From contig QHXQ01000020.1 of NCBI GenBank assembly GCA_003223935.1, positions 62,001 to 126,000 on the forward strand: DNA of 64,000 nt, in the 5' to 3' direction. Position numbers and translations under genes: made by a program. This document shows positions 1-64,000 of the stretch, piece after piece (position 1 is the stretch's first letter; every line of letters starts with the position of its first letter). The notes below the pieces were generated by a model. It did no database searches, was not told the DNA's origin, and worked only from the letters and a program-made list of their open reading frames with translations. This stretch comes from Acidobacteriota bacterium. GTDB taxonomy: Bacteria > Acidobacteriota > Blastocatellia > Pyrinomonadales > Pyrinomonadaceae.

Positions 1-50
1 GCGCGACGGTTGCCAGCCGCCAGTCAAGCAAAGGCGCACATTATAAAGAA

Positions 51-232
51 GGCAAAAGGCAAAGGGCAAACGGCAGAAAGCAGTAGGCAGAAGGCGGTAG
101 GCAGCAAGCAGTGAAGAACAAAGGATAGACCGCTAGTATTCGATGCTCGTCCAGATCACGACGAACGCATAGCTGACGGCCTTCCGTCTTGTCTTTAACT
201 GCCTACTGCTTACTGCCTTCTGCCTGCTGTTT
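51..232. repeat. Intergenic word repeat downstream of clpC
   Basis: Degenerate short words of the type GGCAGAAGGCAGTAGGCAG fill about 51-115, and their reverse complement (CTGCCTACTGC, CTGCCTTCTGC) fills about 197-232, so the block can fold back on itself. It lies directly after the clpC stop codon and may act as a transcription end or insulating structure. No gene is visible in 1-233. Confidence 0.75.
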
Positions 233-233
233 C

Positions 234-2609
234 CTAATGAATTAGCAGTTCGTCGCCGAGTTCTTCGATGCTCACGGGCCGGTGGCTGAGGACGCCCGCG
301 CCTTCGTAAACTTCGACGAGGGCCACGCCCGCCAGTTCGCCCTGAATTAAAGCTTCGGAGAGCGGGTCTTCGACGTATTTTTGCAGCGCCCGCCGCAAGG
401 GGCGCGCGCCGTAAGAGCGATCCGCGCAGGTCTTCGCCACCACCCAACGCTTCGCCTCTTCCGTGAGTCGCACCTCCAAATCTTTGCGCCTGAGCGTGCG
501 GTTGATCAGCTCAACTTGCAAACCGACGATCTCCAACAGTTCATCTTCGCTCAACTGATCGAAGATGATGATCTCGTCGAGCCGGTTGATGAATTCAGGA
601 TTGAACGTCTGGCGCACGGCGGCCATGACCATCTCTTCCAGTTTCTCGCGCGTGTCGGCGGGCGTGGCTTGGAAGCCGAGCGCGCCGCGCTTCTGGATGA
701 AGCGCGCGCCGATGTTCGAGGTCATGATGATGATCGTGTTCTTGAAATCAATCGTGTTGCCGAGCGCGTCCGTCAAGATGCCGTCTTCAAAAACTTGCAA
801 GAGCACGTTGAAGATGTCCGGGTGCGCTTTCTCGATCTCGTCGAAGAGCAGCACAGAGTATGGCGAACGCTTGATGCGCTCGGTCAACTGCCCGCCCTCT
901 TCGTGGCCGACGTAACCGGGCGGTGAGCCGATGAGTTTCGAAACCGAGTGCTTCTCCATGAACTCAGACATATCGAAGCGCACCATCGAACGCTCAGAGC
1001 CGAACAAGAATTCAGCCAGTGAACGCGCCACCTCTGTTTTGCCGACGCCGGTCGGGCCAAGGAACAGGAACGAGCCGACGGGTCGCTGCGGGTTCTTCAG
1101 CCCCGCGCGCGAACGTCGGATCGAACGCGCGAGCGCAGAGATGGCGGGGCGCTGCGCGATGACGCGATTGTGCAGCTCAATTTCGATGCGCAGCAACTTG
1201 TGCTGCTCCTCTTCCTTGAGCGACGTGACGGGGATGCCGGTCCAACGCGCGATCACATCCTCCACGTCGTCGCGCGTGACGGCGACCGACATCAACATGT
1301 CTTCCTCTTCCGTCAAGCGTGCAGCCGTCAGACTCTCCATCGTGTACGGCGACGAACGTGCGCCGCGCTCGTCCGTGAGCGGCTCGCGCGTGGCGGCTTC
1401 GCGCCGGGCGCGGAGTTTGACGCGCGCGCCGGCTTCGTCAATCACGTCAATCGCTTTGTCGGGCAGAAAACGATCAGGGATGTAGCGATTCGATTGATAG
1501 ACGGCCGCCTCAATCGCCTCCTCCGTGTAGCGCACTTGATGAAACGCCTCGTAGCGTTCGCGCACGCCATCGAGGATCGAGACGGTTTCCTCTTCCGATG
1601 GCGGCGGCACTTTCACCGCTTGGAAGCGGCGTTCGAGCGAACGATCTTTTTCAATGGACTTACGAAACTCTGCGGGTGTGGTCGCGCCGATGCATTGAAT
1701 CTCGCCGCGCGAGAGCGCTGGCTTCAAGATGTTCGCCGCGTCGAGCGAGCCTTCCGCCGAGCCTGCGCCGACGAGCGTGTGCAGTTCGTCAATGAAGACG
1801 ACGTACTGCGGGTTCTCGATCAACTCGCGCATGATCTGTTTAAGGCGTTCCTCAAACTGCCCGCGATACTTTGTGCCCGCGACGATCAATGAGAGATCGA
1901 GCGACAGGATGCGCTTGTTCTCTAAAAACGACGGCACTTCACCGCGCACGATGCGCTGCGCAAGGCCCTCGACAATCGCGGTCTTGCCGACGCCCGGCTC
2001 ACCGATCAAGACCGGGTTGTTCTTCGTGCGGCGGCAGAGGATTTGAATGACGCGCTCGATCTCGTGTTCGCGCCCGATGAGCGGATCGAGTTTATCGTTG
2101 ATGGCGTCTTCGGTGAGATCGCGCGAGAACTCTGCGAGGTGCGGCGTGTCCTTCTTCTGTGTGGCGCGCGTGTCTGAGCCGGTGGCGCGTGCAACCTCTT
2201 CACGCACGGCGGCGAGCCTCAAGCCCCGCTCGTAGAGAATCTCCGCCGCGAGCGAACGCTCTTCGCGCAGGAGGCCAAGCAGCAAGTGCTCAGTGCCGAT
2301 GTGCCGGTGTTGCAAACGATCCGACTCTTCGTGCGCGTAAGCCAGCACGCGCTTCGTTTCGGGCGCAAGCGGTAGCTCGACACTGGTGGAGATTTTTTCA
2401 CGCAAGGGGGCGCGCCCTTCGATCTCTTTGCGGATCGATTCAAGCGAGGCTTGCGCGCGCGCCAGAAAACGTGCAGTCAGCGTCTTGTCTTCGCGCATCA
2501 GGCCCAAGAGCAGATGCTCCGGCTCGATAGCGGGCGCGCCGAACTGCGAAGCTTCGTAGCGGGCGAAGAAGATAACGCGCCGTGCTTTCTCCGTGTAGCG
2601 TTCGAACAT
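234..2609 (-). CDS. clpC: ClpC-like AAA+ unfoldase of the Clp protease
   Basis: 791-residue HSP100 chaperone that unfolds proteins and feeds them to ClpP in the cytoplasm. The double Clp-N domain covers about residues 1-145. The first AAA module has Walker A GEPGVGKT at 203-210 and the DELHT Walker B near 273. The second module has GPTGVGKT at 518-525. I chose the ATG giving MFERYTEK, the conserved family start; the frame stays open about 40 codons further upstream, but those residues look like translated repeat. The linker between the modules (about 400-445) is shorter than in Bacillus ClpC and shows no clear UVR motif, so adaptor binding may differ. It is flanked on both sides by word repeats and appears to be a single-gene unit. 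Confidence 0.93.
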
Positions 2610-2719
2610 AAAAAGCTGATGATGCTGACCGGGTTGATGTGGCGGACTGCGCGTTGGCCGAAATGAACGCCGCTCTTGTCCGCCCGCCAGCATTATAACC
2701 CAACGCCGCTTCGCAGCGA

Positions 2720-2846
2720 AGGCAAAAGGCAAAAAGCAGAAAGCAGAAGGCAGTAGGCAGTAGGCAGAAAACGGCCAGTTGAATGAAGCTCGAACGTTGA
2801 GCAGTGCTCAACCAGTTGCTTTCTGCTTACTGCCTTCTGCTTTCTT
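2720..2846. repeat. Intergenic word repeat between clpC and lolD-like gene
   Basis: Left arm 2720-2771 has AAAGCAGAAAGCAGAAGGCAG-type words; right arm 2812-2846 is their complement (CTTTCTGCTTACTGCC). The right arm runs into the last codons of the upstream ABC ATPase gene, so its final residues (E-S-R-R-Q) are encoded by repeat sequence. A short hairpin, TTGAGCA/TGCTCAA, lies between the arms. Confidence 0.75.
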
Positions 2847-3531
2847 GCAGTCGTCCGTCTTGCAATAGCAGCACGCGGTCGCAGGCGCGCGCCAGTTGTT
2901 CATTGTGCGTGGCGACGACGATGGCTGCGCCGCGCGCGCGACACAGGCGCGCGAGCAGTGCAGCGACTTCAGCGCCGGTCTGTGCGTCGAGGTTGCCGGT
3001 CGGTTCGTCCGCGAGCACTAACGTCGGGCGCGTGACGAGCGCGCGGGCGATGGCGACGCGCTGCTGCTCGCCGCCCGATAGTTCGCCCGTGCGATGCGCG
3101 GCGCGCGCTTGCAAGCCGACGGCTGCGAGCATCTCTGTGGCGGCCGTGCGCGCCCTTCGCGCTGGCGCGCGCGCGACGAGCAACGGCAGCGCGACGTTCT
3201 CCAACGCGGTCAAGTCGGGCAGCAGGTGATGAAACTGAAAGACGAAACCGATCTCGCGGTTGCGCACGCGCGCAAGTTGGTCAGCATTAGCGCGTAACAG
3301 ATCAACTTCGCCCACGCGCACGCTGCCTGAGTCCGCCTCATCGAGGCCGCCGCAGATGTGCAGCAGCGTTGATTTGCCCGCACCCGATGCGCCCACGACC
3401 GCCAACAGCTCAGCGCGCCGCACGTCGAACGCAACATTACACAACACCTCAAGCGCGCCGCCCGACGGCAACGGATAACTCTTGCGCAACTCGCGCACGC
3501 GCAAGATCGGGTTGGCAGGTTCAAGGTTCAA
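2827..3531 (-). CDS. lolD: ABC transporter ATPase, LolD/MacB type
   Basis: 234-residue ATPase powering a FtsX-type permease, most likely the neighbouring LolC-like protein, for release of lipoproteins from the inner membrane. Walker A GASGAGKS is at 47-54, the Q-loop at about 99, the signature LSGGEQQR at 151-158 and Walker B LVLADEPTGNLD follows, with a switch histidine in THNEQ. The proposed start is a TTG inside the word repeat, so residues 1-8 come from repeat DNA; a GTG about 11 codons further in (RVREL) is the other possibility. The gene follows the permease with an 80-base repeat between them. Function is by family and context; LolD and MacB ATPases are hard to separate by sequence alone. 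Confidence 0.85.
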   Translation of the reverse strand: MNLEPANPILRVRELRKSYPLPSGGALEVLCNVAFDVRRAELLAVVGASGAGKSTLLHICGGLDEADSGSVRVGEVDLLRANADQLARVRNREIGFVFQFHHLLPDLTALENVALPLLVARAPARRARTAATEMLAAVGLQARAAHRTGELSGGEQQRVAIARALVTRPTLVLADEPTGNLDAQTGAEVAALLARLCRARGAAIVVATHNEQLARACDRVLLLQDGRLQESRRQ

Positions 3532-3610
3532 GGTTCAAGGTTCAAAGTTCAAAGTTCAAGGTTCAAGCGACGGCAGCAAACTTTGAACCTTGAACCTTAA
3601 ACTTTGAACT
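3518..3610. repeat. TTCAAGG word repeat between permease and ATPase
   Basis: Tandem TTCAAGG/TTCAAAG words at 3518-3567 face the complement CTTTGAACCTTGAACC at 3580-3610. It lies inside an apparent operon, so if it terminates transcription it does so only partly. The ATPase start codon lies inside it. Confidence 0.8.
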
Positions 3611-3611
3611 G

Positions 3612-4880
3612 TCATTCATAACGCAACGCCTCTGCCGGTCGTAGTCGCGCGGCCGTGCGCGCCGGATACACGGTGGCGAGCAGGCAGAGGACGAATGCGC
3701 CGAGTGCGGCGAGCATCGTTTCGCTCGCGTGTGGATGAAAGGGGATCGCGCTGAGCGAATAGACTGCGGAGGGCAGACGGACCAGCCCGTAGCGATCACC
3801 GAGGAAGCAAGCGATGAGTCCGAGCGCGACGCCGGCGAGTGCGCCGAGGGCGCCGATGATTGCGCCTTCGAGGATGAAGATGAGCATGATGCTGCGCGCG
3901 CGTGCGCCGAGCGCGCCGAGGCTCGCGATGTCTGCGCGGCGCTCGGTGACGACGAGCACGAGCGTCGTCGTGATGTTGAGCGCGGCGACGAACAGGATGA
4001 GCGCGATGATCAAGCCGACCGTGCGCCGCTCTAACGCGAGCGCGGCGAAGAGCGGACGGTTCGCGTCTTGCCAGTCAACGGTCGTGAACTCCGCGCCGAG
4101 CGTGGCGCGCACGCGCGCCGCCGTCTCTGGCGTGCGATAGATGTCTTCAGTCTCAAGACTGATGACTGGCGCGCTGCCCTGCGGCGCAGACTCGAAGCTC
4201 ACAGCGTCGGCGAGCGCGAGATAGGCCCAAGCCGAGTCGAACTCATAAAGCCCCGTGCGAAAGATGCCGGCGACACGCACGCGCCGCGCGTTGGGCGCGA
4301 GACCGGGCGGCTCTGCGACACGCTCGCCCGTGATCAACCAGCCCTCAGCGCCGACGGATTGTAAACCCGTCCGCGTCGCCAATTCCGCGCCGATGATCAA
4401 AGCAACCGGCGGTTCTTCTTCGTTCGCCGCACGCGAGTCATGCGTCGTGTTGTGCGACAGAGCTTCGCTGTCGCCAGCAATGAGCGTGCGGCGCAGGTCT
4501 GTGCGCGTGCGTGTTGAGTCGGGCGCGACGCCGCGCAGGATCGTGTAAGCGGCGTTGTCTGGGCCGTTGAGGAGCGCGCCGGTGTAGGTCGTCGGCTCGG
4601 CCGCCGCGATGCCGTCCACTGTGCGCAAGCGCGCGACGAGTGCGGGCCAGTCTTTGATCGGTTGACCATCTGTGCGCGTGAGTGTGATGTGCGCTGTGCC
4701 GCGCAGGATTTTGTCGCGCATCTCGTCGCGGAAACCGTTGGCGAGCGCGAGCGCGACGATGAGCGCGGCCACACCGCACGCGATGCCGACGAGTGCCGCA
4801 AGCGCAGTCACGCGCGCCGCCGCACGCCCGCGCCGCCGCGCGGTCAGATAACGCAAGGCAAGAAAAAGTTCATAAGGCAT
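3612..4880 (-). CDS. lolC: LolC/LolE-like lipoprotein-release permease
   Basis: 422-residue inner-membrane permease. One transmembrane helix near residues 25-50 is followed by a large periplasmic MacB-type domain and three C-terminal helices of the FtsX domain. It ends in the classic ARTAARLRPAEALRYE-type tail that contacts the ATPase. The start is the ATG giving MPYELFLALRYLTARR; it overlaps the stop of the upstream glycosyltransferase gene as TGATG, so translation is probably coupled. Open frame continues 60 codons upstream, but that part is arginine-rich and shadows the glycosyltransferase. With the LolD-like ATPase it should form the lipoprotein-sorting complex. Confidence 0.85.
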   Translation of the reverse strand: MPYELFLALRYLTARRRGRAAARVTALAALVGIACGVAALIVALALANGFRDEMRDKILRGTAHITLTRTDGQPIKDWPALVARLRTVDGIAAAEPTTYTGALLNGPDNAAYTILRGVAPDSTRTRTDLRRTLIAGDSEALSHNTTHDSRAANEEEPPVALIIGAELATRTGLQSVGAEGWLITGERVAEPPGLAPNARRVRVAGIFRTGLYEFDSAWAYLALADAVSFESAPQGSAPVISLETEDIYRTPETAARVRATLGAEFTTVDWQDANRPLFAALALERRTVGLIIALILFVAALNITTTLVLVVTERRADIASLGALGARARSIMLIFILEGAIIGALGALAGVALGLIACFLGDRYGLVRLPSAVYSLSAIPFHPHASETMLAALGAFVLCLLATVYPARTAARLRPAEALRYE

Positions 4881-6478
4881 CAGTGCCTGACGAGACTGCG
4901 TAGTTTGGACGCAGGTTTGGCGAGCAGACGTTCGAGGTGCGGCTCGTCTTGCGCCGTCGCGTCTGTGCGCGGGCGAATTTCGTAGAGCGCGTCGGCGCTG
5001 CGACGAAAGTGATAACGGTCTTGCAAGGCGACGAGTTGGCGCGTCTCTGCGCCGCGCCAACTGTCTGTGAACCAGAGGCGCGCGTCTGCGTCCACGAAGA
5101 CGCGCCGACCGGCGCGCAAGTGTGCGTCAATCAGTTCGGGCAGACGCGCGCCGGGCCAGCCGCCGCCCGTGCCGATCACGTCCCAACGGCCGAGACCGAG
5201 ACCGCGATAGTAAGTGACGGCGACGGTCTGTCCGCCCGCCATGATGACCGCATCGTCGGGCAAGAGCGCGAGCCGCGCGCGATATTCTTTCGTGAGGGCG
5301 TGGCTTTGGATCGTCGGCCATGCGAACAGCATGAAGGGCGTGCCGATGATGAGCGCGGTTAGGCTAACGATGACGACAACGCGCCAAAACGCGCGGCGCA
5401 GGTCGCGCCCGCGCGCTTGTGCGCGGCGCAAGAGGAAGTCGGCGACGAGCGGGATCGCGCCGGGCAAACCTGTCAGTTGATAACGCCCGTTGATGACTGC
5501 GCTGTAGTGCGTGATGAGCGACAGGTTGGCGATGAGACCGATGAGCGCGAGCGCAAACAGAGGCGAGAGGCCGCGCGTGCGCCACTCTCTGTAAATTGCG
5601 AACGGGAGCGCGATGAAAACGATGGGTGCGGCCACGAAGAAGAAGAAAGCGAGCGGTAAAAAGTTGTAAGGCGTGACCGGATGCGCGGCCTCTTCCATGT
5701 GCATCGAGGCGACCCAACCGTGCCAAGCGGCGCGATAGCCGTCAACGTCAAACAGGTAGATGAGCGCAAACGGACCCAGCGCGCAGACGAAAAAGAGCGC
5801 GCAAGCTGCAACGGTCAAGCCGAGCGTGCGCGCGTCGAGTTTCCACCGATAGACGAGCGGCGCGACGACGAGCCACAGCCCGTAGAGCGCCACCGACTCG
5901 CGCACGTTGACGCTCAAGCCGAGCAGCGCCGCGCTCAAGAGCACGAAGCTTGTCTGTCGCTCCTGCATGCCGCGCAGGTGCAGCGCGAGACCGAAAGTTA
6001 AGAGCACGAGCGAAGGAATCTCCGTCATCGCCTGTCCACTATAGATGACGAAGAAGGGCGAGAGCGCGAGCAGCAAGGCAGCGATGGTCGCGGTTTGTCT
6101 TGAACCCGACAGCCTGCGCGCGAACGCCCACATGCCGATAATGGCGAGCGGACTTTCGCAGATGACCATGTACTTGAAGAGCAGGTAAGCGTGTTCGGGT
6201 TGGACGCGGAAGAGCGCGTGCGCGAGCTTGTAGGCGTAGTGATTCGTGTAGATGAAGAGCGTGCGCCCGAAGAGCATCGAAGAGGGCGCGCCGCGCAGGG
6301 CGAGCACCGTGTAGTCGAGCGCGTCCCAATCGCCGGCAAAGGGATCGCGGCACAAGAGCGCAAGCAAGAGGGCGACGAGCGCGGGCGGCAACCACCAGCG
6401 CCACGCCGCCCGCAAAGTCAACTCGCCGGGTGCGCGGTCTCTGCTCTGTATCTCACCCGTCGCGTGGGTGCTTGTCAT
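4880..6478 (-). CDS. GT39-like membrane glycosyltransferase
   Basis: 532-residue polytopic membrane protein of the GT-C fold. A first helix at about 31-44 precedes an acidic loop motif DWDALDY, the usual metal/lipid-phosphate site of the dolichyl- or undecaprenyl-phosphate-sugar mannosyltransferase group. About ten further helices follow, then a soluble C-terminal third. It probably moves a sugar from a lipid carrier onto protein, lipid or polysaccharide; the acceptor cannot be told. It overlaps the receiver-domain gene upstream by 26 bases and the LolC-like gene downstream by one base, so the four genes 7322-2827 look like one transcript. Confidence 0.8.
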   Translation of the reverse strand: MTSTHATGEIQSRDRAPGELTLRAAWRWWLPPALVALLLALLCRDPFAGDWDALDYTVLALRGAPSSMLFGRTLFIYTNHYAYKLAHALFRVQPEHAYLLFKYMVICESPLAIIGMWAFARRLSGSRQTATIAALLLALSPFFVIYSGQAMTEIPSLVLLTFGLALHLRGMQERQTSFVLLSAALLGLSVNVRESVALYGLWLVVAPLVYRWKLDARTLGLTVAACALFFVCALGPFALIYLFDVDGYRAAWHGWVASMHMEEAAHPVTPYNFLPLAFFFFVAAPIVFIALPFAIYREWRTRGLSPLFALALIGLIANLSLITHYSAVINGRYQLTGLPGAIPLVADFLLRRAQARGRDLRRAFWRVVVIVSLTALIIGTPFMLFAWPTIQSHALTKEYRARLALLPDDAVIMAGGQTVAVTYYRGLGLGRWDVIGTGGGWPGARLPELIDAHLRAGRRVFVDADARLWFTDSWRGAETRQLVALQDRYHFRRSADALYEIRPRTDATAQDEPHLERLLAKPASKLRSLVRH

Positions 6479-7322
6479 CGGGCGTGAACGATTCGATCAG
6501 TTTGTGGTCAAGCGATTCATCCGGGCGTTTGACCATCGTCAGACGATTGCCGCGCTCATTGTACTTGACTTCGTCCATGATGTTGTAAATTAAGAGCACG
6601 CCGCGCCCGGAAGACTTGAACAGATTGGCCGGATCGCAAGGGTCTGGAATCTCGTTGACTTTGAAGCCTTCGCCTTCGTCTTCGATGGTGAAGCGCGCCT
6701 CTTTGGCGGAGAGATCGGCGGTGATGCGGACGAGTTTCGAGGTGTCGAACTTGTTGCCGTGCTTGACGGCGTTGACGAAGGCTTCGTCGAGCGCAATGAA
6801 AAGATTCGACCGTTCGGGATTGACGATACCGAGTTGGACGACGCGCTCGTGCAAATAGTGCAGCACGCCGTTCATCAAGCTGAGATCGCTCGGCAGTTCA
6901 AACTCGATCTTCTCATGCACGAACGGCAGCACCTTCACGTCTTCGACAAACCGCAGCTTGTACGAGAGCGTCTTTTCAACGATGGTGCGCAACTCTTCGT
7001 GATTGTAGGGCCGCCGCAGATAGTTGGCCGCGCCGAGCTTGAACGCTTTGATGATGCCGTGCGGCTGCGCTTCATCGGCCGAGACGACGACGGGCACGAC
7101 TAGCCGCTTGCGTTTGACTTCGCTCAGGACTTGGATGCCGCCCTCTACGTCGTCGGTCAGATCGCTGATGACCAGATCGAAGTCTTCCAAGTCTTCGCGC
7201 GCGAGCGCCTCTTCGCGGTTGCCTGTGGCGATGACATCGTGGCCCAGATCGCTCAAGACCTGCGCGAGTAAGGTGCGCAACTCTTCGTTGGCGTCCACGA
7301 TCAAGATGCGGCGTTTGTCCAT
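6453..7322 (-). CDS. Receiver domain fused to RsbW-like ATPase
   Basis: 289 residues. The N-terminal 120 residues form a response-regulator receiver with phospho-acceptor D54 (VISDL) and a conserved lysine-like position replaced near R111 (LRRPYN). The C-terminal part, about 150-270, is a HATPase_c domain of the anti-sigma-factor serine kinase kind: N box with EAFVNAVKHGN, G1 DEGEGF, G2 SSGRGVLLI. Such fusions relay a two-component signal to partner-switching control of a sigma factor or another anti-sigma-antagonist. No partner antagonist or sigma gene is adjacent. First gene of the leftward operon; 276 bases upstream separate it from a divergent acyltransferase. Confidence 0.87.
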   Translation of the reverse strand: MDKRRILIVDANEELRTLLAQVLSDLGHDVIATGNREEALAREDLEDFDLVISDLTDDVEGGIQVLSEVKRKRLVVPVVVSADEAQPHGIIKAFKLGAANYLRRPYNHEELRTIVEKTLSYKLRFVEDVKVLPFVHEKIEFELPSDLSLMNGVLHYLHERVVQLGIVNPERSNLFIALDEAFVNAVKHGNKFDTSKLVRITADLSAKEARFTIEDEGEGFKVNEIPDPCDPANLFKSSGRGVLLIYNIMDEVKYNERGNRLTMVKRPDESLDHKLIESFTPDDKHPRDG

Positions 7323-7520
7323 CAGGGCTTCACGAATCCCGTGTCAAAAGCTTAAGTCCGGGGAGGGTCGAACGACGTGCCGGTCAAGTAACCCGTGTTC
7401 GTTAAATCAATTTACGCTCCGGCACGCGGCGAGGTTTCCGAATATAGCACACGCGCTGTGCCAGCGCACAAGTCTCTGCTTTCGCCCACGCCGTGCATTT
7501 CTGTTAGACTCGATTAGAGC

Positions 7521-7594
7521 AGAGGTTAGAGGTCAGAGGTTAGAGATCAGTTTTTGTCTTTCACTAACCTCTAACCTCTGACCTCTAACCTCTA
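7521..7594. repeat. AGAGGTTAG word repeat in divergent gap
   Basis: Words AGAGGTTAGAGGTCAG (7521-7550) face the complement CTAACCTCTGACCTC (7563-7594). It ends five bases before the ATG of the acyltransferase gene, leaving no room for a Shine-Dalgarno site outside the repeat. The rest of 7323-7520 should hold the divergent promoters; no clear hexamers stand out. Confidence 0.8.
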
Positions 7595-7598
7595 ATTC

Positions 7599-8333
7599 AT
7601 GCAGGCGTCACTCGAACAACAAGCAGCAGAGCCAAGCGCACGCGCGGAACGCGCAGCCGCACGGCTGGCGCGCGCAGACGCATACGCCGATCTATCCAAC
7701 TACACGTTCAAACAACGGCTCGCCATCCGCGCCATCGCGCGCTTCGCCTATCTGCTCGTCAAGTTCATCGGCGGGACGACGCGCTTTAAGGTCGAAGGTT
7801 GGGAGCATTGGGCAGCGATCAGGCGCGCCGGTCTTCAGCCCATCTATGCTTGTTGGCACGACCGCACGCTGCTCTCCGTCTATTTCTGGCGGCGGCGCGG
7901 CATGGTCGTCATGTCTTCGCCGAGTTTCGACGGCGAATGCAGCGCGCGCTTCCAGCAACACTTCGGCTACGGCATCGTGCGCGGCTCATCCACGCGCGGC
8001 GGCGCAGGCGCGCTCGTCGAGATGGTCAAACTCGTGCGCGCCGGCCGCCCCGCCGGCTTCACCATTGACGGCCCGCGCGGGCCACGCTACGAGGCCAAGA
8101 TGGGCGCGCTGCTATTAGCGAAAAAGACCGGCTGCCCCATCCTGCCCTTCTCGATCAACCCTGAACATTTTTATGCCGCGTCGAGTTGGGATCGCTTCCA
8201 AATCCCGCTCCCCTTCACCCGCGCACATGTCCGCATCGTCCCACCGATCTACGTGCCAACAGATGCAGATGAAGAGCTACTAAACGCCAAACGTGACGAG
8301 CTACAGCGAGCCTTGGACTCACTCAACAACTAG
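7599..8333 (+). CDS. DUF374-family lysophospholipid/lipid A acyltransferase
   Basis: 244-residue acyltransferase-like protein of the DUF374 family, related to the PlsC/LpxL fold. An amphipathic or membrane-associated N-terminal segment is followed by the catalytic-type HDRTLL motif near residue 87, RGSSTRGG near 128 and the family signature DGPRGPRY near 150. Members act at the inner membrane and are often found beside lipid A genes, so transfer of an acyl chain to a lipid is likely; the substrate is unknown. The start ATG directly follows the inverted word repeat. Single-gene unit. Confidence 0.8.
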   Translation: MQASLEQQAAEPSARAERAAARLARADAYADLSNYTFKQRLAIRAIARFAYLLVKFIGGTTRFKVEGWEHWAAIRRAGLQPIYACWHDRTLLSVYFWRRRGMVVMSSPSFDGECSARFQQHFGYGIVRGSSTRGGAGALVEMVKLVRAGRPAGFTIDGPRGPRYEAKMGALLLAKKTGCPILPFSINPEHFYAASSWDRFQIPLPFTRAHVRIVPPIYVPTDADEELLNAKRDELQRALDSLNN

Positions 8334-8358
8334 CACGTGCGTTTTATGGTGTGTCTCT

Positions 8359-8844
8359 TTATTGTGCCTTGAGCTTTGCGTAGATAAGACGCAGATGCCC
8401 TTGGCAGTTTGCGTATGTGTAGGTGAAATGTGCCGGAGCATCAGAGCGCCCACTTAGATGAGCGACCGCGTCTCCGTCCACGACTACATCAACTCCATCG
8501 CGCTGCACGTTGAACTGGCGGAGGTCAATCGAGTCGTTGGAAGATATATTATCTGCTTGCGCTATCTGACTGGCTCTCTCCAATAGCACAGCTTTAGTGG
8601 TTATGACTGGCTGGGTTATGCCGTTCTCGCTGACGACGATGCAATCGTCCGCCACAATTTCATCCAGCATGGTCGCATCGGCTTTTACAAGCGCATGATG
8701 AAATTGATTCGTCAGCTTAACTGCCTCGGCTTTTTCCTTACGAACAATTATGTACTGGCTCAGACGAGCACCAACTGTATAAGTCGCAAGACCTAGTGCA
8801 AATGTCAGCAGCGCAACAGCGAGACGAATGAGGTGCCGTTTCAT
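8359..8844 (-). CDS. Membrane-anchored NTF2-like (DUF4440) protein
   Basis: 161 residues: a transmembrane or signal helix at about 6-26, then a single small alpha-beta domain that reads like the SnoaL/DUF4440 branch of NTF2-like proteins (helical start HHALVKADATMLDEIVADDCIVV, strands ending in a short C-terminal sheet). No catalytic role can be assigned. I start at the ATG giving MKRHLIRLAV rather than 21 codons upstream, because it places the hydrophobic segment at the N-terminus. Convergent with the acyltransferase, 25 bases apart. Confidence 0.65.
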   Translation of the reverse strand: MKRHLIRLAVALLTFALGLATYTVGARLSQYIIVRKEKAEAVKLTNQFHHALVKADATMLDEIVADDCIVVSENGITQPVITTKAVLLERASQIAQADNISSNDSIDLRQFNVQRDGVDVVVDGDAVAHLSGRSDAPAHFTYTYANCQGHLRLIYAKLKAQ

Positions 8845-9016
8845 GCACCTGACAATAGCATGCAGGCAATAAACTAACAATATCGTGATTTGATCATGTC
8901 CGTGCAAATTTTGCGCTGTTTGTTACTTTTGTCTCGTCTAGCACCTTCAGTGCGGCGTGTAGTAGGATTGCGGGCCCAAAGTCTTGCCAGTCCTGCACTG
9001 TTTCACGGAGGAGCGA

Positions 9017-10174
9017 ATGATCAATCAAGAGCGGCTCAAGAATCTCTTGCTCGAACTCGTCCAGATCGACAGCATCTCGCGCAAGGAGCGCGACGTGGCC
9101 GAGCGCATCAAAAAGTATTGCGAAGAGATGGGCGCGCAAGCTGAGATTGACGATGCAGGCGCGAAAGTCGGCGGCAATTCGGGCAACGTGATCGTGCGGT
9201 TTCCGGGCACGATTCCTGATGCTGAACCGATCATGATGAGCGCGCACATGGACACGGTCGTGCCGGGCGAAGGCGTCAAGCCGATCATCGAAGGCGACAT
9301 CATTCGCTCGGACGGCACGACCGTGCTCGGCGGCGACGACAAATCCGGCTGCGCCGTCATCATCGAAACCATTCGCTGCCTGCAAGAGCAGAACATCCCG
9401 CATGCGCCGATTGAAGCGGTCTTCTCCATCTGCGAAGAGGTCGGTCTGCTCGGCGCGAAGCACGTTGACGTGTCACGGCTTAAAGCGAAATACGGTCTCG
9501 TCTTCGACTCAGACGATCCGGGCTTTCTGTTCACCAAAGGGCCTTCGGCCAATCACATGGAGTTTCGCATCTACGGACTTGAGGCGCACGCGGGCGTCGC
9601 ACCTGAAGAGGGCATCTCGGCGATCAAGATCGCGGCTGAAGCGATTGCCGCGATGAAACTCGGCCGCATAGACGAAGAGACCACCGCCAACATCGGCGTC
9701 ATCGAAGGCGGCAAAGCGACCAACATCATCACGAACCTCGTCACCCTGCGCGGCGAAGCACGCTCACTCGACGACGACAAACTCGAAGCGCAGACCGCAC
9801 ACATGGTCAAGTGCTTGGAAGACGCGGCGGCGAAGTATGAAGTCACGGTCGCAGGCGTGACCACGAAGGGCCGGGTCGAGTCAGACATCACGCGCGAGTA
9901 TTATGCGATGGACGTGCCCGAATCTTCGCGCGTCGTGCAACTCGTCTATCAAGCGGCGGCGCGGCTCGGCCAAAAGGTCGAAGTCATGTCATCGGGCGGC
10001 GGCTGCGACGCCAACATCTTCAACAAGCGCGGCATTGAGTGCGCCAACTTCGGCACGGGCATGCGCGCCATCCACACCGTCAAAGAATGGCTCGACGTCA
10101 AAGACATGTACGCCTCGGCCGAGATGACGCTTGAGGTTCTGAAACTCAACGGCGAGTTGGCCATGAACAAGTAG
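9017..10174 (+). CDS. M20/M42-type metallopeptidase, PepT-like
   Basis: 385-residue cytoplasmic zinc peptidase of the M20 family, close in layout to peptidase T-like proteins. Metal and catalytic residues are visible: H77 and D79 in SAHMDTV, bridging D107/D108 in GGDDKSG, and the general base E140 with E141 in CEEVG. A lid/dimerisation domain (about 190-300) with AHAG interrupts the catalytic fold, and a late metal histidine lies near MRAIHT. The start is the ATG at 9017 with a strong GGAGGAG site eight bases upstream. It is followed after seven bases by a small secreted protein gene, probably co-transcribed. Confidence 0.88.
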   Translation: MINQERLKNLLLELVQIDSISRKERDVAERIKKYCEEMGAQAEIDDAGAKVGGNSGNVIVRFPGTIPDAEPIMMSAHMDTVVPGEGVKPIIEGDIIRSDGTTVLGGDDKSGCAVIIETIRCLQEQNIPHAPIEAVFSICEEVGLLGAKHVDVSRLKAKYGLVFDSDDPGFLFTKGPSANHMEFRIYGLEAHAGVAPEEGISAIKIAAEAIAAMKLGRIDEETTANIGVIEGGKATNIITNLVTLRGEARSLDDDKLEAQTAHMVKCLEDAAAKYEVTVAGVTTKGRVESDITREYYAMDVPESSRVVQLVYQAAARLGQKVEVMSSGGGCDANIFNKRGIECANFGTGMRAIHTVKEWLDVKDMYASAEMTLEVLKLNGELAMNK

Positions 10175-10181
10175 CTCGCAG

Positions 10182-10727
10182 ATGAGCAAACATGCGGCGC
10201 TAATAATTCTATCGCTCGCCTGCCTGTGGCTGACCATCGGCGCGGCTCAGACGCAACAGCCGAACGCGCGCACAGACGTTAAGCTGCGGCCACACAAGCG
10301 ACAGTTAATGCTCAACGCTGACGGTCATACGCACCTGCTCGACGTCTCGGCGCAGCTTGAAGCGGCGAAGTTGGATGATGCGACGCCGCTCTTTTTCACG
10401 CGCCGGCCAGATTTCAATTATCTGCTGGCGGCCGTCTGCGGCCCGTCCAAGCTCAAGCCGGACATGCACGAGTGCGGCGCGGGCACGGAATGTGATCTGC
10501 TCTGGGTCAAGCTCACGCCAGCGTGGCGCATCGCCGAAGCACATGCGGCGCTCTACGAATCTTGTTGGCAATCAGCTACGAGCGATGACGGCTACAAGAT
10601 TGACAAGAACATCCTGCGCGCGGAGTACGACAACTTTCTCTTTAAGCATCATTACCGGCTCACCTACGATGCGGCTCAACCTGAACGCGGCCTTGTCATT
10701 GAAGAGTCTGCGTTGAAAGAGAACTAG
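10182..10727 (+). CDS. Secreted protein of unknown function
   Basis: 181 residues with a clear signal peptide (hydrophobic core about 8-20, likely cleaved after GAAQTQ). The mature part has four cysteines (near positions 90, 98, 104 and 128) that could pair in the periplasm. I do not recognise the family. It sits seven bases after the peptidase gene, so the two are probably expressed together. Confidence 0.6.
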   Translation: MSKHAALIILSLACLWLTIGAAQTQQPNARTDVKLRPHKRQLMLNADGHTHLLDVSAQLEAAKLDDATPLFFTRRPDFNYLLAAVCGPSKLKPDMHECGAGTECDLLWVKLTPAWRIAEAHAALYESCWQSATSDDGYKIDKNILRAEYDNFLFKHHYRLTYDAAQPERGLVIEESALKEN

Positions 10728-10821
10728 CCACGCCAAGTTAACGTCTGTGTTGACTTGCCCGGCCATCTAAGTTAGAAACGTCGCGCTCGATTAAATCTCT
10801 ACGCAAGTTGGATCGCTTCCA

Positions 10822-12564
10822 GTGCCCGCACAGTCGCTCGCACGTCTGCTCGAACGGCTCGAAGAGTTGCAGCGCGACTCCGGTGCGCAAGTCCGCGCGC
10901 AGTTGCAAAGTGTGTTGCGCCAACTCGCGCGCCGCCGTTTTCCTGATGCCGCTTCACTGATCCGCTTTCACGAAAGCCTGCTGTTCCTGCGCGCCTATCC
11001 GCCAAGCGCCACGCTGTTGCGCCAGATTGAAAAGATGCTCGCCACGTTCAAGCAACGTGTTGACGAACTGCGCGCGCAGGGCGCTGCGGACTTCGAGACG
11101 TTCTCAGAGTCCGACGTGTCCGGCATCGTCGGCACGGACTTCACTGCCGCGTTCAGCTACGACATCACACGTTGGCTCGCACGCGCGCACCCGCGTCAAG
11201 TTAAACTCGTCTGGGATCGCTTCGATCAGCTCGCGCGCATCACCGCCACCTTCCCGCGCTTTCTCCCGCTCTTCGCCGAGAGCGCCTACGTTGATGCAAG
11301 CGTGCCTTTTCCAAGGTGGCTGCGCGCGGCGAAGAAAAAAGGTGAGACTGAACTCGCGTGGCTGCTCAGACAGTTTGAGCAGTTGCCATTGACGGACAAG
11401 GAGCAGGCGGAACTGTTCGAGCCGATCCAATTCTGGGTGCGTTGGGAACTCGGCGATACAAAAGCCACGCGCACGCACATGCGTCTGTCGGCGCGCGAGA
11501 TTTTCTATCAACGCACGCCGCTCTTGGGCCGGCGCGATGTCTCGCTTGAACGTGAGTTTGCCGCGCCGCCGTTACCCATCGTCAAGCTGTCGCGCACAGA
11601 GGGCGAGCGTCTGCTTGCACAGGGGCGCGACACGATGGCTGTGCGCTTTCGTGAGTTGCACGGTTTCACTTACGGCGATCCTGAAACAGTCTGGCGCGCA
11701 CAGGCAGGGCGCGGCCTCGTGATCTATGTCTGGGGCGTGCCCGCCGCACGTCGTCTGCCGACGCTTGCGTATCACGCGATGTTCTTGTCAAAGAACGGCG
11801 TGCCCTGTGGTTATGCTGAAGGTCTCTCGCTCTTTGAGCGCACGGAGATCGGCGTCAACATCTTCTACACCTTTCGCGCGGGCGAATCCGCTTGGCTCTA
11901 CGCGCGCTTGATGCGTCTCTTTCATCAACTGCTTGGCACGAGCGTCTTCTCGATTGATCCATACCAACTCGGCGCGGGCAACGAAGAGGGGATCGAATCC
12001 GGCGCGTACTGGTTCTATCGCAAACTCGGCTTTCGCCCCACCGATACGGAACTCGTCAAACTCGACGCGCGCGAGTCGCACAAGATCGCCACCCGCGCAG
12101 GCTATCGCACCAGCGCAAACACTCTGCGCCGGCTCGCCACCGGCCACGTCCTCTACGAAGCACCCGACGCCGAACGCGGCACGTGGGATCGCTTCCACGT
12201 CCACCATATCGGTCTGAAGATCGCGCGGCGCATGGGCCGCAAGTTTGGCGGCGACAGCGATAAAATCGGGCGCGCGTCTGTTGCGACAGTCGCCCGCGCG
12301 CTCGACGTGCGGCTTGATTCGTGGCGCGCGGATGAGCAACGCGCCTTCGATGATCTCGCGCTTGTCCTCGCGCTCATCCCTGACCTCGTGCGTTGGTCGG
12401 TCGCAGAGCGGCGCGCGCTCGTGCAAGTCATTCGCGCGAAAGCCAGCGCAGATGAGTTAGATTATCTGCGCCGGCTGCAACGGCACAAACGTTTGCGTCG
12501 TGCGATAATCGAGTTGGGCACGCAGACGCGCACAGACGAACATGCAGGAAGAGACGAAAGTTGA
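10822..12564 (+). CDS. Large uncharacterised protein with GNAT-like segment
   Basis: 580 residues starting at a GTG. No signal peptide or membrane helix. The middle (about 240-400) contains a stretch ending in GIESGAYWFYRKLGFRPTD, which resembles the last strand of a GNAT acyltransferase, but no clear acetyl-CoA P-loop (RxxGxG/A) is seen. The N-terminal 200 residues are helical and arginine-rich. It overlaps the start of era by 23 bases, so the pair is translationally linked. I cannot name the function; a domain search would be decisive. Confidence 0.6.
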   Translation: MPAQSLARLLERLEELQRDSGAQVRAQLQSVLRQLARRRFPDAASLIRFHESLLFLRAYPPSATLLRQIEKMLATFKQRVDELRAQGAADFETFSESDVSGIVGTDFTAAFSYDITRWLARAHPRQVKLVWDRFDQLARITATFPRFLPLFAESAYVDASVPFPRWLRAAKKKGETELAWLLRQFEQLPLTDKEQAELFEPIQFWVRWELGDTKATRTHMRLSAREIFYQRTPLLGRRDVSLEREFAAPPLPIVKLSRTEGERLLAQGRDTMAVRFRELHGFTYGDPETVWRAQAGRGLVIYVWGVPAARRLPTLAYHAMFLSKNGVPCGYAEGLSLFERTEIGVNIFYTFRAGESAWLYARLMRLFHQLLGTSVFSIDPYQLGAGNEEGIESGAYWFYRKLGFRPTDTELVKLDARESHKIATRAGYRTSANTLRRLATGHVLYEAPDAERGTWDRFHVHHIGLKIARRMGRKFGGDSDKIGRASVATVARALDVRLDSWRADEQRAFDDLALVLALIPDLVRWSVAERRALVQVIRAKASADELDYLRRLQRHKRLRRAIIELGTQTRTDEHAGRDES

Positions 12565-13459
12565 GCACACGCCTTATCGCAGCGGCTATGTCGCGCTGAT
12601 CGGGCGACCGAACGCGGGCAAGTCCACGCTCTTGAATCGGCTCGTCGGCGAGAAGATCGCGGCCGTGTCGAACAAGCCGCAGACGACGCGCTATCAGATT
12701 CAGGGCGTCATCACGCGCCCCGAAGGCCAGATCATTTTGGTGGACACGCCGGGCGTTCATCAACCCGGCTACTTGCTTAACCGCCGCATGATGGCCGCCG
12801 TGCATGACGCACTCGCAGGCGTTGATCTCATCTTGCTCATGCGCGACGCTTCGGTCTCGACCGGCAACGGCGACCGCTTCGTCCTCGACCTCGTCAAACA
12901 AGCACAGAAGCCCGCGCTGCTCATCTTGAACAAGACCGACCGGCTCGCGGACAAGGCGAAGCTGCTGCCGCTCATCGAGTGGTACGCGCGCGAGTACGAC
13001 TGGCGCGCCATTCTGCCGCTCTCGGCGCGGACGGGCGATATGGTCGAAGATTTGCTCGCGGAGATCATCAAGCAACTGCCGGAGGGTGAACCCGTCTTCG
13101 CCGCAGATGAGTTGACCGATCAGCCGATGCGCGCCATCGTCGCAGAGATCGTGCGCGAGAAGATTTTGCAGACGACGGGCGAAGAGCTTCCTTACGTCAC
13201 GGCGGTCGTGACCGAAAAATATGAAGAGGTGCGCTCCGATCTCGCGCGCATCAGTTGCGTCATCTTCGTCGAGCGCGCATCGCAGAAGAAGATCATCGTC
13301 GGGCGCGGCGGCGCACGGATCAAAGAGGTTGGCACGCGCGCCCGCCAAGACATCGAACGCCTCGTCGGCCATCGCGTCCACCTTGAACTCTTCGTCAAAG
13401 TCGAAGCCGATTGGCGTAACAGCGAACGCGCACTCAACGAAATAGGAATAAAGCAGTGA
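12542..13459 (+). CDS. era: GTPase Era, 16S rRNA maturation factor
   Basis: 305 residues, full length. G1 GRPNAGKS at 21-28, G3 DTPG, G4 NKTD, and a C-terminal KH domain with IIVGRGGARIKEVG that binds the 3' end of 16S rRNA. Era checks 30S assembly and is an essential cytoplasmic protein in most bacteria. It overlaps the upstream 580-residue gene and is followed by an inverted word repeat and prmA. Confidence 0.96.
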   Translation: MQEETKVEHTPYRSGYVALIGRPNAGKSTLLNRLVGEKIAAVSNKPQTTRYQIQGVITRPEGQIILVDTPGVHQPGYLLNRRMMAAVHDALAGVDLILLMRDASVSTGNGDRFVLDLVKQAQKPALLILNKTDRLADKAKLLPLIEWYAREYDWRAILPLSARTGDMVEDLLAEIIKQLPEGEPVFAADELTDQPMRAIVAEIVREKILQTTGEELPYVTAVVTEKYEEVRSDLARISCVIFVERASQKKIIVGRGGARIKEVGTRARQDIERLVGHRVHLELFVKVEADWRNSERALNEIGIKQ

Positions 13460-13520
13460 CGAGTGCCAAGCAAGCACAAGTCTTTAACTCGGCACTTGTC
13501 ACCCGTCACTTGGCACTGCT
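13453..13520. repeat. Inverted word repeat between era and prmA
   Basis: CAGTGACGAGTGCCAAG at 13455-13471 faces GGCACTTGTCACCCGTCAC and TTGGCACTG up to 13520. Same build as the other junction repeats but with a different word; placed right after the era stop. Confidence 0.75.
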
Positions 13521-13523
13521 CTT

Positions 13524-14366
13524 ATGTCTTGGTTCGCTCTCGATGTCAGATTTGCGGCGGCGGCGCGCGAGGCGGTGGAGTACGCGCTGATGGAGGCGGG
13601 CGCGCTCGGCACGGAGACGAAGGGCAGCGCGGATGAGCTATTGACGAGCGGCTACTTTGAGCGCGTGCCGGAGCGCGAGTCTGTGCGCGCGGCACTCTTT
13701 GAAGCTCTGCGCATCTATGGGCTGCCTTCGTCGGCTGTGCGCGCGATGAGCGGGCGCGAAGTGGCGGCGCACGATTGGTTGGCGGAGTGGAAAGAGAGTT
13801 GGCGACCCGTCGAGGTCGGCGCACGTTTCCTCGTCGCGCCGCCGTGGAGTGAGATCGAAGCGACAGATGAGCGGCTCGTGATCCGCATCGAGCCGGGCAT
13901 GGCCTTCGGCACGGGCACGCACGAGACGACGCGCCTCTGCCTTGCCGCCATCGAAAGACATTTCGACGGCGCGAGTTTCCTAGACGTCGGCACGGGCACA
14001 GGCATCCTCGCCATCGCCGCCGCCAAGCTTCAACCTGACGCGCGCATCACGGCCTGCGACACTGACACAGAAGCGGTTGAGATCGCACAGGCGAACGCGC
14101 AACTGAACGGCGTCGCCAATCAGATCAACTTTTACGTCGGCTCGGTTGATGAACAGACAGCGTCTGCCGATTGCGTCTGCGCAAATCTGACGGCGGACGT
14201 GATCGCGCCGTTGCTGCCTGCGCTCGTCGGCGCGACCTGCGGGCGCTTGATCCTGTCTGGCATTCTCAATACGCAAGCCGAAGCGATCCGCGCACGCCTC
14301 TACGAACTCGGCATCAACGAATGCGAGATGATGGCCGACGGCGAGTGGGTCGCGCTCGTCGTCTGA
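13524..14366 (+). CDS. prmA: Ribosomal protein L11 methyltransferase PrmA
   Basis: 280 residues. An N-terminal substrate-recognition domain (1-90) is followed by a class I SAM methyltransferase: GMAFGTGTHETT before the fold, motif I FLDVGTGTGILAIAAAK, and the catalytic-loop motif ANLTADVI in place of the usual NxxA/NILAN. It trimethylates residues of L11. Its place between era and rsmE fits a translation-associated group, though word repeats separate each gene. Confidence 0.92.
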   Translation: MSWFALDVRFAAAAREAVEYALMEAGALGTETKGSADELLTSGYFERVPERESVRAALFEALRIYGLPSSAVRAMSGREVAAHDWLAEWKESWRPVEVGARFLVAPPWSEIEATDERLVIRIEPGMAFGTGTHETTRLCLAAIERHFDGASFLDVGTGTGILAIAAAKLQPDARITACDTDTEAVEIAQANAQLNGVANQINFYVGSVDEQTASADCVCANLTADVIAPLLPALVGATCGRLILSGILNTQAEAIRARLYELGINECEMMADGEWVALVV

Positions 14367-14454
14367 ATTTAAGTTCAAAGTTCAAGGTTCAAAGGGTGTA
14401 TCTCAAAGCCTGAACCTTGAACCTTGAACCTTAAACCTGCAACTTTGAACTTTA
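14367..14454. repeat. TTCAAGG word repeat between prmA and rsmE
   Basis: TTCAAAGTTCAAGGTTCAAAG (14370-14395 region) faces TGAACCTTGAACCTTGAAC and AACTTTGAACTTT to 14454. Same word as the repeats at 3518 and 18222. Confidence 0.8.
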
Positions 14455-14460
14455 ATCCCT

Positions 14461-15228
14461 ATGACGCGCCGCCGTTTCTATGCTCCACCCGAAGCATTCG
14501 CGCCTGATGGCGCGCGCGTCGTGTTGTCGCGTGAAGAGACGGCGCATTTAGTTAATGTGTTGCGTTTGCGCGCGGGCGATGAGGTGTTTGTGTTCGACGG
14601 CGCGGGCCGCGAGTTCCGCTGCGTCATCACTGAGGCGCGCGGGCGCGATGGCCGCGCGCCGCTCGAAGTCGTGCAACAGGTCGAGCCGCAGCGGCCTGAG
14701 TCGCCGCTTGAGTTGACGCTCGCCGTTGCGTTGTTGAAAGGCGAGAAGTTTGATCTGGTTGTGCAGAAAGCGTGCGAGCTTGGCGTCGCGCGGATCGTGC
14801 CCGTCGTGACGGCGCGGGGCGATGTGCGCTTGCGCGCTGGCAGTGGTGCGGACGCGCGCGTGGCGCGTTGGCAACGACTCGCGCTCGAAGCGGCCAAGCA
14901 ATCGGGGCGGGCGCGCGTGCCAACGGTCAGCGCGCCGGTGTCGCTTGAACCGTTGCTGACGAATGAAGCGGACGCTTCTTCAATGCGTCTACTCTTCACC
15001 GAACGCGACGGCTGCGGTCTGCTGGAGACAAGCAACTCTTGGGCAGCGTGCCCGTCCACATTAACAGCACTCGTCGGGCCGGAGGGCGGTTGGGCGGATG
15101 AAGAACTCGCCTTAGGGCGCGCGGCTGGTTGGCAACTCATCACGTTGGGCGGGCGGACACTGCGCGCGGAGTCAGCCGCCATCGTCGTGCCGGCGCTGCT
15201 GCAACACTTGTGCGGTGATCTGCGTTAA
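14461..15228 (+). CDS. rsmE: 16S rRNA m3U1498 methyltransferase RsmE
   Basis: 255 residues: N-terminal PUA-like RNA-binding domain (1-75) and a C-terminal SPOUT knot with VVQKACELGV, RWQRLALEAAKQSGR, LVGPEGGWADEE and LGGRTLRAESAAI, all diagnostic of RsmE. It methylates N3 of U1498 in 16S rRNA. Last gene of the rightward run; the next gene is convergent. Confidence 0.95.
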   Translation: MTRRRFYAPPEAFAPDGARVVLSREETAHLVNVLRLRAGDEVFVFDGAGREFRCVITEARGRDGRAPLEVVQQVEPQRPESPLELTLAVALLKGEKFDLVVQKACELGVARIVPVVTARGDVRLRAGSGADARVARWQRLALEAAKQSGRARVPTVSAPVSLEPLLTNEADASSMRLLFTERDGCGLLETSNSWAACPSTLTALVGPEGGWADEELALGRAAGWQLITLGGRTLRAESAAIVVPALLQHLCGDLR

Positions 15229-15359
15229 CCGGTCCAGCAAAGAACCCGCACCCGTGCGTGGGTTGTCGAGTATATGTCTGCGGCGCAAAAGCAAAGGGCT
15301 GATCTGGCGACAGACCAGCCCACAAGTTCGTGCCTGTTGCGCGCACCTGCGCCGGTCGC

Positions 15360-16505
15360 TCAGTCGCCGGCCGCGCGCGTGCTGCTTGCGCCGCCGAGCA
15401 TCTCGTCAATCGGTGTGTATTCGAGATTCTGCGCGGTGGCGACCGCTTCGTAAGTCAGCTTGCCCGCGTAAGTGTTGACGCCCTCTTTCAAACCGGGGTC
15501 GCGCGCAATCGCCGCGAGCAGGCCCCGGTTGGCGAGTTGCAGAACGTAAGGCAAGGTCGCATTGGTGAGCGCAAACGTCGAGGTGCGCGGCACAGCGCCG
15601 GGCATGTTGGCGACGCAGTAGTGCAAGACGCCTTCGACGTAGTAGGTGGGATTAGAGTGCGTCGTCGGGTGCGTCGTCTCAATGCAGCCGCCTTGATCCA
15701 CGGCCACGTCCACGATCACCGCGCCGTTCGGCACGTCCTTGAGCATTGAGCGCGTGACGAGCTTCGGCGCGGCTGCGCCGGGCACGAGCACCGCGCCGAT
15801 GATCAGATCGGCCTGCGAGATGGCGTCGTGGATCATGTAAGCGGACGAGGCGAGCGTCGAGATTTTCGTCAGGAAGATGTCGTCAAGTTCGCGCAGCCGA
15901 TCCAAATTGTTATCAATGATCGTGACATGCGCGCCCATGCCGACGGCGATCTTCGCCGCATTCGTGCCAACCACGCCGCCGCCGATGATGACGACGCGCG
16001 CCGCCGGCACGCCCGGCACCCCGCCCAAGAGTATGCCGCGCCCGCCCTGCATCTTCTCCAAGTAGTGCGCGCCGACCTGCACGGCCATGCGGCCGGCAAC
16101 TTCAGACATCGGCGTTAGAAGCGGCAGCGTGCCCTTGCGATCCGTGATCGTCTCGTAGGCGACGCCCGTCACTTTGCGTTCGAGCAATGCTTCGGTCTGC
16201 TTCGGGTCGGGCGCAAGGTGCAAGTAGGTGAAGAGCAGCAAGCCCTCTTTCATGCGCGGGTATTCGGGCGCAATCGGCTCTTTCACCTTCACGATCATCT
16301 CGGCCTCGCCCCACACGTCATCGGCCGAGTCAATGAGCTTTGCGCCCGCACGCTCGTACAACTCGTTCTCAAACCCTGAGCCTGCGCCCGCGTCGCGCTC
16401 GACGATCACCTTATGCCCCGCATCCGTCAACGCGCGCACGCCCGCAGGCGTGAGACCGACACGATATTCGTTGTCTTTAATTTCCTTCGGAAGTCCGACG
16501 AGCAC
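15360..16505 (-). CDS. ald: Alanine dehydrogenase
   Basis: 381 residues, usual length. It interconverts L-alanine and pyruvate with NAD. Substrate-binding and catalytic K75 (VKVKEP) and H96 (YLHLA) are present, and the Rossmann [10 protein letters not shown] loop lies near residue 174. The start is a GTG giving the family N-terminus [10 protein letters not shown], with an AGGAGG site about nine bases upstream; an ATG 27 codons earlier has no such support. The aldehyde dehydrogenase gene ends 147 bases upstream on the same strand. Confidence 0.94.
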
Positions 16506-16651
16506 CTTTTCGCGCCTCCTCAGTTTTATTTGTCGGGAATAAAAAGCGTGGACGTAAAGCTTCGCCCGATCCAGACCTGCGTTCACTTGGCCCGAACTGC
16601 GATCAGGTTAGCTTGCTGATAACGACACGCGTTGCCGCACGCCGTCTGCAC

Positions 16652-18220
16652 TTATTCAAAATTCACTTCGTCAATCTGCGCACGTTGCAGCTTGCCGCTA
16701 TAATCCACGTAGATCGACTTCCATTCGGTGAAGATGTCCAGCACTTGCGTGCCCGCTTCGCGGTGGCCGTTGCCGGTCGCTTTCGTGCCGCCGAAGGGCA
16801 GGTGGACTTCTGCGCCGATAGTCGAAGAGTTGACGTAGAAGATGCCCGTGTACATGTCGTTCATCGCACGGAAGGCGCGGTTCACATCCTGCGTATAGAT
16901 CGCGGCGGACAATCCATAACGCACGCCGTTCGCGATCTCGACGGCTTCTTCTAACGAATTCGTCGGGATGACTGCGGTGACGGGGCCGAAGATTTCTTCC
17001 TGCGCGATGCGCATGTCGGGCGCGACGTTCGTGAAGACCGTCGGCTCGATGAAGTAGCCGCGCGCGTGCGCGCCCTTTGCCAGACGATTGCCGCCGCAGG
17101 CTAAGGTCGCGCCGTCTTCGCGTTGACCAATTTCGATGTAGCCCATGATCTTGTGTGCGGCCGCTGCGTTGATGACCGGCCCCACGTCAGTCTGCGCGTC
17201 GCTCCCGTCGCCGACGCGCAAAGCTCTGGCGCGCTCGACCAAGCTTTGCGTGAACTTTTTATAGACTTTCTTGTGCACGACGACACGCGACGAAGCGGTG
17301 CAGCGTTGCCCCGACGTGCCGAACGCGCCCCAGATTGTGCCTTCGATGGCGTTGTCAATGTCCGCGTCGTCCATCACGATGATGACGTTCTTGCCGCCCA
17401 TCTCAAGCGAGCAGATCGCATTGCGGTCGGCACACGAAGCAGCGATCACACGGCCCGTCTCGGTCGAGCCGGTGAAAGAGATCAAACGCACATTGCGGTG
17501 TTCGACGAGCGCACGACCCGCCGTCTCGCCGTAGCCTGTGACGACGTTGACGACGCCTTTCGGAATGCCAGCCTCTTCGCAAGCCTTGACGAGATTGATC
17601 GTCGAGAGCGGCGTATCCTCGGCCGGTTTGATGACAACCGTGTTGCCGCACACAAGCGCCGGGATCAATTTCCACGAAGGGATCGCCATTGGAAAATTCC
17701 AAGGCGTAATCAAGCCACACAAGCCGACGGGTTGGCGCACGCACATGGCAAACTTGTCGGGCATCTCGGCGGGCGTGGTGAAGCCGTGCAAGCGCCGGCC
17801 TTCGCCGGCCGTGAAGAACGTGCAATCAATCGCCTCTTGTACGTCGCCGCCGGTCTCCTTCAAGACCTTGCCCATCTCGCGCGTCATCGCGGCCGCATAA
17901 GCGTCCTTGTTGCGGATGAGAATGTCGCCCAAGCGAAACAGCAGTTCAGCGCGACGCGGCGCGGGCAGACGTTTCCACCCGTCGGCCGCAGCCTGCGCCG
18001 CCGCAACTGCGCGCGCCACATCTTCCACAGTCGAAAGTGCAAACCGGCCGACCACGTCGCGCGTGTCGGCCGGGTTGATGTTCTCGAAGTGTTCGCCTGA
18101 AGCTGAGGCGACCCACTCACCGCCGATGTAGTTGTGATAAGTCTCGACCGTCGTACGCGGCGCGGCGGCGCGCGCCTGTTTCTTCGCCTGCTTACTGACC
18201 GCCTTTTTCGCTTGAGCCAT
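16652..18220 (-). CDS. NAD(P)-dependent aldehyde dehydrogenase
   Basis: 522 residues. A lysine/alanine-rich leader (1-25) precedes a complete ALDH fold: ITPWNFP with N175, K198 in VIKPAEDTP, general base E273 in LEMGGK and nucleophile C307 in GQRCTA. The closest general resemblance is to the semialdehyde dehydrogenases (ketoglutarate, succinate or aminoadipate semialdehyde), but the substrate cannot be fixed from sequence. It is bounded upstream by an inverted word repeat. Oxidises an aldehyde to the acid in the cytoplasm. Confidence 0.88.
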
Positions 18221-18221
18221 A

Positions 18222-18296
18222 AGTTTCAGGTTACAAGTTTAAGGTTCAAGGTTTCGTGCCTTTCAACTTGAAACCTTGAACCTTAAACTTGTAACT
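18222..18296. repeat. Inverted word repeat between htrA and aldehyde dehydrogenase
   Basis: AAGTTTCAGGTTACAAG and TTTAAGGTTCAAGG (18221-18252) face CTTGAACCTTAAACTTGTAAC (18276-18296 region). Placed just after the stop of the HtrA gene. Confidence 0.78.
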
Positions 18297-18301
18297 CTTT
18301 T

Positions 18302-19900
18302 TTATTGATACGTGAACTGAATGATCCCCTGTTGGACGCGGCCGTTGGCGAAGTAAGCGACTTGCATGACGACGGCATCGCCGGGTTTGAGCGTGCTGGC
18401 GACGCGCTCGAAGTCTGCGAGTGTGGCCACACTCGTGCGGTTGACGCGCTCGATAACCATGTCTTCGCGCAAGCCTGCGTCGAAGGCGAGACCGCCCGGA
18501 TCGACATCCGACACGAGCAGCCCATGCACGCCGTGCAGATTCTTCTCGTTGGCCAGCACGTTGGTCAACTCGCTCAGTTTCACGCCGAGCGTCGGGCGCG
18601 CGTTGTGGCTGTTGCCATCGCCTACACTTGGCTTATCTTTCGGCTGCTCGACGGACGCGCCCGCAGGCTTCACCTTGGATTCGGTGAGCGGCGGGCGCTC
18701 GCCGACGGCGACGCTCGCGGTGTGGCGCTCCATCTTGTTGTTCTCGTCGCGCAGATAGGCGAGTTGTACCGTCTGCCCGACGGGCGTCGAGGCGACCTTG
18801 TTGATCAAATCCTGCGAGCTAGTGACGGGCTGACCGTTGAACTCTACGATCACGTCGCCCGCCTGAATCCCGGCCTTCGATGCCGGCCCTTCGCGCACGT
18901 CCGTGATGATCGCGCCCTTCGCATCGGGCAAGCCATAGACGCGCGCGAACTCGCCCTTGACCGATTCGAGCAAGACGCCGAGATAGCCGCGCTGCACGTG
19001 ATGTGTGCCGGCGATGAGTTGGCGATAGACGAAGCTAGCGTCGTTTGCCGGCAGCGCAAAGCCGATGCCGTTGTAGTCGCCGGTCGAAGTAGCGATCTGC
19101 GAGTTGATGCCGATCACTTCGCCGCGCATGTTGACGAGCGGGCCGCCGGAGTTGCCGCGATTGATGGCGGCATCGGTTTGCAGGAAGTGTTGGAAGTTGG
19201 TCGAGGCAATCGTGGTGCGCTCGCGTGTGGAGATGATGCCGGCAGTGACGGTCTGATCAAGTCCGAAGGGCGAGCCGATGGCGAGCACCCAATCGCCGAC
19301 CTGCGTGTCGTCGGAGTTGCCGAGCTTCACAGTTGGCAGATCGCGCGGCGCGTTCACCTTGACGACCGCGACATCTGTCTCTTCATCCTGCCCGACGACT
19401 GTGCCGATCAACTCTTCGCCCGACTGCAAGCGCACCTTGATGCGCGTCGCGTCTTCAACCACGTGTTGGTTGGTCAGGATGTAGCCTTTCGGATCGACGA
19501 TGAAGCCGCTGCCCACGCCGCGCGAAGGCTGGCGCATGTGCTTGCGGAACATCTCCATCAAAGGGTTATCGTTCGAGTTGCCGTCCTTGTCGTCCTGATC
19601 GGCGTTGTCGTCCTTGTCCGCGACTTGCGGCGCGGAGACCGTGTCAATGTTGACGACCGCAGGTTCGACGCGCTTGGCGATCTCGGCGAACGATGCGGAC
19701 AGAGCTTCGGGCGCGCGCGCGATCTGCGCGTCCGTCTTCTGCACTTCGTTCTGCGCGACGGCGGGCCGGCCTGCGAGCAGTGCGCCCAAGCCGATGCCGA
19801 CGACCAGACACACGACGGCCAGCGCCGCGATCCAGATGCGCAAGCGGCCGAGCAGCGCCCGCTCCGCCTCATTCGTTTCGCCTTTAGGAAGCTGATACAT
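18302..19900 (-). CDS. htrA: HtrA/Deg-type periplasmic serine protease
   Basis: 532 residues. A single N-terminal membrane helix (about 21-45) tethers or exports the protein. The trypsin-like domain carries the triad H146 (NQHVVE), D176 (ETDVAV) and S251 (NRGNSGGP). Two PDZ domains follow, the first near 305-395 and the second near 440-530. Such proteins degrade or refold damaged envelope proteins. An acidic low-complexity insert (DDNADQDDKDGN) lies just before the protease domain. A 289-base gap upstream separates it from a divergent secreted protein and should hold both promoters. Confidence 0.94.
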   Translation of the reverse strand: MYQLPKGETNEAERALLGRLRIWIAALAVVCLVVGIGLGALLAGRPAVAQNEVQKTDAQIARAPEALSASFAEIAKRVEPAVVNIDTVSAPQVADKDDNADQDDKDGNSNDNPLMEMFRKHMRQPSRGVGSGFIVDPKGYILTNQHVVEDATRIKVRLQSGEELIGTVVGQDEETDVAVVKVNAPRDLPTVKLGNSDDTQVGDWVLAIGSPFGLDQTVTAGIISTRERTTIASTNFQHFLQTDAAINRGNSGGPLVNMRGEVIGINSQIATSTGDYNGIGFALPANDASFVYRQLIAGTHHVQRGYLGVLLESVKGEFARVYGLPDAKGAIITDVREGPASKAGIQAGDVIVEFNGQPVTSSQDLINKVASTPVGQTVQLAYLRDENNKMERHTASVAVGERPPLTESKVKPAGASVEQPKDKPSVGDGNSHNARPTLGVKLSELTNVLANEKNLHGVHGLLVSDVDPGGLAFDAGLREDMVIERVNRTSVATLADFERVASTLKPGDAVVMQVAYFANGRVQQGIIQFTYQ

Positions 19901-20189
19901 AAATCTTTTACCACCTTTATTGCTGTCAAGCTGAAGACGCGAATAGGCTCGACGCCTATGTTAGTTTGACGTGCGTCGAGTCGTCGAAAACCTCTGTGTC
20001 CTACAAACGTCCGGCGCGAGTGCCAGTTCCGCGAGTATAGCCGAAATACGAGATGCGCCGCAAAGCAGATGTGCTGCCCGCATGGGCGGATAGGTTGACG
20101 ACGGGACAGCGAACGTTGTATTAAGCCGGTCACGCACAAGCCGCCTCGCCTTTGTCACCGCAACTGTTAGAGACACGGAGCACGACCTT

Positions 20190-20699
20190 ATGCGGAAGAG
20201 AATCTACGCCGCGCTGTTTGTCTTATTGTTCTTAGCAACGCACGTCTGCGCCCAAAGCACAGGTCAATGGATCAAGTTTGCCCCAACCGCCGGCGGCTTC
20301 TCGATCTTGCTGCCAAGCCAGCCCAAAGAGGAGACCGGGTCGAAGGATAACTTCACTTCGCACCTGTTCACCGCCAAGAACGAGCGCGCGATCTACGTCG
20401 TCGGCTATGGCGACTATGCGCCGAGCATGCACTTGAACGTGGACGACGAACTCTTGGCTCTACGCGACAACTTTGTCCGCAACTTTAAGGCGCACCTCAA
20501 CAACAGTCGCAATGTCACGCTCAATCAATATCCCGGTCTTGAGTTCACGGCCGAAAGCGATCAGGCTTCGTTCAAGTGTCGCGTGTATCTCGCTGGCAAT
20601 CGCGTCTATCGGTTCGCGGCCATTGTCTTCGCCGGTAAAGACGACACGGAGAACGTCAACAAGTTTCTCGGCTCAGTCGCCTTCAACAGCAATCGTTGA
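20190..20699 (+). CDS. Secreted protein of unknown function, DcrB/PsbP-like length
   Basis: 169 residues with a signal peptide (hydrophobic core 5-18, cleavage after VCAQ). The mature part begins with W-I-K-F-A-P-T-A-G-G-F-S-I-L-L-P, a pattern common in small secreted proteins with a PsbP/DcrB-like sheet, but I cannot confirm the family. Likely periplasmic or outer-membrane associated. A GGAG lies about ten bases before the ATG. Confidence 0.65.
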   Translation: MRKRIYAALFVLLFLATHVCAQSTGQWIKFAPTAGGFSILLPSQPKEETGSKDNFTSHLFTAKNERAIYVVGYGDYAPSMHLNVDDELLALRDNFVRNFKAHLNNSRNVTLNQYPGLEFTAESDQASFKCRVYLAGNRVYRFAAIVFAGKDDTENVNKFLGSVAFNSNR

Positions 20700-20760
20700 G
20701 CGACCACGCGCTGCTGTCGTCCAACGCAACGTCACTGCGGCGAACAGTGAAAAATTTAGC

Positions 20761-20794
20761 TTGACAAATATGGGGGGGGGGGCGGGGCTAGGAT
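20761..20794 (+). promoter_or_regulatory. Candidate promoter with an 11-G tract in its spacer
   Basis: A perfect TTGACA (20761-20766) is followed by an uninterrupted run of 11 G (20772-20782) and TAGGAT (20789-20794). The spacing is 22 bases, too long for a strong sigma-70 promoter; losing G residues would bring it closer to 17. It precedes the small secreted protein gene at 20925. Confidence 0.4.
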
Positions 20795-20924
20795 ACGCCT
20801 GTCACTTCAAGCAGGTCCTTTTCGCTACGCCGAGTACGGAGCGAACTCAACGAAACCTAACTGCTGCTTGTTACCCAAGTAGCTTGACCTCAACCCTAAC
20901 CAAACAGCCTAAGGAGGCCAACTC

Positions 20925-21164
20925 ATGCGATTCTCTCCAAAGAAATTTGCAAGGAGATTGTTCCTTGCCGCCACCGTGGCGACAATCTTAGCTGTCGGAA
21001 CAATTTCCACCTGCGCTAACACCCTGAGACTTTTAGCCACGAGTGAAGATGGAAGTTACACACTGTTGAGTTGTGGTAGTTCTGCTGGAAACTTCGAGGT
21101 AGTATGGTCAGCCAGCACTCAGGGGTGGACTTTCTTCGATGCTGCTCCCGGCGAATGTAATTAA
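20925..21164 (+). CDS. Small secreted protein
   Basis: 79 residues: basic start (RFSPKKFARR), a long hydrophobic signal core to about residue 30, and a short mature part with two or three cysteines and W/F-rich end (WSASTQGWTFFD). An excellent AAGGAGG site lies seven bases before the ATG, which makes it very likely to be translated. The family is unknown. It is followed by the 585-residue secreted protein gene, 100 bases away, and codon use here is less GC-rich than in neighbours. Confidence 0.65.
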   Translation: MRFSPKKFARRLFLAATVATILAVGTISTCANTLRLLATSEDGSYTLLSCGSSAGNFEVVWSASTQGWTFFDAAPGECN

Positions 21165-21264
21165 TGGCAGCGAGTTCAATAGACGCTGTATGGGAGCATA
21201 TCTACTGCTCCCATACAGCTTGGGTACAGCAGCATTTCTTAAATGCCAAGAAAGAGGCTAAGTT

Positions 21265-23022
21265 ATGATTAGGACAACGCGGCTGTTCACAATGCTCTTA
21301 ATAGCGTTGTTTTTACTAGCAACTTCTTATCATGGACAAGCTATCGCGGTTGAATCAAATGATGAATTAAGCGCAAAAAAGGACGCCCTACTTCTCGATC
21401 TTCGTGGCCTTGAAACGATGACCATGAAACTTGAAAAGCCTTTACCTCAGGCTCTGGCCAAGACTGAGATCGCCGGGGCGGCATGGCCGCTTGATAAAAC
21501 GTGGGCCGAAAAACTGCTACGCGATGCTTACGAACTCACTTTCCCGGCAGAAGAAGGGAGGGCCAGACTCCGTAACCAACCCGTTGGCGCGCCACTCGTA
21601 GTGCCTACAGCACTCGACGTGGCGAGAAATAATATCCGCAATCGCGTGCTCACCATTGCTACTCGCGACCAAGCCTTCGCCGATCAGTTGGCACAACTGG
21701 GGGCACAGCAATTAGGAAAAGCCGAAGCTCGCTCCAACTATACAAACCTTGCTGCGCAGGCGATCAGGGCGAATAATTATGACACTGCTGGCGATTACAT
21801 TCTTAAAGCGATTGATGCTGATCCCACTGTCATCAACACAGGCTTTGTTATCCTTGACGTGGCGACGCAAGATCGTAAGGCAGCCGATCAGCTAATCATT
21901 CAGTATATAGAGCGATTGCGCACGACACCGCTCACAGATGACACTGCATTTAGAGTTTTTTTCAATCTACAGAATCTTGTGTTTCCAAGTGAGAATTTTG
22001 TCAGGATGGGGCATTTGCTGACGAACAATAACGATGCCACACGCCCACCGCAGCCGATTCTGCCTGCCGGGCCGGCCGTAATTAGGGCATATGTTAGTTA
22101 TGTGCTGGAAAGTTTAAGCCAATTGGAGCAAAGAGAGCCGGGCAGCGTAATGAATCTGCGTGGCTTCTTGCTGGCAACATGGCTACCGTTAAGGCAGTAT
22201 GCCCCGGAGCTAACTGGCAAATTTATGGAGTTAGAGCGGCTAAGCCGTCGTCCGGGCGAGAATGTAGCACTGCCGACGCCGGGAAGCGCGAAAGAATCAA
22301 CCCGCGAGGATTACGAGCAGCGACTTAAAGCCGCGCTCGATAGCGACCGACCCGACGAAACAATTATTTACTTGGCTATCAGTCATGGCGATTTCGCTAA
22401 GGCGCGCAAACTCATCGCCAAGTTGCCGGACGGTGGGCAGAAAGCACAGCTAACCGACGAGGTCAATACACGCGAAGCACTCAGCCTCGCCGCCAAAGGC
22501 GATCTGCCCGGTGCCCAACGGCTCGCCGAACAACTGACCAAAGCAACCTCAATGCTGCAAGTCTATCCAACGCTCATCGGCGTGTGCAGCAAGAACAAGG
22601 ATCAGGCCTGCGCTGCCGCATTGGTTTACCAAGCGATGAAACAGATCAAGAGTGCTGATATAACGCCGGCTCTGCCGCCCGCAGGTCTCCCCGCACCGTC
22701 AGTTGCGACCAGCCGGGAGTTCGACCCCATTTTATTGAGTCTTAATCAACTTGCTAAAGCTATGCTGCCAATCAACGAGTCGTTAGCGTTTGTAGTTCTA
22801 GATGAAATGGTACGGGCGGCGAATGCGAGCGAGTTGGATACGGGGCTAGGGCGCACAGGCTTCGATGCCGATGTGTTCAAGCAGTTCGCCGTCCATAACG
22901 AAGCGCATACGCGCCAAGCGGCGGAGACCTTCAAAGACCCTTTGCGTCAGATCGTCGCCCTCGCTGCCATCTATCAGCAGCAAGCGATGCAGCTAGCGAA
23001 ACAAACAGAAGTCAGCCCTTAA
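21265..23022 (+). CDS. Large secreted helical protein of unknown function
   Basis: 585 residues with a signal peptide (core 8-20, cleavage near GQAIA). The remainder is almost wholly helical with alanine/leucine-rich stretches at about 160-230 and 360-460, suggesting a solenoid or TPR-like fold, though no canonical TPR signature is clear. I do not recognise a family. Its stop overlaps the stop of the convergent EamA gene by four bases. Base composition is lower in GC than in the genes to its left. Confidence 0.65.
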   Translation: MIRTTRLFTMLLIALFLLATSYHGQAIAVESNDELSAKKDALLLDLRGLETMTMKLEKPLPQALAKTEIAGAAWPLDKTWAEKLLRDAYELTFPAEEGRARLRNQPVGAPLVVPTALDVARNNIRNRVLTIATRDQAFADQLAQLGAQQLGKAEARSNYTNLAAQAIRANNYDTAGDYILKAIDADPTVINTGFVILDVATQDRKAADQLIIQYIERLRTTPLTDDTAFRVFFNLQNLVFPSENFVRMGHLLTNNNDATRPPQPILPAGPAVIRAYVSYVLESLSQLEQREPGSVMNLRGFLLATWLPLRQYAPELTGKFMELERLSRRPGENVALPTPGSAKESTREDYEQRLKAALDSDRPDETIIYLAISHGDFAKARKLIAKLPDGGQKAQLTDEVNTREALSLAAKGDLPGAQRLAEQLTKATSMLQVYPTLIGVCSKNKDQACAAALVYQAMKQIKSADITPALPPAGLPAPSVATSREFDPILLSLNQLAKAMLPINESLAFVVLDEMVRAANASELDTGLGRTGFDADVFKQFAVHNEAHTRQAAETFKDPLRQIVALAAIYQQQAMQLAKQTEVSP

Positions 23023-23990
23023 TCGCTGCCCTGCTTACTCTCAACAATCACTGAACGACCGCGCGTTGCTGTCGTCCAACGCAACTCCGACACGATGATG
23101 CCGGTGAAGACGAGCGCCGCGCCCACATAGCCGCGTGCGCCTAAAGCTTCGCTCGCGCCGCGCACGGCGACGGCGAACGCGGTGGCAAAGACAGGCTCCA
23201 GACTGAAGATGATCGCCGCATGCGTCGCGGACATGCGCGCTTGGCCCCACGTCCACAATAGAAAAGCGCCGAGCGTGGCGACGAGCGCGAGATAGACGAG
23301 TTGCCATAAGACGCGCGCGCTCCACACGAGCGCGACCGTTTCGCGCGCGAGAAACTGTGGGAGCGTCGTCGCAGGCACTACTCGCGTGCCGAGTTGTGCG
23401 CTCGCCCAGACGCAGAGAAAGATGACGGCGGCGGTTGTGATCTGTAGTACGGTCAGTTGCCGAATCTCATAACGGCGCGCGTAACGACTCACGAGCGTGA
23501 TGTGCGCGGCAAAGAGGATGATTGATGCGAGCGTCAACAGGTCGCCTTGATTGATGGATTCAGTTCCGCGTGGCAACAGAATCAACGCGCCGCCGACGGA
23601 CGCGAGCACGACGCCGATCAGATTCTCCAGACTCGGCCGCGCGCGCAACAAGGCATAAGCGACAAACGGCACGAGCGGCGTCGTCAGTCCCGTCACAAAC
23701 GCGGACTTCGAGGCGGTCGTATAAACCTGTCCCGCCGCTTGGAGCGCAAACCCGCCGCCAACCAGCAGCCCCAAGATCAATCCCGCGCGCCACACATCGC
23801 GCTGTGCCCGCCACACGTCGCGCCCGAACAACACGCAGAGCACCAACGCCGCCAGCGCAAACCGAAACGTCAGATACGCAATTGGCGGCCAATACGCGAG
23901 TATGTCTTTCGCTGTGACGAACGTCGAACCCCAGATGAGCGTCGTCACGACGAGCGCCACATCGCCCGACAGATTGGCTCGCAGTCGCAT
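23019..23990 (-). CDS. EamA/DMT-family transporter
   Basis: 323 residues, ten predicted transmembrane helices in two EamA repeats (ALVVTTLIWGSTFVTAKD opens the first). Members export amino acids, nucleotides or other metabolites across the inner membrane; the substrate is unknown. I start at the ATG giving MRLRANLSGD, ten codons inside the longest frame, because the extra residues come from the word-repeat end. Tail-to-tail with the preceding gene. Confidence 0.85.
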   Translation of the reverse strand: MRLRANLSGDVALVVTTLIWGSTFVTAKDILAYWPPIAYLTFRFALAALVLCVLFGRDVWRAQRDVWRAGLILGLLVGGGFALQAAGQVYTTASKSAFVTGLTTPLVPFVAYALLRARPSLENLIGVVLASVGGALILLPRGTESINQGDLLTLASIILFAAHITLVSRYARRYEIRQLTVLQITTAAVIFLCVWASAQLGTRVVPATTLPQFLARETVALVWSARVLWQLVYLALVATLGAFLLWTWGQARMSATHAAIIFSLEPVFATAFAVAVRGASEALGARGYVGAALVFTGIIVSELRWTTATRGRSVIVESKQGSD

Positions 23991-23998
23991 AAAAAAAA

Positions 23999-24050
23999 CA
24001 GTAGGCAGTTCAAGCCACAACTACTTTTCACTGCCTACTGCCTTCTGTTC
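23999..24050. repeat. CAGTAGGCAG word repeat
   Basis: CAGTAGGCAGTTCAAG (23999-24014) faces CACTGCCTACTGCCTTCTG (24030-24048). Lies between the EamA gene and the zinc dehydrogenase gene, immediately after the latter's stop. Confidence 0.75.
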
Positions 24051-24051
24051 T

Positions 24052-25011
24052 TCACGGTCTCAGTAAAACTTTGAGCACGCCGCTTGCGCGTGCGCGTTTC
24101 AACGCGCGGACGCCGTCTGTGAGCGCGTACTCTTCGCTGATGAGACTGTCCACGTCAACGGCGTTTCGTTTGAGCAGTTCGAGCGCGGGTGCGAAGCGAC
24201 CGCAGCGCGAACCGATGATGCTCACCTCATCAACGACGATGCGCGCGGCAGCGAGCGTGGTCGCGCCGTGAAAGGTGGACTTGAGCACAAGCGCGCCGCG
24301 CGGGCGCACAAGATTCATGGCGAGCGCGAAACCACTGGCCGCGCCCGACGCTTCGATGACTACATCGAAGGTGCGCGCGGCTGCGTCTGAGATTTGCTCG
24401 AGGCGCATAGTCTCGATGTCGCGACGACGCGCGATGTTGAGCTTGTTGCGATGCTTGCCGACGAGCGTCACATCTGCGCGCGTGAGTGCTTTGATCGCTT
24501 GTGCGCAGAGTAGGCCCAACTTGCCGTCACCGATGACGACGACGCGCATCGCTTCATCGATCTGTGTGCGTTCGAGGATACCGCAGGCGGCGGCGAGCGG
24601 TTCGGTGAAGACTGCGCGCTCGTCCGACACTTCGTCAGGCACGGGCAGAAGATTGACCGCAGGCAGTTGTAAAAACTCTGCGTGCGCGCCGTCGCGCCCG
24701 ACGATGCCGAGCACCGTGCGCTGCGGGCAATGACGCGCGTCGCCCGCGCGACACAATTCGCAAAGCCCACAGCCCGCATTGATCTCGCCGACCACGCGCT
24801 GCCCGATCAGTTGCTCGTCGTCTGCGCGCTCGACCACGCCGACAAACTCGTGCCCCAACGTCCCTTGAAAGCCCGCGTAGCCGCGCACGATTTCGAGATC
24901 AGTGTTGCAGATGCCGGAACGTGTGACGCGCACCAATGCCTCGCCGCGCTCGTTCGGCAGAGGCACATTTGCGACGTGTGTCTGCCCCGCCTCGTAACGA
25001 AGTGCCTTCAT
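24052..25011 (-). CDS. Zinc-dependent MDR-family dehydrogenase
   Basis: 319 residues of the medium-chain dehydrogenase/reductase superfamily. The catalytic zinc site is C34 (GICNTD) with H55-E56 (GHEFVG); the structural zinc lobe has four cysteines in CGLCELCRAGDARHC. A Rossmann IGDGKLGLL loop follows near 160. It resembles sorbitol/threonine-type alcohol dehydrogenases; the substrate is unknown. Slightly short compared with the usual 340 residues. Six bases separate it from the small membrane protein upstream. Confidence 0.87.
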   Translation of the reverse strand: MKALRYEAGQTHVANVPLPNERGEALVRVTRSGICNTDLEIVRGYAGFQGTLGHEFVGVVERADDEQLIGQRVVGEINAGCGLCELCRAGDARHCPQRTVLGIVGRDGAHAEFLQLPAVNLLPVPDEVSDERAVFTEPLAAACGILERTQIDEAMRVVVIGDGKLGLLCAQAIKALTRADVTLVGKHRNKLNIARRRDIETMRLEQISDAAARTFDVVIEASGAASGFALAMNLVRPRGALVLKSTFHGATTLAAARIVVDEVSIIGSRCGRFAPALELLKRNAVDVDSLISEEYALTDGVRALKRARASGVLKVLLRP

Positions 25012-25017
25012 AGAAAA

Positions 25018-25524
25018 TCAGAAACTCTTTGCGCGCATGTACGCATTGTCCGATGTGAGTTCGACGGTCTGCTCGCGCCCGGCGACGTTGACGGGCAAGC
25101 GCCAAGTGATCTCTTCTGTGCCGTCGAGCGTCGCGTGAATCCACCAGCGACCGGGCGGGACGGCGAGGTAGGCTTGCCCTGTCGCATCGAGCCGCGCGGC
25201 GAGCGGCGGGCGACCTTGCATGCGGCTGTTGAGGAAATCGTTGAAGCGCACGCCGGGGCGACGCTCGGATTGAAACTCGCGCCACACGGCCGCCGTGTCC
25301 ACAGAGTAAAGCTGCACGCCTATGTCTGCGTTCGCTGTGCCGACTTCAGCCGGCCGGCGCAGGACGACGTGCAAGGTCGTGGCGTGCGCTTGTCCGCCGT
25401 CCGTGTCTGACTCTTCAACCGGCAGACGATGATAGATGCGCCAGCCCGCGCCGATGAGTGCGACCAGCAAGCCGACGCGCAGCAGGAGCGCTAACCAGTT
25501 TCGTTTTGGCTCAGGTGTACTCAC
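25018..25524 (-). CDS. Membrane-anchored periplasmic protein of unknown function
   Basis: 168 residues: one transmembrane helix at about 10-28 (LALLLRVGLLVALIGAGW), then an extracytoplasmic domain rich in beta structure with segments such as GQAYLAVPPGRWWIHATLDG, which recalls carboxypeptidase-regulatory-like folds. The start is a GTG giving V-S-T-P-E-P-K-R; the frame is open further upstream but overlaps the glutaredoxin-like gene. Probably in one operon with the dehydrogenase downstream. Confidence 0.6.
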   Translation of the reverse strand: MSTPEPKRNWLALLLRVGLLVALIGAGWRIYHRLPVEESDTDGGQAHATTLHVVLRRPAEVGTANADIGVQLYSVDTAAVWREFQSERRPGVRFNDFLNSRMQGRPPLAARLDATGQAYLAVPPGRWWIHATLDGTEEITWRLPVNVAGREQTVELTSDNAYMRAKSF

Positions 25525-25591
25525 AAAGAGGAGCGGATGCGGGCCACATAGTTTAGCGATGCGCTTGGCTGTCTGCACATCAGCCGCGCGC

Positions 25592-25840
25592 TCAGGCCAT
25601 GAAACCTTTTTCGCGCAGGGCGCTTTCAAGTTCGCGGTCGGTCGGCGTGGTCAACACTTGGCCGGCGATGTCGAGCGTCGGCTTAGGCTCGCGGCCCTCG
25701 TTGTGCTCTCTGACCCAACGCTGCCCCGTCTCGTCTTGCTCGATGTTGATGTATCTGAAAGCGACGCCCAACTCGCGCAGATGCTTGAGCGTGTGCTGTG
25801 TGTCCGCGCACCAATCCGCACCGTAAACTTTCACTTCCAT
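25592..25840 (-). CDS. Glutaredoxin-like protein
   Basis: 82-residue thioredoxin fold of the small glutaredoxin group: strand VKVYGADWC with a single active-site cysteine in WCADT, cis-proline region KPTLDI, and a C-terminal helix. The second cysteine of CxxC is replaced, so monothiol chemistry would be expected. I start at MEVKVYG, the canonical N-terminus, not at an ATG 22 codons earlier that lies in the word repeat. Confidence 0.8.
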   Translation of the reverse strand: MEVKVYGADWCADTQHTLKHLRELGVAFRYINIEQDETGQRWVREHNEGREPKPTLDIAGQVLTTPTDRELESALREKGFMA

Positions 25841-25860
25841 GCGCGCAATGATAGCAGAGG

Positions 25861-25930
25861 AAATGATGAACGCGGAACGATGAACGAAAAACAACTTGCT
25901 TGTCATTCATCGTTCATCAATCATCATTTC
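25861..25930. repeat. Inverted word repeat with GATGAACG words
   Basis: AAATGATGAACGCGGAACG and ATGAACGA (25861-25888) face TCATTCATCGTTCATCAATC and ATCATTT (25902-25930). The right arm overlaps the last codons of the VWA gene. Confidence 0.78.
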
Positions 25931-27186
25931 TTTGCGTAGTAGCCCTGCCGCGCGCGGATGCGCAGGTCTGGGTGCGCGGGCGTGGTGACTTTGATGGTGA
26001 GATATTTGCCGTTGGGCGCGTTACTGTTTGAGTAGTATTGCAAGAGATACTGGGCGCGCAGTTCATTGGCGATCTGACGAAAGACGGTCGCGAGCCTGTC
26101 GGCGCTATCGGGCACGTAAGCCGTGCCGCCGGTCGCGTCGGCGATCTGCTGCATGCTGTTCTGCGCGCGTGTGGCGCTCTCGTTGAGATGGATTGACGGC
26201 CCGCCCGGATTGATCGCATAGAAGACTATGTCCGCGCGCTGCACGTCGCGCTGCACGGCGACTACGGCACGATGATGGCGTGCCTCCAAATCTCTGTGCG
26301 CGGCAGCGCGCACCGCTTGCGGCCGGTCGCCGCCTGCTTCCTCCGCTTTGCGTTGCGCCTCATACTCAGCGACCGTCTGCTCGCGCACGGCGTTGCTGAA
26401 ATTGTCGTCGCCGTCAGAGATGACGAGGATGACGCGGCGATGCCGACCCGGCGCATTCTCGGCCAAATATTTGGCGGCAAAGCTGACCGAATCGTAGAAG
26501 GCCGTCGGCACGCTCTGCGCCGCCGCCGGAATGTTGACGAGCTTTGCCGTTGCGGCGGCGGCACTGGTGAGCGGTTGCACAAGCGTCGGCTCGGCGGCGA
26601 TGGTAATGATGGCCGCGCGATCAATCGGCTTGAGCACGTCTTTCAGAAAACGCGCGGCGGATTGCTGTTGGAAGGTGAAGAAGTTTTTCGCCGTGACGCT
26701 CGAAGACACGTCGAACAGGATGGCGATGTCGAGCGGCACTTGCTCGGCGTCGCCGACCTGCGCGATCTCCTGCGTGTGCCCTTCCTCTTCGAGATGAAAA
26801 TCCGTCGGCTTCAACCCTTGCACCGGCTCACCCTGCGCCGTCGTCACCGACGCAGGCACGACAACCAAGTTTGAAGTGACGCGGATCACTTCGTCGTCAT
26901 CAATCGTTTCCGCCGATGGTTGTGATTGTGCCGGTGTCGGCGTCTGTTTAGGCGTCGGCGTGGGCGTCGCGGTTTGCGTCTGCGTGGCCGGCGATAGTTG
27001 CGGCACGCGGACTGGCTGCTGTTGTTGTGCGATGAACGAGATGAACGAGCGGCGCGCGCTTGTGTGCGCGCGTCGTGTCTGGCGCGTGCGTGCGGCGGCA
27101 GTTGGCAACAGCATCGTCAACAGCAACGCGCACGACAACAGAGTCGCAAACGTCCCGCGCCACATTCTGCTTCGCGCCAGCGTCAT
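25924..27186 (-). CDS. Secreted VWFA-related domain protein
   Basis: 420 residues. Signal peptide (core about 14-30), then a proline/threonine-rich linker (about 60-90, many PTPTP units) and a VWFA-like domain with a MIDAS-type DVSSS motif in DIAILFDVSSSVTAKN. It matches the VWFA-related proteins that are expanded in Acidobacteria. Metal-dependent adhesion or complex assembly outside the cytoplasm is likely, with no known ligand. The ATG at 27186 has GAGGA eight bases upstream; a GTG five codons earlier is less likely. Confidence 0.85.
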   Translation of the reverse strand: MTLARSRMWRGTFATLLSCALLLTMLLPTAAARTRQTRRAHTSARRSFISFIAQQQQPVRVPQLSPATQTQTATPTPTPKQTPTPAQSQPSAETIDDDEVIRVTSNLVVVPASVTTAQGEPVQGLKPTDFHLEEEGHTQEIAQVGDAEQVPLDIAILFDVSSSVTAKNFFTFQQQSAARFLKDVLKPIDRAAIITIAAEPTLVQPLTSAAAATAKLVNIPAAAQSVPTAFYDSVSFAAKYLAENAPGRHRRVILVISDGDDNFSNAVREQTVAEYEAQRKAEEAGGDRPQAVRAAAHRDLEARHHRAVVAVQRDVQRADIVFYAINPGGPSIHLNESATRAQNSMQQIADATGGTAYVPDSADRLATVFRQIANELRAQYLLQYYSNSNAPNGKYLTIKVTTPAHPDLRIRARQGYYAKK

Positions 27187-27301
27187 CAGTTTAGTCCTCA
27201 CAGTCGGCCAACGCGACGAGCGCGCCGTAGCCCCAGCGCGCCCGTCCGGTTCGACGGCAAAAGCAAACGGGGGAGCAAAAGGAGAGTCGGAGATAAAGAG
27301 C

Positions 27302-27365
27302 AGCGTGAATCGTCTGGGCGCGCCCGCGCCGCGCCCGACTGAGTTTACGTTTGACGATTCACGCT
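27302..27365. repeat. Inverted repeat after the OmpA-family gene
   Basis: AGCGTGAATCGTC (27302-27314) is perfectly complementary to GACGATTCACGCT (27353-27365). Further partial CTCTGACG words follow to 27378. Between the OmpA-family stop and the VWA gene. Confidence 0.75.
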
Positions 27366-27392
27366 CTGACGCTCTGACCCGACGCGGCCGCG

Positions 27393-28457
27393 TTATTGCG
27401 GCGGCGGTGCCGACGGCGTGGCGCTGTCGGTCTTCGTCGGCGTTATGTTCGGCGCAGACTGCAACAAGCCACGATTGACCAGCACGCTCACTTCGACGCG
27501 GCGGTTCTGCTGCCGGCCTTCGCGGGTGGCGTTATCTGCAATCGCCTGTGCTGAGCCATAGCCGAACGGCGTGATGATGCGGCGCAGAGGGATGTTGTGA
27601 ATCTCTGCAAGGTAGCGCACGACCGCATCGGCGCGGCGCTGGCTCAGCCGCCGGTTCAATTCGTCGCCGCCCTCGGCGCTGGCAAAGCCGCGCACCTCAA
27701 TAACGAAGCCGCGCGCGTTCTGCGCCTGCTGCGCGATCTGATCGAGCGCTTGCTTGGCTTCGGGCGAGAGGATGGAACTGCCGACCTTGAAGTTGATCAC
27801 ATTCTTATTTTGCACCGTGTAATCATCCAAAGCTGAGATGCGCTCGTTCGTTGAGTTCACGCCCGCGACGGCCGCGTCCGCAGTCTCCTGCGCGGCCTTC
27901 GCGCCGCCACGCGCCGCGTTCGAGACCGCCGCCAACTCGTCCAACTGACCGGACAGGCGCTGCGCGTTCTGCTCAACTTCGCTGACCCGACCCTGCGTCG
28001 TGTGCAGGTCGGACTCAACCGGATCGACGCGCGAAGAGATGGACTGTGCCACGCGCAAGTCTGAATCGTTGAACCTGATCTTCTCGGCGACGAGTTGACC
28101 TTGATCGTTGCCGCGCCCTTCGACTTCGAGGCTCAGCCCGCGCAGGATATTCGACGCGCCGTAGGTCGAGCCGCTGCGCAGGAAGCCGCCCTTCGATTTG
28201 ACGCTCGTGTGGTCGGTCAACGAAACAGTCGTCAAGACGCCATTAGCGTCCTGCACGACGAACGTGTCGGCATCGCGCCGCGTGACGACGCCCTTGACGG
28301 TCATCTTCTGGCCGCTCGTAACGGTGCGCGCGCTGGCTGATGTGTTCGTGTTGGTCGAAGTGCTGTTGGTCTGCGCGAAGGCGACGACAGACAGTGACAA
28401 AACAAGCGCGCAGGCCCATGCGAGCCGGCGCAGTGTGTTGGAACTATAGACGCTCAT
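27393..28457 (-). CDS. OmpA-family outer-membrane/peptidoglycan protein
   Basis: 354 residues. Signal peptide cleaved after VAFAQ; a beta domain at about 45-130 (repeated G-V-V-T-R-R-D-A type strands); a coiled-coil-like region at about 145-210; and a C-terminal OmpA domain (about 225-340) with NFKVGSSILSPEAK, the peptidoglycan-binding D and R positions in RGFASAEG and NRRLSQRRADAV, and NRRVEV at the end. It probably links the outer envelope to the wall. A GGGAGAAACTG leader site precedes the ATG. Confidence 0.87.
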   Translation of the reverse strand: MSVYSSNTLRRLAWACALVLSLSVVAFAQTNSTSTNTNTSASARTVTSGQKMTVKGVVTRRDADTFVVQDANGVLTTVSLTDHTSVKSKGGFLRSGSTYGASNILRGLSLEVEGRGNDQGQLVAEKIRFNDSDLRVAQSISSRVDPVESDLHTTQGRVSEVEQNAQRLSGQLDELAAVSNAARGGAKAAQETADAAVAGVNSTNERISALDDYTVQNKNVINFKVGSSILSPEAKQALDQIAQQAQNARGFVIEVRGFASAEGGDELNRRLSQRRADAVVRYLAEIHNIPLRRIITPFGYGSAQAIADNATREGRQQNRRVEVSVLVNRGLLQSAPNITPTKTDSATPSAPPPQ

Positions 28458-28528
28458 CAGTTTCTCCCTTTCAAATTAAAATCTCACCCGCAACTCACTA
28501 GCAAGACGCTATGCGCGCCTGCGCTCCG

Positions 28529-28609
28529 CTAAACGTTTAGGTTTGGAGTGCACACAATCTCGCACCCTTGCGCCAGTTGGTCGGGTGCGGGCGCAACGCA
28601 CGAGATTGT
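28529..28609. other. Palindrome and nested stem upstream of the OmpA-family gene
   Basis: A 12-base palindrome CTAAACGTTTAG (28529-28540) is followed by a stem ACAATCTCG (28554-28562)/CGAGATTGT (28601-28609) that encloses TTGCGCC (28568-28574)/GGCGCAA (28590-28596). It could be an operator plus a 5' leader structure for the gene at 28457, or a small RNA. No protein gene is seen in 28458-28860. Confidence 0.35.
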
Positions 28610-28751
28610 TCTGCATCAACCTAACTGCGAGGAGTTGAATCGTCGTGGATTTTTGACCAACGATTCAGAGGAGTCAAGAGAGAAGATGACGAAAAGACGC
28701 AAACGGGTTGCGTTTAATCTAAATAGAATTTGTCCGCTACCGGATCGCAAC

Positions 28752-28858
28752 AAAGCAAAAGGCAAACGACAGTAGCCAGTAGTCAGTAGAAAAGCCTGCG
28801 GTTCTTCTACTGACTACCGGCTACTGTCTTCTGACTACTACTTTTTTACTTTTGCCTT
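28752..28858. repeat. Word repeat that originally followed the E2 gene
   Basis: ACAGTAGCCAGTAGTCAGTAG faces CTACTGACTACCGGCTACTG and CTGACTACTAC, with AAAGCAAAAGGC/CTTTTGCCTT at the outer edge. It ends two bases before the stop codon of the displaced E2 tail (TGA, read leftward at 28862-28860), exactly where such repeats sit after other genes of this chromosome. Confidence 0.8.
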
Positions 28859-28859
28859 C

Positions 28860-28901
28860 TCACACCGTGAACTGTCCCGCTTCGGCGGGGCAGTCACAAC
28901 T
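28860..28901. other. attL: left junction of the integrated element
   Basis: Read on the minus strand, 28883-28860 encodes E-A-G-Q-F-T-V-stop, matching the end of E2 (E-A-G-Q-F-Q-L-stop) at 56782-56759. The five shared codons (E-A-G-Q-F) differ only at two third positions. The shared crossover region is GCTTCG (28879-28884) with central TC at 28882-28883. Element-side arm GGGCAGT (28888-28894) and CAACT (28897-28901) pairs with the arm at the right end. In the integrated state the region also folds as a hairpin with a TTCG loop (28867-28897). Confidence 0.85.
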
Positions 28902-28931
28902 AGATATAACGCGCGAGTTTATCATGTGAGC

Positions 28932-28964
28932 TTGTCCATTATAGATAGATATTACAGTGGACAA
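28932..28964. repeat. Inverted repeat near the left end of the element
   Basis: TTGTCCA (28932-28938) and TGGACAA (28958-28964) flank an AT-rich TATAGATAGATATTA centre. It lies 50 bases inside attL and could be a binding site for an excision factor. Nothing else is visible in 28902-29020. Confidence 0.35.
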
Positions 28965-29020
28965 ATCTGTACACCGGAACAATATGAATATACGACTTAC
29001 CAAGCCACAGGTCTTCAGCA

Positions 29021-32000
29021 ATTTTCAACGCCTTCCGGCGACATAGGAATTCTCACCGAATTTCTGCGCGATGAACCTGATGTTGTCGCGGTGCTCAACG
29101 CCTTTCGGCATCATAGGAATCTTCACCTCGCCCGGCCATGCTTCCAACCACGCCAGAGCCAAGTCGTGCTCAACGCCTTTCGGCATCATAGGAATCTTCA
29201 CGGCAAATGAAGGCGGAAGACGCGCAGGCCATCTGGGAGTGCTCAACGCCTTTCGGCATCATAGGAATCTTCACGTCAAGAAAGTCGCGCGCGTGGGTCA
29301 AATGATCTTGGTGCTCAACGCCTTTCGGCATCATAGGAATCTTCACTCTGAAAAGAAAATGACGAACACGGTTGATTGTGGCTGGTGCTCAACGCCTTTC
29401 GGCATCATAGGAATCTTCACGCAGCAGAGAGGCGATGGCGCTGCTGCCACCCTCGTGCTCAACGCCTTTCGGCATCATAGGAATCTTCACAGAGGGTAAC
29501 GTGCGCGCCTTGCGACGCATGGCGCGGTGCTCAACGCCTTTCGGCATCATAGGAATCTTCACGCCGGCTGCGCTGGAATTGATTCTAAAATACCGGCTGG
29601 TGCTCAACGCCTTTCGGCATCATAGGAATCTTCACTGGCGAACGCACTAATTCTTGAGCCGTGCTAATTGCGTGCTCAACGCCTTTCGGCATCATAGGAA
29701 TCTTCACACGTTCTCTAAATTGTCAATCGCTTCGATTACAAGTGCTCAACGCCTTTCGGCATCATAGGAATCTTCACACGGAGGACGCGGACGGCTACCA
29801 GCACGTCTATGTGTGCTCAACGCCTTTCGGCATCATAGGAATCTTCACGCTGGTTGCGCCGTCCACCTCTTCAGGTGGACTCAAGTGCTCAACGCCTTTC
29901 GGCATCATAGGAATCTTCACCGCGACAGGGCGAGCGCGTGATGATGCCTAATTACGGGTGCTCAACGCCTTTCGGCATCATAGGAATCTTCACTACAGTG
30001 TGCCGCGCAGATTCTGATTCATCTCGTGCAGGTGCTCAACGCCTTTCGGCATCATAGGAATCTTCACCCCAAGCGTACCAACCGACAAGGTTTGTGCCTT
30101 CATGTGCTCAACGCCTTTCGGCATCATAGGAATCTTCACCGGCTTCGGCTGGCAGGAAGGAGCTTAACACTTGTAGTGCTCAACGCCTTTCGGCATCATA
30201 GGAATCTTCACGCAATGGGTTTTGCATGTCGTTAATCGAATGAAGCGCGAGTGCTCAACGCCTTTCGGCATCATAGGAATCTTCACGCACCGGCTTTCTA
30301 ATCATCGGGTGCATACTATAGCGTGCTCAACGCCTTTCGGCATCATAGGAATCTTCACGCTTTTTTAATGATGAAGGTCACGACGCCCCAAGCTTCAGTG
30401 CTCAACGCCTTTCGGCATCATAGGAATCTTCACCACCGGCCAGATCGCGCACATAGGCGGTCAAGCCGTGTGCTCAACGCCTTTCGGCATCATAGGAATC
30501 TTCACGTTGGGATGGCCACCTCAATGCGACGGGCGAAGTTGTGCTCAACGCCTTTCGGCATCATAGGAATCTTCACGCGCAACGAGCGCCGCTTTAAGTT
30601 GGTTTTTAGGTTTGTGCTCAACGCCTTTCGGCATCATAGGAATCTTCACCCCGATACGCCTGCGCCGCCGCCGGCGACCCAACCGAGTGCTCAACGCCTT
30701 TCGGCATCATAGGAATCTTCACCCCGGCCGCCGCGCCCACGCCCCAATGCGCGACCAGTGCTCAACGCCTTTCGGCATCATAGGAATCTTCACCGTTTGC
30801 GCGGGCAGCATGTCGGCTGAAGCCTTAGTGCTCAACGCCTTTCGGCATCATAGGAATCTTCACCTGCGCGATCCGGCGCGCAATCGAATTGCCCCATACC
30901 TGTGCTCAACGCCTTTCGGCATCATAGGAATCTTCACGCATCTTTCAAGTTGAGCGCCCGCAGCCCTACATGTGCTCAACGCCTTTCGGCATCATAGGAA
31001 TCTTCACACGGACAACACCGGCGCAGGATTTCTGTCGCGTCAATGTGCTCAACGCCTTTCGGCATCATAGGAATCTTCACCCCGCGCGTTCTTCCACTCC
31101 ATCGTTATCGGCAGGGGTGCTCAACGCCTTTCGGCATCATAGGAATCTTCACTCGCCACGCGCTGCACGCCGCCGCCATCCGAAGAGTGCTCAACGCCTT
31201 TCGGCATCATAGGAATCTTCACCGCCCCGTCTCGTCAATGCTGCGCAAGAGTTGGTGGTGCTCAACGCCTTTCGGCATCATAGGAATCTTCACCAACGTT
31301 TCGCATTAGCAATCGCTGCGCCGGTCTGGTGCTCAACGCCTTTCGGCATCATAGGAATCTTCACACCTGCTTGACGGCCTTGCGCACGGGCGGACGCGGT
31401 TGTGCTCAACGCCTTTCGGCATCATAGGAATCTTCACTGGGACACGGCATGAATACTTCCTGCGCGTGCATCCGGTGCTCAACGCCTTTCGGCATCATAG
31501 GAATCTTCACAGCCATTACAAGACGGCCATTGTCGATCCAACTGACGTGCTCAACGCCTTTCGGCATCATAGGAATCTTCACGCACAACATCTCCGCGAA
31601 GCACTTGCTTCGCTATCTGGTGCTCAACGCCTTTCGGCATCATAGGAATCTTCACATTACGGCGAACTTTCAAGTAGCGAACGCAACAACAGATGTGCTC
31701 AACGCCTTTCGGCATCATAGGAATCTTCACATCTGTGCCCTGCACCCAGCGCGAACCACACAGGTCTCGTGCTCAACGCCTTTCGGCATCATAGGAATCT
31801 TCACCCGACATGCTCGCCACGTCCGGCATCCAGACACGCGCCGTGCTCAACGCCTTTCGGCATCATAGGAATCTTCACAAGGGAGAAAGGTTGTGGGCTT
31901 GAAACCTCAGAGCAGCGCGGTGCTCAACGCCTTTCGGCATCATAGGAATCTTCACTCCCTTTCTACGATGAAGAGGCTGAGGTCTGGCGCGTCTTGTGCT

Positions 32001-32975
32001 CAACGCCTTTCGGCATCATAGGAATCTTCACCGTTGATGCCGACGCGCTGAAGGTCATAGGCCAGTTTGTGCTCAACGCCTTTCGGCATCATAGGAATCT
32101 TCACAGATCAACCGCGAGCACCCAATCACGCAGCCCCAGGTGCTCAACGCCTTTCGGCATCATAGGAATCTTCACTTGAACTGGCGCAAGGCTTCGCCAT
32201 GCTCGCGCTCGGTGCTCAACGCCTTTCGGCATCATAGGAATCTTCACCTCGACAAAGTATGCGTTGGTTTGAGGCGCACGATCAGTGCTCAACGCCTTTC
32301 GGCATCATAGGAATCTTCACGCGGCGGTCACATTCTAGTGACTGAGGCCGGCGTGGTGCTCAACGCCTTTCGGCATCATAGGAATCTTCACGCACGCCGT
32401 CGAGACGGCGCTACGCGAGACTCCCTAGTGCTCAACGCCTTTCGGCATCATAGGAATCTTCACACTCGCCGGCCGCCGACATTATTTATCATCTTTGAGT
32501 TAGAGTGCTCAACGCCTTTCGGCATCATAGGAATCTTCACCGGAAACGTCCGTAACTTCCGCATCTCCTGCATTCATGTGCTCAACGCCTTTCGGCATCA
32601 TAGGAATCTTCACTAGCAAGCGCCAACCCGCACGCGCGAGTTCAACCGGGTGCTCAACGCCTTTCGGCATCATAGGAATCTTCACGGCGTGGCGGCATCG
32701 AGCGCACTGGCAAAAAAGAGGTGCTCAACGCCTTTCGGCATCATAGGAATCTTCACTATCGTCTCAGGTGGGTTGTTCTTCATCTGCTTGCTTGTGCTCA
32801 ACGCCTTTCGGCATCATAGGAATCTTCACAAAGTCATCTGATTTTCAACGTGAGGCTCTACGCACGGTGCTCAACGCCTTTCGGCATCATAGGAATCTTC
32901 ACAGGCGGCGATTAGGACACAGCCCAACCGCCGCCCGCGGTGCTCAACGCCTTTCGGCATCATAGGAATCTTCAC
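29021..32975 (-). CRISPR. CRISPR array, 54 repeats plus one degenerate, 54 spacers
   Basis: Direct 36-base repeats start at 29091 and the last spans 32940-32975; I counted 54 without differences by eye. A decayed copy (about eight changes) at 29021-29056 marks the old end. Spacers are 34-41 bases. Plus-strand repeat halves are GTGCTCAACGCCTTTCGGC and ATCATAGGAATCTTCAC. On the minus strand the repeat holds GATGCC-GAAA-GGCGTT, a stem with a GNRA loop, followed by GAGCAC, leaving a handle of about eight bases as expected for Cas6 cleavage. So the array is read leftward, from a leader beside cas2, the same direction as the cas operon. Confidence 0.97.
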
Positions 32976-33240
32976 CGCGCGGGGGCCAAAGCACGCAGTT
33001 GCTGTAGTTTAAGTTTCCCCTTGCGGGGATCACTGATTCGTACTAACAATCCACCCTCCGCCCAAACTCGTCGGAGCGATATGTAACCCTTAAACCCTTT
33101 TGGAAACATCAGCATCCTTATGCGCAAGTATCGTATGTATTGCAGTATCTCTCTAACCATTTCTTAAACCTCTACTTTGGTCTCCGTGACTACATGCTGA
33201 CCAGAAACAAGCGCAGGTGCTTGCATCAATTATCTAGCAC
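32976..33240 (-). promoter_or_regulatory. CRISPR leader
   Basis: 265 bases between the newest repeat and the cas terminator, lower in GC than the array. Orientation follows from the degenerate repeat at the far end and the repeat hairpin. A minus-strand frame of 62 codons (33160-32972) with GAGG eight bases before its ATG ends on the first bases of the repeat; it may be chance. No other gene is seen here. Confidence 0.7.
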
Positions 33241-33241
33241 T

Positions 33242-33263
33242 GAAAAAGCCCGCATGAGCGGGC
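33242..33263 (-). terminator. Rho-independent terminator of the cas operon
   Basis: Minus-strand GCCCGC-TCAT-GCGGGC stem (33263-33248) followed by CTTTTTC. It lies 18 bases after the cas2 stop and separates the cas transcript from the array leader. Confidence 0.8.
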
Positions 33264-33280
33264 GATTACGAGCAACGTAT

Positions 33281-33571
33281 TTAAGCTATCTCGAAACTCT
33301 TCGCTTCATCCAACCATGATTCCGGCCGGTTGTGCGCGGCCACGCGCCGCTCGCACGGTTCGCACAGGCTAAGAATGAGGAGCCGATCTTCGTCGGTCAT
33401 AATCTTCTCTAACTCCCAGCGCAGCCTTTCCATCTGCCGCACTGTTAGACGGCACCTGAAGATAGAATACTGCAAGCGCCGACCGTAGCCGTGTAGCATC
33501 TTGTAAACGCGCCGCCAGCGCTTCGGCTCGGTGATGTCATAGCAGATGACATACCACTGCTTGGTTTCCAT
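33281..33571 (-). CDS. cas2: Cas2 spacer-acquisition protein
   Basis: 96 residues with the ferredoxin-like Cas2 start QWYVICYDIT (conserved aspartate at 13) and RRLQYSIFRC, where the S-I-F strand is typical. Cas2 dimers bridge two Cas1 dimers during spacer integration. Last gene of the cas operon, 17 bases after the Cas4-Cas1 gene. Confidence 0.93.
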   Translation of the reverse strand: METKQWYVICYDITEPKRWRRVYKMLHGYGRRLQYSIFRCRLTVRQMERLRWELEKIMTDEDRLLILSLCEPCERRVAAHNRPESWLDEAKSFEIA

Positions 33572-33588
33572 GCCCTACAGTCCCTCGG

Positions 33589-35250
33589 CTAACGCATTCG
33601 CATCCGGGCGAATAAGCCGCCTTCGCCCATCCACTCTTTCTCCAGCAGCCTGACTTCCAACTCCATCAAGCGCGCGTAGGTGAGCGAATGCCCGATGACG
33701 GGATGCTTCCACTGATCCGCTTTACGTCGCTCGTAGATGCCGATGAACCGCTTCCGCCCGGTTTCGGACAGCCAGACCTGCTGCCCGGCAATCTGGAAGT
33801 CGCTGTCTTCGTCCCACTGCCGGCGATTGATCGAAGCGATGACGGGCAGATCAACCAGCGGCACACGGAACAATTCCATCAAATCGAGGGCGAGGGGATG
33901 GGCCTGCGAGCGCGGTTGATGATAGAACCCGAGGCAGGGGTCAAGCCCGACCGTCAGGATCGCGTTCGTCACGTCTTTAAGCAAAAGCGCATAGCCATAC
34001 GAGAGCAGTGCGTTGCAGCGATCACGCGGTGGCCGTCGGCTGCGCCCTTCGGGGCGCATCGCTTCGCCGGCTTCCGGTACTACAAGGTGCGGTAAGGCAC
34101 TGAAGTAATAAGCGCCGATACTGCCCTCGTAGCCGCGCAGTGAATCTATGCTGTCCGCACGCGCAAGGGGCGACAGCAGCTTGCGCATCCCGCTGATGGC
34201 ATCCTTGACCGCTGGCACGGCGCGCCCTACCTCCCGGCTTGCGCGCAGGAGAAAACTTAACTGCCCGCGCGCACGCGCTTCTGCCAGCCGGCGCGCCAGT
34301 CGCAGACACAGCTCCGCGTCAGTCAGCGCCCGGTACTGCCTGATGCGGCGCTGCACCGACCCGACGCCGGCCGACCAAGCGCCCGTGTAACGCCCGCCCC
34401 CGGTGAGCCAATGCACGCCGATCTCCTGCTCGGCGCACAAGCGCAGTGCCTGCGTCGTGATCTGCGCGAAGCCATGCAGGACGATCTGTCCGATCTCATG
34501 CACCGGATGAAGCTGCGGCGGCTCGTCGCGCGCGGTGATCTCGAACCGATCACCTTTGCGCCCGACCCGCGCCCCTTGCGTCAACACGTGCAGCGTGCGC
34601 CGATCATCGTCCGCCGGGAAGAGTCTGAGGGTTGCGCGCACGGGCGACTCTCCTTGCGCCGGCACGTCTAGCCGCTCAGCGAGGCGCGCCTCTTCCGGCA
34701 GACACACAGGGGCGAGCGAGCAACGCACACATAGGCGCTCGTTCGTCGTCACCGGCGGGCGCTCGACCGACGCTTGCAACTCACGCGCGCGTGCGATGGC
34801 CCGCGCCAGATCAGCCCGCGCCTGCTCGTCGTAAGGCACATGCACCAGCACGTTGTCCGCGTGGTAACGCACACGCCCTTCCGGCACTGTGCGCCCCGTA
34901 TGCTCCTCAACCAGCGCGGCATACGCGATGACCTGCAAACGGTCGCTCGCCCATGCCTCCGCCTCCCCCGCACGCGACCGCGCCGACCGCCCCCGCTTGT
35001 GCTCATACGGCACGATCACCCCATCCCGCCGCCGCACACAATCAATCCGCCCCACCAACCCCCATTGCTCACTTGCGAGATTGAACGTCAGCCACTCCTC
35101 CTCGTCCTCCGCCCGCTCAAGCTCCACGTGCAAACGCCGCCCCGCATACACCGCCGCATCCGCCACCCGCATATTCTCCACCTCTTCGAGATAGAACAGC
35201 CGCTCGCAGTAAGCGAGAGCATGAAGTGAGTGAACACGTAATGCGGTCAT
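33589..35250 (-). CDS. cas4-cas1: Cas4-Cas1 fusion protein
   Basis: 553 residues. The Cas4 part (1-200) has the iron-sulfur cysteines C15 and C174, C177, C183 and RecB-type residues D70 (GRID), E83/K85 (YEHKRG) and the Q106-Y110 motif. The Cas1 integrase part (about 215-553) has the metal residues E375 (YEGSIGAYYF), H444 (GFYHQP) and D456/E459 (LDLMELFR). Cas4 trims and selects protospacers with the right PAM end; fusion holds it on the integrase. Fusions of this order are known for the Myxococcus-type and some I-U systems. All key residues are present, so adaptation is probably working. Confidence 0.93.
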   Translation of the reverse strand: MTALRVHSLHALAYCERLFYLEEVENMRVADAAVYAGRRLHVELERAEDEEEWLTFNLASEQWGLVGRIDCVRRRDGVIVPYEHKRGRSARSRAGEAEAWASDRLQVIAYAALVEEHTGRTVPEGRVRYHADNVLVHVPYDEQARADLARAIARARELQASVERPPVTTNERLCVRCSLAPVCLPEEARLAERLDVPAQGESPVRATLRLFPADDDRRTLHVLTQGARVGRKGDRFEITARDEPPQLHPVHEIGQIVLHGFAQITTQALRLCAEQEIGVHWLTGGGRYTGAWSAGVGSVQRRIRQYRALTDAELCLRLARRLAEARARGQLSFLLRASREVGRAVPAVKDAISGMRKLLSPLARADSIDSLRGYEGSIGAYYFSALPHLVVPEAGEAMRPEGRSRRPPRDRCNALLSYGYALLLKDVTNAILTVGLDPCLGFYHQPRSQAHPLALDLMELFRVPLVDLPVIASINRRQWDEDSDFQIAGQQVWLSETGRKRFIGIYERRKADQWKHPVIGHSLTYARLMELEVRLLEKEWMGEGGLFARMRMR

Positions 35251-35271
35251 AGCAAATCAATCGAAATGCGT

Positions 35272-36075
35272 TTACTGTTTAGTATTGAACTCCTGAACCG
35301 GAATCCAAGCTTTATCAGGCGGAGAGTCTTTTGTGTCTGTCAGGGCAAACGGCAAACTGCCAGATCGTGAAACGGATCGTGGTTCAGATTCATTATCAGC
35401 CTCGTAGTCAGTCCACACAGACAGGTAGTGCAAGCGCGCGCCGCGTGATAAAGGCTCGCCCTGATACAAGCTAAACCAGCGACATGGTGACGGATCATCC
35501 GAAACTTCAAGTCTCTCTACAAAGAAATTGTTGTCACCCATGAACGGCAATCCCCAATAGTCAAGTGTTGTCGGTTCCTCAACTCCTCTTCTCACGAGTT
35601 CTTCAAGCGCGGAATCGTTAAGACCGATGTAGCCCTCGAATCCGTGTAAACGGTAGCGTGCTCCGCTTACTTTGCCGGTTGGATCATGGTCAACCTCATC
35701 ATAGCTTTCGCACCCGTGCAAGAATTCGCGGATGTAAGGGCGTATATCCGGCTTTGTTCCTTTCGAGCGTTCAAAAGCCGCTTTGAGAGTTTCACCCTTT
35801 GGAGGCTTGCCTTTTCTTTTCTCAACTCGGCCTTCAAGTTTCACCCAATGCAATTGCTGGTACGCACGCCCATGCAACGGTAGCCTTTCGCCTTTGAGAC
35901 CTAGCGCGATTCGCGCCCCTGCATAGTCTTTTTTGCTTTCGCGTGGGACTCCGGCGAGACCAAGCAGAAGGCCGTATGCGGCGGAATGTGTGACAAAATC
36001 TGCCGTCATAGACATCTCTATGCTTTGGAAGGAGCGAAACGCGCCGAACGGAGCTTTGAAGTATAAGAACAGCAT
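35272..36075 (-). CDS. cas5: Cas5 (DevS/Cmx5 type) Cascade subunit
   Basis: 267 residues. It opens with MLFLYFKAPFGAFRSF, the RAMP-type first strand of Cas5, and contains THSAAYGLLLGLAGVPRES, the usual helix that positions the crRNA handle. It caps the 5' handle of crRNA in the surveillance complex and contacts Cas8. Between cas7 and cas4-cas1 with 15- and 21-base gaps. Lower GC content than the genes outside the element. Confidence 0.88.
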   Translation of the reverse strand: MLFLYFKAPFGAFRSFQSIEMSMTADFVTHSAAYGLLLGLAGVPRESKKDYAGARIALGLKGERLPLHGRAYQQLHWVKLEGRVEKRKGKPPKGETLKAAFERSKGTKPDIRPYIREFLHGCESYDEVDHDPTGKVSGARYRLHGFEGYIGLNDSALEELVRRGVEEPTTLDYWGLPFMGDNNFFVERLEVSDDPSPCRWFSLYQGEPLSRGARLHYLSVWTDYEADNESEPRSVSRSGSLPFALTDTKDSPPDKAWIPVQEFNTKQ

Positions 36076-36090
36076 TCGTCATTGCTCCTT

Positions 36091-37206
36091 TCAAGAATTA
36101 GTTCGAGCCGCATCAAGTTTGGCTTCCGCGATGACGGCTTCGATTGCTGCATCGGAAGTCTCAAACAGATGCACTTCTGTAAGTTGCCCTAAATCTTGCG
36201 CGTCGTCTGCGGTATGTGAAGTTTCGCCTTTCTTTTTTGCTAAGGCGGCGCGCAAAGCGGGATGCTCTCTCACAATCCTTCCACCGAGATAAAAATCTGT
36301 CGGTGGCAATAGCCCCTCTTTCAACATTTGAATCAATTCCTGTTGACTCTCATCTGGTTTGTTGTCTTGCTTTGGCCTGAAGCCATAGATGTCAAACTCC
36401 GGTGCGCGTCGCGTCGTTAAGCGCAAGACAATTGAGACGGGCGCGAACGGGTACATCGTGCGCGCGTGATTACCGCCGACTCCGTTAAGTTCTCCGATGG
36501 CGCGTAGCAGAAGCGCAATCCAACGCTTCTTCTCCTGCTTGTTTTCTTCTGGGAAGCTATCCCAACCGGGCAGATGGCGCAGGTCATTAAGATTCAAGCC
36601 GAACGGATACTGAAAAGCTGTGACGTGTACTTCGCGCTCAATGAGCGCCGATTTCTTTGCGTTGCGGTACGCGCTGTCTTCTGAAGCCTTCGGTGATTGG
36701 TGCATCGTATGGGTGTTGTAGCGCGGGAAAGGCTCAAGCGAAACGGCGTAGTTGACGCGCAAGATCGAATCGCCCTGTTTCTCTAACACCTCTTTTTTCT
36801 TCTTTTCATCAATCATTAAAAACCCGAACAACAGGTCGTCGGCAAATCTGTCTCTGTCAGGTAATGCGTCAAACTTGACGGTGATTTGATCCTTTTCCTC
36901 TTCGCCCGTAGCTTCTGCTTCTTTAGCTTTCGGGTTCGTAACTTTGGGGTTAATGACACGCGAGCGATTCAGCTTGCCCTTCAGCAGATCATCATCGCGC
37001 AGCATTTCACGCAAGCGGCTACGAATCGCTTCCGCGCTAACGAGCGTGTATTGCTCTTTATTGGGGAAAGAGAGTTTCTGCAAAACCGCGCGATTGTTCT
37101 GTGTCTCACCGCGATAGTTCGAGGCGGGAGCGACGTTGGTTAGCACCGTGCCGAAAATGTTCTTGAACTTCCCTTCGATATTCTTGACTTCTTGTTCGGT
37201 CGTCAT
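36091..37206 (-). CDS. cas7: Cas7 (DevR type) backbone subunit
   Basis: 371 residues of the DevR branch of the Cas7 superfamily: an N-terminal LTNVAPASNYRGE, then a long insert (about 85-125, lysine/glutamate-rich) and a GVGGNHARTMYPFAPVSIVLRLT segment that is the glycine-rich RRM hallmark. Copies of Cas7 line the crRNA spacer in Cascade. In Myxococcus the same family was first found through fruiting-body development, hence the name; here the context is plainly CRISPR. It starts 20 bases after cas8. Confidence 0.9.
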   Translation of the reverse strand: MTTEQEVKNIEGKFKNIFGTVLTNVAPASNYRGETQNNRAVLQKLSFPNKEQYTLVSAEAIRSRLREMLRDDDLLKGKLNRSRVINPKVTNPKAKEAEATGEEEKDQITVKFDALPDRDRFADDLLFGFLMIDEKKKKEVLEKQGDSILRVNYAVSLEPFPRYNTHTMHQSPKASEDSAYRNAKKSALIEREVHVTAFQYPFGLNLNDLRHLPGWDSFPEENKQEKKRWIALLLRAIGELNGVGGNHARTMYPFAPVSIVLRLTTRRAPEFDIYGFRPKQDNKPDESQQELIQMLKEGLLPPTDFYLGGRIVREHPALRAALAKKKGETSHTADDAQDLGQLTEVHLFETSDAAIEAVIAEAKLDAARTNS

Positions 37207-37226
37207 TGGCGTTGGTTTCCTTTCTT

Positions 37227-38933
37227 TTAGTTCTTGGGTTTAGCTGTAACACTATCTGTCTTTGTTGACTTCTGCGCTCTGTATCGAAGGTTCGCGCCTG
37301 CGGCAGAAATTGCCATCAGCACAAGCCACCGTCCGCTTTCCCATAATTCACCATCATAAAATGGACGTAACATCTCGCGTTGCGCGGGCGTTGTGTAAGA
37401 CTCGGCTTCAAAAAGTCGCGCGATGAAGAGTTCTGCGAATCGTGGTTGATCGGTCGCACCGCGAAAATCAACAAACTCTTGATTGACGCCTTTAGCGTAT
37501 TTCTCCTCATAGTCTCTGTAGATGTCGCTTTCATCTTTTGACAAAGCGATGTTTTGGGTTCTTTTCTCAGAGATGTCCCTTACCTTCTGCTCATCAGGTG
37601 GTCTTTGTCCTTTATTGAATACATGCCACCACAAGTACCTCGTTACAAGCCTGTCAATCAGCGTTGGAACGCTGGTCTCTACATCGCTCATTTCATCCTC
37701 CTTTTCAGCGAAATATTTGAAATTTGCGGCTAGGTCTTGTACTAACTCGTGCGCCTTCTCTCGAAGTTTATATATGCCATCCTCGCCCCGCTCTTTCACT
37801 GGCACGAACAGTTCAAGCGGCCATTGATCTACGAGTTTATTAAAGCCGTCATACCAGACGCGCCCCGCGAGTAAGTTCTCAACGCGCAATGCACGGTACG
37901 GCAGCGATTTCAAGTCTCGTCCTAATAAATCACGGTATTCTTGAAGAGTAGCGTCGTCGTAAGTTTCGTTAAAGACCCCCACCACTTCCGGCTGTTTGCC
38001 GGGACGATAAACGAAGACAGTCGCACCGTTCACGAGTTGATTTATCTCGCTTTTGATTTCTCTCGTAATGGCTTGGCTGTGAGCGATGCTTGGCGCGACG
38101 TAGAAGGCAAGAGCCGCTTCAAGATGAGTGCTAATAACTGGCTCAAACTGCCTACTGTATGTGCCTTTGATATAGTCAAAAAAGTCCTGAACGTGTGAGA
38201 CATCGGGCACAACTATAACAGGCGGTAGCCACGCATCTATTACCCGCTTCTCATTCTTATCGTATTTTAGAGATTTAGGCTTAAAGAACCACGACGCTAA
38301 CGACCAGAAATGAAGGAGTAGCGCATCCTTACCACGCTCGTGCAGAGATGCTCCTTTAAGATTATTGCCTACTACGTTCGGAAGCGAGGATTTCTGAATA
38401 TCTGCCGCCCCTTCAGAAGCAATCGCAGCCCATAGCGTGTTGATTCTTTCGGCAAGGGTTTTCTTTTCTTTGGTAACACTAAAGAATGATTCCCGTTCTT
38501 GATAAATCGAGAAGAAAGAGCCTAAGTATGCTGATCTGATGTCCTTCTGTATTTTTTGATCTGCACCTAATACTTCTAAATACCTCAAGCGCGGCATAAG
38601 CACCGTCTTCGCGGTCTTGTCGTTCACCCATGCTTCTCCCAAATATCGTTCTTGGAGAACCGCGTCAAAGCTTTGCATTGTGAAAGTCACTTCGATGCCG
38701 CGCCCAGCTTCGATCCATTTCAAGTCCGGTACAGAGACAACATCCTCTTCCGGCAACATCTCGTTTCTTTTCCTCATTGCTTCGATCTGTAATGCCAGTC
38801 CGACCATCCCAGCTCGATGCAGAGCGTTGAATGAAGTGTCAAGCGGGTCATATCTAAGCGGCGGCAATTCGCTTACCGCTACGGTCACGATTTCGCTCTT
38901 CTTGTTTCTCCCTTTACTTGCTCTTGGACTCAT
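37227..38933 (-). CDS. cas8: Cas8 large subunit (Cas8a1/Cmx1 type)
   Basis: 568 residues. No catalytic motif is expected or seen. Identity rests on size, on the N-terminal LPPLRYDPLDTSFNALHRAGMVGL pattern (the L-Y-x-P-L-x-T-S-x-x-x-H-R-A-G block typical of Cas8a1/Cmx1-like proteins) and on position between cas3 and cas7. The large subunit reads the PAM and recruits Cas3. Its start overlaps the cas3 stop by four bases. Divergence in this gene is high across families, so the subtype label (Myxococcus type, usually placed with I-A/I-B) is provisional. Confidence 0.82.
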   Translation of the reverse strand: MSPRASKGRNKKSEIVTVAVSELPPLRYDPLDTSFNALHRAGMVGLALQIEAMRKRNEMLPEEDVVSVPDLKWIEAGRGIEVTFTMQSFDAVLQERYLGEAWVNDKTAKTVLMPRLRYLEVLGADQKIQKDIRSAYLGSFFSIYQERESFFSVTKEKKTLAERINTLWAAIASEGAADIQKSSLPNVVGNNLKGASLHERGKDALLLHFWSLASWFFKPKSLKYDKNEKRVIDAWLPPVIVVPDVSHVQDFFDYIKGTYSRQFEPVISTHLEAALAFYVAPSIAHSQAITREIKSEINQLVNGATVFVYRPGKQPEVVGVFNETYDDATLQEYRDLLGRDLKSLPYRALRVENLLAGRVWYDGFNKLVDQWPLELFVPVKERGEDGIYKLREKAHELVQDLAANFKYFAEKEDEMSDVETSVPTLIDRLVTRYLWWHVFNKGQRPPDEQKVRDISEKRTQNIALSKDESDIYRDYEEKYAKGVNQEFVDFRGATDQPRFAELFIARLFEAESYTTPAQREMLRPFYDGELWESGRWLVLMAISAAGANLRYRAQKSTKTDSVTAKPKN

Positions 38934-41422
38934 TTTGCTTCAACCTTTCTCAAGCCATATTTCTTGCAATACTTGTAGCGATCCGCTTCCGTTTCGTCTG
39001 GGACAAGACGAACCCAAGTGTCTTTTATCTTCTCCTTTGCATATCCAATCGGAGCTTGTAGAAGTATTCCGGCGACGCTTTCTCGCGCTTCCTTCAGACG
39101 TAGAAACTCATCACGCATTGATTCAAGCACGGCGGGGACGGTCAGTTCGTCTGTATCGCGGAAGTCGTTTTCACTTATTGACACCCAATCCGGCGTCGTG
39201 AATTTGCAAATCTTATTTTTATCATCCACTACCCCGACGCTCTTAAGCATCTCGGCTAGGTTCTCCTGTGAAATCAATTCGCTGCGATTGAGTTTTAGCA
39301 GTTCTTCGCTGAGTTTTAGTAATTCTCCACCCGTTTGAAAGAAATCAGGTTCGTATGGATTATGGTTTGGTTTGCCATTTTTGCTTGGCGGCGGATAAAT
39401 GAAGACTTGTCCCGGCTCACCGTTGTCACGTCCGGTCGTCTTGCGATTGCAACGCCCCATGCGCTGAATCAACGATGTCGCGGGAGCAAGCTCGGTAATC
39501 AATACGTCTGCGTCAAGGTCTAAACTCATCTCGCAGACCTGCGTTGTGACGGCGATTACACCAGCATGACTATCGGGATGAAACTTTTCGACAACTGCGT
39601 CGTGTATGTCTCTTCTGTGCTCATACAAAAAGCGGCTGTGATAGCAGTAAGCGTCCTGTTGTTCCAACGCTTGCGCGATGCCAATGCATCTGTCCACCGT
39701 GTTGACGACCCAGAGCACTTTGCAGTTTTCGCTGAGTTTTTGTCGAACGATGTCCAACAAAAACGACGGGCAATAAATCCCCTGCGCCGCTTCCCAGATG
39801 TTTTTACTGTGGCTGATCCGGTAACGAGGAAGCGACATTGCCTTCACCAAGTCGGGCAAATTTGTAAGGTCTTCATCTTGTGGGTAAAACGCAAGCTGCG
39901 GAAATTTTCTGTGTAGCTGTGTGCGGCGACCTTTGGGTAGCGATGCGGACATCAGCAAGATCGGCACATCGAACCTTTCAAGAAATTCGACCAGCGCAGC
40001 GAACATCGCATAATCGAAACTGTGAACTTCGTCAATTACTACGACGCTACGAGTTAACACAGGCAGCAAGCAGAGCGAAGTGTAGCTGTTTTGCATGAAA
40101 CCGAGAAAGGCATCAACCGTTGCAACGCAGATAGAGCGATCCCAATGTCCAAGCGCGAAGAGTTCCTTGTCCGCCGTATAATCGTTCTGCCCACGTTCGT
40201 CAGTTGTATTGTCGTCTGGATTCTCGAACATACCTACAAGGTCGAATTCCGCGCGGCTAGTGATGAGCGTTGCTTTCGCCTCGTGTGCGGCATAGTCTTT
40301 GAAGCCTTGCGCCGCAGTATTCGTTGTTGGGTAAAGGAAGATGACTTTCCGTTTTTGTTTAATATCCTCAATCTGTTTCTGTGCCCACAAATACCCCGCG
40401 TAAGTTTTCCCTGATCCGCAAGATGTAAGCAGTGCGGCGCACTTGCCTAAACCTGCTGTTTCAGTCTGAAATTTACGTTCCACGAACTCGAAATCGGGAT
40501 TCTTATTCCGCTCTCGCACTTCCACCGTAGCCTTGTATTTCTTTTTCAACTGTTTCAAATCTTCGGTACTCGCACAAACGTCCAAACTGGTTTCGATCCA
40601 ATCTTCTAAACCCAAGCCCTTTCGCCGCATTGCTGAGGCGGCAGCATCCCCAGCGAGCAATACACTTTTGACGGCCATCCATAAACGCATTCTCGACCAA
40701 TCTTCTTTATTCATTTGGCGGTTGATCTGCCTGAGACTGTGTGCGAATTCTTCGACGATTCGTTCTGCGTTTTCATGAATATATTCCGCGTTAGCTGTCT
40801 TTCTGGAAAAACTCCAACGAGCAGGAATGTCAAAATCCGGCGGCTTCAAGGAAAACTCCTTACGCAACGACTCCAACCATTCGCCGAATTGGGGATGTGG
40901 TAAGTAGTTGTGTTGTGAGTAAAAGATGACTGTATCGGTGTTGACCCCGCGCAACTTCTGGGCGAATCCGAATAAGCGAGGATTCGTGGTCTCACGGACG
41001 GCCGTCTTCAAGTGATAACCCGCCACAACCAACCTTGCAATTTCATAATCCACGTTTGTTGCCAGTTCTATCCATTCTTTAAACTTCTGACAACTCATTA
41101 CCAGCGCCGATAGATGCTCATGCCTAATGGCTTGCTTCCCTTGCTTCTCTAACATTGCGATGAAGCCATCATTCGCTTTGCCGATGTCATGGCAAAATGC
41201 GGCAAGTACGGAAGTGGCTATAAGTTGCGGCATCTGCTCTTCAGTGAGTTTAAAGAACCTTTGCAGATCATGGCTCAAAACCTGAATAATTGTCTTAGTC
41301 GCTGTCACAACATCGCATGTGTGGTCAACTAAAAGACAACCTTGTTTGAGCTTGCCGTCCTCATCGAACTTCCGCGTCTTCGCAAGCAGATTTGGCGGCG
41401 TTTCGGCTAGTTGCTTTCTCAT
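38930..41422 (-). CDS. cas3: Cas3 HD nuclease-helicase
   Basis: 830 residues. The N-terminal HD nuclease has H34 (VDHTCDV) and the HD pair H78-D79 (FCHDIGKAN). The SF2 helicase has Walker A SCGSGKT at 334-340, DEVH at 464-467, motif III SASLP and motif VI QRMGRCNRK. It degrades target DNA after recruitment by Cascade. Both enzymatic halves are complete, so interference should be possible. It begins two bases after cas6 and overlaps cas8 at its end. Confidence 0.93.
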   Translation of the reverse strand: MRKQLAETPPNLLAKTRKFDEDGKLKQGCLLVDHTCDVVTATKTIIQVLSHDLQRFFKLTEEQMPQLIATSVLAAFCHDIGKANDGFIAMLEKQGKQAIRHEHLSALVMSCQKFKEWIELATNVDYEIARLVVAGYHLKTAVRETTNPRLFGFAQKLRGVNTDTVIFYSQHNYLPHPQFGEWLESLRKEFSLKPPDFDIPARWSFSRKTANAEYIHENAERIVEEFAHSLRQINRQMNKEDWSRMRLWMAVKSVLLAGDAAASAMRRKGLGLEDWIETSLDVCASTEDLKQLKKKYKATVEVRERNKNPDFEFVERKFQTETAGLGKCAALLTSCGSGKTYAGYLWAQKQIEDIKQKRKVIFLYPTTNTAAQGFKDYAAHEAKATLITSRAEFDLVGMFENPDDNTTDERGQNDYTADKELFALGHWDRSICVATVDAFLGFMQNSYTSLCLLPVLTRSVVVIDEVHSFDYAMFAALVEFLERFDVPILLMSASLPKGRRTQLHRKFPQLAFYPQDEDLTNLPDLVKAMSLPRYRISHSKNIWEAAQGIYCPSFLLDIVRQKLSENCKVLWVVNTVDRCIGIAQALEQQDAYCYHSRFLYEHRRDIHDAVVEKFHPDSHAGVIAVTTQVCEMSLDLDADVLITELAPATSLIQRMGRCNRKTTGRDNGEPGQVFIYPPPSKNGKPNHNPYEPDFFQTGGELLKLSEELLKLNRSELISQENLAEMLKSVGVVDDKNKICKFTTPDWVSISENDFRDTDELTVPAVLESMRDEFLRLKEARESVAGILLQAPIGYAKEKIKDTWVRLVPDETEADRYKYCKKYGLRKVEAK

Positions 41423-41424
41423 CT

Positions 41425-42129
41425 TTATTCTTCCGTCTGCCCAGAACTGCTTGTGCCAGTATTCTTTGTGTGTTGAATGCAGGACTGAATCGGAACAAAA
41501 ATCCCGCAGCCCATTGCGCGGCGGCCGCCGATGCCGTGGCTCTGTAGGCGAATGGAATCTTCGTCGTTGAGGCCGTGGGCGGCGAGGGAGAAGCCGACGA
41601 TCTGTTTGCCGTGAATGTTAAGGATGCGGCGGCGGTAGCGTCCTTGTTCATCGTGGGGTAGTTCAAGTGTGGCGGCAATGCCGAGCGCGTCGAGTTGTCG
41701 TTGGGCGGCGGCGAGGAAAGGATCGGGGTCGGTGAATTTTTTGATCGTGACGACGCGGGCGTAGAGCGAAGGCGCGGGTGTGAGCGGGCGCGCGGTGGGC
41801 AGACCGAGGCGGAGCGGGTGGCCGGCGATGTCGAGCCGGCGACCGGCGAGCGGAAGCACGTTGGCGTAGTGGTCGGCGGGGATGCGTAGGCGTAAGGCAG
41901 CGCCGCGCGTGGGCAGGGCGACGAGACCGTTGCGCCAAGGAATGCCGCTGACGAGTTCGATGCCGAGCCAAGATGCGCCGTGCAGCGCGGGCAACTGCCG
42001 CGCGATGGCTGCATAGAGGGCGTAGCCGTGGTCGGCGGGTAGTTGGCGGCCTTGGGCCGGGAAGTGGACGCCGATGTAAGGCGTTGTGCCAGCGGCGAGT
42101 GCGGACGGTAGTGTGGCTTCGAGTTGCAT
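41425..42129 (-). CDS. cas6: Cas6 (Cmx6 type) crRNA endoribonuclease
   Basis: 234 residues. The protein ends in SHGIGGRRAMGCGIFVP, the glycine-rich loop and final strand typical of the Cmx6 group of Cas6 proteins. It cleaves the repeat hairpin to release crRNAs. In this group the catalytic histidine is not at a fixed place; H20-H24 (GVHF area) and H210 are candidates. Gene order puts it at the head of the cas genes, 17 bases after the WYL regulator. Confidence 0.87.
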   Translation of the reverse strand: MQLEATLPSALAAGTTPYIGVHFPAQGRQLPADHGYALYAAIARQLPALHGASWLGIELVSGIPWRNGLVALPTRGAALRLRIPADHYANVLPLAGRRLDIAGHPLRLGLPTARPLTPAPSLYARVVTIKKFTDPDPFLAAAQRQLDALGIAATLELPHDEQGRYRRRILNIHGKQIVGFSLAAHGLNDEDSIRLQSHGIGGRRAMGCGIFVPIQSCIQHTKNTGTSSSGQTEE

Positions 42130-42146
42130 GTCAGTTCTCCGTGGCC

Positions 42147-43238
42147 CTAGCCCGCGCTCTTTGGGCTGGGGCGTTTGGTTGCTTTTTGGTATGTGTGTTT
42201 TCGTGTGCGCGCATGATCAGCGGGGCTGTCATCTTTGTGGTCGGCAAGGGCGCGCGTCAGGCGTTCGTGGATCAGGCGGCGCAGGGCGGCGGGACGCTCG
42301 GCGCGACAGTTGCCTGCATAGGCGAGGCAAAAGCGGGCGACGGCGTCGAGACCGTTGCGCCCGACGGGGAAAGAGAGGCGCAACGCGCCGCCGGGTAAAT
42401 CTTCGCGCCGCTCATCGGGGTGAAAGGCAATGCGTTCCTTCATCCAACGCGCCTGATATGCGTCGAAGACAATGCTGACTGTGGTCGAGCGCCCGCCGCG
42501 CATCATGTAGAAGCCACGCCGCAGGTAGTCGTCCGCGCGCCAGTTGGCGGGCGGGTCGAAGTAGCGGTCGGTCAGCGCCAGTCGCTTCATCCGCCCGGCG
42601 TGGAAGTCGCGCACTTCATGATGCAGATGGTCGAAGGCGATGGCGTACCAGTCACCGCCGAAGTTGTGGAGCAGAAGCACGTCCGCTTCGCGATGCGTCT
42701 CGCGGTTGCGATGCTGCGAGTGATAGTCGAACGCGATGGTACGCCGTTCGGCGGCGGCACGGGCAAGCGTTTGCAGCGTGTCGGGTTGGACGGCGACGTG
42801 CGGCAGTTGCTGGAAGGTCAGCGCCTCGCCGAGCGTGGCCAGATTAATGTTGACTTCTGGCGGCAGGTAAGCCGCAAGTTTAGCGAGCGCGGCGCGCAAG
42901 AGGATCGCTTCGGGCGCGTGCCCCGTAGCGCGTAGCGCGTACTCGGCGGTAAAGAAGGCGAGCAACTCGCCCTCGTCGAAGCTATAGGGCGGCAGCGCCC
43001 AGCCCGGCTCGCGATAGCGGAAGCCGCCGCGCGCGCGGTCGAAGATGAGCGGCGCGTGGAAGTCGTCGCGCAGTGTGCGCAGGTCGCGCTTGACGGTGCG
43101 CTCGCTGCGTTCGAGCCTATTGGCAAGCGCACGCACGTTCGGGCAGCGCCCAGCCCTGATCTCGGCGTCGATCAGGCTGAGCCGGTTGAACGCGCGCGTG
43201 TGGACACGTTCTATTTTATGTTCGCGGCGCAGGGTCAT
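42147..43238 (-). CDS. WYL-domain transcription regulator of the cas operon
   Basis: 363 residues. An N-terminal winged helix-turn-helix (NVRALANRLERSERTVKRDLRTLRD, about 34-58) is followed by a WYL domain (around 155-235, with FGGDWYAIAFDH) and a WCX C-terminal extension (about 260-330). WYL regulators bind nucleic-acid or nucleotide ligands and are frequent in defence loci. It is first in the cas operon, so it probably autoregulates it. The C-terminal 25 residues are basic and low complexity. Confidence 0.87.
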   Translation of the reverse strand: MTLRREHKIERVHTRAFNRLSLIDAEIRAGRCPNVRALANRLERSERTVKRDLRTLRDDFHAPLIFDRARGGFRYREPGWALPPYSFDEGELLAFFTAEYALRATGHAPEAILLRAALAKLAAYLPPEVNINLATLGEALTFQQLPHVAVQPDTLQTLARAAAERRTIAFDYHSQHRNRETHREADVLLLHNFGGDWYAIAFDHLHHEVRDFHAGRMKRLALTDRYFDPPANWRADDYLRRGFYMMRGGRSTTVSIVFDAYQARWMKERIAFHPDERREDLPGGALRLSFPVGRNGLDAVARFCLAYAGNCRAERPAALRRLIHERLTRALADHKDDSPADHARTRKHTYQKATKRPSPKSAG

Positions 43239-43280
43239 AGCAGTGACACATTAGCGCAGCACGGGTGACGACGAGTGTCC

Positions 43281-43301
43281 CCGTGCCGCGCATTGGCACG
43301 G
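43281..43301. promoter_or_regulatory. Inverted repeat in the WYL promoter region
   Basis: CCGTGCC (43281-43287) and GGCACGG (43295-43301) form a perfect seven-base inverted repeat, 43 bases upstream of the WYL start and between it and the HerA stop. No T-run follows on either strand, so an operator is more likely than an intrinsic terminator. Confidence 0.45.
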
Positions 43302-43373
43302 TTCGGCGCGTCTCCCGTGGAGCAAGACGCGTTCTGCGGCGGCAGCGACTTGCGCTGAGCCGACAGCGCGCGC

Positions 43374-45263
<1,890 letters not shown>

Positions 45264-45289
45264 AAAACACCTCCGTTACTTACGCTCGG

Positions 45290-46504
45290 TCAGCGGGCGC
45301 GCGTCTCGCGCTCGCCGAGATACTGGAAGGGTGTGCCGGCGCGGGCGTAGGCCATCTGCACCGACGATTTGAAACTATCCACGCCGAAAGTCGTGCGGCA
45401 GACCGTATCGGCCAGATCGATCAGCATTGGGAAGCCGCGGTGTTCTTGCAGCAAGCTGTCGGCCATGGCGATGTGGGCTGCCATCTCCGCCTGCTCGACG
45501 TGCGCGTAGAAGACGAAGGGCGGAGCGCCCAACGATGTTCGGTACAACCCGACAACAATCTGTGACGCGACCTCACGGGAGAATTTTTTCAACATGGCGC
45601 GCGTTTCGCGGTAATGCCCTGTATTGATCAACTTCTCAATCTCAGGCTCAAGCGTCTGGACGATGAGAAATTCAAGCGGGCGGAGGGCATAACCAAGCGT
45701 CAACCAGTGACGTTTGCTCGGCGCGCTCGGCACGAAGACAAAACGCTTATGTGCGACGTACCATTCGATCAGTTCAAGCGGGATGCTGAGGCTGGCGGTA
45801 CTTGATGACCAGAGATTGGTCAGCAGCTCATAAGGCACAGGATGACCGTGCCCCATCCGCCATAGCGCAGTTGAGCGTTCGCGCAGAATGGCGCGCTCAG
45901 CCCATGTCATGATGCCGCGCCCGGCAAGTTCGCTAATTTGTTCACCTTCCTCCTGCCCCTGACTACCACGCTTCTGGCGTCGGTGCAGCAGATCGAGCAC
46001 CTCCTCAACGGGATCGGAGAGACGAGCGCGTAGGTCGCGCCGGTAAAGGCGATGCGCCCATGAGCCTTGCTGTCCGTTGTATGAGACAAGGCAGACGCCG
46101 ATCTGCGTGATCGTCAGCGGCAGCGTATCGTGGGTGACGCGCGTGCCATCGCACGCTTCAACAGCGCCGTTGAATAGCAATCCACGATGTACTTTTTCTA
46201 AAGCACTGCGTTGCGCCTCATGCCGCCCAGCATTCTTCGGTGCGTGTGGGGCGGTTGGAATCTGTGGGAAGATGATCTCACGCACATACTTGGCGACCGC
46301 CGTCTCTCGTGCAATGGCGTCGGCTATCTCCTGTTCGGTGCGATCCAGAAAGGCCGCCACGTCCTCGCCGAGCGTCCACGTGGCGAGATTTAGCGTGTCC
46401 GCGAGCCGTTCTTCATAAGCCTCTTCGAACTCGGCGAAGTCGCCCGCGCTTTCAGTTAGCACTGCACCGTCCGCGCGCCCAATTTTCTGCTCTTCATCTC
46501 CCAT
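45290..46504 (-). CDS. NurA-like nuclease
   Basis: 404 residues. The core motif ACDGTRVTHDTLPL (D119) matches motif I of NurA, a 5'-3' exonuclease and endonuclease with an RNase H-like fold. A late segment GFPMLIDLADTVCRTTFG fits the C-terminal NurA helix with its aspartate. The N-terminal 95 residues are helical (coiled-coil-like) and probably mediate dimerisation. Identity rests on the motif and on the HerA neighbour; overall similarity is likely low. Partner of HerA for ATP-driven DNA end processing. The ImmA gene ends 75 bases upstream. Confidence 0.75.
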   Translation of the reverse strand: MGDEEQKIGRADGAVLTESAGDFAEFEEAYEERLADTLNLATWTLGEDVAAFLDRTEQEIADAIARETAVAKYVREIIFPQIPTAPHAPKNAGRHEAQRSALEKVHRGLLFNGAVEACDGTRVTHDTLPLTITQIGVCLVSYNGQQGSWAHRLYRRDLRARLSDPVEEVLDLLHRRQKRGSQGQEEGEQISELAGRGIMTWAERAILRERSTALWRMGHGHPVPYELLTNLWSSSTASLSIPLELIEWYVAHKRFVFVPSAPSKRHWLTLGYALRPLEFLIVQTLEPEIEKLINTGHYRETRAMLKKFSREVASQIVVGLYRTSLGAPPFVFYAHVEQAEMAAHIAMADSLLQEHRGFPMLIDLADTVCRTTFGVDSFKSSVQMAYARAGTPFQYLGERETRAR

Positions 46505-46579
46505 CTCTTCAACTCCCTTACTTCCACAACCAGTCGCTTCCTATACAGCCGCCGCGCTCGAAAGTGCGACAACTTTTTT

Positions 46580-47326
46580 TCACCGCAACCGGAGCGTCTC
46601 GACCCAAGATGGCCCGCGCCCGACGCTCTCCAATAATGACCGCGCGTAGGTGGCACCGGCGGAGGCAGGCAGTCCAAACCGCGTGCATAGCAACTCGCTT
46701 ACGCTTTCGTGCCGCAACGTGAAGTTCACCGCTGAAGTATCCGCTTCAGCTAGTACGTCTTCAGGCGGCGCTAGCAATGCTAGCGCAACGCGGTCGGCGC
46801 GATCTTCGATCTGATAAACTGCGCCTTGCGTTGCCGCTCCTGCCTCATCGCGCTCGATTAACTTGGTGTAAACGCCGAGTTGCGCGCCCGCGAGCAGCGC
46901 CCCGACGCGCTCGCTAACGCTCGGCCGACGCACGCCGTCGAAAACCTCGATAATCTGTCCGCCGAACTTCGCGCACGCGCGCTCGCGCACTAGCCAATAG
47001 TCCACTATGAAATGCGCAACCTCGTGCGCGACGGTGAAGCGGCGTTCGTCTTCAGGGTCTGCGCCGTCCACGAAGATCAAGCCATGGCCGCCGTAGGCGA
47101 GGAGACAGCCACGCACCGCCCGGCTGCGGCAGTTAAACTGGAAGGTCGCGCTGCGCTGCGCGAACCAACTCTCGACGCCTTGCAGCTTGAGGTGTGGCAG
47201 CTTGACTAAGACGACGGGCAGAGCAAGCGAGAGAGAGCGCTCCAAACTGCGTGGGTAAGGCTCGACTTCTCCGCATTGCTGCCAGAATCGTTCAACCGCT
47301 TCCTGACTTGCGCTGTCCAACCACAT
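46580..47326 (-). CDS. ImmA/IrrE-type metallopeptidase
   Basis: 248 residues with the zinc-peptidase motif HEVAHF (H-E-x-x-H) in FTVAHEVAHFIVDYW, preceded by a strand GLIFVDG, and followed by a helical C-terminal half with LALALLAPPED. ImmA/IrrE peptidases usually cleave a repressor or anti-sigma factor to switch on a mobile element or stress regulon. Here the likely targets are the sigma-like or small helical proteins encoded just upstream, or the XRE regulator. The ATG giving MWLDSAS starts ten bases after the upstream stop; a start 17 codons earlier overlaps that gene. Confidence 0.83.
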   Translation of the reverse strand: MWLDSASQEAVERFWQQCGEVEPYPRSLERSLSLALPVVLVKLPHLKLQGVESWFAQRSATFQFNCRSRAVRGCLLAYGGHGLIFVDGADPEDERRFTVAHEVAHFIVDYWLVRERACAKFGGQIIEVFDGVRRPSVSERVGALLAGAQLGVYTKLIERDEAGAATQGAVYQIEDRADRVALALLAPPEDVLAEADTSAVNFTLRHESVSELLCTRFGLPASAGATYARSLLESVGRGPSWVETLRLR

Positions 47327-47336
47327 CGCCGTGATC

Positions 47337-47804
47337 TCATTCGTCGTCCGCCATATTCTTAGCGGCTGGTGGCTCATTTATTTGCGCCTGATCGTCTGTC
47401 TCCTCTTCGCGGTCGCGCGCAGCGGCCAGCAACCCAGCGAGCGGCAGCCCGAATTGTGTTTCCGCCTGCGCCTCGGTTTCTGGCGCGGTGACGGGAAGCG
47501 CGGCCAGTTTCTCCAACCCGTCCACTTGCCTCAGGATTCCGGCCAACTGGGACTCGTCGGTGAGCGTGAAGTCGGCCAACTCGCGCACCTGCTCCGCGAA
47601 CTGCGGGGCGGAGGCTGCGGGGCGGCGACATAGGGCTAGCCGCACGATCAACTCCGGCAGTATGCTCAGCGTCTCGGCTAACTCCTTGTCCGACAAATTC
47701 TCTTGCTGCTGGTAAGCGGCTAGCGCGTAGGCCATGTAGCGCGGGTCGCGCCGCAGCTTGAGGGCGAGCGCGCTCAACGGATTCGGCGTCGTTTGTTCAT
47801 TCAT
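47337..47804 (-). CDS. Small helical protein of the HerA/NurA operon
   Basis: 155 residues, no membrane segment, mostly helical. The core DKELAETLSILPELIVRLALCRRP resembles a degenerate helix-turn-helix, and the C-terminus is acidic (REEETDDQ). Its ATG overlaps the sigma-like gene stop as ATGA, so the two are translationally coupled. Such pairing suggests an anti-sigma factor, an adaptor or a DNA-binding partner. I do not recognise a family. A target for the adjacent ImmA peptidase is a reasonable guess. Confidence 0.6.
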   Translation of the reverse strand: MNEQTTPNPLSALALKLRRDPRYMAYALAAYQQQENLSDKELAETLSILPELIVRLALCRRPAASAPQFAEQVRELADFTLTDESQLAGILRQVDGLEKLAALPVTAPETEAQAETQFGLPLAGLLAAARDREEETDDQAQINEPPAAKNMADDE

Positions 47805-48433
47805 ACCTGCCAACCTCTGGGCCCCAATTTGCGCTGCACACGCTTGCGCACCCGATCCTTGTGCTGTTTGACAATCCGCTGCTGTTCGGACACCGGCTGC
47901 TCCGTAATGCCCAACACCACGGCGTAGGCGCTCGTCTCACGCACGCCTTCGAGCATCAGTTCGAGCACCTGCTGGTCTGTCGAGTCGGTGACGATGGGAC
48001 GGAGTTTTGCTGCTATTCGCTGCTCAGTCTCATGCTCGCTCAGGCGGACAGACTCATCCCAATCTGCACCCGACGCTACTCCATATACAGTCTCTGCCTC
48101 TTCAACTGCGACAACTTCCTGCTGCCCGGTAGAATTTTTCCGTCTGAGTTCGTTGAGCAAGCGGCTCCGCGCAAGCAGCCGCAGGTAGGTCAGCAGCGTG
48201 CCGCGCGCCGGGTCGAATTTCTCCGGTCGGGCAAGATATTCGAGCAATGCATCTTCGGCACAACTCGCGATCAGGTGTTGGTCGCTGACGGTCGGGAAGC
48301 TGCGCGGTAAACGCTTGAGCAGTTCGGGCAGAAAGACCTCGGCGATCCGGCTCGTGACTGTGAGGCTCGCCTGTTCGAGCAAGAGCTGATGTAGGCGCTC
48401 GCCTAGCTCTCTTAAATCAATTTGTGAGGACAT
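47801..48433 (-). CDS. Sigma-70-like protein
   Basis: 210 residues. The segment KFDPARGTLLTYLRLLARSRLLNELRRKN (about 72-100) is a convincing sigma region 2 helix with the promoter-melting and core-binding pattern, and the last 60 residues have a region-4-like helix-turn-helix (VLGITEQPVSEQQRIVKQHKDRVRKRVQRKL). The linker is acidic. It could direct transcription of the element genes, or have been recruited as a DNA-binding subunit of the nuclease module. It starts three bases after the methyltransferase stop. Confidence 0.68.
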   Translation of the reverse strand: MSSQIDLRELGERLHQLLLEQASLTVTSRIAEVFLPELLKRLPRSFPTVSDQHLIASCAEDALLEYLARPEKFDPARGTLLTYLRLLARSRLLNELRRKNSTGQQEVVAVEEAETVYGVASGADWDESVRLSEHETEQRIAAKLRPIVTDSTDQQVLELMLEGVRETSAYAVVLGITEQPVSEQQRIVKQHKDRVRKRVQRKLGPRGWQV

Positions 48434-48436
48434 GGC

Positions 48437-49711
48437 TCAAGCTGTTTTCTGGAACACTAAGACATATTCGGTCTCCATCCGCTGGCCGAAGTTTTCTTGC
48501 ATGTAGGGCAGGATACGCCGGCGCACGCTGATGGTGCGTTGCACCTCCTGCTTGAGTTTCAACTGGTGTACGCGCGCGAGTTCGACGAAGACCTTATGCG
48601 TCGGGACGGGAACTTTACGGATGTGCGACGGGCAGATCACAATGATTGCGTGCCGTTTAGGCTTGAGCACGCGCGCCGTTTGGCGGAAGACGCGATGCAT
48701 ATCTGCGAAGTATCGTTGTAGCTGACTTGCCTGCCGGGCTGAGTCCTCAGCCATCTGCGTCAGCACAGAGCTTGCGAGTTCGAACCGAGCCAAGCGCGGG
48801 TTGAGCGCGAACCCACGCCCTGTGCGCCCACGCTCGCTGCCAATATAGACCGGCCCCAGCGCGCGATAGTCCGTCAGCTTGATGCCTAGCGCGTACCGCA
48901 TCCAAGCCACCGCCAGAAAGTGCGCGCGCGAATAGTCGAGCGCCGTGGCGTAAGGTGGCGAGGTGAACACGAGATCGATGGTCTCGCTCCGCACGCGTAG
49001 TGAGCGTGCATCGCCGAGTTTGGCCGTCGCGGTTGTTGCCTGCGCCGCCGCCCGACACCCCTCGCGAAAGTCGGCCATCTGCCGGCGCATCTGGCGCACG
49101 CGGGCGGCGAAGCGGCTGAGTACGTCAGGCGTCTGCTCGTGTTGCCAGTAGTGGTGCCGCGAATGAATGATGTCCCGCGCATTCGCTACGCTGGTCTTAG
49201 CTAGAATGAGCGATGAGAATGCGACCCAGAAGAAGTTACGCGCGTGCGCCGACATCGGCGTTCGACTGATGTGATACGACAGGACGGCCAATGCGGCGGC
49301 GACCGTCGGCTCAAACCATTTATCGAGATTAGGGAAATCAGGCGGCGTAGCGCGCGCGCACAAAGCTGCGGTAGCCGCTCTGCCTTGTAGTGCGGTCACA
49401 TCTGCTGCCGCTCTACGTGTGATCACCTTGTAAGCCCGCTCGATCTGGCTATCATGCACTTGTCGAGACTTGACCTGCGCGATCATCCGAGCCAGCGGAT
49501 CGATGTCGTAGCCGACAGCGTGCCGCCCCCTCAGCCGCGCCTCAACGAGCGTAGTACCGCTGCCGGCCATCGGATCAAGCACAATCTCGCCCGGCTTTGA
49601 ATAGTACCGCAGTCCATAACGGACTAATTGCGGTGGGCACTTGGCTGCATAGGCGTGCAACCCGTGTGTGGCATAGAGCGTGTTCTGAGTGGTGAAGTCG
49701 AGTTCAGGCAT
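48437..49711 (-). CDS. Site-specific DNA methyltransferase (N4/N6 amino type)
   Basis: 424 residues. SAM motif I DPMAGSGT at 46-53 precedes the catalytic motif TSPPY at 250-254, an order with motif I before IV. A helical target-recognition insert lies between (about 100-240). The TSPPY form suggests N4-cytosine or N6-adenine methylation. No restriction endonuclease gene is adjacent; the only nuclease is the NurA-like protein. First gene of a six-gene leftward operon. It probably marks self DNA for the module. Start is the ATG giving MPELDFTTQN. Confidence 0.88.
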   Translation of the reverse strand: MPELDFTTQNTLYATHGLHAYAAKCPPQLVRYGLRYYSKPGEIVLDPMAGSGTTLVEARLRGRHAVGYDIDPLARMIAQVKSRQVHDSQIERAYKVITRRAAADVTALQGRAATAALCARATPPDFPNLDKWFEPTVAAALAVLSYHISRTPMSAHARNFFWVAFSSLILAKTSVANARDIIHSRHHYWQHEQTPDVLSRFAARVRQMRRQMADFREGCRAAAQATTATAKLGDARSLRVRSETIDLVFTSPPYATALDYSRAHFLAVAWMRYALGIKLTDYRALGPVYIGSERGRTGRGFALNPRLARFELASSVLTQMAEDSARQASQLQRYFADMHRVFRQTARVLKPKRHAIIVICPSHIRKVPVPTHKVFVELARVHQLKLKQEVQRTISVRRRILPYMQENFGQRMETEYVLVFQKTA

Positions 49712-50001
49712 TGCACCAATTGCACGTCAGGGTTCAAGATTATCGCCCGCCTTAAGTCACACGCAAAAGCACAGGCTGGCATTAGGGTACGGCTACGGCT
49801 TCGGTGGCGCACAAGGACTAGAAGTGATTCTTCCCGATGCTGACTTAACGCGGACATTGTTATCTAAGTCTAATCTGAGGTCAATGCTCGTGTATGAGTG
49901 GCAGGGACGATGAGATCACAGCATCAGCAGATGGAGTAAGGGATGAAGCATTCACAGCCCGTTATTGCGTTAGGTTAAAACGTCTTGGTCTGACCGCAAT
50001 A

Positions 50002-50313
50002 TCACTTACTTTTCCGTACACGTTTCATTACCCATTCATAACCGATTGTCGCCGGCAATCGCTCCGGCAGATCAAGATCATCATCAACTAGCAGCTCCAT
50101 CGGCACGCCCGCCACACGCGCATACGCTAAGAGCACAAGCACTGGCGGCTCGCGCTTGCCCGTTTCGTACTCACCGATATGCCCCCGGTAGAGCGCGGTC
50201 GGCGGCGCGCCTAATCGCTCGAACATTTGCTGCTGTGTGAGACCGAGCGCGGTGCGTATCTGCCGTAACTTACCGGCGAGGCGCAACGGGCGCGGGCGGC
50301 GCGAGCGACCCAT
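50002..50313 (-). CDS. XRE-family transcription regulator
   Basis: 103 residues: a basic start, then a helix-turn-helix of the Cro/CI type (LRQIRTALGLTQQQMFERLGAPPTAL ... IGEYETGKREPP, about 12-60) and a short acidic tail extending into a basic end. It has AGGAGG nine bases before the ATG I chose; the frame extends 14 codons upstream without support. It lies upstream of the methyltransferase operon on the same strand, with 290 bases between, and is divergent from the lipoprotein gene. A perfect inverted repeat 42 bases upstream is its likely operator. Confidence 0.85.
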   Translation of the reverse strand: MGRSRRPRPLRLAGKLRQIRTALGLTQQQMFERLGAPPTALYRGHIGEYETGKREPPVLVLLAYARVAGVPMELLVDDDLDLPERLPATIGYEWVMKRVRKSK

Positions 50314-50354
50314 CAGTCCATACCTCCTGATGGGCGGCGTCTGCGTGCTTCCCA

Positions 50355-50376
50355 TTTGCCCCTAATAAGGGGCAAA
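50355..50376. promoter_or_regulatory. Operator-like inverted repeat upstream of the XRE gene
   Basis: TTTGCCCCT (50355-50363) and AGGGGCAAA (50368-50376) are perfect nine-base arms four bases apart, in the divergent gap between the XRE and lipoprotein genes. Autoregulation by the XRE protein is likely. Confidence 0.6.
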
Positions 50377-50533
50377 CTATCGCTTGAACTTGCAGGTGGC
50401 CGGAGTTGCTTTGACGCCAATCTCTCGGCGCGCCGCATCACGCTTGACGCCAGTCCGCCTCACACATTGTTGCGCGGATTATGCGGCAGGATTGCATTTA
50501 CCACAACAGGGATATTGCTAACGGGAGGATACG

Positions 50534-51061
50534 ATGACACAACACAGCGCGAGGATGTTAATGATCCTAGCCCTGCTCGTCTTACCGCTATTAACCGCGT
50601 GCAGTGGGCTGTCGAATAAACAAAAGACAGCAGCTAGTGAGGCGGTTTCAGCTTTGAAGAAGATACAGGCGGCAACGCAGGTCGGCGTCAACTATCAACA
50701 GTACGGGATGCTAGTCATTGAGGCGAAAGATAAGGTTAATACCGCCCATGCCATGCTGCCCGAAGGTCAGTTGAAAACCGAGCTAGACGCAGCGATGGAT
50801 GCTTACACAGATGCGGCGCAAGCATGGAGCATCAAGTTCAGAGAGTTCAGTACCTACCTGTATGCAGGTGAAGAACCCGGCAAAACCTTGATCCCAAAGT
50901 ATGCCCTAAAGACTTTCGAGCATAAGCGTTCCGTACTAAACGCCTCTGGTAATATCATTCGCATTGATGATCAGGCGTCATTACCTGACGCCGCTCTGCC
51001 CCTCATCTGGGCCGCTGCCAACATGCACGTTGACCGCGCTTCGTCACTACTCAATCAGTGA
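50534..51061 (+). CDS. Lipoprotein of unknown function on the element
   Basis: 175 residues. Signal peptide with lipobox LLTACS (cysteine at 23) and a helical mature part with one acidic and one basic face (about 30-100), suggesting a coiled coil. A GGGAGGATACG site precedes the ATG. No family recognised. Its presence as a possible surface protein on an otherwise DNA-processing element hints at superinfection exclusion or surface blocking; this is a guess. It is divergent from the XRE gene. Confidence 0.7.
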   Translation: MTQHSARMLMILALLVLPLLTACSGLSNKQKTAASEAVSALKKIQAATQVGVNYQQYGMLVIEAKDKVNTAHAMLPEGQLKTELDAAMDAYTDAAQAWSIKFREFSTYLYAGEEPGKTLIPKYALKTFEHKRSVLNASGNIIRIDDQASLPDAALPLIWAAANMHVDRASSLLNQ

Positions 51062-51827
51062 TAGCCGAATAGTCGAGCTAACTGGTTTTAACGATCCGCG
51101 ACGCAAGACGCCACTACTCGCCGGACGGTATCTGCTGCGCCCATGCCGCCCTGCCCACGAACCTTAAAAGCTACCTTTTGCCCAAACCGAAAACTGCCGG
51201 CGGTGCAGGACAAATATAGGTGGCGGGGAGGACGTAGCCGGCAAGCATCAAAAGCAAACAGAAGTCAGCTTGACTTAAGCTAACCTTAAATCTGTGCTCG
51301 GCGACTCGCATCCTTAACGCCTACGTAAAAGTGCAGACGCAAACGAGGCGACGGACGCGCACGACCCTAGGGGTTATTGCCGATCTCGGCTGACTGCAAG
51401 GCCAAGCGTGGTACGCCTGTTGAACGCTTTAACTGCGTCATAAAGTTAAGGATGCGAGTAGTTTGCTCGGTTAAGTGCGGTGTCTAATATCAGACGGATA
51501 AGTCGGCCGCAGTTTTGTTCAGGGGGCGATCACATGCGGTCGGCAGTTTTTGCTGTTTTCTAAGCTTTTGGGGCTAAATATGGGTGACCTGTAGTAGGGC
51601 ACCCGCTGCGATTCTGCCTGCGCTTCATAGCGTCTGCGGGTGCAGATGCTAATCATCGCTTAACGCCCCGGCCACCGATATAGCCATTCTGAACATTCCT
51701 CAGAGCCGCATGATAAACTCCGGCGCGGCTCGCCCTGCGTGCGCCTGATCAGCGCGCGGACAGATCGCGCGAATCCCTGCCGCGACGGGCGAGCCAACAA
51801 TTGCAGGGCGGCTACAGGGAGGCCAAG
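51062..51827. other. Gene-free stretch with large inverted repeats
   Basis: No credible protein gene. ACTCGCATCCTTAAC (51304-51318) is perfectly complementary to GTTAAGGATGCGAGT (51445-51459), 126 bases apart; between them lie CCCTAGGG and GCCGATCTCGGC. A second pair GCACCCGC (51599-51606)/GCGGGTGC (51636-51643) follows, and GTCGGC-CAGTTTT-type words repeat around 51510-51550. Candidates are a replication or transfer origin for the element, or a structured RNA. Confidence 0.5.
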
Positions 51828-52610
51828 ATGGGGAACAAGGATGATGATGCGCCCTTGAAGGCAGATACGGGCGCGTTCGAACCTCGCGACAGTCGCGTAT
51901 CGCAACAGATTTGGCGAGGCATCTTCTTAGAGGTTGTAAGAAAGCTTGAGGATAAGGTCTTAAAGAAACTGAGCCAAGAACCTCTGCGCTTTTTCCGCAA
52001 GGCTGGCTTAGATGCGCCGGGCTTTTTAGCGCCTGAGCAGTTTGATTTATGGCAGAAGCTCACGGCTGATGATTGGGAAAGCCAATGTAGCGAAGTCAGC
52101 TTACATCAGTTTCGAGAAGCGTTATGGGCGTGGGGCAAGCATTGGAAACTGACTGCTGATTGGTGCTTAAAGGCGGGCTTCGATACGCTAAGAGATTGGG
52201 TGCTCTGGCCCGAAAGCTTAGAGGAGCTTTCGTGGGCACCCTCCATACATACCCACGAGTGGCTCGGGCTATCCCTACCGAGCGAGAGACAGTTCAGCTT
52301 TCAATACCCTACGTGGGAATTTGTTTTATATCTCCGCGAGGAGTACGAAGAAGCGGCCAGAATAGCCTTTGAGGCGGCTTTGAAGGCATATTGTGACCGC
52401 ATCGCTGTCGAGGCTCCCCGATGGGGTTATATCCCAATCCCGCCGCGGAAGCGCGGCCGCAAAGCCCACCTTCCCATTGAATGGCTAGTTCGCAGCCGGG
52501 TGCAGGGTTGGAAGGTGTATGAGATCAACAAACTCTACTATCCTAACTCGGATAACAGGTGGCACATCAAAAAAGCGATTGAGGAAGCTGCGGCCCTGAT
52601 CGGACTCTAG
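51828..52610 (+). CDS. Uncharacterised protein of the element
   Basis: 260 residues with an ATG supported by GGGAGG nine bases upstream. It is aromatic-rich (many tryptophans, for example WESQCSEVSLHQFREALWAWG) with a central helical part and a C-terminal segment IEWLVRSRVQGWKVYEINKLYYPNS that reads like a helix-turn-helix. Possibly a DNA-binding or replication-associated protein; no family recognised. Lower GC than its neighbours, consistent with separate origin. Confidence 0.65.
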   Translation: MGNKDDDAPLKADTGAFEPRDSRVSQQIWRGIFLEVVRKLEDKVLKKLSQEPLRFFRKAGLDAPGFLAPEQFDLWQKLTADDWESQCSEVSLHQFREALWAWGKHWKLTADWCLKAGFDTLRDWVLWPESLEELSWAPSIHTHEWLGLSLPSERQFSFQYPTWEFVLYLREEYEEAARIAFEAALKAYCDRIAVEAPRWGYIPIPPRKRGRKAHLPIEWLVRSRVQGWKVYEINKLYYPNSDNRWHIKKAIEEAAALIGL

Positions 52611-52649
52611 CCTTACCGTGCCTCTGCTGGGTAAATTAGAGATTTAACG

Positions 52650-52689
52650 AAATACCCATGGGTATTTTGCCTAGACACAAAAATACCCA
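52650..52689. promoter_or_regulatory. 18-base palindrome with an extra half-site
   Basis: AAATACCCATGGGTATTT (52650-52667) is a perfect palindrome; an identical half AAATACCCA recurs at 52681-52689. It lies upstream of the excisionase-like gene and fits an operator for a dimeric regulator, or a binding site array for the excision protein. Confidence 0.55.
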
Positions 52690-52712
52690 CTAGCGGGCAC
52701 TCGCTCGTCTTG

Positions 52713-52746
52713 CTAAAACGGCACTGATAACTCGGTGCCGTTTTAG
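52713..52746. terminator. Bidirectional terminator-like hairpin
   Basis: CTAAAACGGCAC (52713-52724) and GTGCCGTTTTAG (52735-52746) form a perfect 12-base stem with an A-run and a T-run on the outside, after the gene at 51828-52610. Confidence 0.65.
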
Positions 52747-52783
52747 TTTCTCGGAAGCAAGCATAGCAACACGGAGACAGAGC

Positions 52784-52990
52784 ATGACGAGCGCAGCACC
52801 CACCCTAGACAGTCCTCTCCTGACCAAGGTCGAGGCCGCAAGAATCCTGCGCGTCGCCCCGATCACCGTCCACCGGGCGATTAAGCGCGGGCAACTCGGC
52901 GCGTACAGAATCGGGGCGCGCGTCTTCACCACCCGGCAGTTCATTGATGAGTTTCTGCAACGAAACGAAAGGAAGCCGGAAGCAGCATGA
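52784..52990 (+). CDS. Excisionase-like MerR-type DNA-binding protein
   Basis: 68 residues with a winged helix of the excisionase/MerR family: LLTKVEAARILRVAPITVHRAIKRGQLGAYRIGARVFTT. Such proteins direct integrase toward excision or act as small regulators. It opens the replication/integration operon, overlapping the next gene as ATGA. A GGAG lies about eight bases before the ATG. Inference only for excision: serine integrases use varied directionality factors. Confidence 0.75.
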   Translation: MTSAAPTLDSPLLTKVEAARILRVAPITVHRAIKRGQLGAYRIGARVFTTRQFIDEFLQRNERKPEAA

Positions 52991-53259
52991 ACGCGCAAAG
53001 CAAAGCACCCAGCGTGTTAGCGGAACGCGCGGATGAAGATGAAAAAGCGGATCATGAGGATGGCACAGGCACTTTCATCTTGGACAATAGTCACGCCCTT
53101 GCTGTTTGCCATCTTGCGTGCGATTTCGTCGTTGAGTGCGGACGTGGTTCCACATTATGTACTCGACATCTGACGGGACTTAGAACGCTTAACGCGCAAC
53201 GAGTGCCTCGCTGTAACGTGCGACAGCGCCAACTCGACGAAGGGCAGGTGGCAGCGTGA
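52987..53259 (+). CDS. Small protein between excisionase and helicase
   Basis: 90 residues, ATG overlapping the previous stop (ATGA) and stop overlapping the next start (GTGA), so translation coupling makes it likely real. It has an acidic first third (ERADEDEKADHEDG), then five cysteines in HALAVCHLACDFVVECGR and later, possibly metal-binding. No family recognised. Confidence 0.55.
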   Translation: MNAQSKAPSVLAERADEDEKADHEDGTGTFILDNSHALAVCHLACDFVVECGRGSTLCTRHLTGLRTLNAQRVPRCNVRQRQLDEGQVAA

Positions 53260-54953
53260 GTTCCGTCCATCAGTCTATAATCGAGCGCCCGCTGCCGCAC
53301 TCTGCGGAGAGCGAGCGCGCTATCCTCGGCGCGATCATCCTCGACAACAACTTAGTCAATCAGGCTACCAAACTGCTCAGGCCCGACGACTTCTACCAGC
53401 GCGCGCACCAGCTAGTCTTTCGCGCTATGATCGCGCTCTCCGAACGCGGCTCAGAGATCAACCCGATCCTTTTGGGCGAAGAACTTCGGCGCGAGGGCTG
53501 GCTCGAACAGGCCGGCGGCGTCGCCTTCATCTCTGAACTCGCCTACGGGCTGCCGCACTTCACGAAACTCACCTCTTATGCCGAGATCGTGCGTGAGAAA
53601 AGCGCGCTGCGACGACTTGTCCATCTCGGCGATGAATTAGTCGCCCGCGCGCTTGAAGAGGATGGCGACCCCTTTACTACTGCGGCATGGGCGGCAAATA
53701 AACTGGCCGAAAAGGTCAAAGCTGTCGGCGCGGTGGTACATGTCGTGCGCATGTCCGACGTTGAGCCCGAAGATGTGCGCTGGCTGTGGTATCCCTACAT
53801 CCCGCTCGGCAAATTGACCATCCTCGAAGGTGATCCGGGCTTGGGCAAGTCGTGGTTGACGTGCGCGCTCGCAGCGGCTGTCACCTGCGGGCGCAAGCTA
53901 CCGGGCGGCGAGCCACTGGCTCCAAGTAACGTGTTGATGCTCTCTGCGGAAGACGGCCTCGGCGATACGCTCAGACCTCGGCTGGATGCGGTAGGTGCAG
54001 ACGTGGCGCGCGTGTTCGCCTTGCCTGAGCCTATCATGTTCGATGCCGGCGGGCTGCTCAAGCTCGAAGCTGCGATCCACGAACATTCTCCCGCTCTCGT
54101 CATCGTCGATCCTTTATTCGCATACACGAGCGGCAAGGTGGACATTCACCGGGCGAATGAATGCCGGGCGATCTCCGCGCCTCTCGCGGCCATCGCCGAA
54201 CGGTGTGAATGCGCGCTGGTCGCCGTGCGGCACTTGAGTAAGTCGCGCGGCGGCGGGCACGCCTTGAACGCCGGCATCGGCTCCATTGATTTCGCGGCGG
54301 CGGCGCGCTCTGTCTTGCTGGCTGGGAAAGACCCTGATGACGAAACAAAGCGCGCTGTCGTGCAGACTAAGAATAACCTCGCCACCCTCGGGCCGGCGCT
54401 CGGCTATAAGCTGGAAGATGGTCAATTCTGGTGGACGGGTGAGAGCGATCTAACTGCCGGTCGTATCCTTGCCGCCGCCACCGATGAAGAAGGGCGTAGC
54501 GCCCTGAACGAGGCGGTGGAGTTCTTACGGGCGGCGCTCTCTAACGGAGAGCGGGGGATGAAGGAAGTGCAAGCCGACGCCCGCAGCGCCAGCATATCCG
54601 GCGCGTCGCTACGGCGCGCGCGCGAACACTTGCGCATAAAGATGCGCAGGTGTGGCCCGATAGGTCAACCCCAACAGTTCTACTGGTCACTGCCCGCCAA
54701 CGATGATGCTCAAGCGCGCCCGGTTGATGCCCAGAAGATGGCAGTTGAACATCATCTGGTAAGTGGCAACGGTAAAGGTACTTATACCAAGAAGTTGCTC
54801 GATGATGTTCAAGGCGCAGTGCCTGAACATGATCAGGGACGCATTGAGCATCATCCGACGGTAGAAGAAAACTACTTCCCTGTCGGCATGACCATTGAAG
54901 AGTACGCGCGCCTATACGCAGAGCAAGAGCAGGCTACGCGGGGAGAGGTTTGA
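53256..54953 (+). CDS. DnaB N-terminal domain fused to RepA-type ATPase
   Basis: 565 residues starting at GTG. Residues about 12-115 are the DnaB N-terminal collar domain (SAESERAILGAIILDNN, the hallmark start of replicative helicases). From about 165 a AAA_25/RepA-like RecA fold follows with Walker A GDPGLGKS at 192-199 and Walker B ALVIVDPLFAY, normally found in plasmid RSF1010-type RepA hexameric helicases. The last 120 residues may be a winged-helix. It is likely the element's own replicative helicase or primase-linked ATPase. The collar fused to a RepA core in place of the DnaB motor is unusual. Confidence 0.82.
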   Translation: MSSVHQSIIERPLPHSAESERAILGAIILDNNLVNQATKLLRPDDFYQRAHQLVFRAMIALSERGSEINPILLGEELRREGWLEQAGGVAFISELAYGLPHFTKLTSYAEIVREKSALRRLVHLGDELVARALEEDGDPFTTAAWAANKLAEKVKAVGAVVHVVRMSDVEPEDVRWLWYPYIPLGKLTILEGDPGLGKSWLTCALAAAVTCGRKLPGGEPLAPSNVLMLSAEDGLGDTLRPRLDAVGADVARVFALPEPIMFDAGGLLKLEAAIHEHSPALVIVDPLFAYTSGKVDIHRANECRAISAPLAAIAERCECALVAVRHLSKSRGGGHALNAGIGSIDFAAAARSVLLAGKDPDDETKRAVVQTKNNLATLGPALGYKLEDGQFWWTGESDLTAGRILAAATDEEGRSALNEAVEFLRAALSNGERGMKEVQADARSASISGASLRRAREHLRIKMRRCGPIGQPQQFYWSLPANDDAQARPVDAQKMAVEHHLVSGNGKGTYTKKLLDDVQGAVPEHDQGRIEHHPTVEENYFPVGMTIEEYARLYAEQEQATRGEV

Positions 54954-54957
54954 ACCT

Positions 54958-55197
54958 GTGAACGGTGAGGCATCGGTAGATGAACGGGCGCGGGATCGTG
55001 CAACGATGAGTAATAGGCCGCCAACAATTTGCAGAGAGTCAAATCGCAAAGGCACTGCGGAGCTTGATCTGCTCATCGAGTACGAGCCGAACGAAGCGCG
55101 GACGGCGCGCGCCATACTGCTCATCATAGGGCTGCCGGCGGAAGAAATCGAGCGTATCGTGGGGGAAATCACTCTTGAATCACACCACGAGATGTGA
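54958..55197 (+). CDS. Small protein before the integrase
   Basis: 79 residues from a GTG with GAGAGG ten bases upstream; an ATG at 55006 would give 63. The C-terminal half (LLIEYEPNEARTARAILLIIGLPAEEIERIVGEI) is an acidic helical pair. Its stop overlaps the integrase start region, suggesting coupling. Could be a recombination directionality factor or other partner of the integrase; not recognised. Confidence 0.5.
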   Translation: MNGEASVDERARDRATMSNRPPTICRESNRKGTAELDLLIEYEPNEARTARAILLIIGLPAEEIERIVGEITLESHHEM

Positions 55198-56801
55198 TGA
55201 GATTCATGCTCACCATGAAACAGTACATCCCCTACGCGCGCGTCTCCAGTGACGAACAGAAGGACGCCGAGACAATCAAGACCCAAATCGCCGAGGTCGA
55301 GCAGCACTCTCTAGTCTGTAACCTCTTGCTCGCGCCCGAATGGATCACTGACGATGGCGTGTCAGGGATAATTCCTTTTCACGAACGACCGGGCGGCGCA
55401 CGCGTGCTAGAACTTCTGCGCACGAAACGATACGCAGGAGTAGCATGTCTCAATCACAAGCGTATCGGGCGCGACGCTTACGTCATTCACTTGGCGGTGC
55501 GACAGATCGAGCAGGAATTAGGCGGCGATATTCAAGCCATCCGCGAGCCTGTTCCTTCCGCGCTTACGCCCGGCGCACGCGCGCTCATGCGCGCCATGTA
55601 CGCAGGCGTAGCCCAGTACGACCGCGAAGAGTTGCTCGCCGCGATGCGCGCCGGGAAGCTTCGCGCCGCCAAAGAAGGGCGTTGGTCGGGTGGGGGCGTG
55701 CCTTTCGGCTTAAGGCTGGAAACGGTGCGTGTGCCCGGTCGCATGAAGCCGATCAAGCGGCTCGTGCCCGACGAGAAGACCGCCGCTTTCGTCTTGGAAA
55801 TCTTCACGCTCTACGCCGCTGGGCACTCGCAGAAAGAACTCGCTCGCCTGTTCAACGCGCGCGGCGTCCCGCACCCGACCGGTGATCGCTGGCGGCAGAG
55901 CACGCTCAGCTACATGCTACGCAATCCTTTCTACAAAGGAGAGGGCGTGTGGCGACGTCGCTATGAGGCTAAGAACGAGCGCGGCGGGCTGAGCAAATAT
56001 AACTCATCGCCCGAAAGCGTAGTGCGTTACGAAGACTATCAAGTGCCCGCCATTGTGCCGCCTGAGTTGTGGGCGCAGTGCGCTCATCTGCGGCAGGAGA
56101 AGACGAAACTCGCGCCGCGCAATGCACGTCACCTTTACCTGCTGCGCGGGCTTGTGCGCTGCGGTGTATGCAGGCGCACCTTTACTGGCGTCAGCAACCA
56201 ACACCGCTGGTTCTACTATCAGTGTAATTCGCGCGCCGAGCATTGTGTGCCCAACTGCGGCAACCGCCGCGTGCGCGCTGCCGACCTTGAGCATTTAGTT
56301 TGGGAAGAGATCGCCCGCTTTGCGACGAATCCGGGTAAGGTCTTAGGGAAACTGCGGCAGGCACGCGCGCCGCGGGGCGGGGCGGAAGTTGAGCCGCGCC
56401 GCATCGAACAGCACCTCGCCGCCAAGCAGCGTGAGCGGGCGCGGGTTATTACTTGGGCGCGGCAGGGGATGATCACGGAGGAGGAATTAGACACCCAACT
56501 AGTGCAGTTGCGCGCTGAAGTGGCGACCCTCGAAGCAGAAAGCGCACGCATTGGCGCGGCGCAAGCGGCGGCGCGCTCCGCGCGCGAACGACTCGCAGAC
56601 GTGGAAACCTTCCTTGAGTCGCTCGCTGCGCGCGTGGACGCGCTCACGGACGAGGAACGCGCGCAGGTCGTCCGCCAACTCGTGCCGCGCGTGGTCATCA
56701 CGCCGCGCGCCGATGGGCGCGTTAAAGTTGCCGCCACCTATGCTTTCGCGCCGCCAGCCTATAGTTGGAACTGCCCGGCTTCGAGCGTCTGCTTGACATA
56801 G
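55197..56801 (+). CDS. Large serine recombinase (integrase)
   Basis: 534 residues. The N-terminal resolvase domain has the nucleophile S17 in YARVSSDEQ, followed by IGRD and a MYAGVAQYDREE helix. A recombinase domain (around 165-270), a zinc ribbon with CGVC and later cysteines (about 325-355) and a coiled-coil tail (about 390-470) complete a large serine integrase. It lies at the right end of the element and reads across attR: the last five residues (S-V-C-L-T) are encoded by chromosomal E2 DNA. In the circular form the frame would instead end with A-G-Q-S-Q-L-D-I-T-R-E-F-I-M. Start is the ATG of TGATGAGA at 55197; a GTG three bases earlier is possible. Confidence 0.93.
   Translation: MRFMLTMKQYIPYARVSSDEQKDAETIKTQIAEVEQHSLVCNLLLAPEWITDDGVSGIIPFHERPGGARVLELLRTKRYAGVACLNHKRIGRDAYVIHLAVRQIEQELGGDIQAIREPVPSALTPGARALMRAMYAGVAQYDREELLAAMRAGKLRAAKEGRWSGGGVPFGLRLETVRVPGRMKPIKRLVPDEKTAAFVLEIFTLYAAGHSQKELARLFNARGVPHPTGDRWRQSTLSYMLRNPFYKGEGVWRRRYEAKNERGGLSKYNSSPESVVRYEDYQVPAIVPPELWAQCAHLRQEKTKLAPRNARHLYLLRGLVRCGVCRRTFTGVSNQHRWFYYQCNSRAEHCVPNCGNRRVRAADLEHLVWEEIARFATNPGKVLGKLRQARAPRGGAEVEPRRIEQHLAAKQRERARVITWARQGMITEEELDTQLVQLRAEVATLEAESARIGAAQAAARSARERLADVETFLESLAARVDALTDEERAQVVRQLVPRVVITPRADGRVKVAATYAFAPPAYSWNCPASSVCLT
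56759..56800. other. attR: right junction inside the E2 3' end
   Basis: Element-side arm AGTTG (56763-56767), ACTGCCC (56770-56776), then GGCTTCG with central TC at 56781-56782, then chromosomal E2 sequence. The new E2 tail (CAG TTC CAA CTA TAG) is supplied by the element. Joined to 28885-28901 it gives the symmetric attP. Confidence 0.85.
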
Positions 56802-58147
56802 GCGAGGAAGCGTTCGGCGTCCGCGCCGTCAATGATGCGATGGTCAAACGAGAGTGCGAAGAAGGCCATGTGGCGGATGGCGATCAGGTCGTCGCCCTCT
56901 TCGGTTGTGATCACTTTCGGTCGTTTCTCAATCGCGCCGACGCCGAGGATGGCGACCTGTGGTTGATTGATGATCGGCGTGCCGAAGAGACCGCCGAAGA
57001 CGCCGGGATTTGTGATCGTGAACGTGCCGCCTGCGACCTCGTCGGGTTTGAGTTGTTTGGCGCGCGCGCGGTCGGCCAAGTCGTTTGCCGCGCGCGCAAG
57101 ACCGGCGATTGAGAGTTCGTCGGCGCGTTTGATGACCGGTACGATGAGGCCCCAATCGAGCGCCACCGCCATGCCGAGATTGATGTCGCGCTTGTAGATG
57201 ATCTGATCGCCTGAGACCTGCGCGTTGAAGATGGGGAATTTGTGAATCGCGCTCGTGATCGCTTGGAAGATGAACGGCATGAACGTGAGCTTCGTGCCCG
57301 TGCGCTGTTGAAACTCGGCCTTGTGCCGTTCGCGCAGCCGCGCGATTCTCGTCATGTCAATCTCATAGACGGTCGTCACATGCGCCGACGTGCGCCGCGA
57401 CAAGACCATGTGCTCGGCGATCTTCCGCCGCATCACGCTCATCGGCTCGACGCGATCACCTTGCGCGGGTTGCACCGGCGGCGCAGGCGTCGGCTCAGGC
57501 AAGCCGGGCGTTTGCGGCGCGCGGGCTTGTGGCGCTTGTTGCGTGCTCGCGCCCGATTCGATGTAGCTGAGAATGTCGTTCTTCGTTACGCGCCCCGACG
57601 CGCCCGTGCCTTCGAGTTGCGAGATGTCTATGCCGTGCTCGCGCGCGATGTTGCGCACAAGCGGACTGGACTTCGTGCGGCGCAACTCTTCGACCGTCTG
57701 CGCGCCGCCATCGCCGCGCGCCTGCGCGCCGGAGGCTTGCGCCGATGCACCGCTCTGCGGCGGTGTCGGCTGTTGTGCTGGCGCAGAGGTGGGCGTGGCT
57801 GCTTGCGGCGCGGCCGTCGGTTGCGGCGGTGGCGTTGACTCGGCGGCTGCTTGCACGGCCGGTGCTGGCGCTTCAGTCTGCGTTGCAGTTGGCGCAGCCG
57901 TTTGGCCGTCGCCATCGCCGATGATGGCGACGACTTTATTGACCTCGACCGTCTCGCCCTCTTTGAATTTGATCTCGGTCAGCACGCCTGCGGCCGGCGA
58001 CGGAATCTCCGCATCAACCTTGTCGGTCGAAATCTCAAACAGCGGCTCGTCGCGCTCGACGCGCTCGCCCACCTGCTTGATCCAACGCGTGATCGTCCCC
58101 TCCGCAATGGACTCGCCCATCTGCGGCATGACAACTTCTGTGCTCAT
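56759..58147 (-). CDS. 2-oxoacid dehydrogenase E2 (dihydrolipoamide acyltransferase)
   Basis: 462 residues. One lipoyl domain (K43 in STDKVDA), a proline/alanine-rich linker (about 82-140), the E3-binding domain (SSPLVRNIAREHGIDISQLEGTG-type, about 162-195) and the catalytic domain ending with DHRIIDGADA (H436, D440). It transfers the acyl group to CoA in the multienzyme complex. Most like branched-chain or mixed 2-oxoacid complexes. The last three codons are provided by the integrated element: Q-L-stop in place of the native T-V-stop, so the enzyme stays intact after insertion. Confidence 0.94.
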   Translation of the reverse strand: MSTEVVMPQMGESIAEGTITRWIKQVGERVERDEPLFEISTDKVDAEIPSPAAGVLTEIKFKEGETVEVNKVVAIIGDGDGQTAAPTATQTEAPAPAVQAAAESTPPPQPTAAPQAATPTSAPAQQPTPPQSGASAQASGAQARGDGGAQTVEELRRTKSSPLVRNIAREHGIDISQLEGTGASGRVTKNDILSYIESGASTQQAPQARAPQTPGLPEPTPAPPVQPAQGDRVEPMSVMRRKIAEHMVLSRRTSAHVTTVYEIDMTRIARLRERHKAEFQQRTGTKLTFMPFIFQAITSAIHKFPIFNAQVSGDQIIYKRDINLGMAVALDWGLIVPVIKRADELSIAGLARAANDLADRARAKQLKPDEVAGGTFTITNPGVFGGLFGTPIINQPQVAILGVGAIEKRPKVITTEEGDDLIAIRHMAFFALSFDHRIIDGADAERFLAYVKQTLEAGQFQL

Positions 58148-58156
58148 GATTTACCT

Positions 58157-58232
58157 CAGTAGTCAGTGGTCGGTGGGCAGTGGGCAGTTAAAAATTTGTT
58201 CTCACTGATCACTGACCACCAACCACTGCTCT
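58157..58232. repeat. Inverted word repeat upstream of E2
   Basis: AGTAGTCAGTGGTCGGTGGG (58159-58178) faces TCACTGATCACTGACCACC and AACCACTGCTCTTC to 58232. First chromosomal word repeat to the right of the element. Confidence 0.75.
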
Positions 58233-58508
58233 TCACCCTTCTGCTGTGGTCGGATCAATCACCGACTTGATCTCTGAAATACGGTTCGCGGGGAAGCCGC
58301 CCTGCTGCGCGTGCTCGCGGATCAACTCTTCGTTCGGTGCGATATAGACGCAATAGACCTTGTCGCCCGTCACGTAGCTCTGCACCCACTGAATCTGCGG
58401 CCCCATCTGTTGCAGTATGCTGCAAGACTTCTGCGAGATCTCCTGTAGCTCCTGCGTTGAGAGCTTATCCGCATCAGGGATTTCGCGCTCGATTAAAAAT
58501 TTCGGCAT
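58233..58508 (-). CDS. DUF4242 (SCO4226-like) protein
   Basis: 91 residues: MPKFLIEREIPDADKLSTQE start and VYCVYIAPNEELIREHAQQGGFPANRI end, the DUF4242 pattern seen in nickel-binding SCO4226. Small ferredoxin-like fold, function unclear. A strong GGAGGTGACAGCC site precedes the ATG; the open frame extends 67 codons upstream but is repeat-derived. It sits between E1 beta and E2, possibly co-transcribed. Confidence 0.8.
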   Translation of the reverse strand: MPKFLIEREIPDADKLSTQELQEISQKSCSILQQMGPQIQWVQSYVTGDKVYCVYIAPNEELIREHAQQGGFPANRISEIKSVIDPTTAEG

Positions 58509-58522
58509 GGCTGTCACCTCCA

Positions 58523-58577
58523 AAGTGAGCAGTGAGCAGTGAGCAGAAAAAGCAAACTGCTTACTGCTCGCTGTTTT
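58523..58577. repeat. GTGAGCA word repeat
   Basis: AAAGTGAGCAGTGAGCAGTG (58521-58540) faces CTGCTTACTGCTCGCTG (58556-58574). Between E1 beta and the DUF4242 gene. Confidence 0.75.
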
Positions 58578-59605
58578 CAATACGCTGCGAGTTTGCGCGC
58601 TGCTGCGAGTATGTCCGAGACTTGCGGCAAGTAATACTCTTCGAGCGGCGGCGAATAGGGCACGGGCGTGTCGAGCGACGCGAGGCGCACGACCGGCGCG
58701 TCCAACCACTCGAACGCCTCTTCGGCAATCACGCCCGCGATCTCGCCACCGATGCCGCCCGTGCGCGCCGCTTCGTGCAAGACCAGAACTTTATTCGTTT
58801 TCTTCACCGACGCAAGGATCGCCTCACGGTCGAGCGGCGCGAGCGTGCGCAGATCGATCACTTCAACGTCCAAGCCTTCCTTCTCTAACTCCTCGGCCGC
58901 ATCAAGCGCATTCAAGACCTGATAGCCGAACGTGATGATCGAAAGATCGCGCCCCGCACGCGCCACGCGCGCACGGCCTATCTCGACCACGTAATCATCC
59001 TCCGGTAACTCTTCGCGCAGGCGCGGCAAACGATAAAGTTTTTTATGCTCAAAGAAGATGACCGGATCAGGATCGCGGATCGCGGCTTTGATGAGACCCT
59101 TCGCGTCGTAAGCGGTCGCCGGCTCGACGATCTTGAGGCCCGCCGTGTTCAGAAAGAACGATTCGGCGTTGACCGAGTGAAACGGCCCAGCGTGCACGCC
59201 CGACCCGCACGGCCCACGAAACACGGCCGCGACGCCCCCGCCCCAACGATAGCGACACTTCGCCGCATAGTTCGTCAGCATGTCGAAGCCGCACGAGATG
59301 AAATCTATAAACTGAAACTCCGCCACCGGCCGCATCCCCATCAGCGCCGCGCCACACGCCGCGCCGACAATCGCCGCCTCAGAGATCGGCGTATCAATCA
59401 CGCGCTCCGCGCCAAACTCTTCTTGCAACCCCTCCGTCACCTTAAACGCGCCGCCATACGCGCCCACGTCTTCGCCAATGACGAACACAGACGGGTCGCG
59501 CTCCATCTCTTCCCAGATGCCCTGCCGGATCGCCTCGACAAACGTGGCCACACCGCCGCGCGCCGGACGATTTGCTTTGTTCTCTTTTTTGACTGCGGTT
59601 GACAT
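58577..59605 (-). CDS. 2-oxoacid dehydrogenase E1 beta
   Basis: 342 residues, transketolase-like pyrimidine-binding domain with FVIGEDVGAYGGAFKVTEGL, TPISEAAIVGAACGAALMG and the substrate-side HAGPFHSVNAE, then the C-terminal transketolase domain. It forms the thiamine diphosphate-dependent decarboxylase with E1 alpha. The first 18 residues are basic and unconserved. HSQ-like FHS in place of the pyruvate dehydrogenase SQ pattern favours a branched-chain or mixed substrate. Confidence 0.93.
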   Translation of the reverse strand: MSTAVKKENKANRPARGGVATFVEAIRQGIWEEMERDPSVFVIGEDVGAYGGAFKVTEGLQEEFGAERVIDTPISEAAIVGAACGAALMGMRPVAEFQFIDFISCGFDMLTNYAAKCRYRWGGGVAAVFRGPCGSGVHAGPFHSVNAESFFLNTAGLKIVEPATAYDAKGLIKAAIRDPDPVIFFEHKKLYRLPRLREELPEDDYVVEIGRARVARAGRDLSIITFGYQVLNALDAAEELEKEGLDVEVIDLRTLAPLDREAILASVKKTNKVLVLHEAARTGGIGGEIAGVIAEEAFEWLDAPVVRLASLDTPVPYSPPLEEYYLPQVSDILAAARKLAAY

Positions 59606-59611
59606 GTATTC

Positions 59612-59646
59612 GGTGATCTCAACTTTGAGATTTGAAATTGCAAATT
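59612..59646. repeat. One-armed word repeat
   Basis: GATCTCAACTTTGAGATTTG and AAATTGCAAATT words between E1 alpha and E1 beta. The internal CTCAA-CTTTGAG makes a small hairpin. Confidence 0.5.
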
Positions 59647-59655
59647 AGGCGCTCA

Positions 59656-60786
59656 TCAGTTGCCGCCGAAAATTTTGGGACGAAACGCGGGCGGCACGAT
59701 TGAGTTGTCGAAGACGTTGCGCGCTGCCTGTTCCGCCTCGGGCATCGGCGAAGATTCGGCCCACATCACGTCTTCGTCAATCTCGCGCTTCACGTCGGCG
59801 ACGATCTCATCAAGCTGTTCGCGCGTGGCGCTGTCGTGCTTAATCAAATGGCGTTCGTAGCGCGTGACGGGATCACGCCGCTCCCAGAACTCAAGCTCGT
59901 CCGGCTCGATGTAGCGTTGGTCGTCGTGCTCTGCGTGCCCTTTGCGGCGATAGGTCTTCGCTTCGATCAAGACTGCGCCGCCACCACCGCGCGCAAACTC
60001 TGCCGCTTGTTTCGTCACTTCGTAGCAGGCGATCACGTCGTTGCCGTCAACGATGTGACCCGGAATGCCGTAGCCGGCCGCTTTGTCGGCGAGATTTTCG
60101 ACGGCCGTCTGCAACTGCGTCGGCGTCGAATAGGCGTACCAGTTATATTCGGCGATAACGATCAATGGCAGACGCTGGACGGCGGCGAAGTTTAGGCCCT
60201 CGTGGAACGCGCCGGTGCTCATGCCGCCATCGCCGATGTAGGCCACGGCGACGATCTGCTTCTGCTGCATGCGACCGGCGAGCGCGATGCCGGTCATCAC
60301 GGGGATCATGTCGCCGAGATGCGAGATCGGGCCGAGGAAACCTTTCGCGAGATCGCCGAAGTGTATGTTGAGGTCGCGCCCGCCTGAAGGGCCCCAAGCC
60401 TTCGCCATGTACTGCGCGAAAATATCGCGCGGGCGAATGCCTTTGACGAGCACAGCGCCGAGGTCGCGTATGAGCGGCGCGACAAAATCTTGCGTTTGGA
60501 GCGCGTAAGCAGAGCCGACGGCCGTCGCTTCCTGTCCCAATGAACGGAATACACCGCCGACCACTTTGGTCTGCCGGTACAGATTGACGAGCCGCTCTTC
60601 GACGAGCCGCGTCAGCATCAAGTAGCGATAAAGCCCAAGCATCTGCGCGGGCGTCAATGTCGTCTCGGTCGTGCAGAGCGCGTCCTCAGACGGCGCAAAT
60701 CGGCCCGTGATCGTTTGCGCTTGCGCGCCGTTGCTCTGTTTCGTTGTGCCGCGCGCGGCTTTACGTTGTTTCGTTTCCGCTTTCAT
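59656..60786 (-). CDS. 2-oxoacid dehydrogenase E1 alpha
   Basis: 376 residues. A lysine/threonine-rich leader (1-40) is followed by the dehydrogenase E1 fold: YRYLMLTRLVEERLVNLYRQ, the thiamine diphosphate motif GDGGMSTGAFHEGLNFAAV ... NWYAY (G-D-G near 187), and phosphorylation-loop-like YRRKGHAEHDD. It decarboxylates the 2-oxoacid with E1 beta. Operon order E3-E1alpha-E1beta-E2 is leftward. Confidence 0.94.
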   Translation of the reverse strand: MKAETKQRKAARGTTKQSNGAQAQTITGRFAPSEDALCTTETTLTPAQMLGLYRYLMLTRLVEERLVNLYRQTKVVGGVFRSLGQEATAVGSAYALQTQDFVAPLIRDLGAVLVKGIRPRDIFAQYMAKAWGPSGGRDLNIHFGDLAKGFLGPISHLGDMIPVMTGIALAGRMQQKQIVAVAYIGDGGMSTGAFHEGLNFAAVQRLPLIVIAEYNWYAYSTPTQLQTAVENLADKAAGYGIPGHIVDGNDVIACYEVTKQAAEFARGGGGAVLIEAKTYRRKGHAEHDDQRYIEPDELEFWERRDPVTRYERHLIKHDSATREQLDEIVADVKREIDEDVMWAESSPMPEAEQAARNVFDNSIVPPAFRPKIFGGN

Positions 60787-60800
60787 GGTGAAGAAGCTAT

Positions 60801-60848
60801 CGGTTTAAGCCACAGCTAAAAGCTGACTGTTGATAGCTGATGGCTAAA
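60801..60848. repeat. AGCTGATAGCTAA word repeat
   Basis: TTTAAGCCACAGCTAAAAGC (60801-60822) and TGTTGATAGCTGATGGCTAAAA (to 60848) contain partial complements (AGCT-rich). Between lpdA and E1 alpha. Confidence 0.6.
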
Positions 60849-62247
60849 AGTGAATCGTCTGTCCATGCACGCCTTCGGCCGCTTCCATCACGGCTTCGGA
60901 GATGGTCGGGTGCGCGAAGATGGTGCGCCCCAATTCTTCGGCCGTTGATTCGAGTTGGAGCGCGACGCCCGCTTCGGCGATCAGTTCGGTCGCGTGCGGG
61001 CCGATGATGTGGACGCCGAGCAGTTCGTCGTACTTCGCCTCGCTGACGACTTTAACGAAACCCTCTTCTTCGCCAAGGATGCGCGCCTTGCCCGACGCCG
61101 AGAACGGAAACTTGCCGACGCGCACATCGTAGCCTTCTTTCTTCGCCGCCGCTTCAGTCAAACCAACCGACGCGACCTCTGGATCGCAATACGTGCATGA
61201 AGGTACGTGGCGCAGATTGATCGGCTGCGCGTGCTGCCCTGCGATCTGCTCCATCACGAGGATGCCCTCTTTCGACGCGAGGTGCGCGAGCAAAGGCGTC
61301 GGGATCACATCGCCGATGGCATAGACGTTCGGCTCGCCCGTGCGGCAGTATTCATCCACTTGCACCGTGCCGCGCTCGACCTTGATCTTCGTGCCTTCAA
61401 GCCCAAGTCCTTCGAGATACGCCATGCGCCCGACTGCGACAAGGAGCATCTCGGCTTCGAGCCGCACGTCCTCGCCCTTCGCGTTCTTGCCCGTGACGAT
61501 GACCGAGTTGTCGGTTTGCTCCATCTTTTCGAGCCGTGTGCCGACCGAAAACTTGATGCCGCGCTTGCGGAAAGACTTTTCCAACTCGGCGGAAATCTCT
61601 TCGTCTTCGAGCGGCAGCAGATGCGGCAACAGTTCGACGATGGTCGTGTCCGCGCCGAACCGCGCATAGACTGATGCGAACTCGACGCCGACCGCGCCCG
61701 CGCCCATCACGACGAGAGACTTCGGCACGTCCTTCAACTCAAGTATGTGATCGCTATTGACGACGCGCACGCCGTCCGTCTCAAAGCCTTTGATCGGACG
61801 AACAACCGAGCCAGTGGCGATGACGATATTCTTCGTATTGATCGTCTCGGTCTTGCCGTCTTCGCTTGTGACCGTGACCTTGCCCGGCAGCGCGAGTTTC
61901 CCTGCGCCTTTGAAGACCGTGATCTTGTTCTTCTTCATCAGAAACTCGATGCCCTTCGAGTTCTTGGTCACGACCCGCTCTTTGCGCTTCTGCACGTCGG
62001 CGAAGGCGAGTTGAATGTCTGAGGCGCGCACGCCAAAGTCTGCGGCGTGCTGCATCTGTTCGTAGATGTGCGCCGACATCAAAAGCTGTTTCGTCGGAAT
62101 ACAGCCGCGCAAGGTGCATGTGCCGCCGAGCCGTTTGTCCTTCTCGACGAGCGCGACTTTTAAGCCAAGCTGCGCGCCGCGAATCGCCGCGACGTAGCCG
62201 CCGGGGCCCGAGCCGATCACTGTCACATCAAACTGTTCGGTCGCCAA
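60844..62247 (-). CDS. lpdA: Dihydrolipoyl dehydrogenase (E3)
   Basis: 467 residues, complete FAD disulfide reductase. FAD loop GSGPGGYVAA (12-21), redox pair C44/C49 in GTCTLRGCIPTK, NAD loop GAGAVGVEFAS, and the C-terminal active-site H in FAHPTISEAV. It reoxidises dihydrolipoyl groups of E2 with NAD. First gene of the complex operon. The 155 bases upstream form a divergent promoter region with the rhodanese gene. Confidence 0.95.
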   Translation of the reverse strand: MATEQFDVTVIGSGPGGYVAAIRGAQLGLKVALVEKDKRLGGTCTLRGCIPTKQLLMSAHIYEQMQHAADFGVRASDIQLAFADVQKRKERVVTKNSKGIEFLMKKNKITVFKGAGKLALPGKVTVTSEDGKTETINTKNIVIATGSVVRPIKGFETDGVRVVNSDHILELKDVPKSLVVMGAGAVGVEFASVYARFGADTTIVELLPHLLPLEDEEISAELEKSFRKRGIKFSVGTRLEKMEQTDNSVIVTGKNAKGEDVRLEAEMLLVAVGRMAYLEGLGLEGTKIKVERGTVQVDEYCRTGEPNVYAIGDVIPTPLLAHLASKEGILVMEQIAGQHAQPINLRHVPSCTYCDPEVASVGLTEAAAKKEGYDVRVGKFPFSASGKARILGEEEGFVKVVSEAKYDELLGVHIIGPHATELIAEAGVALQLESTAEELGRTIFAHPTISEAVMEAAEGVHGQTIHF

Positions 62248-62350
62248 AGCTGTTTAGTCCTCTCCTGTCAGGAATGGCCCACACGGCGCAAAGGGGCGCG
62301 CCGCTCTCTCACGCTTGAATTGTGCGATGGGTGGTCTTGCAAAACGGGAT

Positions 62351-62356
62351 TATAAT
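62351..62356 (+). promoter_or_regulatory. -10 element of the rhodanese gene
   Basis: Perfect TATAAT preceded by GGGAT, 47 bases before the rhodanese ATG; no good -35 at 17 bases, so weak or activated. Confidence 0.45.
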
Positions 62357-62402
62357 GCGTCGCACGTTTTTCAGCCAGCGACGAAAAGGACGTTAAGACC
62401 CA

Positions 62403-62774
62403 ATGCAGCACTCCGCAGGTTTTCTCAAATTAGTCGAAGACGCCAAGACGCGCATACGCGAGTTGGACGTTGCCGAAACGCGCGCGCACTTGGCCGCGAA
62501 TCCGCAGGCGCACTTGATTGACGTGCGCGAAGACCACGAGTGGCAACAAGCGCACGCCACGGGCGCAGAACACTTGGGGCGCGGCATCATCGAACGCGAC
62601 ATCGAGCAGCGCGTCCCCGACCACGCGACCGAACTCGTCCTCTACTGCGGCGGCGGCTACCGCTCGGCCCTTGCCGCCGACAACCTGCAACGCATGGGCT
62701 ACACGAACGTCTATTCAATGGCCGGCGGCTGGAAGGCTTGGCAGGAAGCGGGCGCGCCGACGGAACAGGATTGA
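62403..62774 (+). CDS. Rhodanese-domain protein
   Basis: 123 residues, one rhodanese domain with the strand HLIDVREDHEW and active-site C82 in YCGGGYRS. Such proteins move sulfur atoms in sulfide/thiosulfate metabolism, thiolation or stress. Glycine-rich loop is CGGGYR rather than CRSGxR, so substrate use may differ from classic TST. Divergent from lpdA. Confidence 0.9.
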   Translation: MQHSAGFLKLVEDAKTRIRELDVAETRAHLAANPQAHLIDVREDHEWQQAHATGAEHLGRGIIERDIEQRVPDHATELVLYCGGGYRSALAADNLQRMGYTNVYSMAGGWKAWQEAGAPTEQD

Positions 62775-62848
62775 ACCGCCGTTAACCCGCAGAGCAGCCG
62801 ATTGAAAAGGCAAGAGAGAATTTTGGCCCGCGATTAACGCAGTCGGCG

Positions 62849-62854
62849 TATAAT
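62849..62854 (+). promoter_or_regulatory. -10 element of the TPR gene
   Basis: Perfect TATAAT, 94 bases before the ATG at 62943, with TTGGCC twenty bases upstream as a poor -35. Confidence 0.4.
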
Positions 62855-62942
62855 CGCGCACGCATACTTGCTATCCGCCTTTATTAGTCAAGTGTCGGTT
62901 GAGTTGCGCCAAAGCAGGTCTTTCGTTCGGAGGATGTGCATC

Positions 62943-63992
62943 ATGTCGTCTCTAGCCAATGCGCGCCAACCTGTATGGCTGCGCCTCGCCGGTCGCGCGC
63001 TGCTCGCACCCGCACTGCTGCTTCTATCCGGCGGCTCGGCCCACGCACAACAACGCAATCAACTCGACCCAAACGAGACCTATCGCCGGCTCGCGCGCGA
63101 GCGCATGGAACAGACGCAACGCGCGATGGAAGAGACTGCGCGCCGCCGCTTCGAGGAGCACAAGGACGAAAGCCGTTTCCCGTCAGACGCGCAGGCGGCG
63201 ACCAAGCCCGGCGTCGTGCACGCCGTCTCGCCCGCAGAGCAGCAGGCGCTCGCGCACACTGAAAAAGGTCTCGACTATTTTGCGCGCAACAAGTACGAGC
63301 AGGCGATCAAGGAGTACGACGAAGCCATCCGCCTCGACCCGCAACTCGCCGCCGCCCACAACAACATGGGCAGCGCCTACTTCGCGCTTGGGCGCTACGA
63401 CCTTGCCATTAACGCTTTCAATCAAGCCATTCAACTCGATCCCAACTACGGCCAAGCGCATTTCAACTTGGCGCTCACCTACCTCAAGTTGAATCGCTTA
63501 CAAGATGCGGACACCGCGTTGATTGCCGCCACCAAAGCCTACTACATCACGGGCGACGAGCGGCTGCGGGCCGGCGACCGTGAGGCGGCCGAAGCGGCCT
63601 TCAAAGAGTTGCTGCAAATCGATCCCAACTACCCGCCCGCGCACCTGCGGCTCGGCATCATCTACAACGCAGACCATCGCTATAACGAAGCCGCGCAAGC
63701 TTTCAAACTCGTCCTCAAATCGCAGCCGCAGAATGCCGCCGCCTACGAGAATCTCGGCGAGGCTTACTACGGTCAACACAAGTACGCCGACGCCCTCGAA
63801 GCCACCGCGCACGCCATCAAACTCCAACCCCGCGCGCCCGGCGCTTATTACATCGCCGGTCTCGCCTACGCTGCCCTCGACCAACCCGACCAAGCCCGCG
63901 CTGCGTGCGCCAAACTCACAGAGCTACACGCCGACGAATACGCCCAACTCCTCGCCGCCGTCATCGCCAAGCAGTCGCCGCACAAACCTTGA
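62943..63992 (+). CDS. Secreted TPR-repeat protein
   Basis: 349 residues. Signal peptide (core about 17-30, cleavage after AHAQ), a charged helical region (about 40-90), then at least six tetratricopeptide units from about 105 to 340 with LDP/IDP turn motifs (AIRLDPQLAAAHNNMGSAYF, AIQLDPNYGQAHFNLALTYL, LLQIDPNYPPAHLRLGIIYN). A periplasmic scaffold is likely. The ATG at 62943 has CGGAGG nine bases upstream; upstream ATGs lie before or too close to this site. Confidence 0.85.
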   Translation: MSSLANARQPVWLRLAGRALLAPALLLLSGGSAHAQQRNQLDPNETYRRLARERMEQTQRAMEETARRRFEEHKDESRFPSDAQAATKPGVVHAVSPAEQQALAHTEKGLDYFARNKYEQAIKEYDEAIRLDPQLAAAHNNMGSAYFALGRYDLAINAFNQAIQLDPNYGQAHFNLALTYLKLNRLQDADTALIAATKAYYITGDERLRAGDREAAEAAFKELLQIDPNYPPAHLRLGIIYNADHRYNEAAQAFKLVLKSQPQNAAAYENLGEAYYGQHKYADALEATAHAIKLQPRAPGAYYIAGLAYAALDQPDQARAACAKLTELHADEYAQLLAAVIAKQSPHKP

Positions 63993-64000
63993 GCGTCCGC

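What the first reader, a model, noticed from the sequence alone, without database searches (positions are those of the whole stretch)
28882..56782. Base-exact 27.9 kb serine-integrase island that carries a complete type I CRISPR-Cas system
The left junction holds the original tail of the E2 gene (E-A-G-Q-F-T-V-stop, minus strand 28883-28860), and the right junction holds the same five codons followed by a different end (Q-L-stop). The two copies differ only at synonymous positions within E-A-G-Q-F. Joining the element ends gives AGTTG-2-ACTGCCC, ten bases, GGGCAGT-2-CAACT, a perfectly symmetric attP with TC at its centre, which is what large serine integrases recognise. The integrase gene lies at the junction. 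CRISPR-Cas with full adaptation genes is known on some mobile elements but this arrangement, bounded by a restored metabolic gene, is unusual.
Basis: partly seen in the sequence, partly recalled or inferred. Interest (0 to 1): 0.92.

Follow-up and report, generated by a model that had tools for sequence, protein, structure and literature searches.

The report
Jumping island that carries CRISPR immunity
A soil bacterium carries a 28-kilobase mobile DNA element that has slotted itself into the end of a core metabolic gene, rebuilt that gene's ending, and brought along a whole CRISPR immune system; a relative has a sister element in the same spot carrying a different CRISPR system, so whole immune systems appear to be delivered to one fixed address.

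Summary
A 27.9-kb element lies between a 2-oxo acid dehydrogenase E2 gene and that gene's displaced original tail. In 33 of 38 family genomes compared with both genes on one contig, E2 is followed within 68-879 bp by the OmpA-like gene that here lies beyond the island. The ends rejoin into a symmetric attP (14 of 18 arm positions; 1 of 200,000 random pairs as good). The cargo is a type I-B CRISPR-Cas system (cas3, 4-1, 2, 5, 6, 7, 8b; 54 spacers). (1) G034 carries a second element, 32.4 kb, same site, 67%-identical integrase, displaced E2 tail at its far end; cargo type III-B CRISPR-Cas with Cas6-RT-Cas1 plus type I restriction-modification. (2) attP lies inside the integrase gene: integrated, the last codons come from host E2; in the predicted circle both integrases have equal length and similar tails (LDITREFIM / LEIIREYLI), echoed by an unjoined viral relative. 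(3) The attP half-site also encodes the replacement E2 ending. Excision, transfer and CRISPR activity are inferred. CRISPR on integrated islands, SCCmec among them, is known: a new variant of a known kind.

The parts
28860..28883 (-). Displaced original 3' end of the host E2 gene (E-A-G-Q-F-T-V-stop); host half of attL
28882..28883 (.). Predicted crossover dinucleotide of attL (TC/GA), placed by symmetry of the rejoined attP
28884..28929 (+). Element left end: one arm of attP, and in the predicted circle the last codons and stop of the integrase (..SAGQSQLDITREFIM-stop)
29021..32975 (.). CRISPR array, 36-bp repeat, 54 identical copies plus one degenerate copy at the attL side, 54 spacers
33281..33571 (-). 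cas2
   Evidence: PF09827, 2.8e-22
33589..35250 (-). cas4-cas1 fusion
   Evidence: Cas1 4.7e-85, Cas4 2.8e-18; Cas1b 7.6e-242
35272..36075 (-). cas5 (weak family matches)
   Evidence: Cas5b 2.9e-6; TIGR02586 9.5e-18, below its cut-off; no Pfam match
36091..37206 (-). cas7
   Evidence: below Pfam cut-off; TIGR01875 above cut-off
37227..38933 (-). cas8b, type I-B large subunit
   Evidence: Cas8b_C 1.5e-18; 9.3e-36
38930..41422 (-). cas3 helicase-nuclease; HDIGK, GSGKT and DEVH motifs present
41425..42129 (-). cas6 crRNA endonuclease
   Evidence: 1.7e-63
42147..43238 (-). WYL-domain regulator next to the cas genes
43374..46504 (-). HerA-like ATPase (43374-45263) and a 404-aa protein without family match (45290-46504)
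46580..49711 (-). IrrE/CapP-like peptidase (46580-47377), unassigned ORF (47337-47813), sigma-70 region 2-like protein (47801-48433), DNA methyltransferase (48437-49711)
50002..50355 (-). Helix-turn-helix regulator
   Evidence: HTH_3 2.5e-9
53256..54953 (+). DnaB-like replicative helicase, possible replication function (inference)
   Evidence: a 32%-identical ORF sits beside the integrase in G024
55006..55197 (+). 63-aa ORF whose stop overlaps the integrase start; similar ORFs beside the integrase in G010, G024, G025 and a matching stretch about 0.3 kb before it in G034; candidate directionality factor (inference)
55197..56801 (+). Large serine integrase; its last codons and stop lie in host E2 sequence in the integrated state
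56759..56800 (.). attR; element-supplied E2 ending A-G-Q-F-Q-L-stop (56780-56759, minus) doubles as the other arm of attP; predicted crossover TC at 56781-56782
56759..58147 (-). Host 2-oxo acid dehydrogenase E2 gene, the integration target
   Evidence: TIGR02927 above cut-off; E1 beta and lipoamide dehydrogenase above cut-off and an E1 alpha-like gene below cut-off lie upstream

Best explanation
The 27.9-kb stretch is an integrated mobile element. Its large serine integrase recombines attP on the circular element with attB in the last codons of the host E2 gene. The element brings its own version of the last codons (A-G-Q-F-x-x-stop), written in one arm of attP, so E2 stays intact while its original tail is pushed to the far end. 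Its main cargo is a type I-B CRISPR-Cas system with adaptation genes and 54 spacers, so a host that gains the element gains an immune system with its memory. Shown by sequence: boundaries, empty site, gene content, a second element at the same site with a different CRISPR type. Inferred: excision and integration by this integrase, CRISPR activity, movement between cells and its route (no relaxase, secretion or virion genes recognised in the ORFs scanned). Because attP lies inside the integrase gene, integration replaces the last residues of the integrase by host-encoded ones; that this matters for the direction of the reaction is a hypothesis.
For: Junctions and displaced tail. Symmetric attP. 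Empty-site gene order in 33 of 38 genomes. E2 ending E-A-G-Q-F-T-V with no integrase trace above shuffles behind it in G055, G048, G040 and G001. Second element in G034: E2 ends ..AGQFLI, a 67%-identical integrase abuts it, displaced E2 tail 32.4 kb on, then host sequence matching G055; cargo Cas10, Cmr1, 3, 4, 6, Csx1-like, Cas6-RT-Cas1, arrays, HsdR, M, S. Integrase remains directly behind E2 also in G010 and G025; 4 of 30 genomes tested in all have a clear match (scores 315-678 against shuffle maxima below 60). Circular-form integrases of both elements have the same length (543 residues) and similar tails: 89 of 1,000,000 random stop-anchored pairs score as high; unjoined viral relative L083 has PTQLTISREV at the same alignment position. 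Foreign-looking Cas8b: 1 match besides the window's own in 396 phylum genomes. GC of cas5-cas3 0.487 against 0.603 and 0.607 in the flanks.
Against: No reads, so no direct circular or empty junction. Only two complete elements were seen; the G010 integrase is decayed, G025 and G024 end at contig ends. The G034 attP is less symmetric (11 of 18; 496 of 200,000 random pairs reach 11), and its displaced tail differs from G055 at one base beside the crossover. E2 to OmpA spacing is also enlarged without a clear integrase in G019, G024, G043 and G055. No spacer target was found. The GC break inside the island suggests the cas genes were added to the element rather than being original to it. L083 continues past the shared tail motif, and six other viral integrases and the one of G055 C16 do not show it clearly.
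Confidence: 0.94

Rival explanations
1. The serine-integrase element is real but smaller or older, and the CRISPR-Cas locus later inserted into it by another route, so the immune system is a passenger of a passenger.
For: GC break at the cas genes (0.487 for cas5-cas3 against 0.600 for 42147-56782). Cas8b has almost no relatives in the phylum sample. The two elements share only the integrase and the small ORF near it, apart from Cas1 similarity.
Against: The array and cas genes lie wholly between attL and attR; a second element also carries a CRISPR-Cas locus between its own att sites. No second integrase and no transposase was recognised among the 20 island ORFs scanned.
Confidence: 0.35
2. 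A prophage or phage satellite remnant: the element moved as or with a virus and kept integrase, DnaB helicase and CRISPR-Cas.
For: A 39%-identical integrase lies in an IMG/VR contig and weaker ones near the ends of other viral contigs. DnaB-like helicase and HTH regulator present.
Against: No capsid, tail, portal or lysis family among the 20 island ORFs scanned with Pfam or the 9 scanned with PHROGs; the one terminase-like PHROG hit is to the HerA-like ATPase.
Confidence: 0.3
3. Assembly or binning artefact joining a CRISPR contig to the E2 locus.
For: The genome is a draft in 128 contigs with 87.66% completeness.
Against: Base-exact att anatomy, a single displaced tail, the expected genes on both sides, and an independent parallel in another assembly.
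Confidence: 0.02

Closest known systems
SCCmec type V(5C2&5) with type III-A CRISPR-Cas in staphylococci (PMC10434264, abstract and outline seen)
   Same: Chromosomal cassette carrying a whole CRISPR-Cas locus and shown there to be excised; that SCC uses large serine recombinases (Ccr) and inserts at the 3' end of a conserved gene (rlmH) is recalled.
   Different: Target gene is E2, not rlmH; CRISPR is type I-B here and type III-B with RT-Cas1 in G034; a single integrase; different phylum; attP inside the integrase gene.
CRISPR-Cas genomic islands and other mobile elements of Vibrio, e.g. GI-24 (PMC6360697, abstract and outline seen)
   Same: Whole CRISPR-Cas systems of several types located on mobile elements; one island with an excision assay.
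   Different: No member with a large serine integrase at an E2 gene was seen in what I read; the integrase class of the Vibrio islands was not checked.
Large serine recombinase elements with att sites predicted by comparing occupied and empty genomes (PMC10083194, search passages seen)
   Same: Same recombinase domain (PF07508) and same boundary logic; several LSRs sharing one target gene are described.
   Different: That paper reports no enrichment of targets within or near anti-phage genes; in the passages seen it does not describe CRISPR cargo of this kind.
SPbeta integrase YokA (PDB 9dxh)
   Same: Best solved relative of the integrase profile, 5.1e-32 over profile positions 6-517.
   Different: Phage SPbeta; other PDB entries hold it together with YotN (its partner, recalled), while our candidate partner is an unassigned 63-aa ORF that was not compared with YotN.

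Membership tests
Large serine integrase element | Resolvase catalytic domain with Recombinase and zinc-ribbon domains, catalytic serine motif | tested here: met
   (YARVS at residue 13)
Large serine integrase element | Hybrid attL and attR around a short core, and an empty attB in relatives | tested here: met
Large serine integrase element | Recombination of attP with attB by the integrase alone | not testable with these tools
   needs an assay
Type I-B CRISPR-Cas | Cas8b with Cas3, Cas5, Cas6, Cas7 and adaptation genes beside an array | tested here: met
   the Cas5 matches are weak
Type I-B CRISPR-Cas | Interference and spacer acquisition | not testable with these tools
   needs an assay; no spacer target found
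SCC (staphylococcal cassette chromosome) | Insertion in rlmH (feature recalled) | tested here: not met
   target is E2
SCC (staphylococcal cassette chromosome) | Ccr recombinases (feature recalled) | not tested
   only general LSR profiles were run
Integrative conjugative element | Relaxase and type IV secretion genes | tested here: not met
   no such family recognised among the 20 island ORFs; HerA-like ATPase gives only a generic TrwB match (5.8e-7); other small ORFs not scanned
Prophage | Structural and packaging genes | tested here: not met
   20 ORFs; 9 ORFs; other small ORFs not scanned

The most novel reading that the evidence does not exclude
A family of elements specialised in delivering whole, interchangeable CRISPR-Cas systems (types I-B and III-B with reverse transcriptase) to one address, the end of the E2 gene, whose integrase gene is rewritten by integration: the attP arm encodes the new E2 ending on one strand and the integrase end on the other, so integration swaps the integrase's conserved C-terminal tail for a host-encoded one, which could act as a built-in lock on the reaction.
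Probability: 0.3. Interest if true: 0.8.

Novelty: new variant of a known kind. Interest (0 to 1): 0.66.

Why it matters
CRISPR-Cas loci are gained and lost often, but the vehicle is seldom seen with base-exact ends (general knowledge). Here two elements in related soil bacteria show the same vehicle, the same address and two quite different CRISPR systems, which makes site-specific exchange of adaptive immunity directly testable. The overlap of attP, integrase end and E2 end is a compact design that may explain how the element leaves a core gene working, and raises the question whether integration changes the integrase.

Tried and rejected
Spacer targets: the array against the phage and plasmid collections gave no phage match and two cyanobacterial plasmid places (73.9% and 72.5% identity) that I did not resolve into repeat or spacer. 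Spacers against the window and the loci held by then gave the arrays themselves and short partial matches, the best being 20 bases at 95%; against six further stretches of the own genome the visible part of the output shows no match longer than 19 bases, but that output was cut. Collection scans for single spacers were not made.

Cas8b in viral contigs: none confirmed. G024 contig C309 carries a Cas6-RT-Cas1 70% identical to that of G034, which I hoped was a third element, but the rest of the contig gave no match to either element, its ORFs look host-like by eye, and no E2 tail was found on it, so I do not count it. E2 endings that look element-like in G043, G019 and G024 (and a similar stretch behind E2 in G048, seen by eye) suggested old scars, but alignment of the downstream DNA to the integrase end did not beat shuffles; one other genome, G054, beat its shuffles slightly (46 against 39). 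G010 has a second intact integrase on C153 not at E2; its site was not solved.

Papers: ten searches listed no E2-targeting CRISPR element and no paper that I could recognise from title or abstract as describing a serine integrase gene that crosses attP; that is limited to this open-access library, these terms and the rows shown. Papers seen: PMC10434264 and PMC6360697 abstract and outline, PMC11656645 two reference-list passages and PMC10083194 search passages; all others only as listings.
Full report
Setting. The window is G000:C99:62001-126000 of a 5.27-Mb draft genome in 128 contigs. Contigs of relatives carrying the same integrase correspond by length to named Acidobacteriota records (JAFAVK010000055.1 for G034 C79; QHXN01000088.1 and QHXN01000099.1, labelled gp4, for G010; JAIVJG010000283.1 for G024 C85), so the host is taken as an Acidobacteriota group 4 bacterium (inference).

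Observation. The left junction carries the 24-base tail E-A-G-Q-F-T-V-stop on the minus strand (28883-28860); the right junction is the end of the E2 gene, E-A-G-Q-F-Q-L-stop. E2 is a 2-oxo acid dehydrogenase dihydrolipoyl acyltransferase; E1 beta and lipoamide dehydrogenase genes (above cut-off) and an E1 alpha-like gene (below cut-off) lie beside it. Rejoining the ends gives TCTAGTTGTGACTGCCCCGCC-GA-AGCCGGGCAGTTCCAACTATAGG, whose arms agree at 14 of the 18 positions next to the core; of 200,000 random arm pairs in the window, one reached 14.

Empty site. In one search, 141 of 145 genomes had a match to E2 (distant paralogues count there), 71 of 87 had the left-flank OmpA-like protein at 1e-40. 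I compared 49 family genomes with an E2 row (48 of them also): in 38 an OmpA-like row was on the same contig, and in 33 of these the two matches lie 68-879 bp apart on the same strand; the exceptions are G019 (5.2 kb), G024 (5.3 kb), G043 (17.4 kb), the window (28.3 kb) and G034 (43.2 kb). The other 11 could not be judged (other contig, or not searched). In G055, which was not, the same two left-flank genes follow E2 in the same order but 18 kb away, so that locus has content of its own there; its E2 ends E-A-G-Q-F-T-V with no integrase trace above shuffles, as in G048, G040 and G001.

The second element. In G034, E2 ends E-A-G-Q-F-L-I, an integrase 67% identical to ours abuts it on the opposite strand, and 32.4 kb further the displaced tail GAGGCCGGCCAGTTCACCGTCTGA appears, 23 of 24 bases identical to the E2 end of G055, followed after about 170 bp by sequence aligning to G055. 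All of this lies on one 228-kb contig. Between the ends are HsdR, HsdM and HsdS, Cas10, Cmr1, Cmr3, Cmr4 and Cmr6, a Csx1-like CARF protein, a 996-aa protein with Cas6, reverse transcriptase and Cas1 domains, and CRISPR repeats in two blocks (59 repeat matches with up to 5 mismatches, 139494-147512). I scanned 13 of the 26 ORFs that my picker listed there, so the list is not complete. The two elements share the integrase and a small ORF near it; among the ORFs compared nothing else matched except the Cas1 domains. Two complete elements, two CRISPR-Cas systems of different types: two of two is suggestive, not a rate. G010 and G025 also have integrase sequence directly behind E2 (decayed in G010; in G025 interrupted by a run of N, with the cargo cut by the contig end); in all, 4 of 30 genomes tested have a clear match there, and G054 a marginal one of no evident meaning. 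The family is rare in what is held.

The integrase crosses attP. In both elements the integrase frame runs through attR and stops inside host E2 sequence. Joining the ends in frame gives 543 residues in both, ending ..SQLDITREFIM and ..SNLEIIREYLI, against 534 and 532 in the integrated forms. Among 1,000,000 random pairs of nine residues before a stop, 89 score as high. A viral relative at 39-40% identity, read without any join, has PTQLTISREV at the same position of the alignment, though its protein continues beyond it, and another has NTLEISINKEA; six other viral relatives inspected, and the distant integrase of G055 C16, do not show it clearly. The tail pattern, which I made from these two elements, occurs in 2 of 119 family genomes, only at these two ends. 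This supports the circular form as a real past state and means that integration replaces the end of the integrase. Whether this alters activity is untested.

The half-site doubles as gene end. The E2-side arm of attP (AGCCGGGCAGTTCCAACTATAG) encodes A-G-Q-F-Q-L-stop in the E2 frame, and its inverted partner is at the other end. The same holds in G034 (A-G-Q-F-L-I). So the sequence that the integrase probably binds (inference from symmetry) is also what keeps E2 intact.

Cargo of the window element. Array with 54 identical repeats and one degenerate repeat at the attL side; spacers 34-41 bp. cas2, cas4-cas1, cas5, cas7, cas8b, cas3, cas6 in one block, with a WYL regulator; the Cas3 HD, nucleotide-binding and DEVH motifs are present. 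Then a HerA-like ATPase with an unassigned neighbour, IrrE/CapP-like peptidase, sigma-70-like protein, DNA methyltransferase, HTH regulator, DnaB-like helicase. No relaxase, secretion, capsid or tail family was recognised among the 20 ORFs scanned with Pfam; other small ORFs were not scanned. No Rfam family reached its gathering score in the window. GC is 0.603 and 0.607 in the flanks, 0.487 over cas5-cas3 and 0.600 over 42147-56782, and Cas8b has one other match (41%) among 396 sampled phylum genomes: the effector genes look foreign and added.

Comparison with what is known. CRISPR-Cas on integrated islands is established: SCCmec type V carries type III-A and is excised (PMC10434264, abstract), and Vibrio mobile elements carry many types (PMC6360697, abstract). 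The LSR survey PMC10083194 uses the same boundary logic (passages). The new points are the address, the two different CRISPR systems at it, and the overlap of attP with both the integrase end and the E2 end. Ten paper searches listed no description of this element that I could recognise.

Verdict. Integration history is close to certain; current mobility and immune function are inferred.

Noticed in passing
window 43374-46504: HerA-like ATPase next to a 404-aa protein without any match in Pfam, PADLOC, PHROGs or NCBIfam; could be an ATPase-nuclease pair of its own.
   Followed up: partly
window 46580-49711: IrrE/CapP-like peptidase, unassigned 158-aa ORF, sigma-70-like protein and DNA methyltransferase in a tight same-strand run; may be a separate regulatory or defence module.
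   Followed up: partly
window 55006-55197: 63-aa ORF coupled to the integrase start, with a shared GLPxxEIERxV motif in G010, G024 and G025 and a 44-residue match upstream of the integrase in G034; the longer ORF reading has no Pfam or PHROGs match.
   Followed up: partly
window 55677-55770: ARAGORN calls a tRNA-Leu (taa) inside the integrase gene; probably a false call.
   Followed up: no
G000:C4:11153-11989 and G000:C109:2820-3626 (L110, L111): Two more Cas1 genes in the same genome, so the host may have other CRISPR-Cas loci besides the island.
   Followed up: no
G024:C309:22343-25321 (L107): Cas6-RT-Cas1 70% identical to the G034 element protein, with repeat-like sequence beside it, on a contig otherwise unlike either element.
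   Followed up: partly
L068:8625-10199 (G010:C153): Second, intact integrase of the same family (64% identical) not at E2; its target site was not solved.
   Followed up: partly
L114 (G043:C435:1377-18821): 17.4 kb between E2 and the OmpA-like gene, with an element-like E2 ending (N-W-Q-L) but no integrase trace above shuffles; possible old occupied site with replaced content.
   Followed up: partly
L072-L073 (G055:C14:81460-88943): About 7.5 kb behind the intact E2 end of G055 that does not align to the corresponding place in G034; content not studied.
   Followed up: no
window 29600-31351 against NZ_CP007544.1:51283-51736: The array matches a Synechocystis plasmid stretch at 73.9% in three pieces, perhaps related CRISPR repeats.
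   Followed up: no
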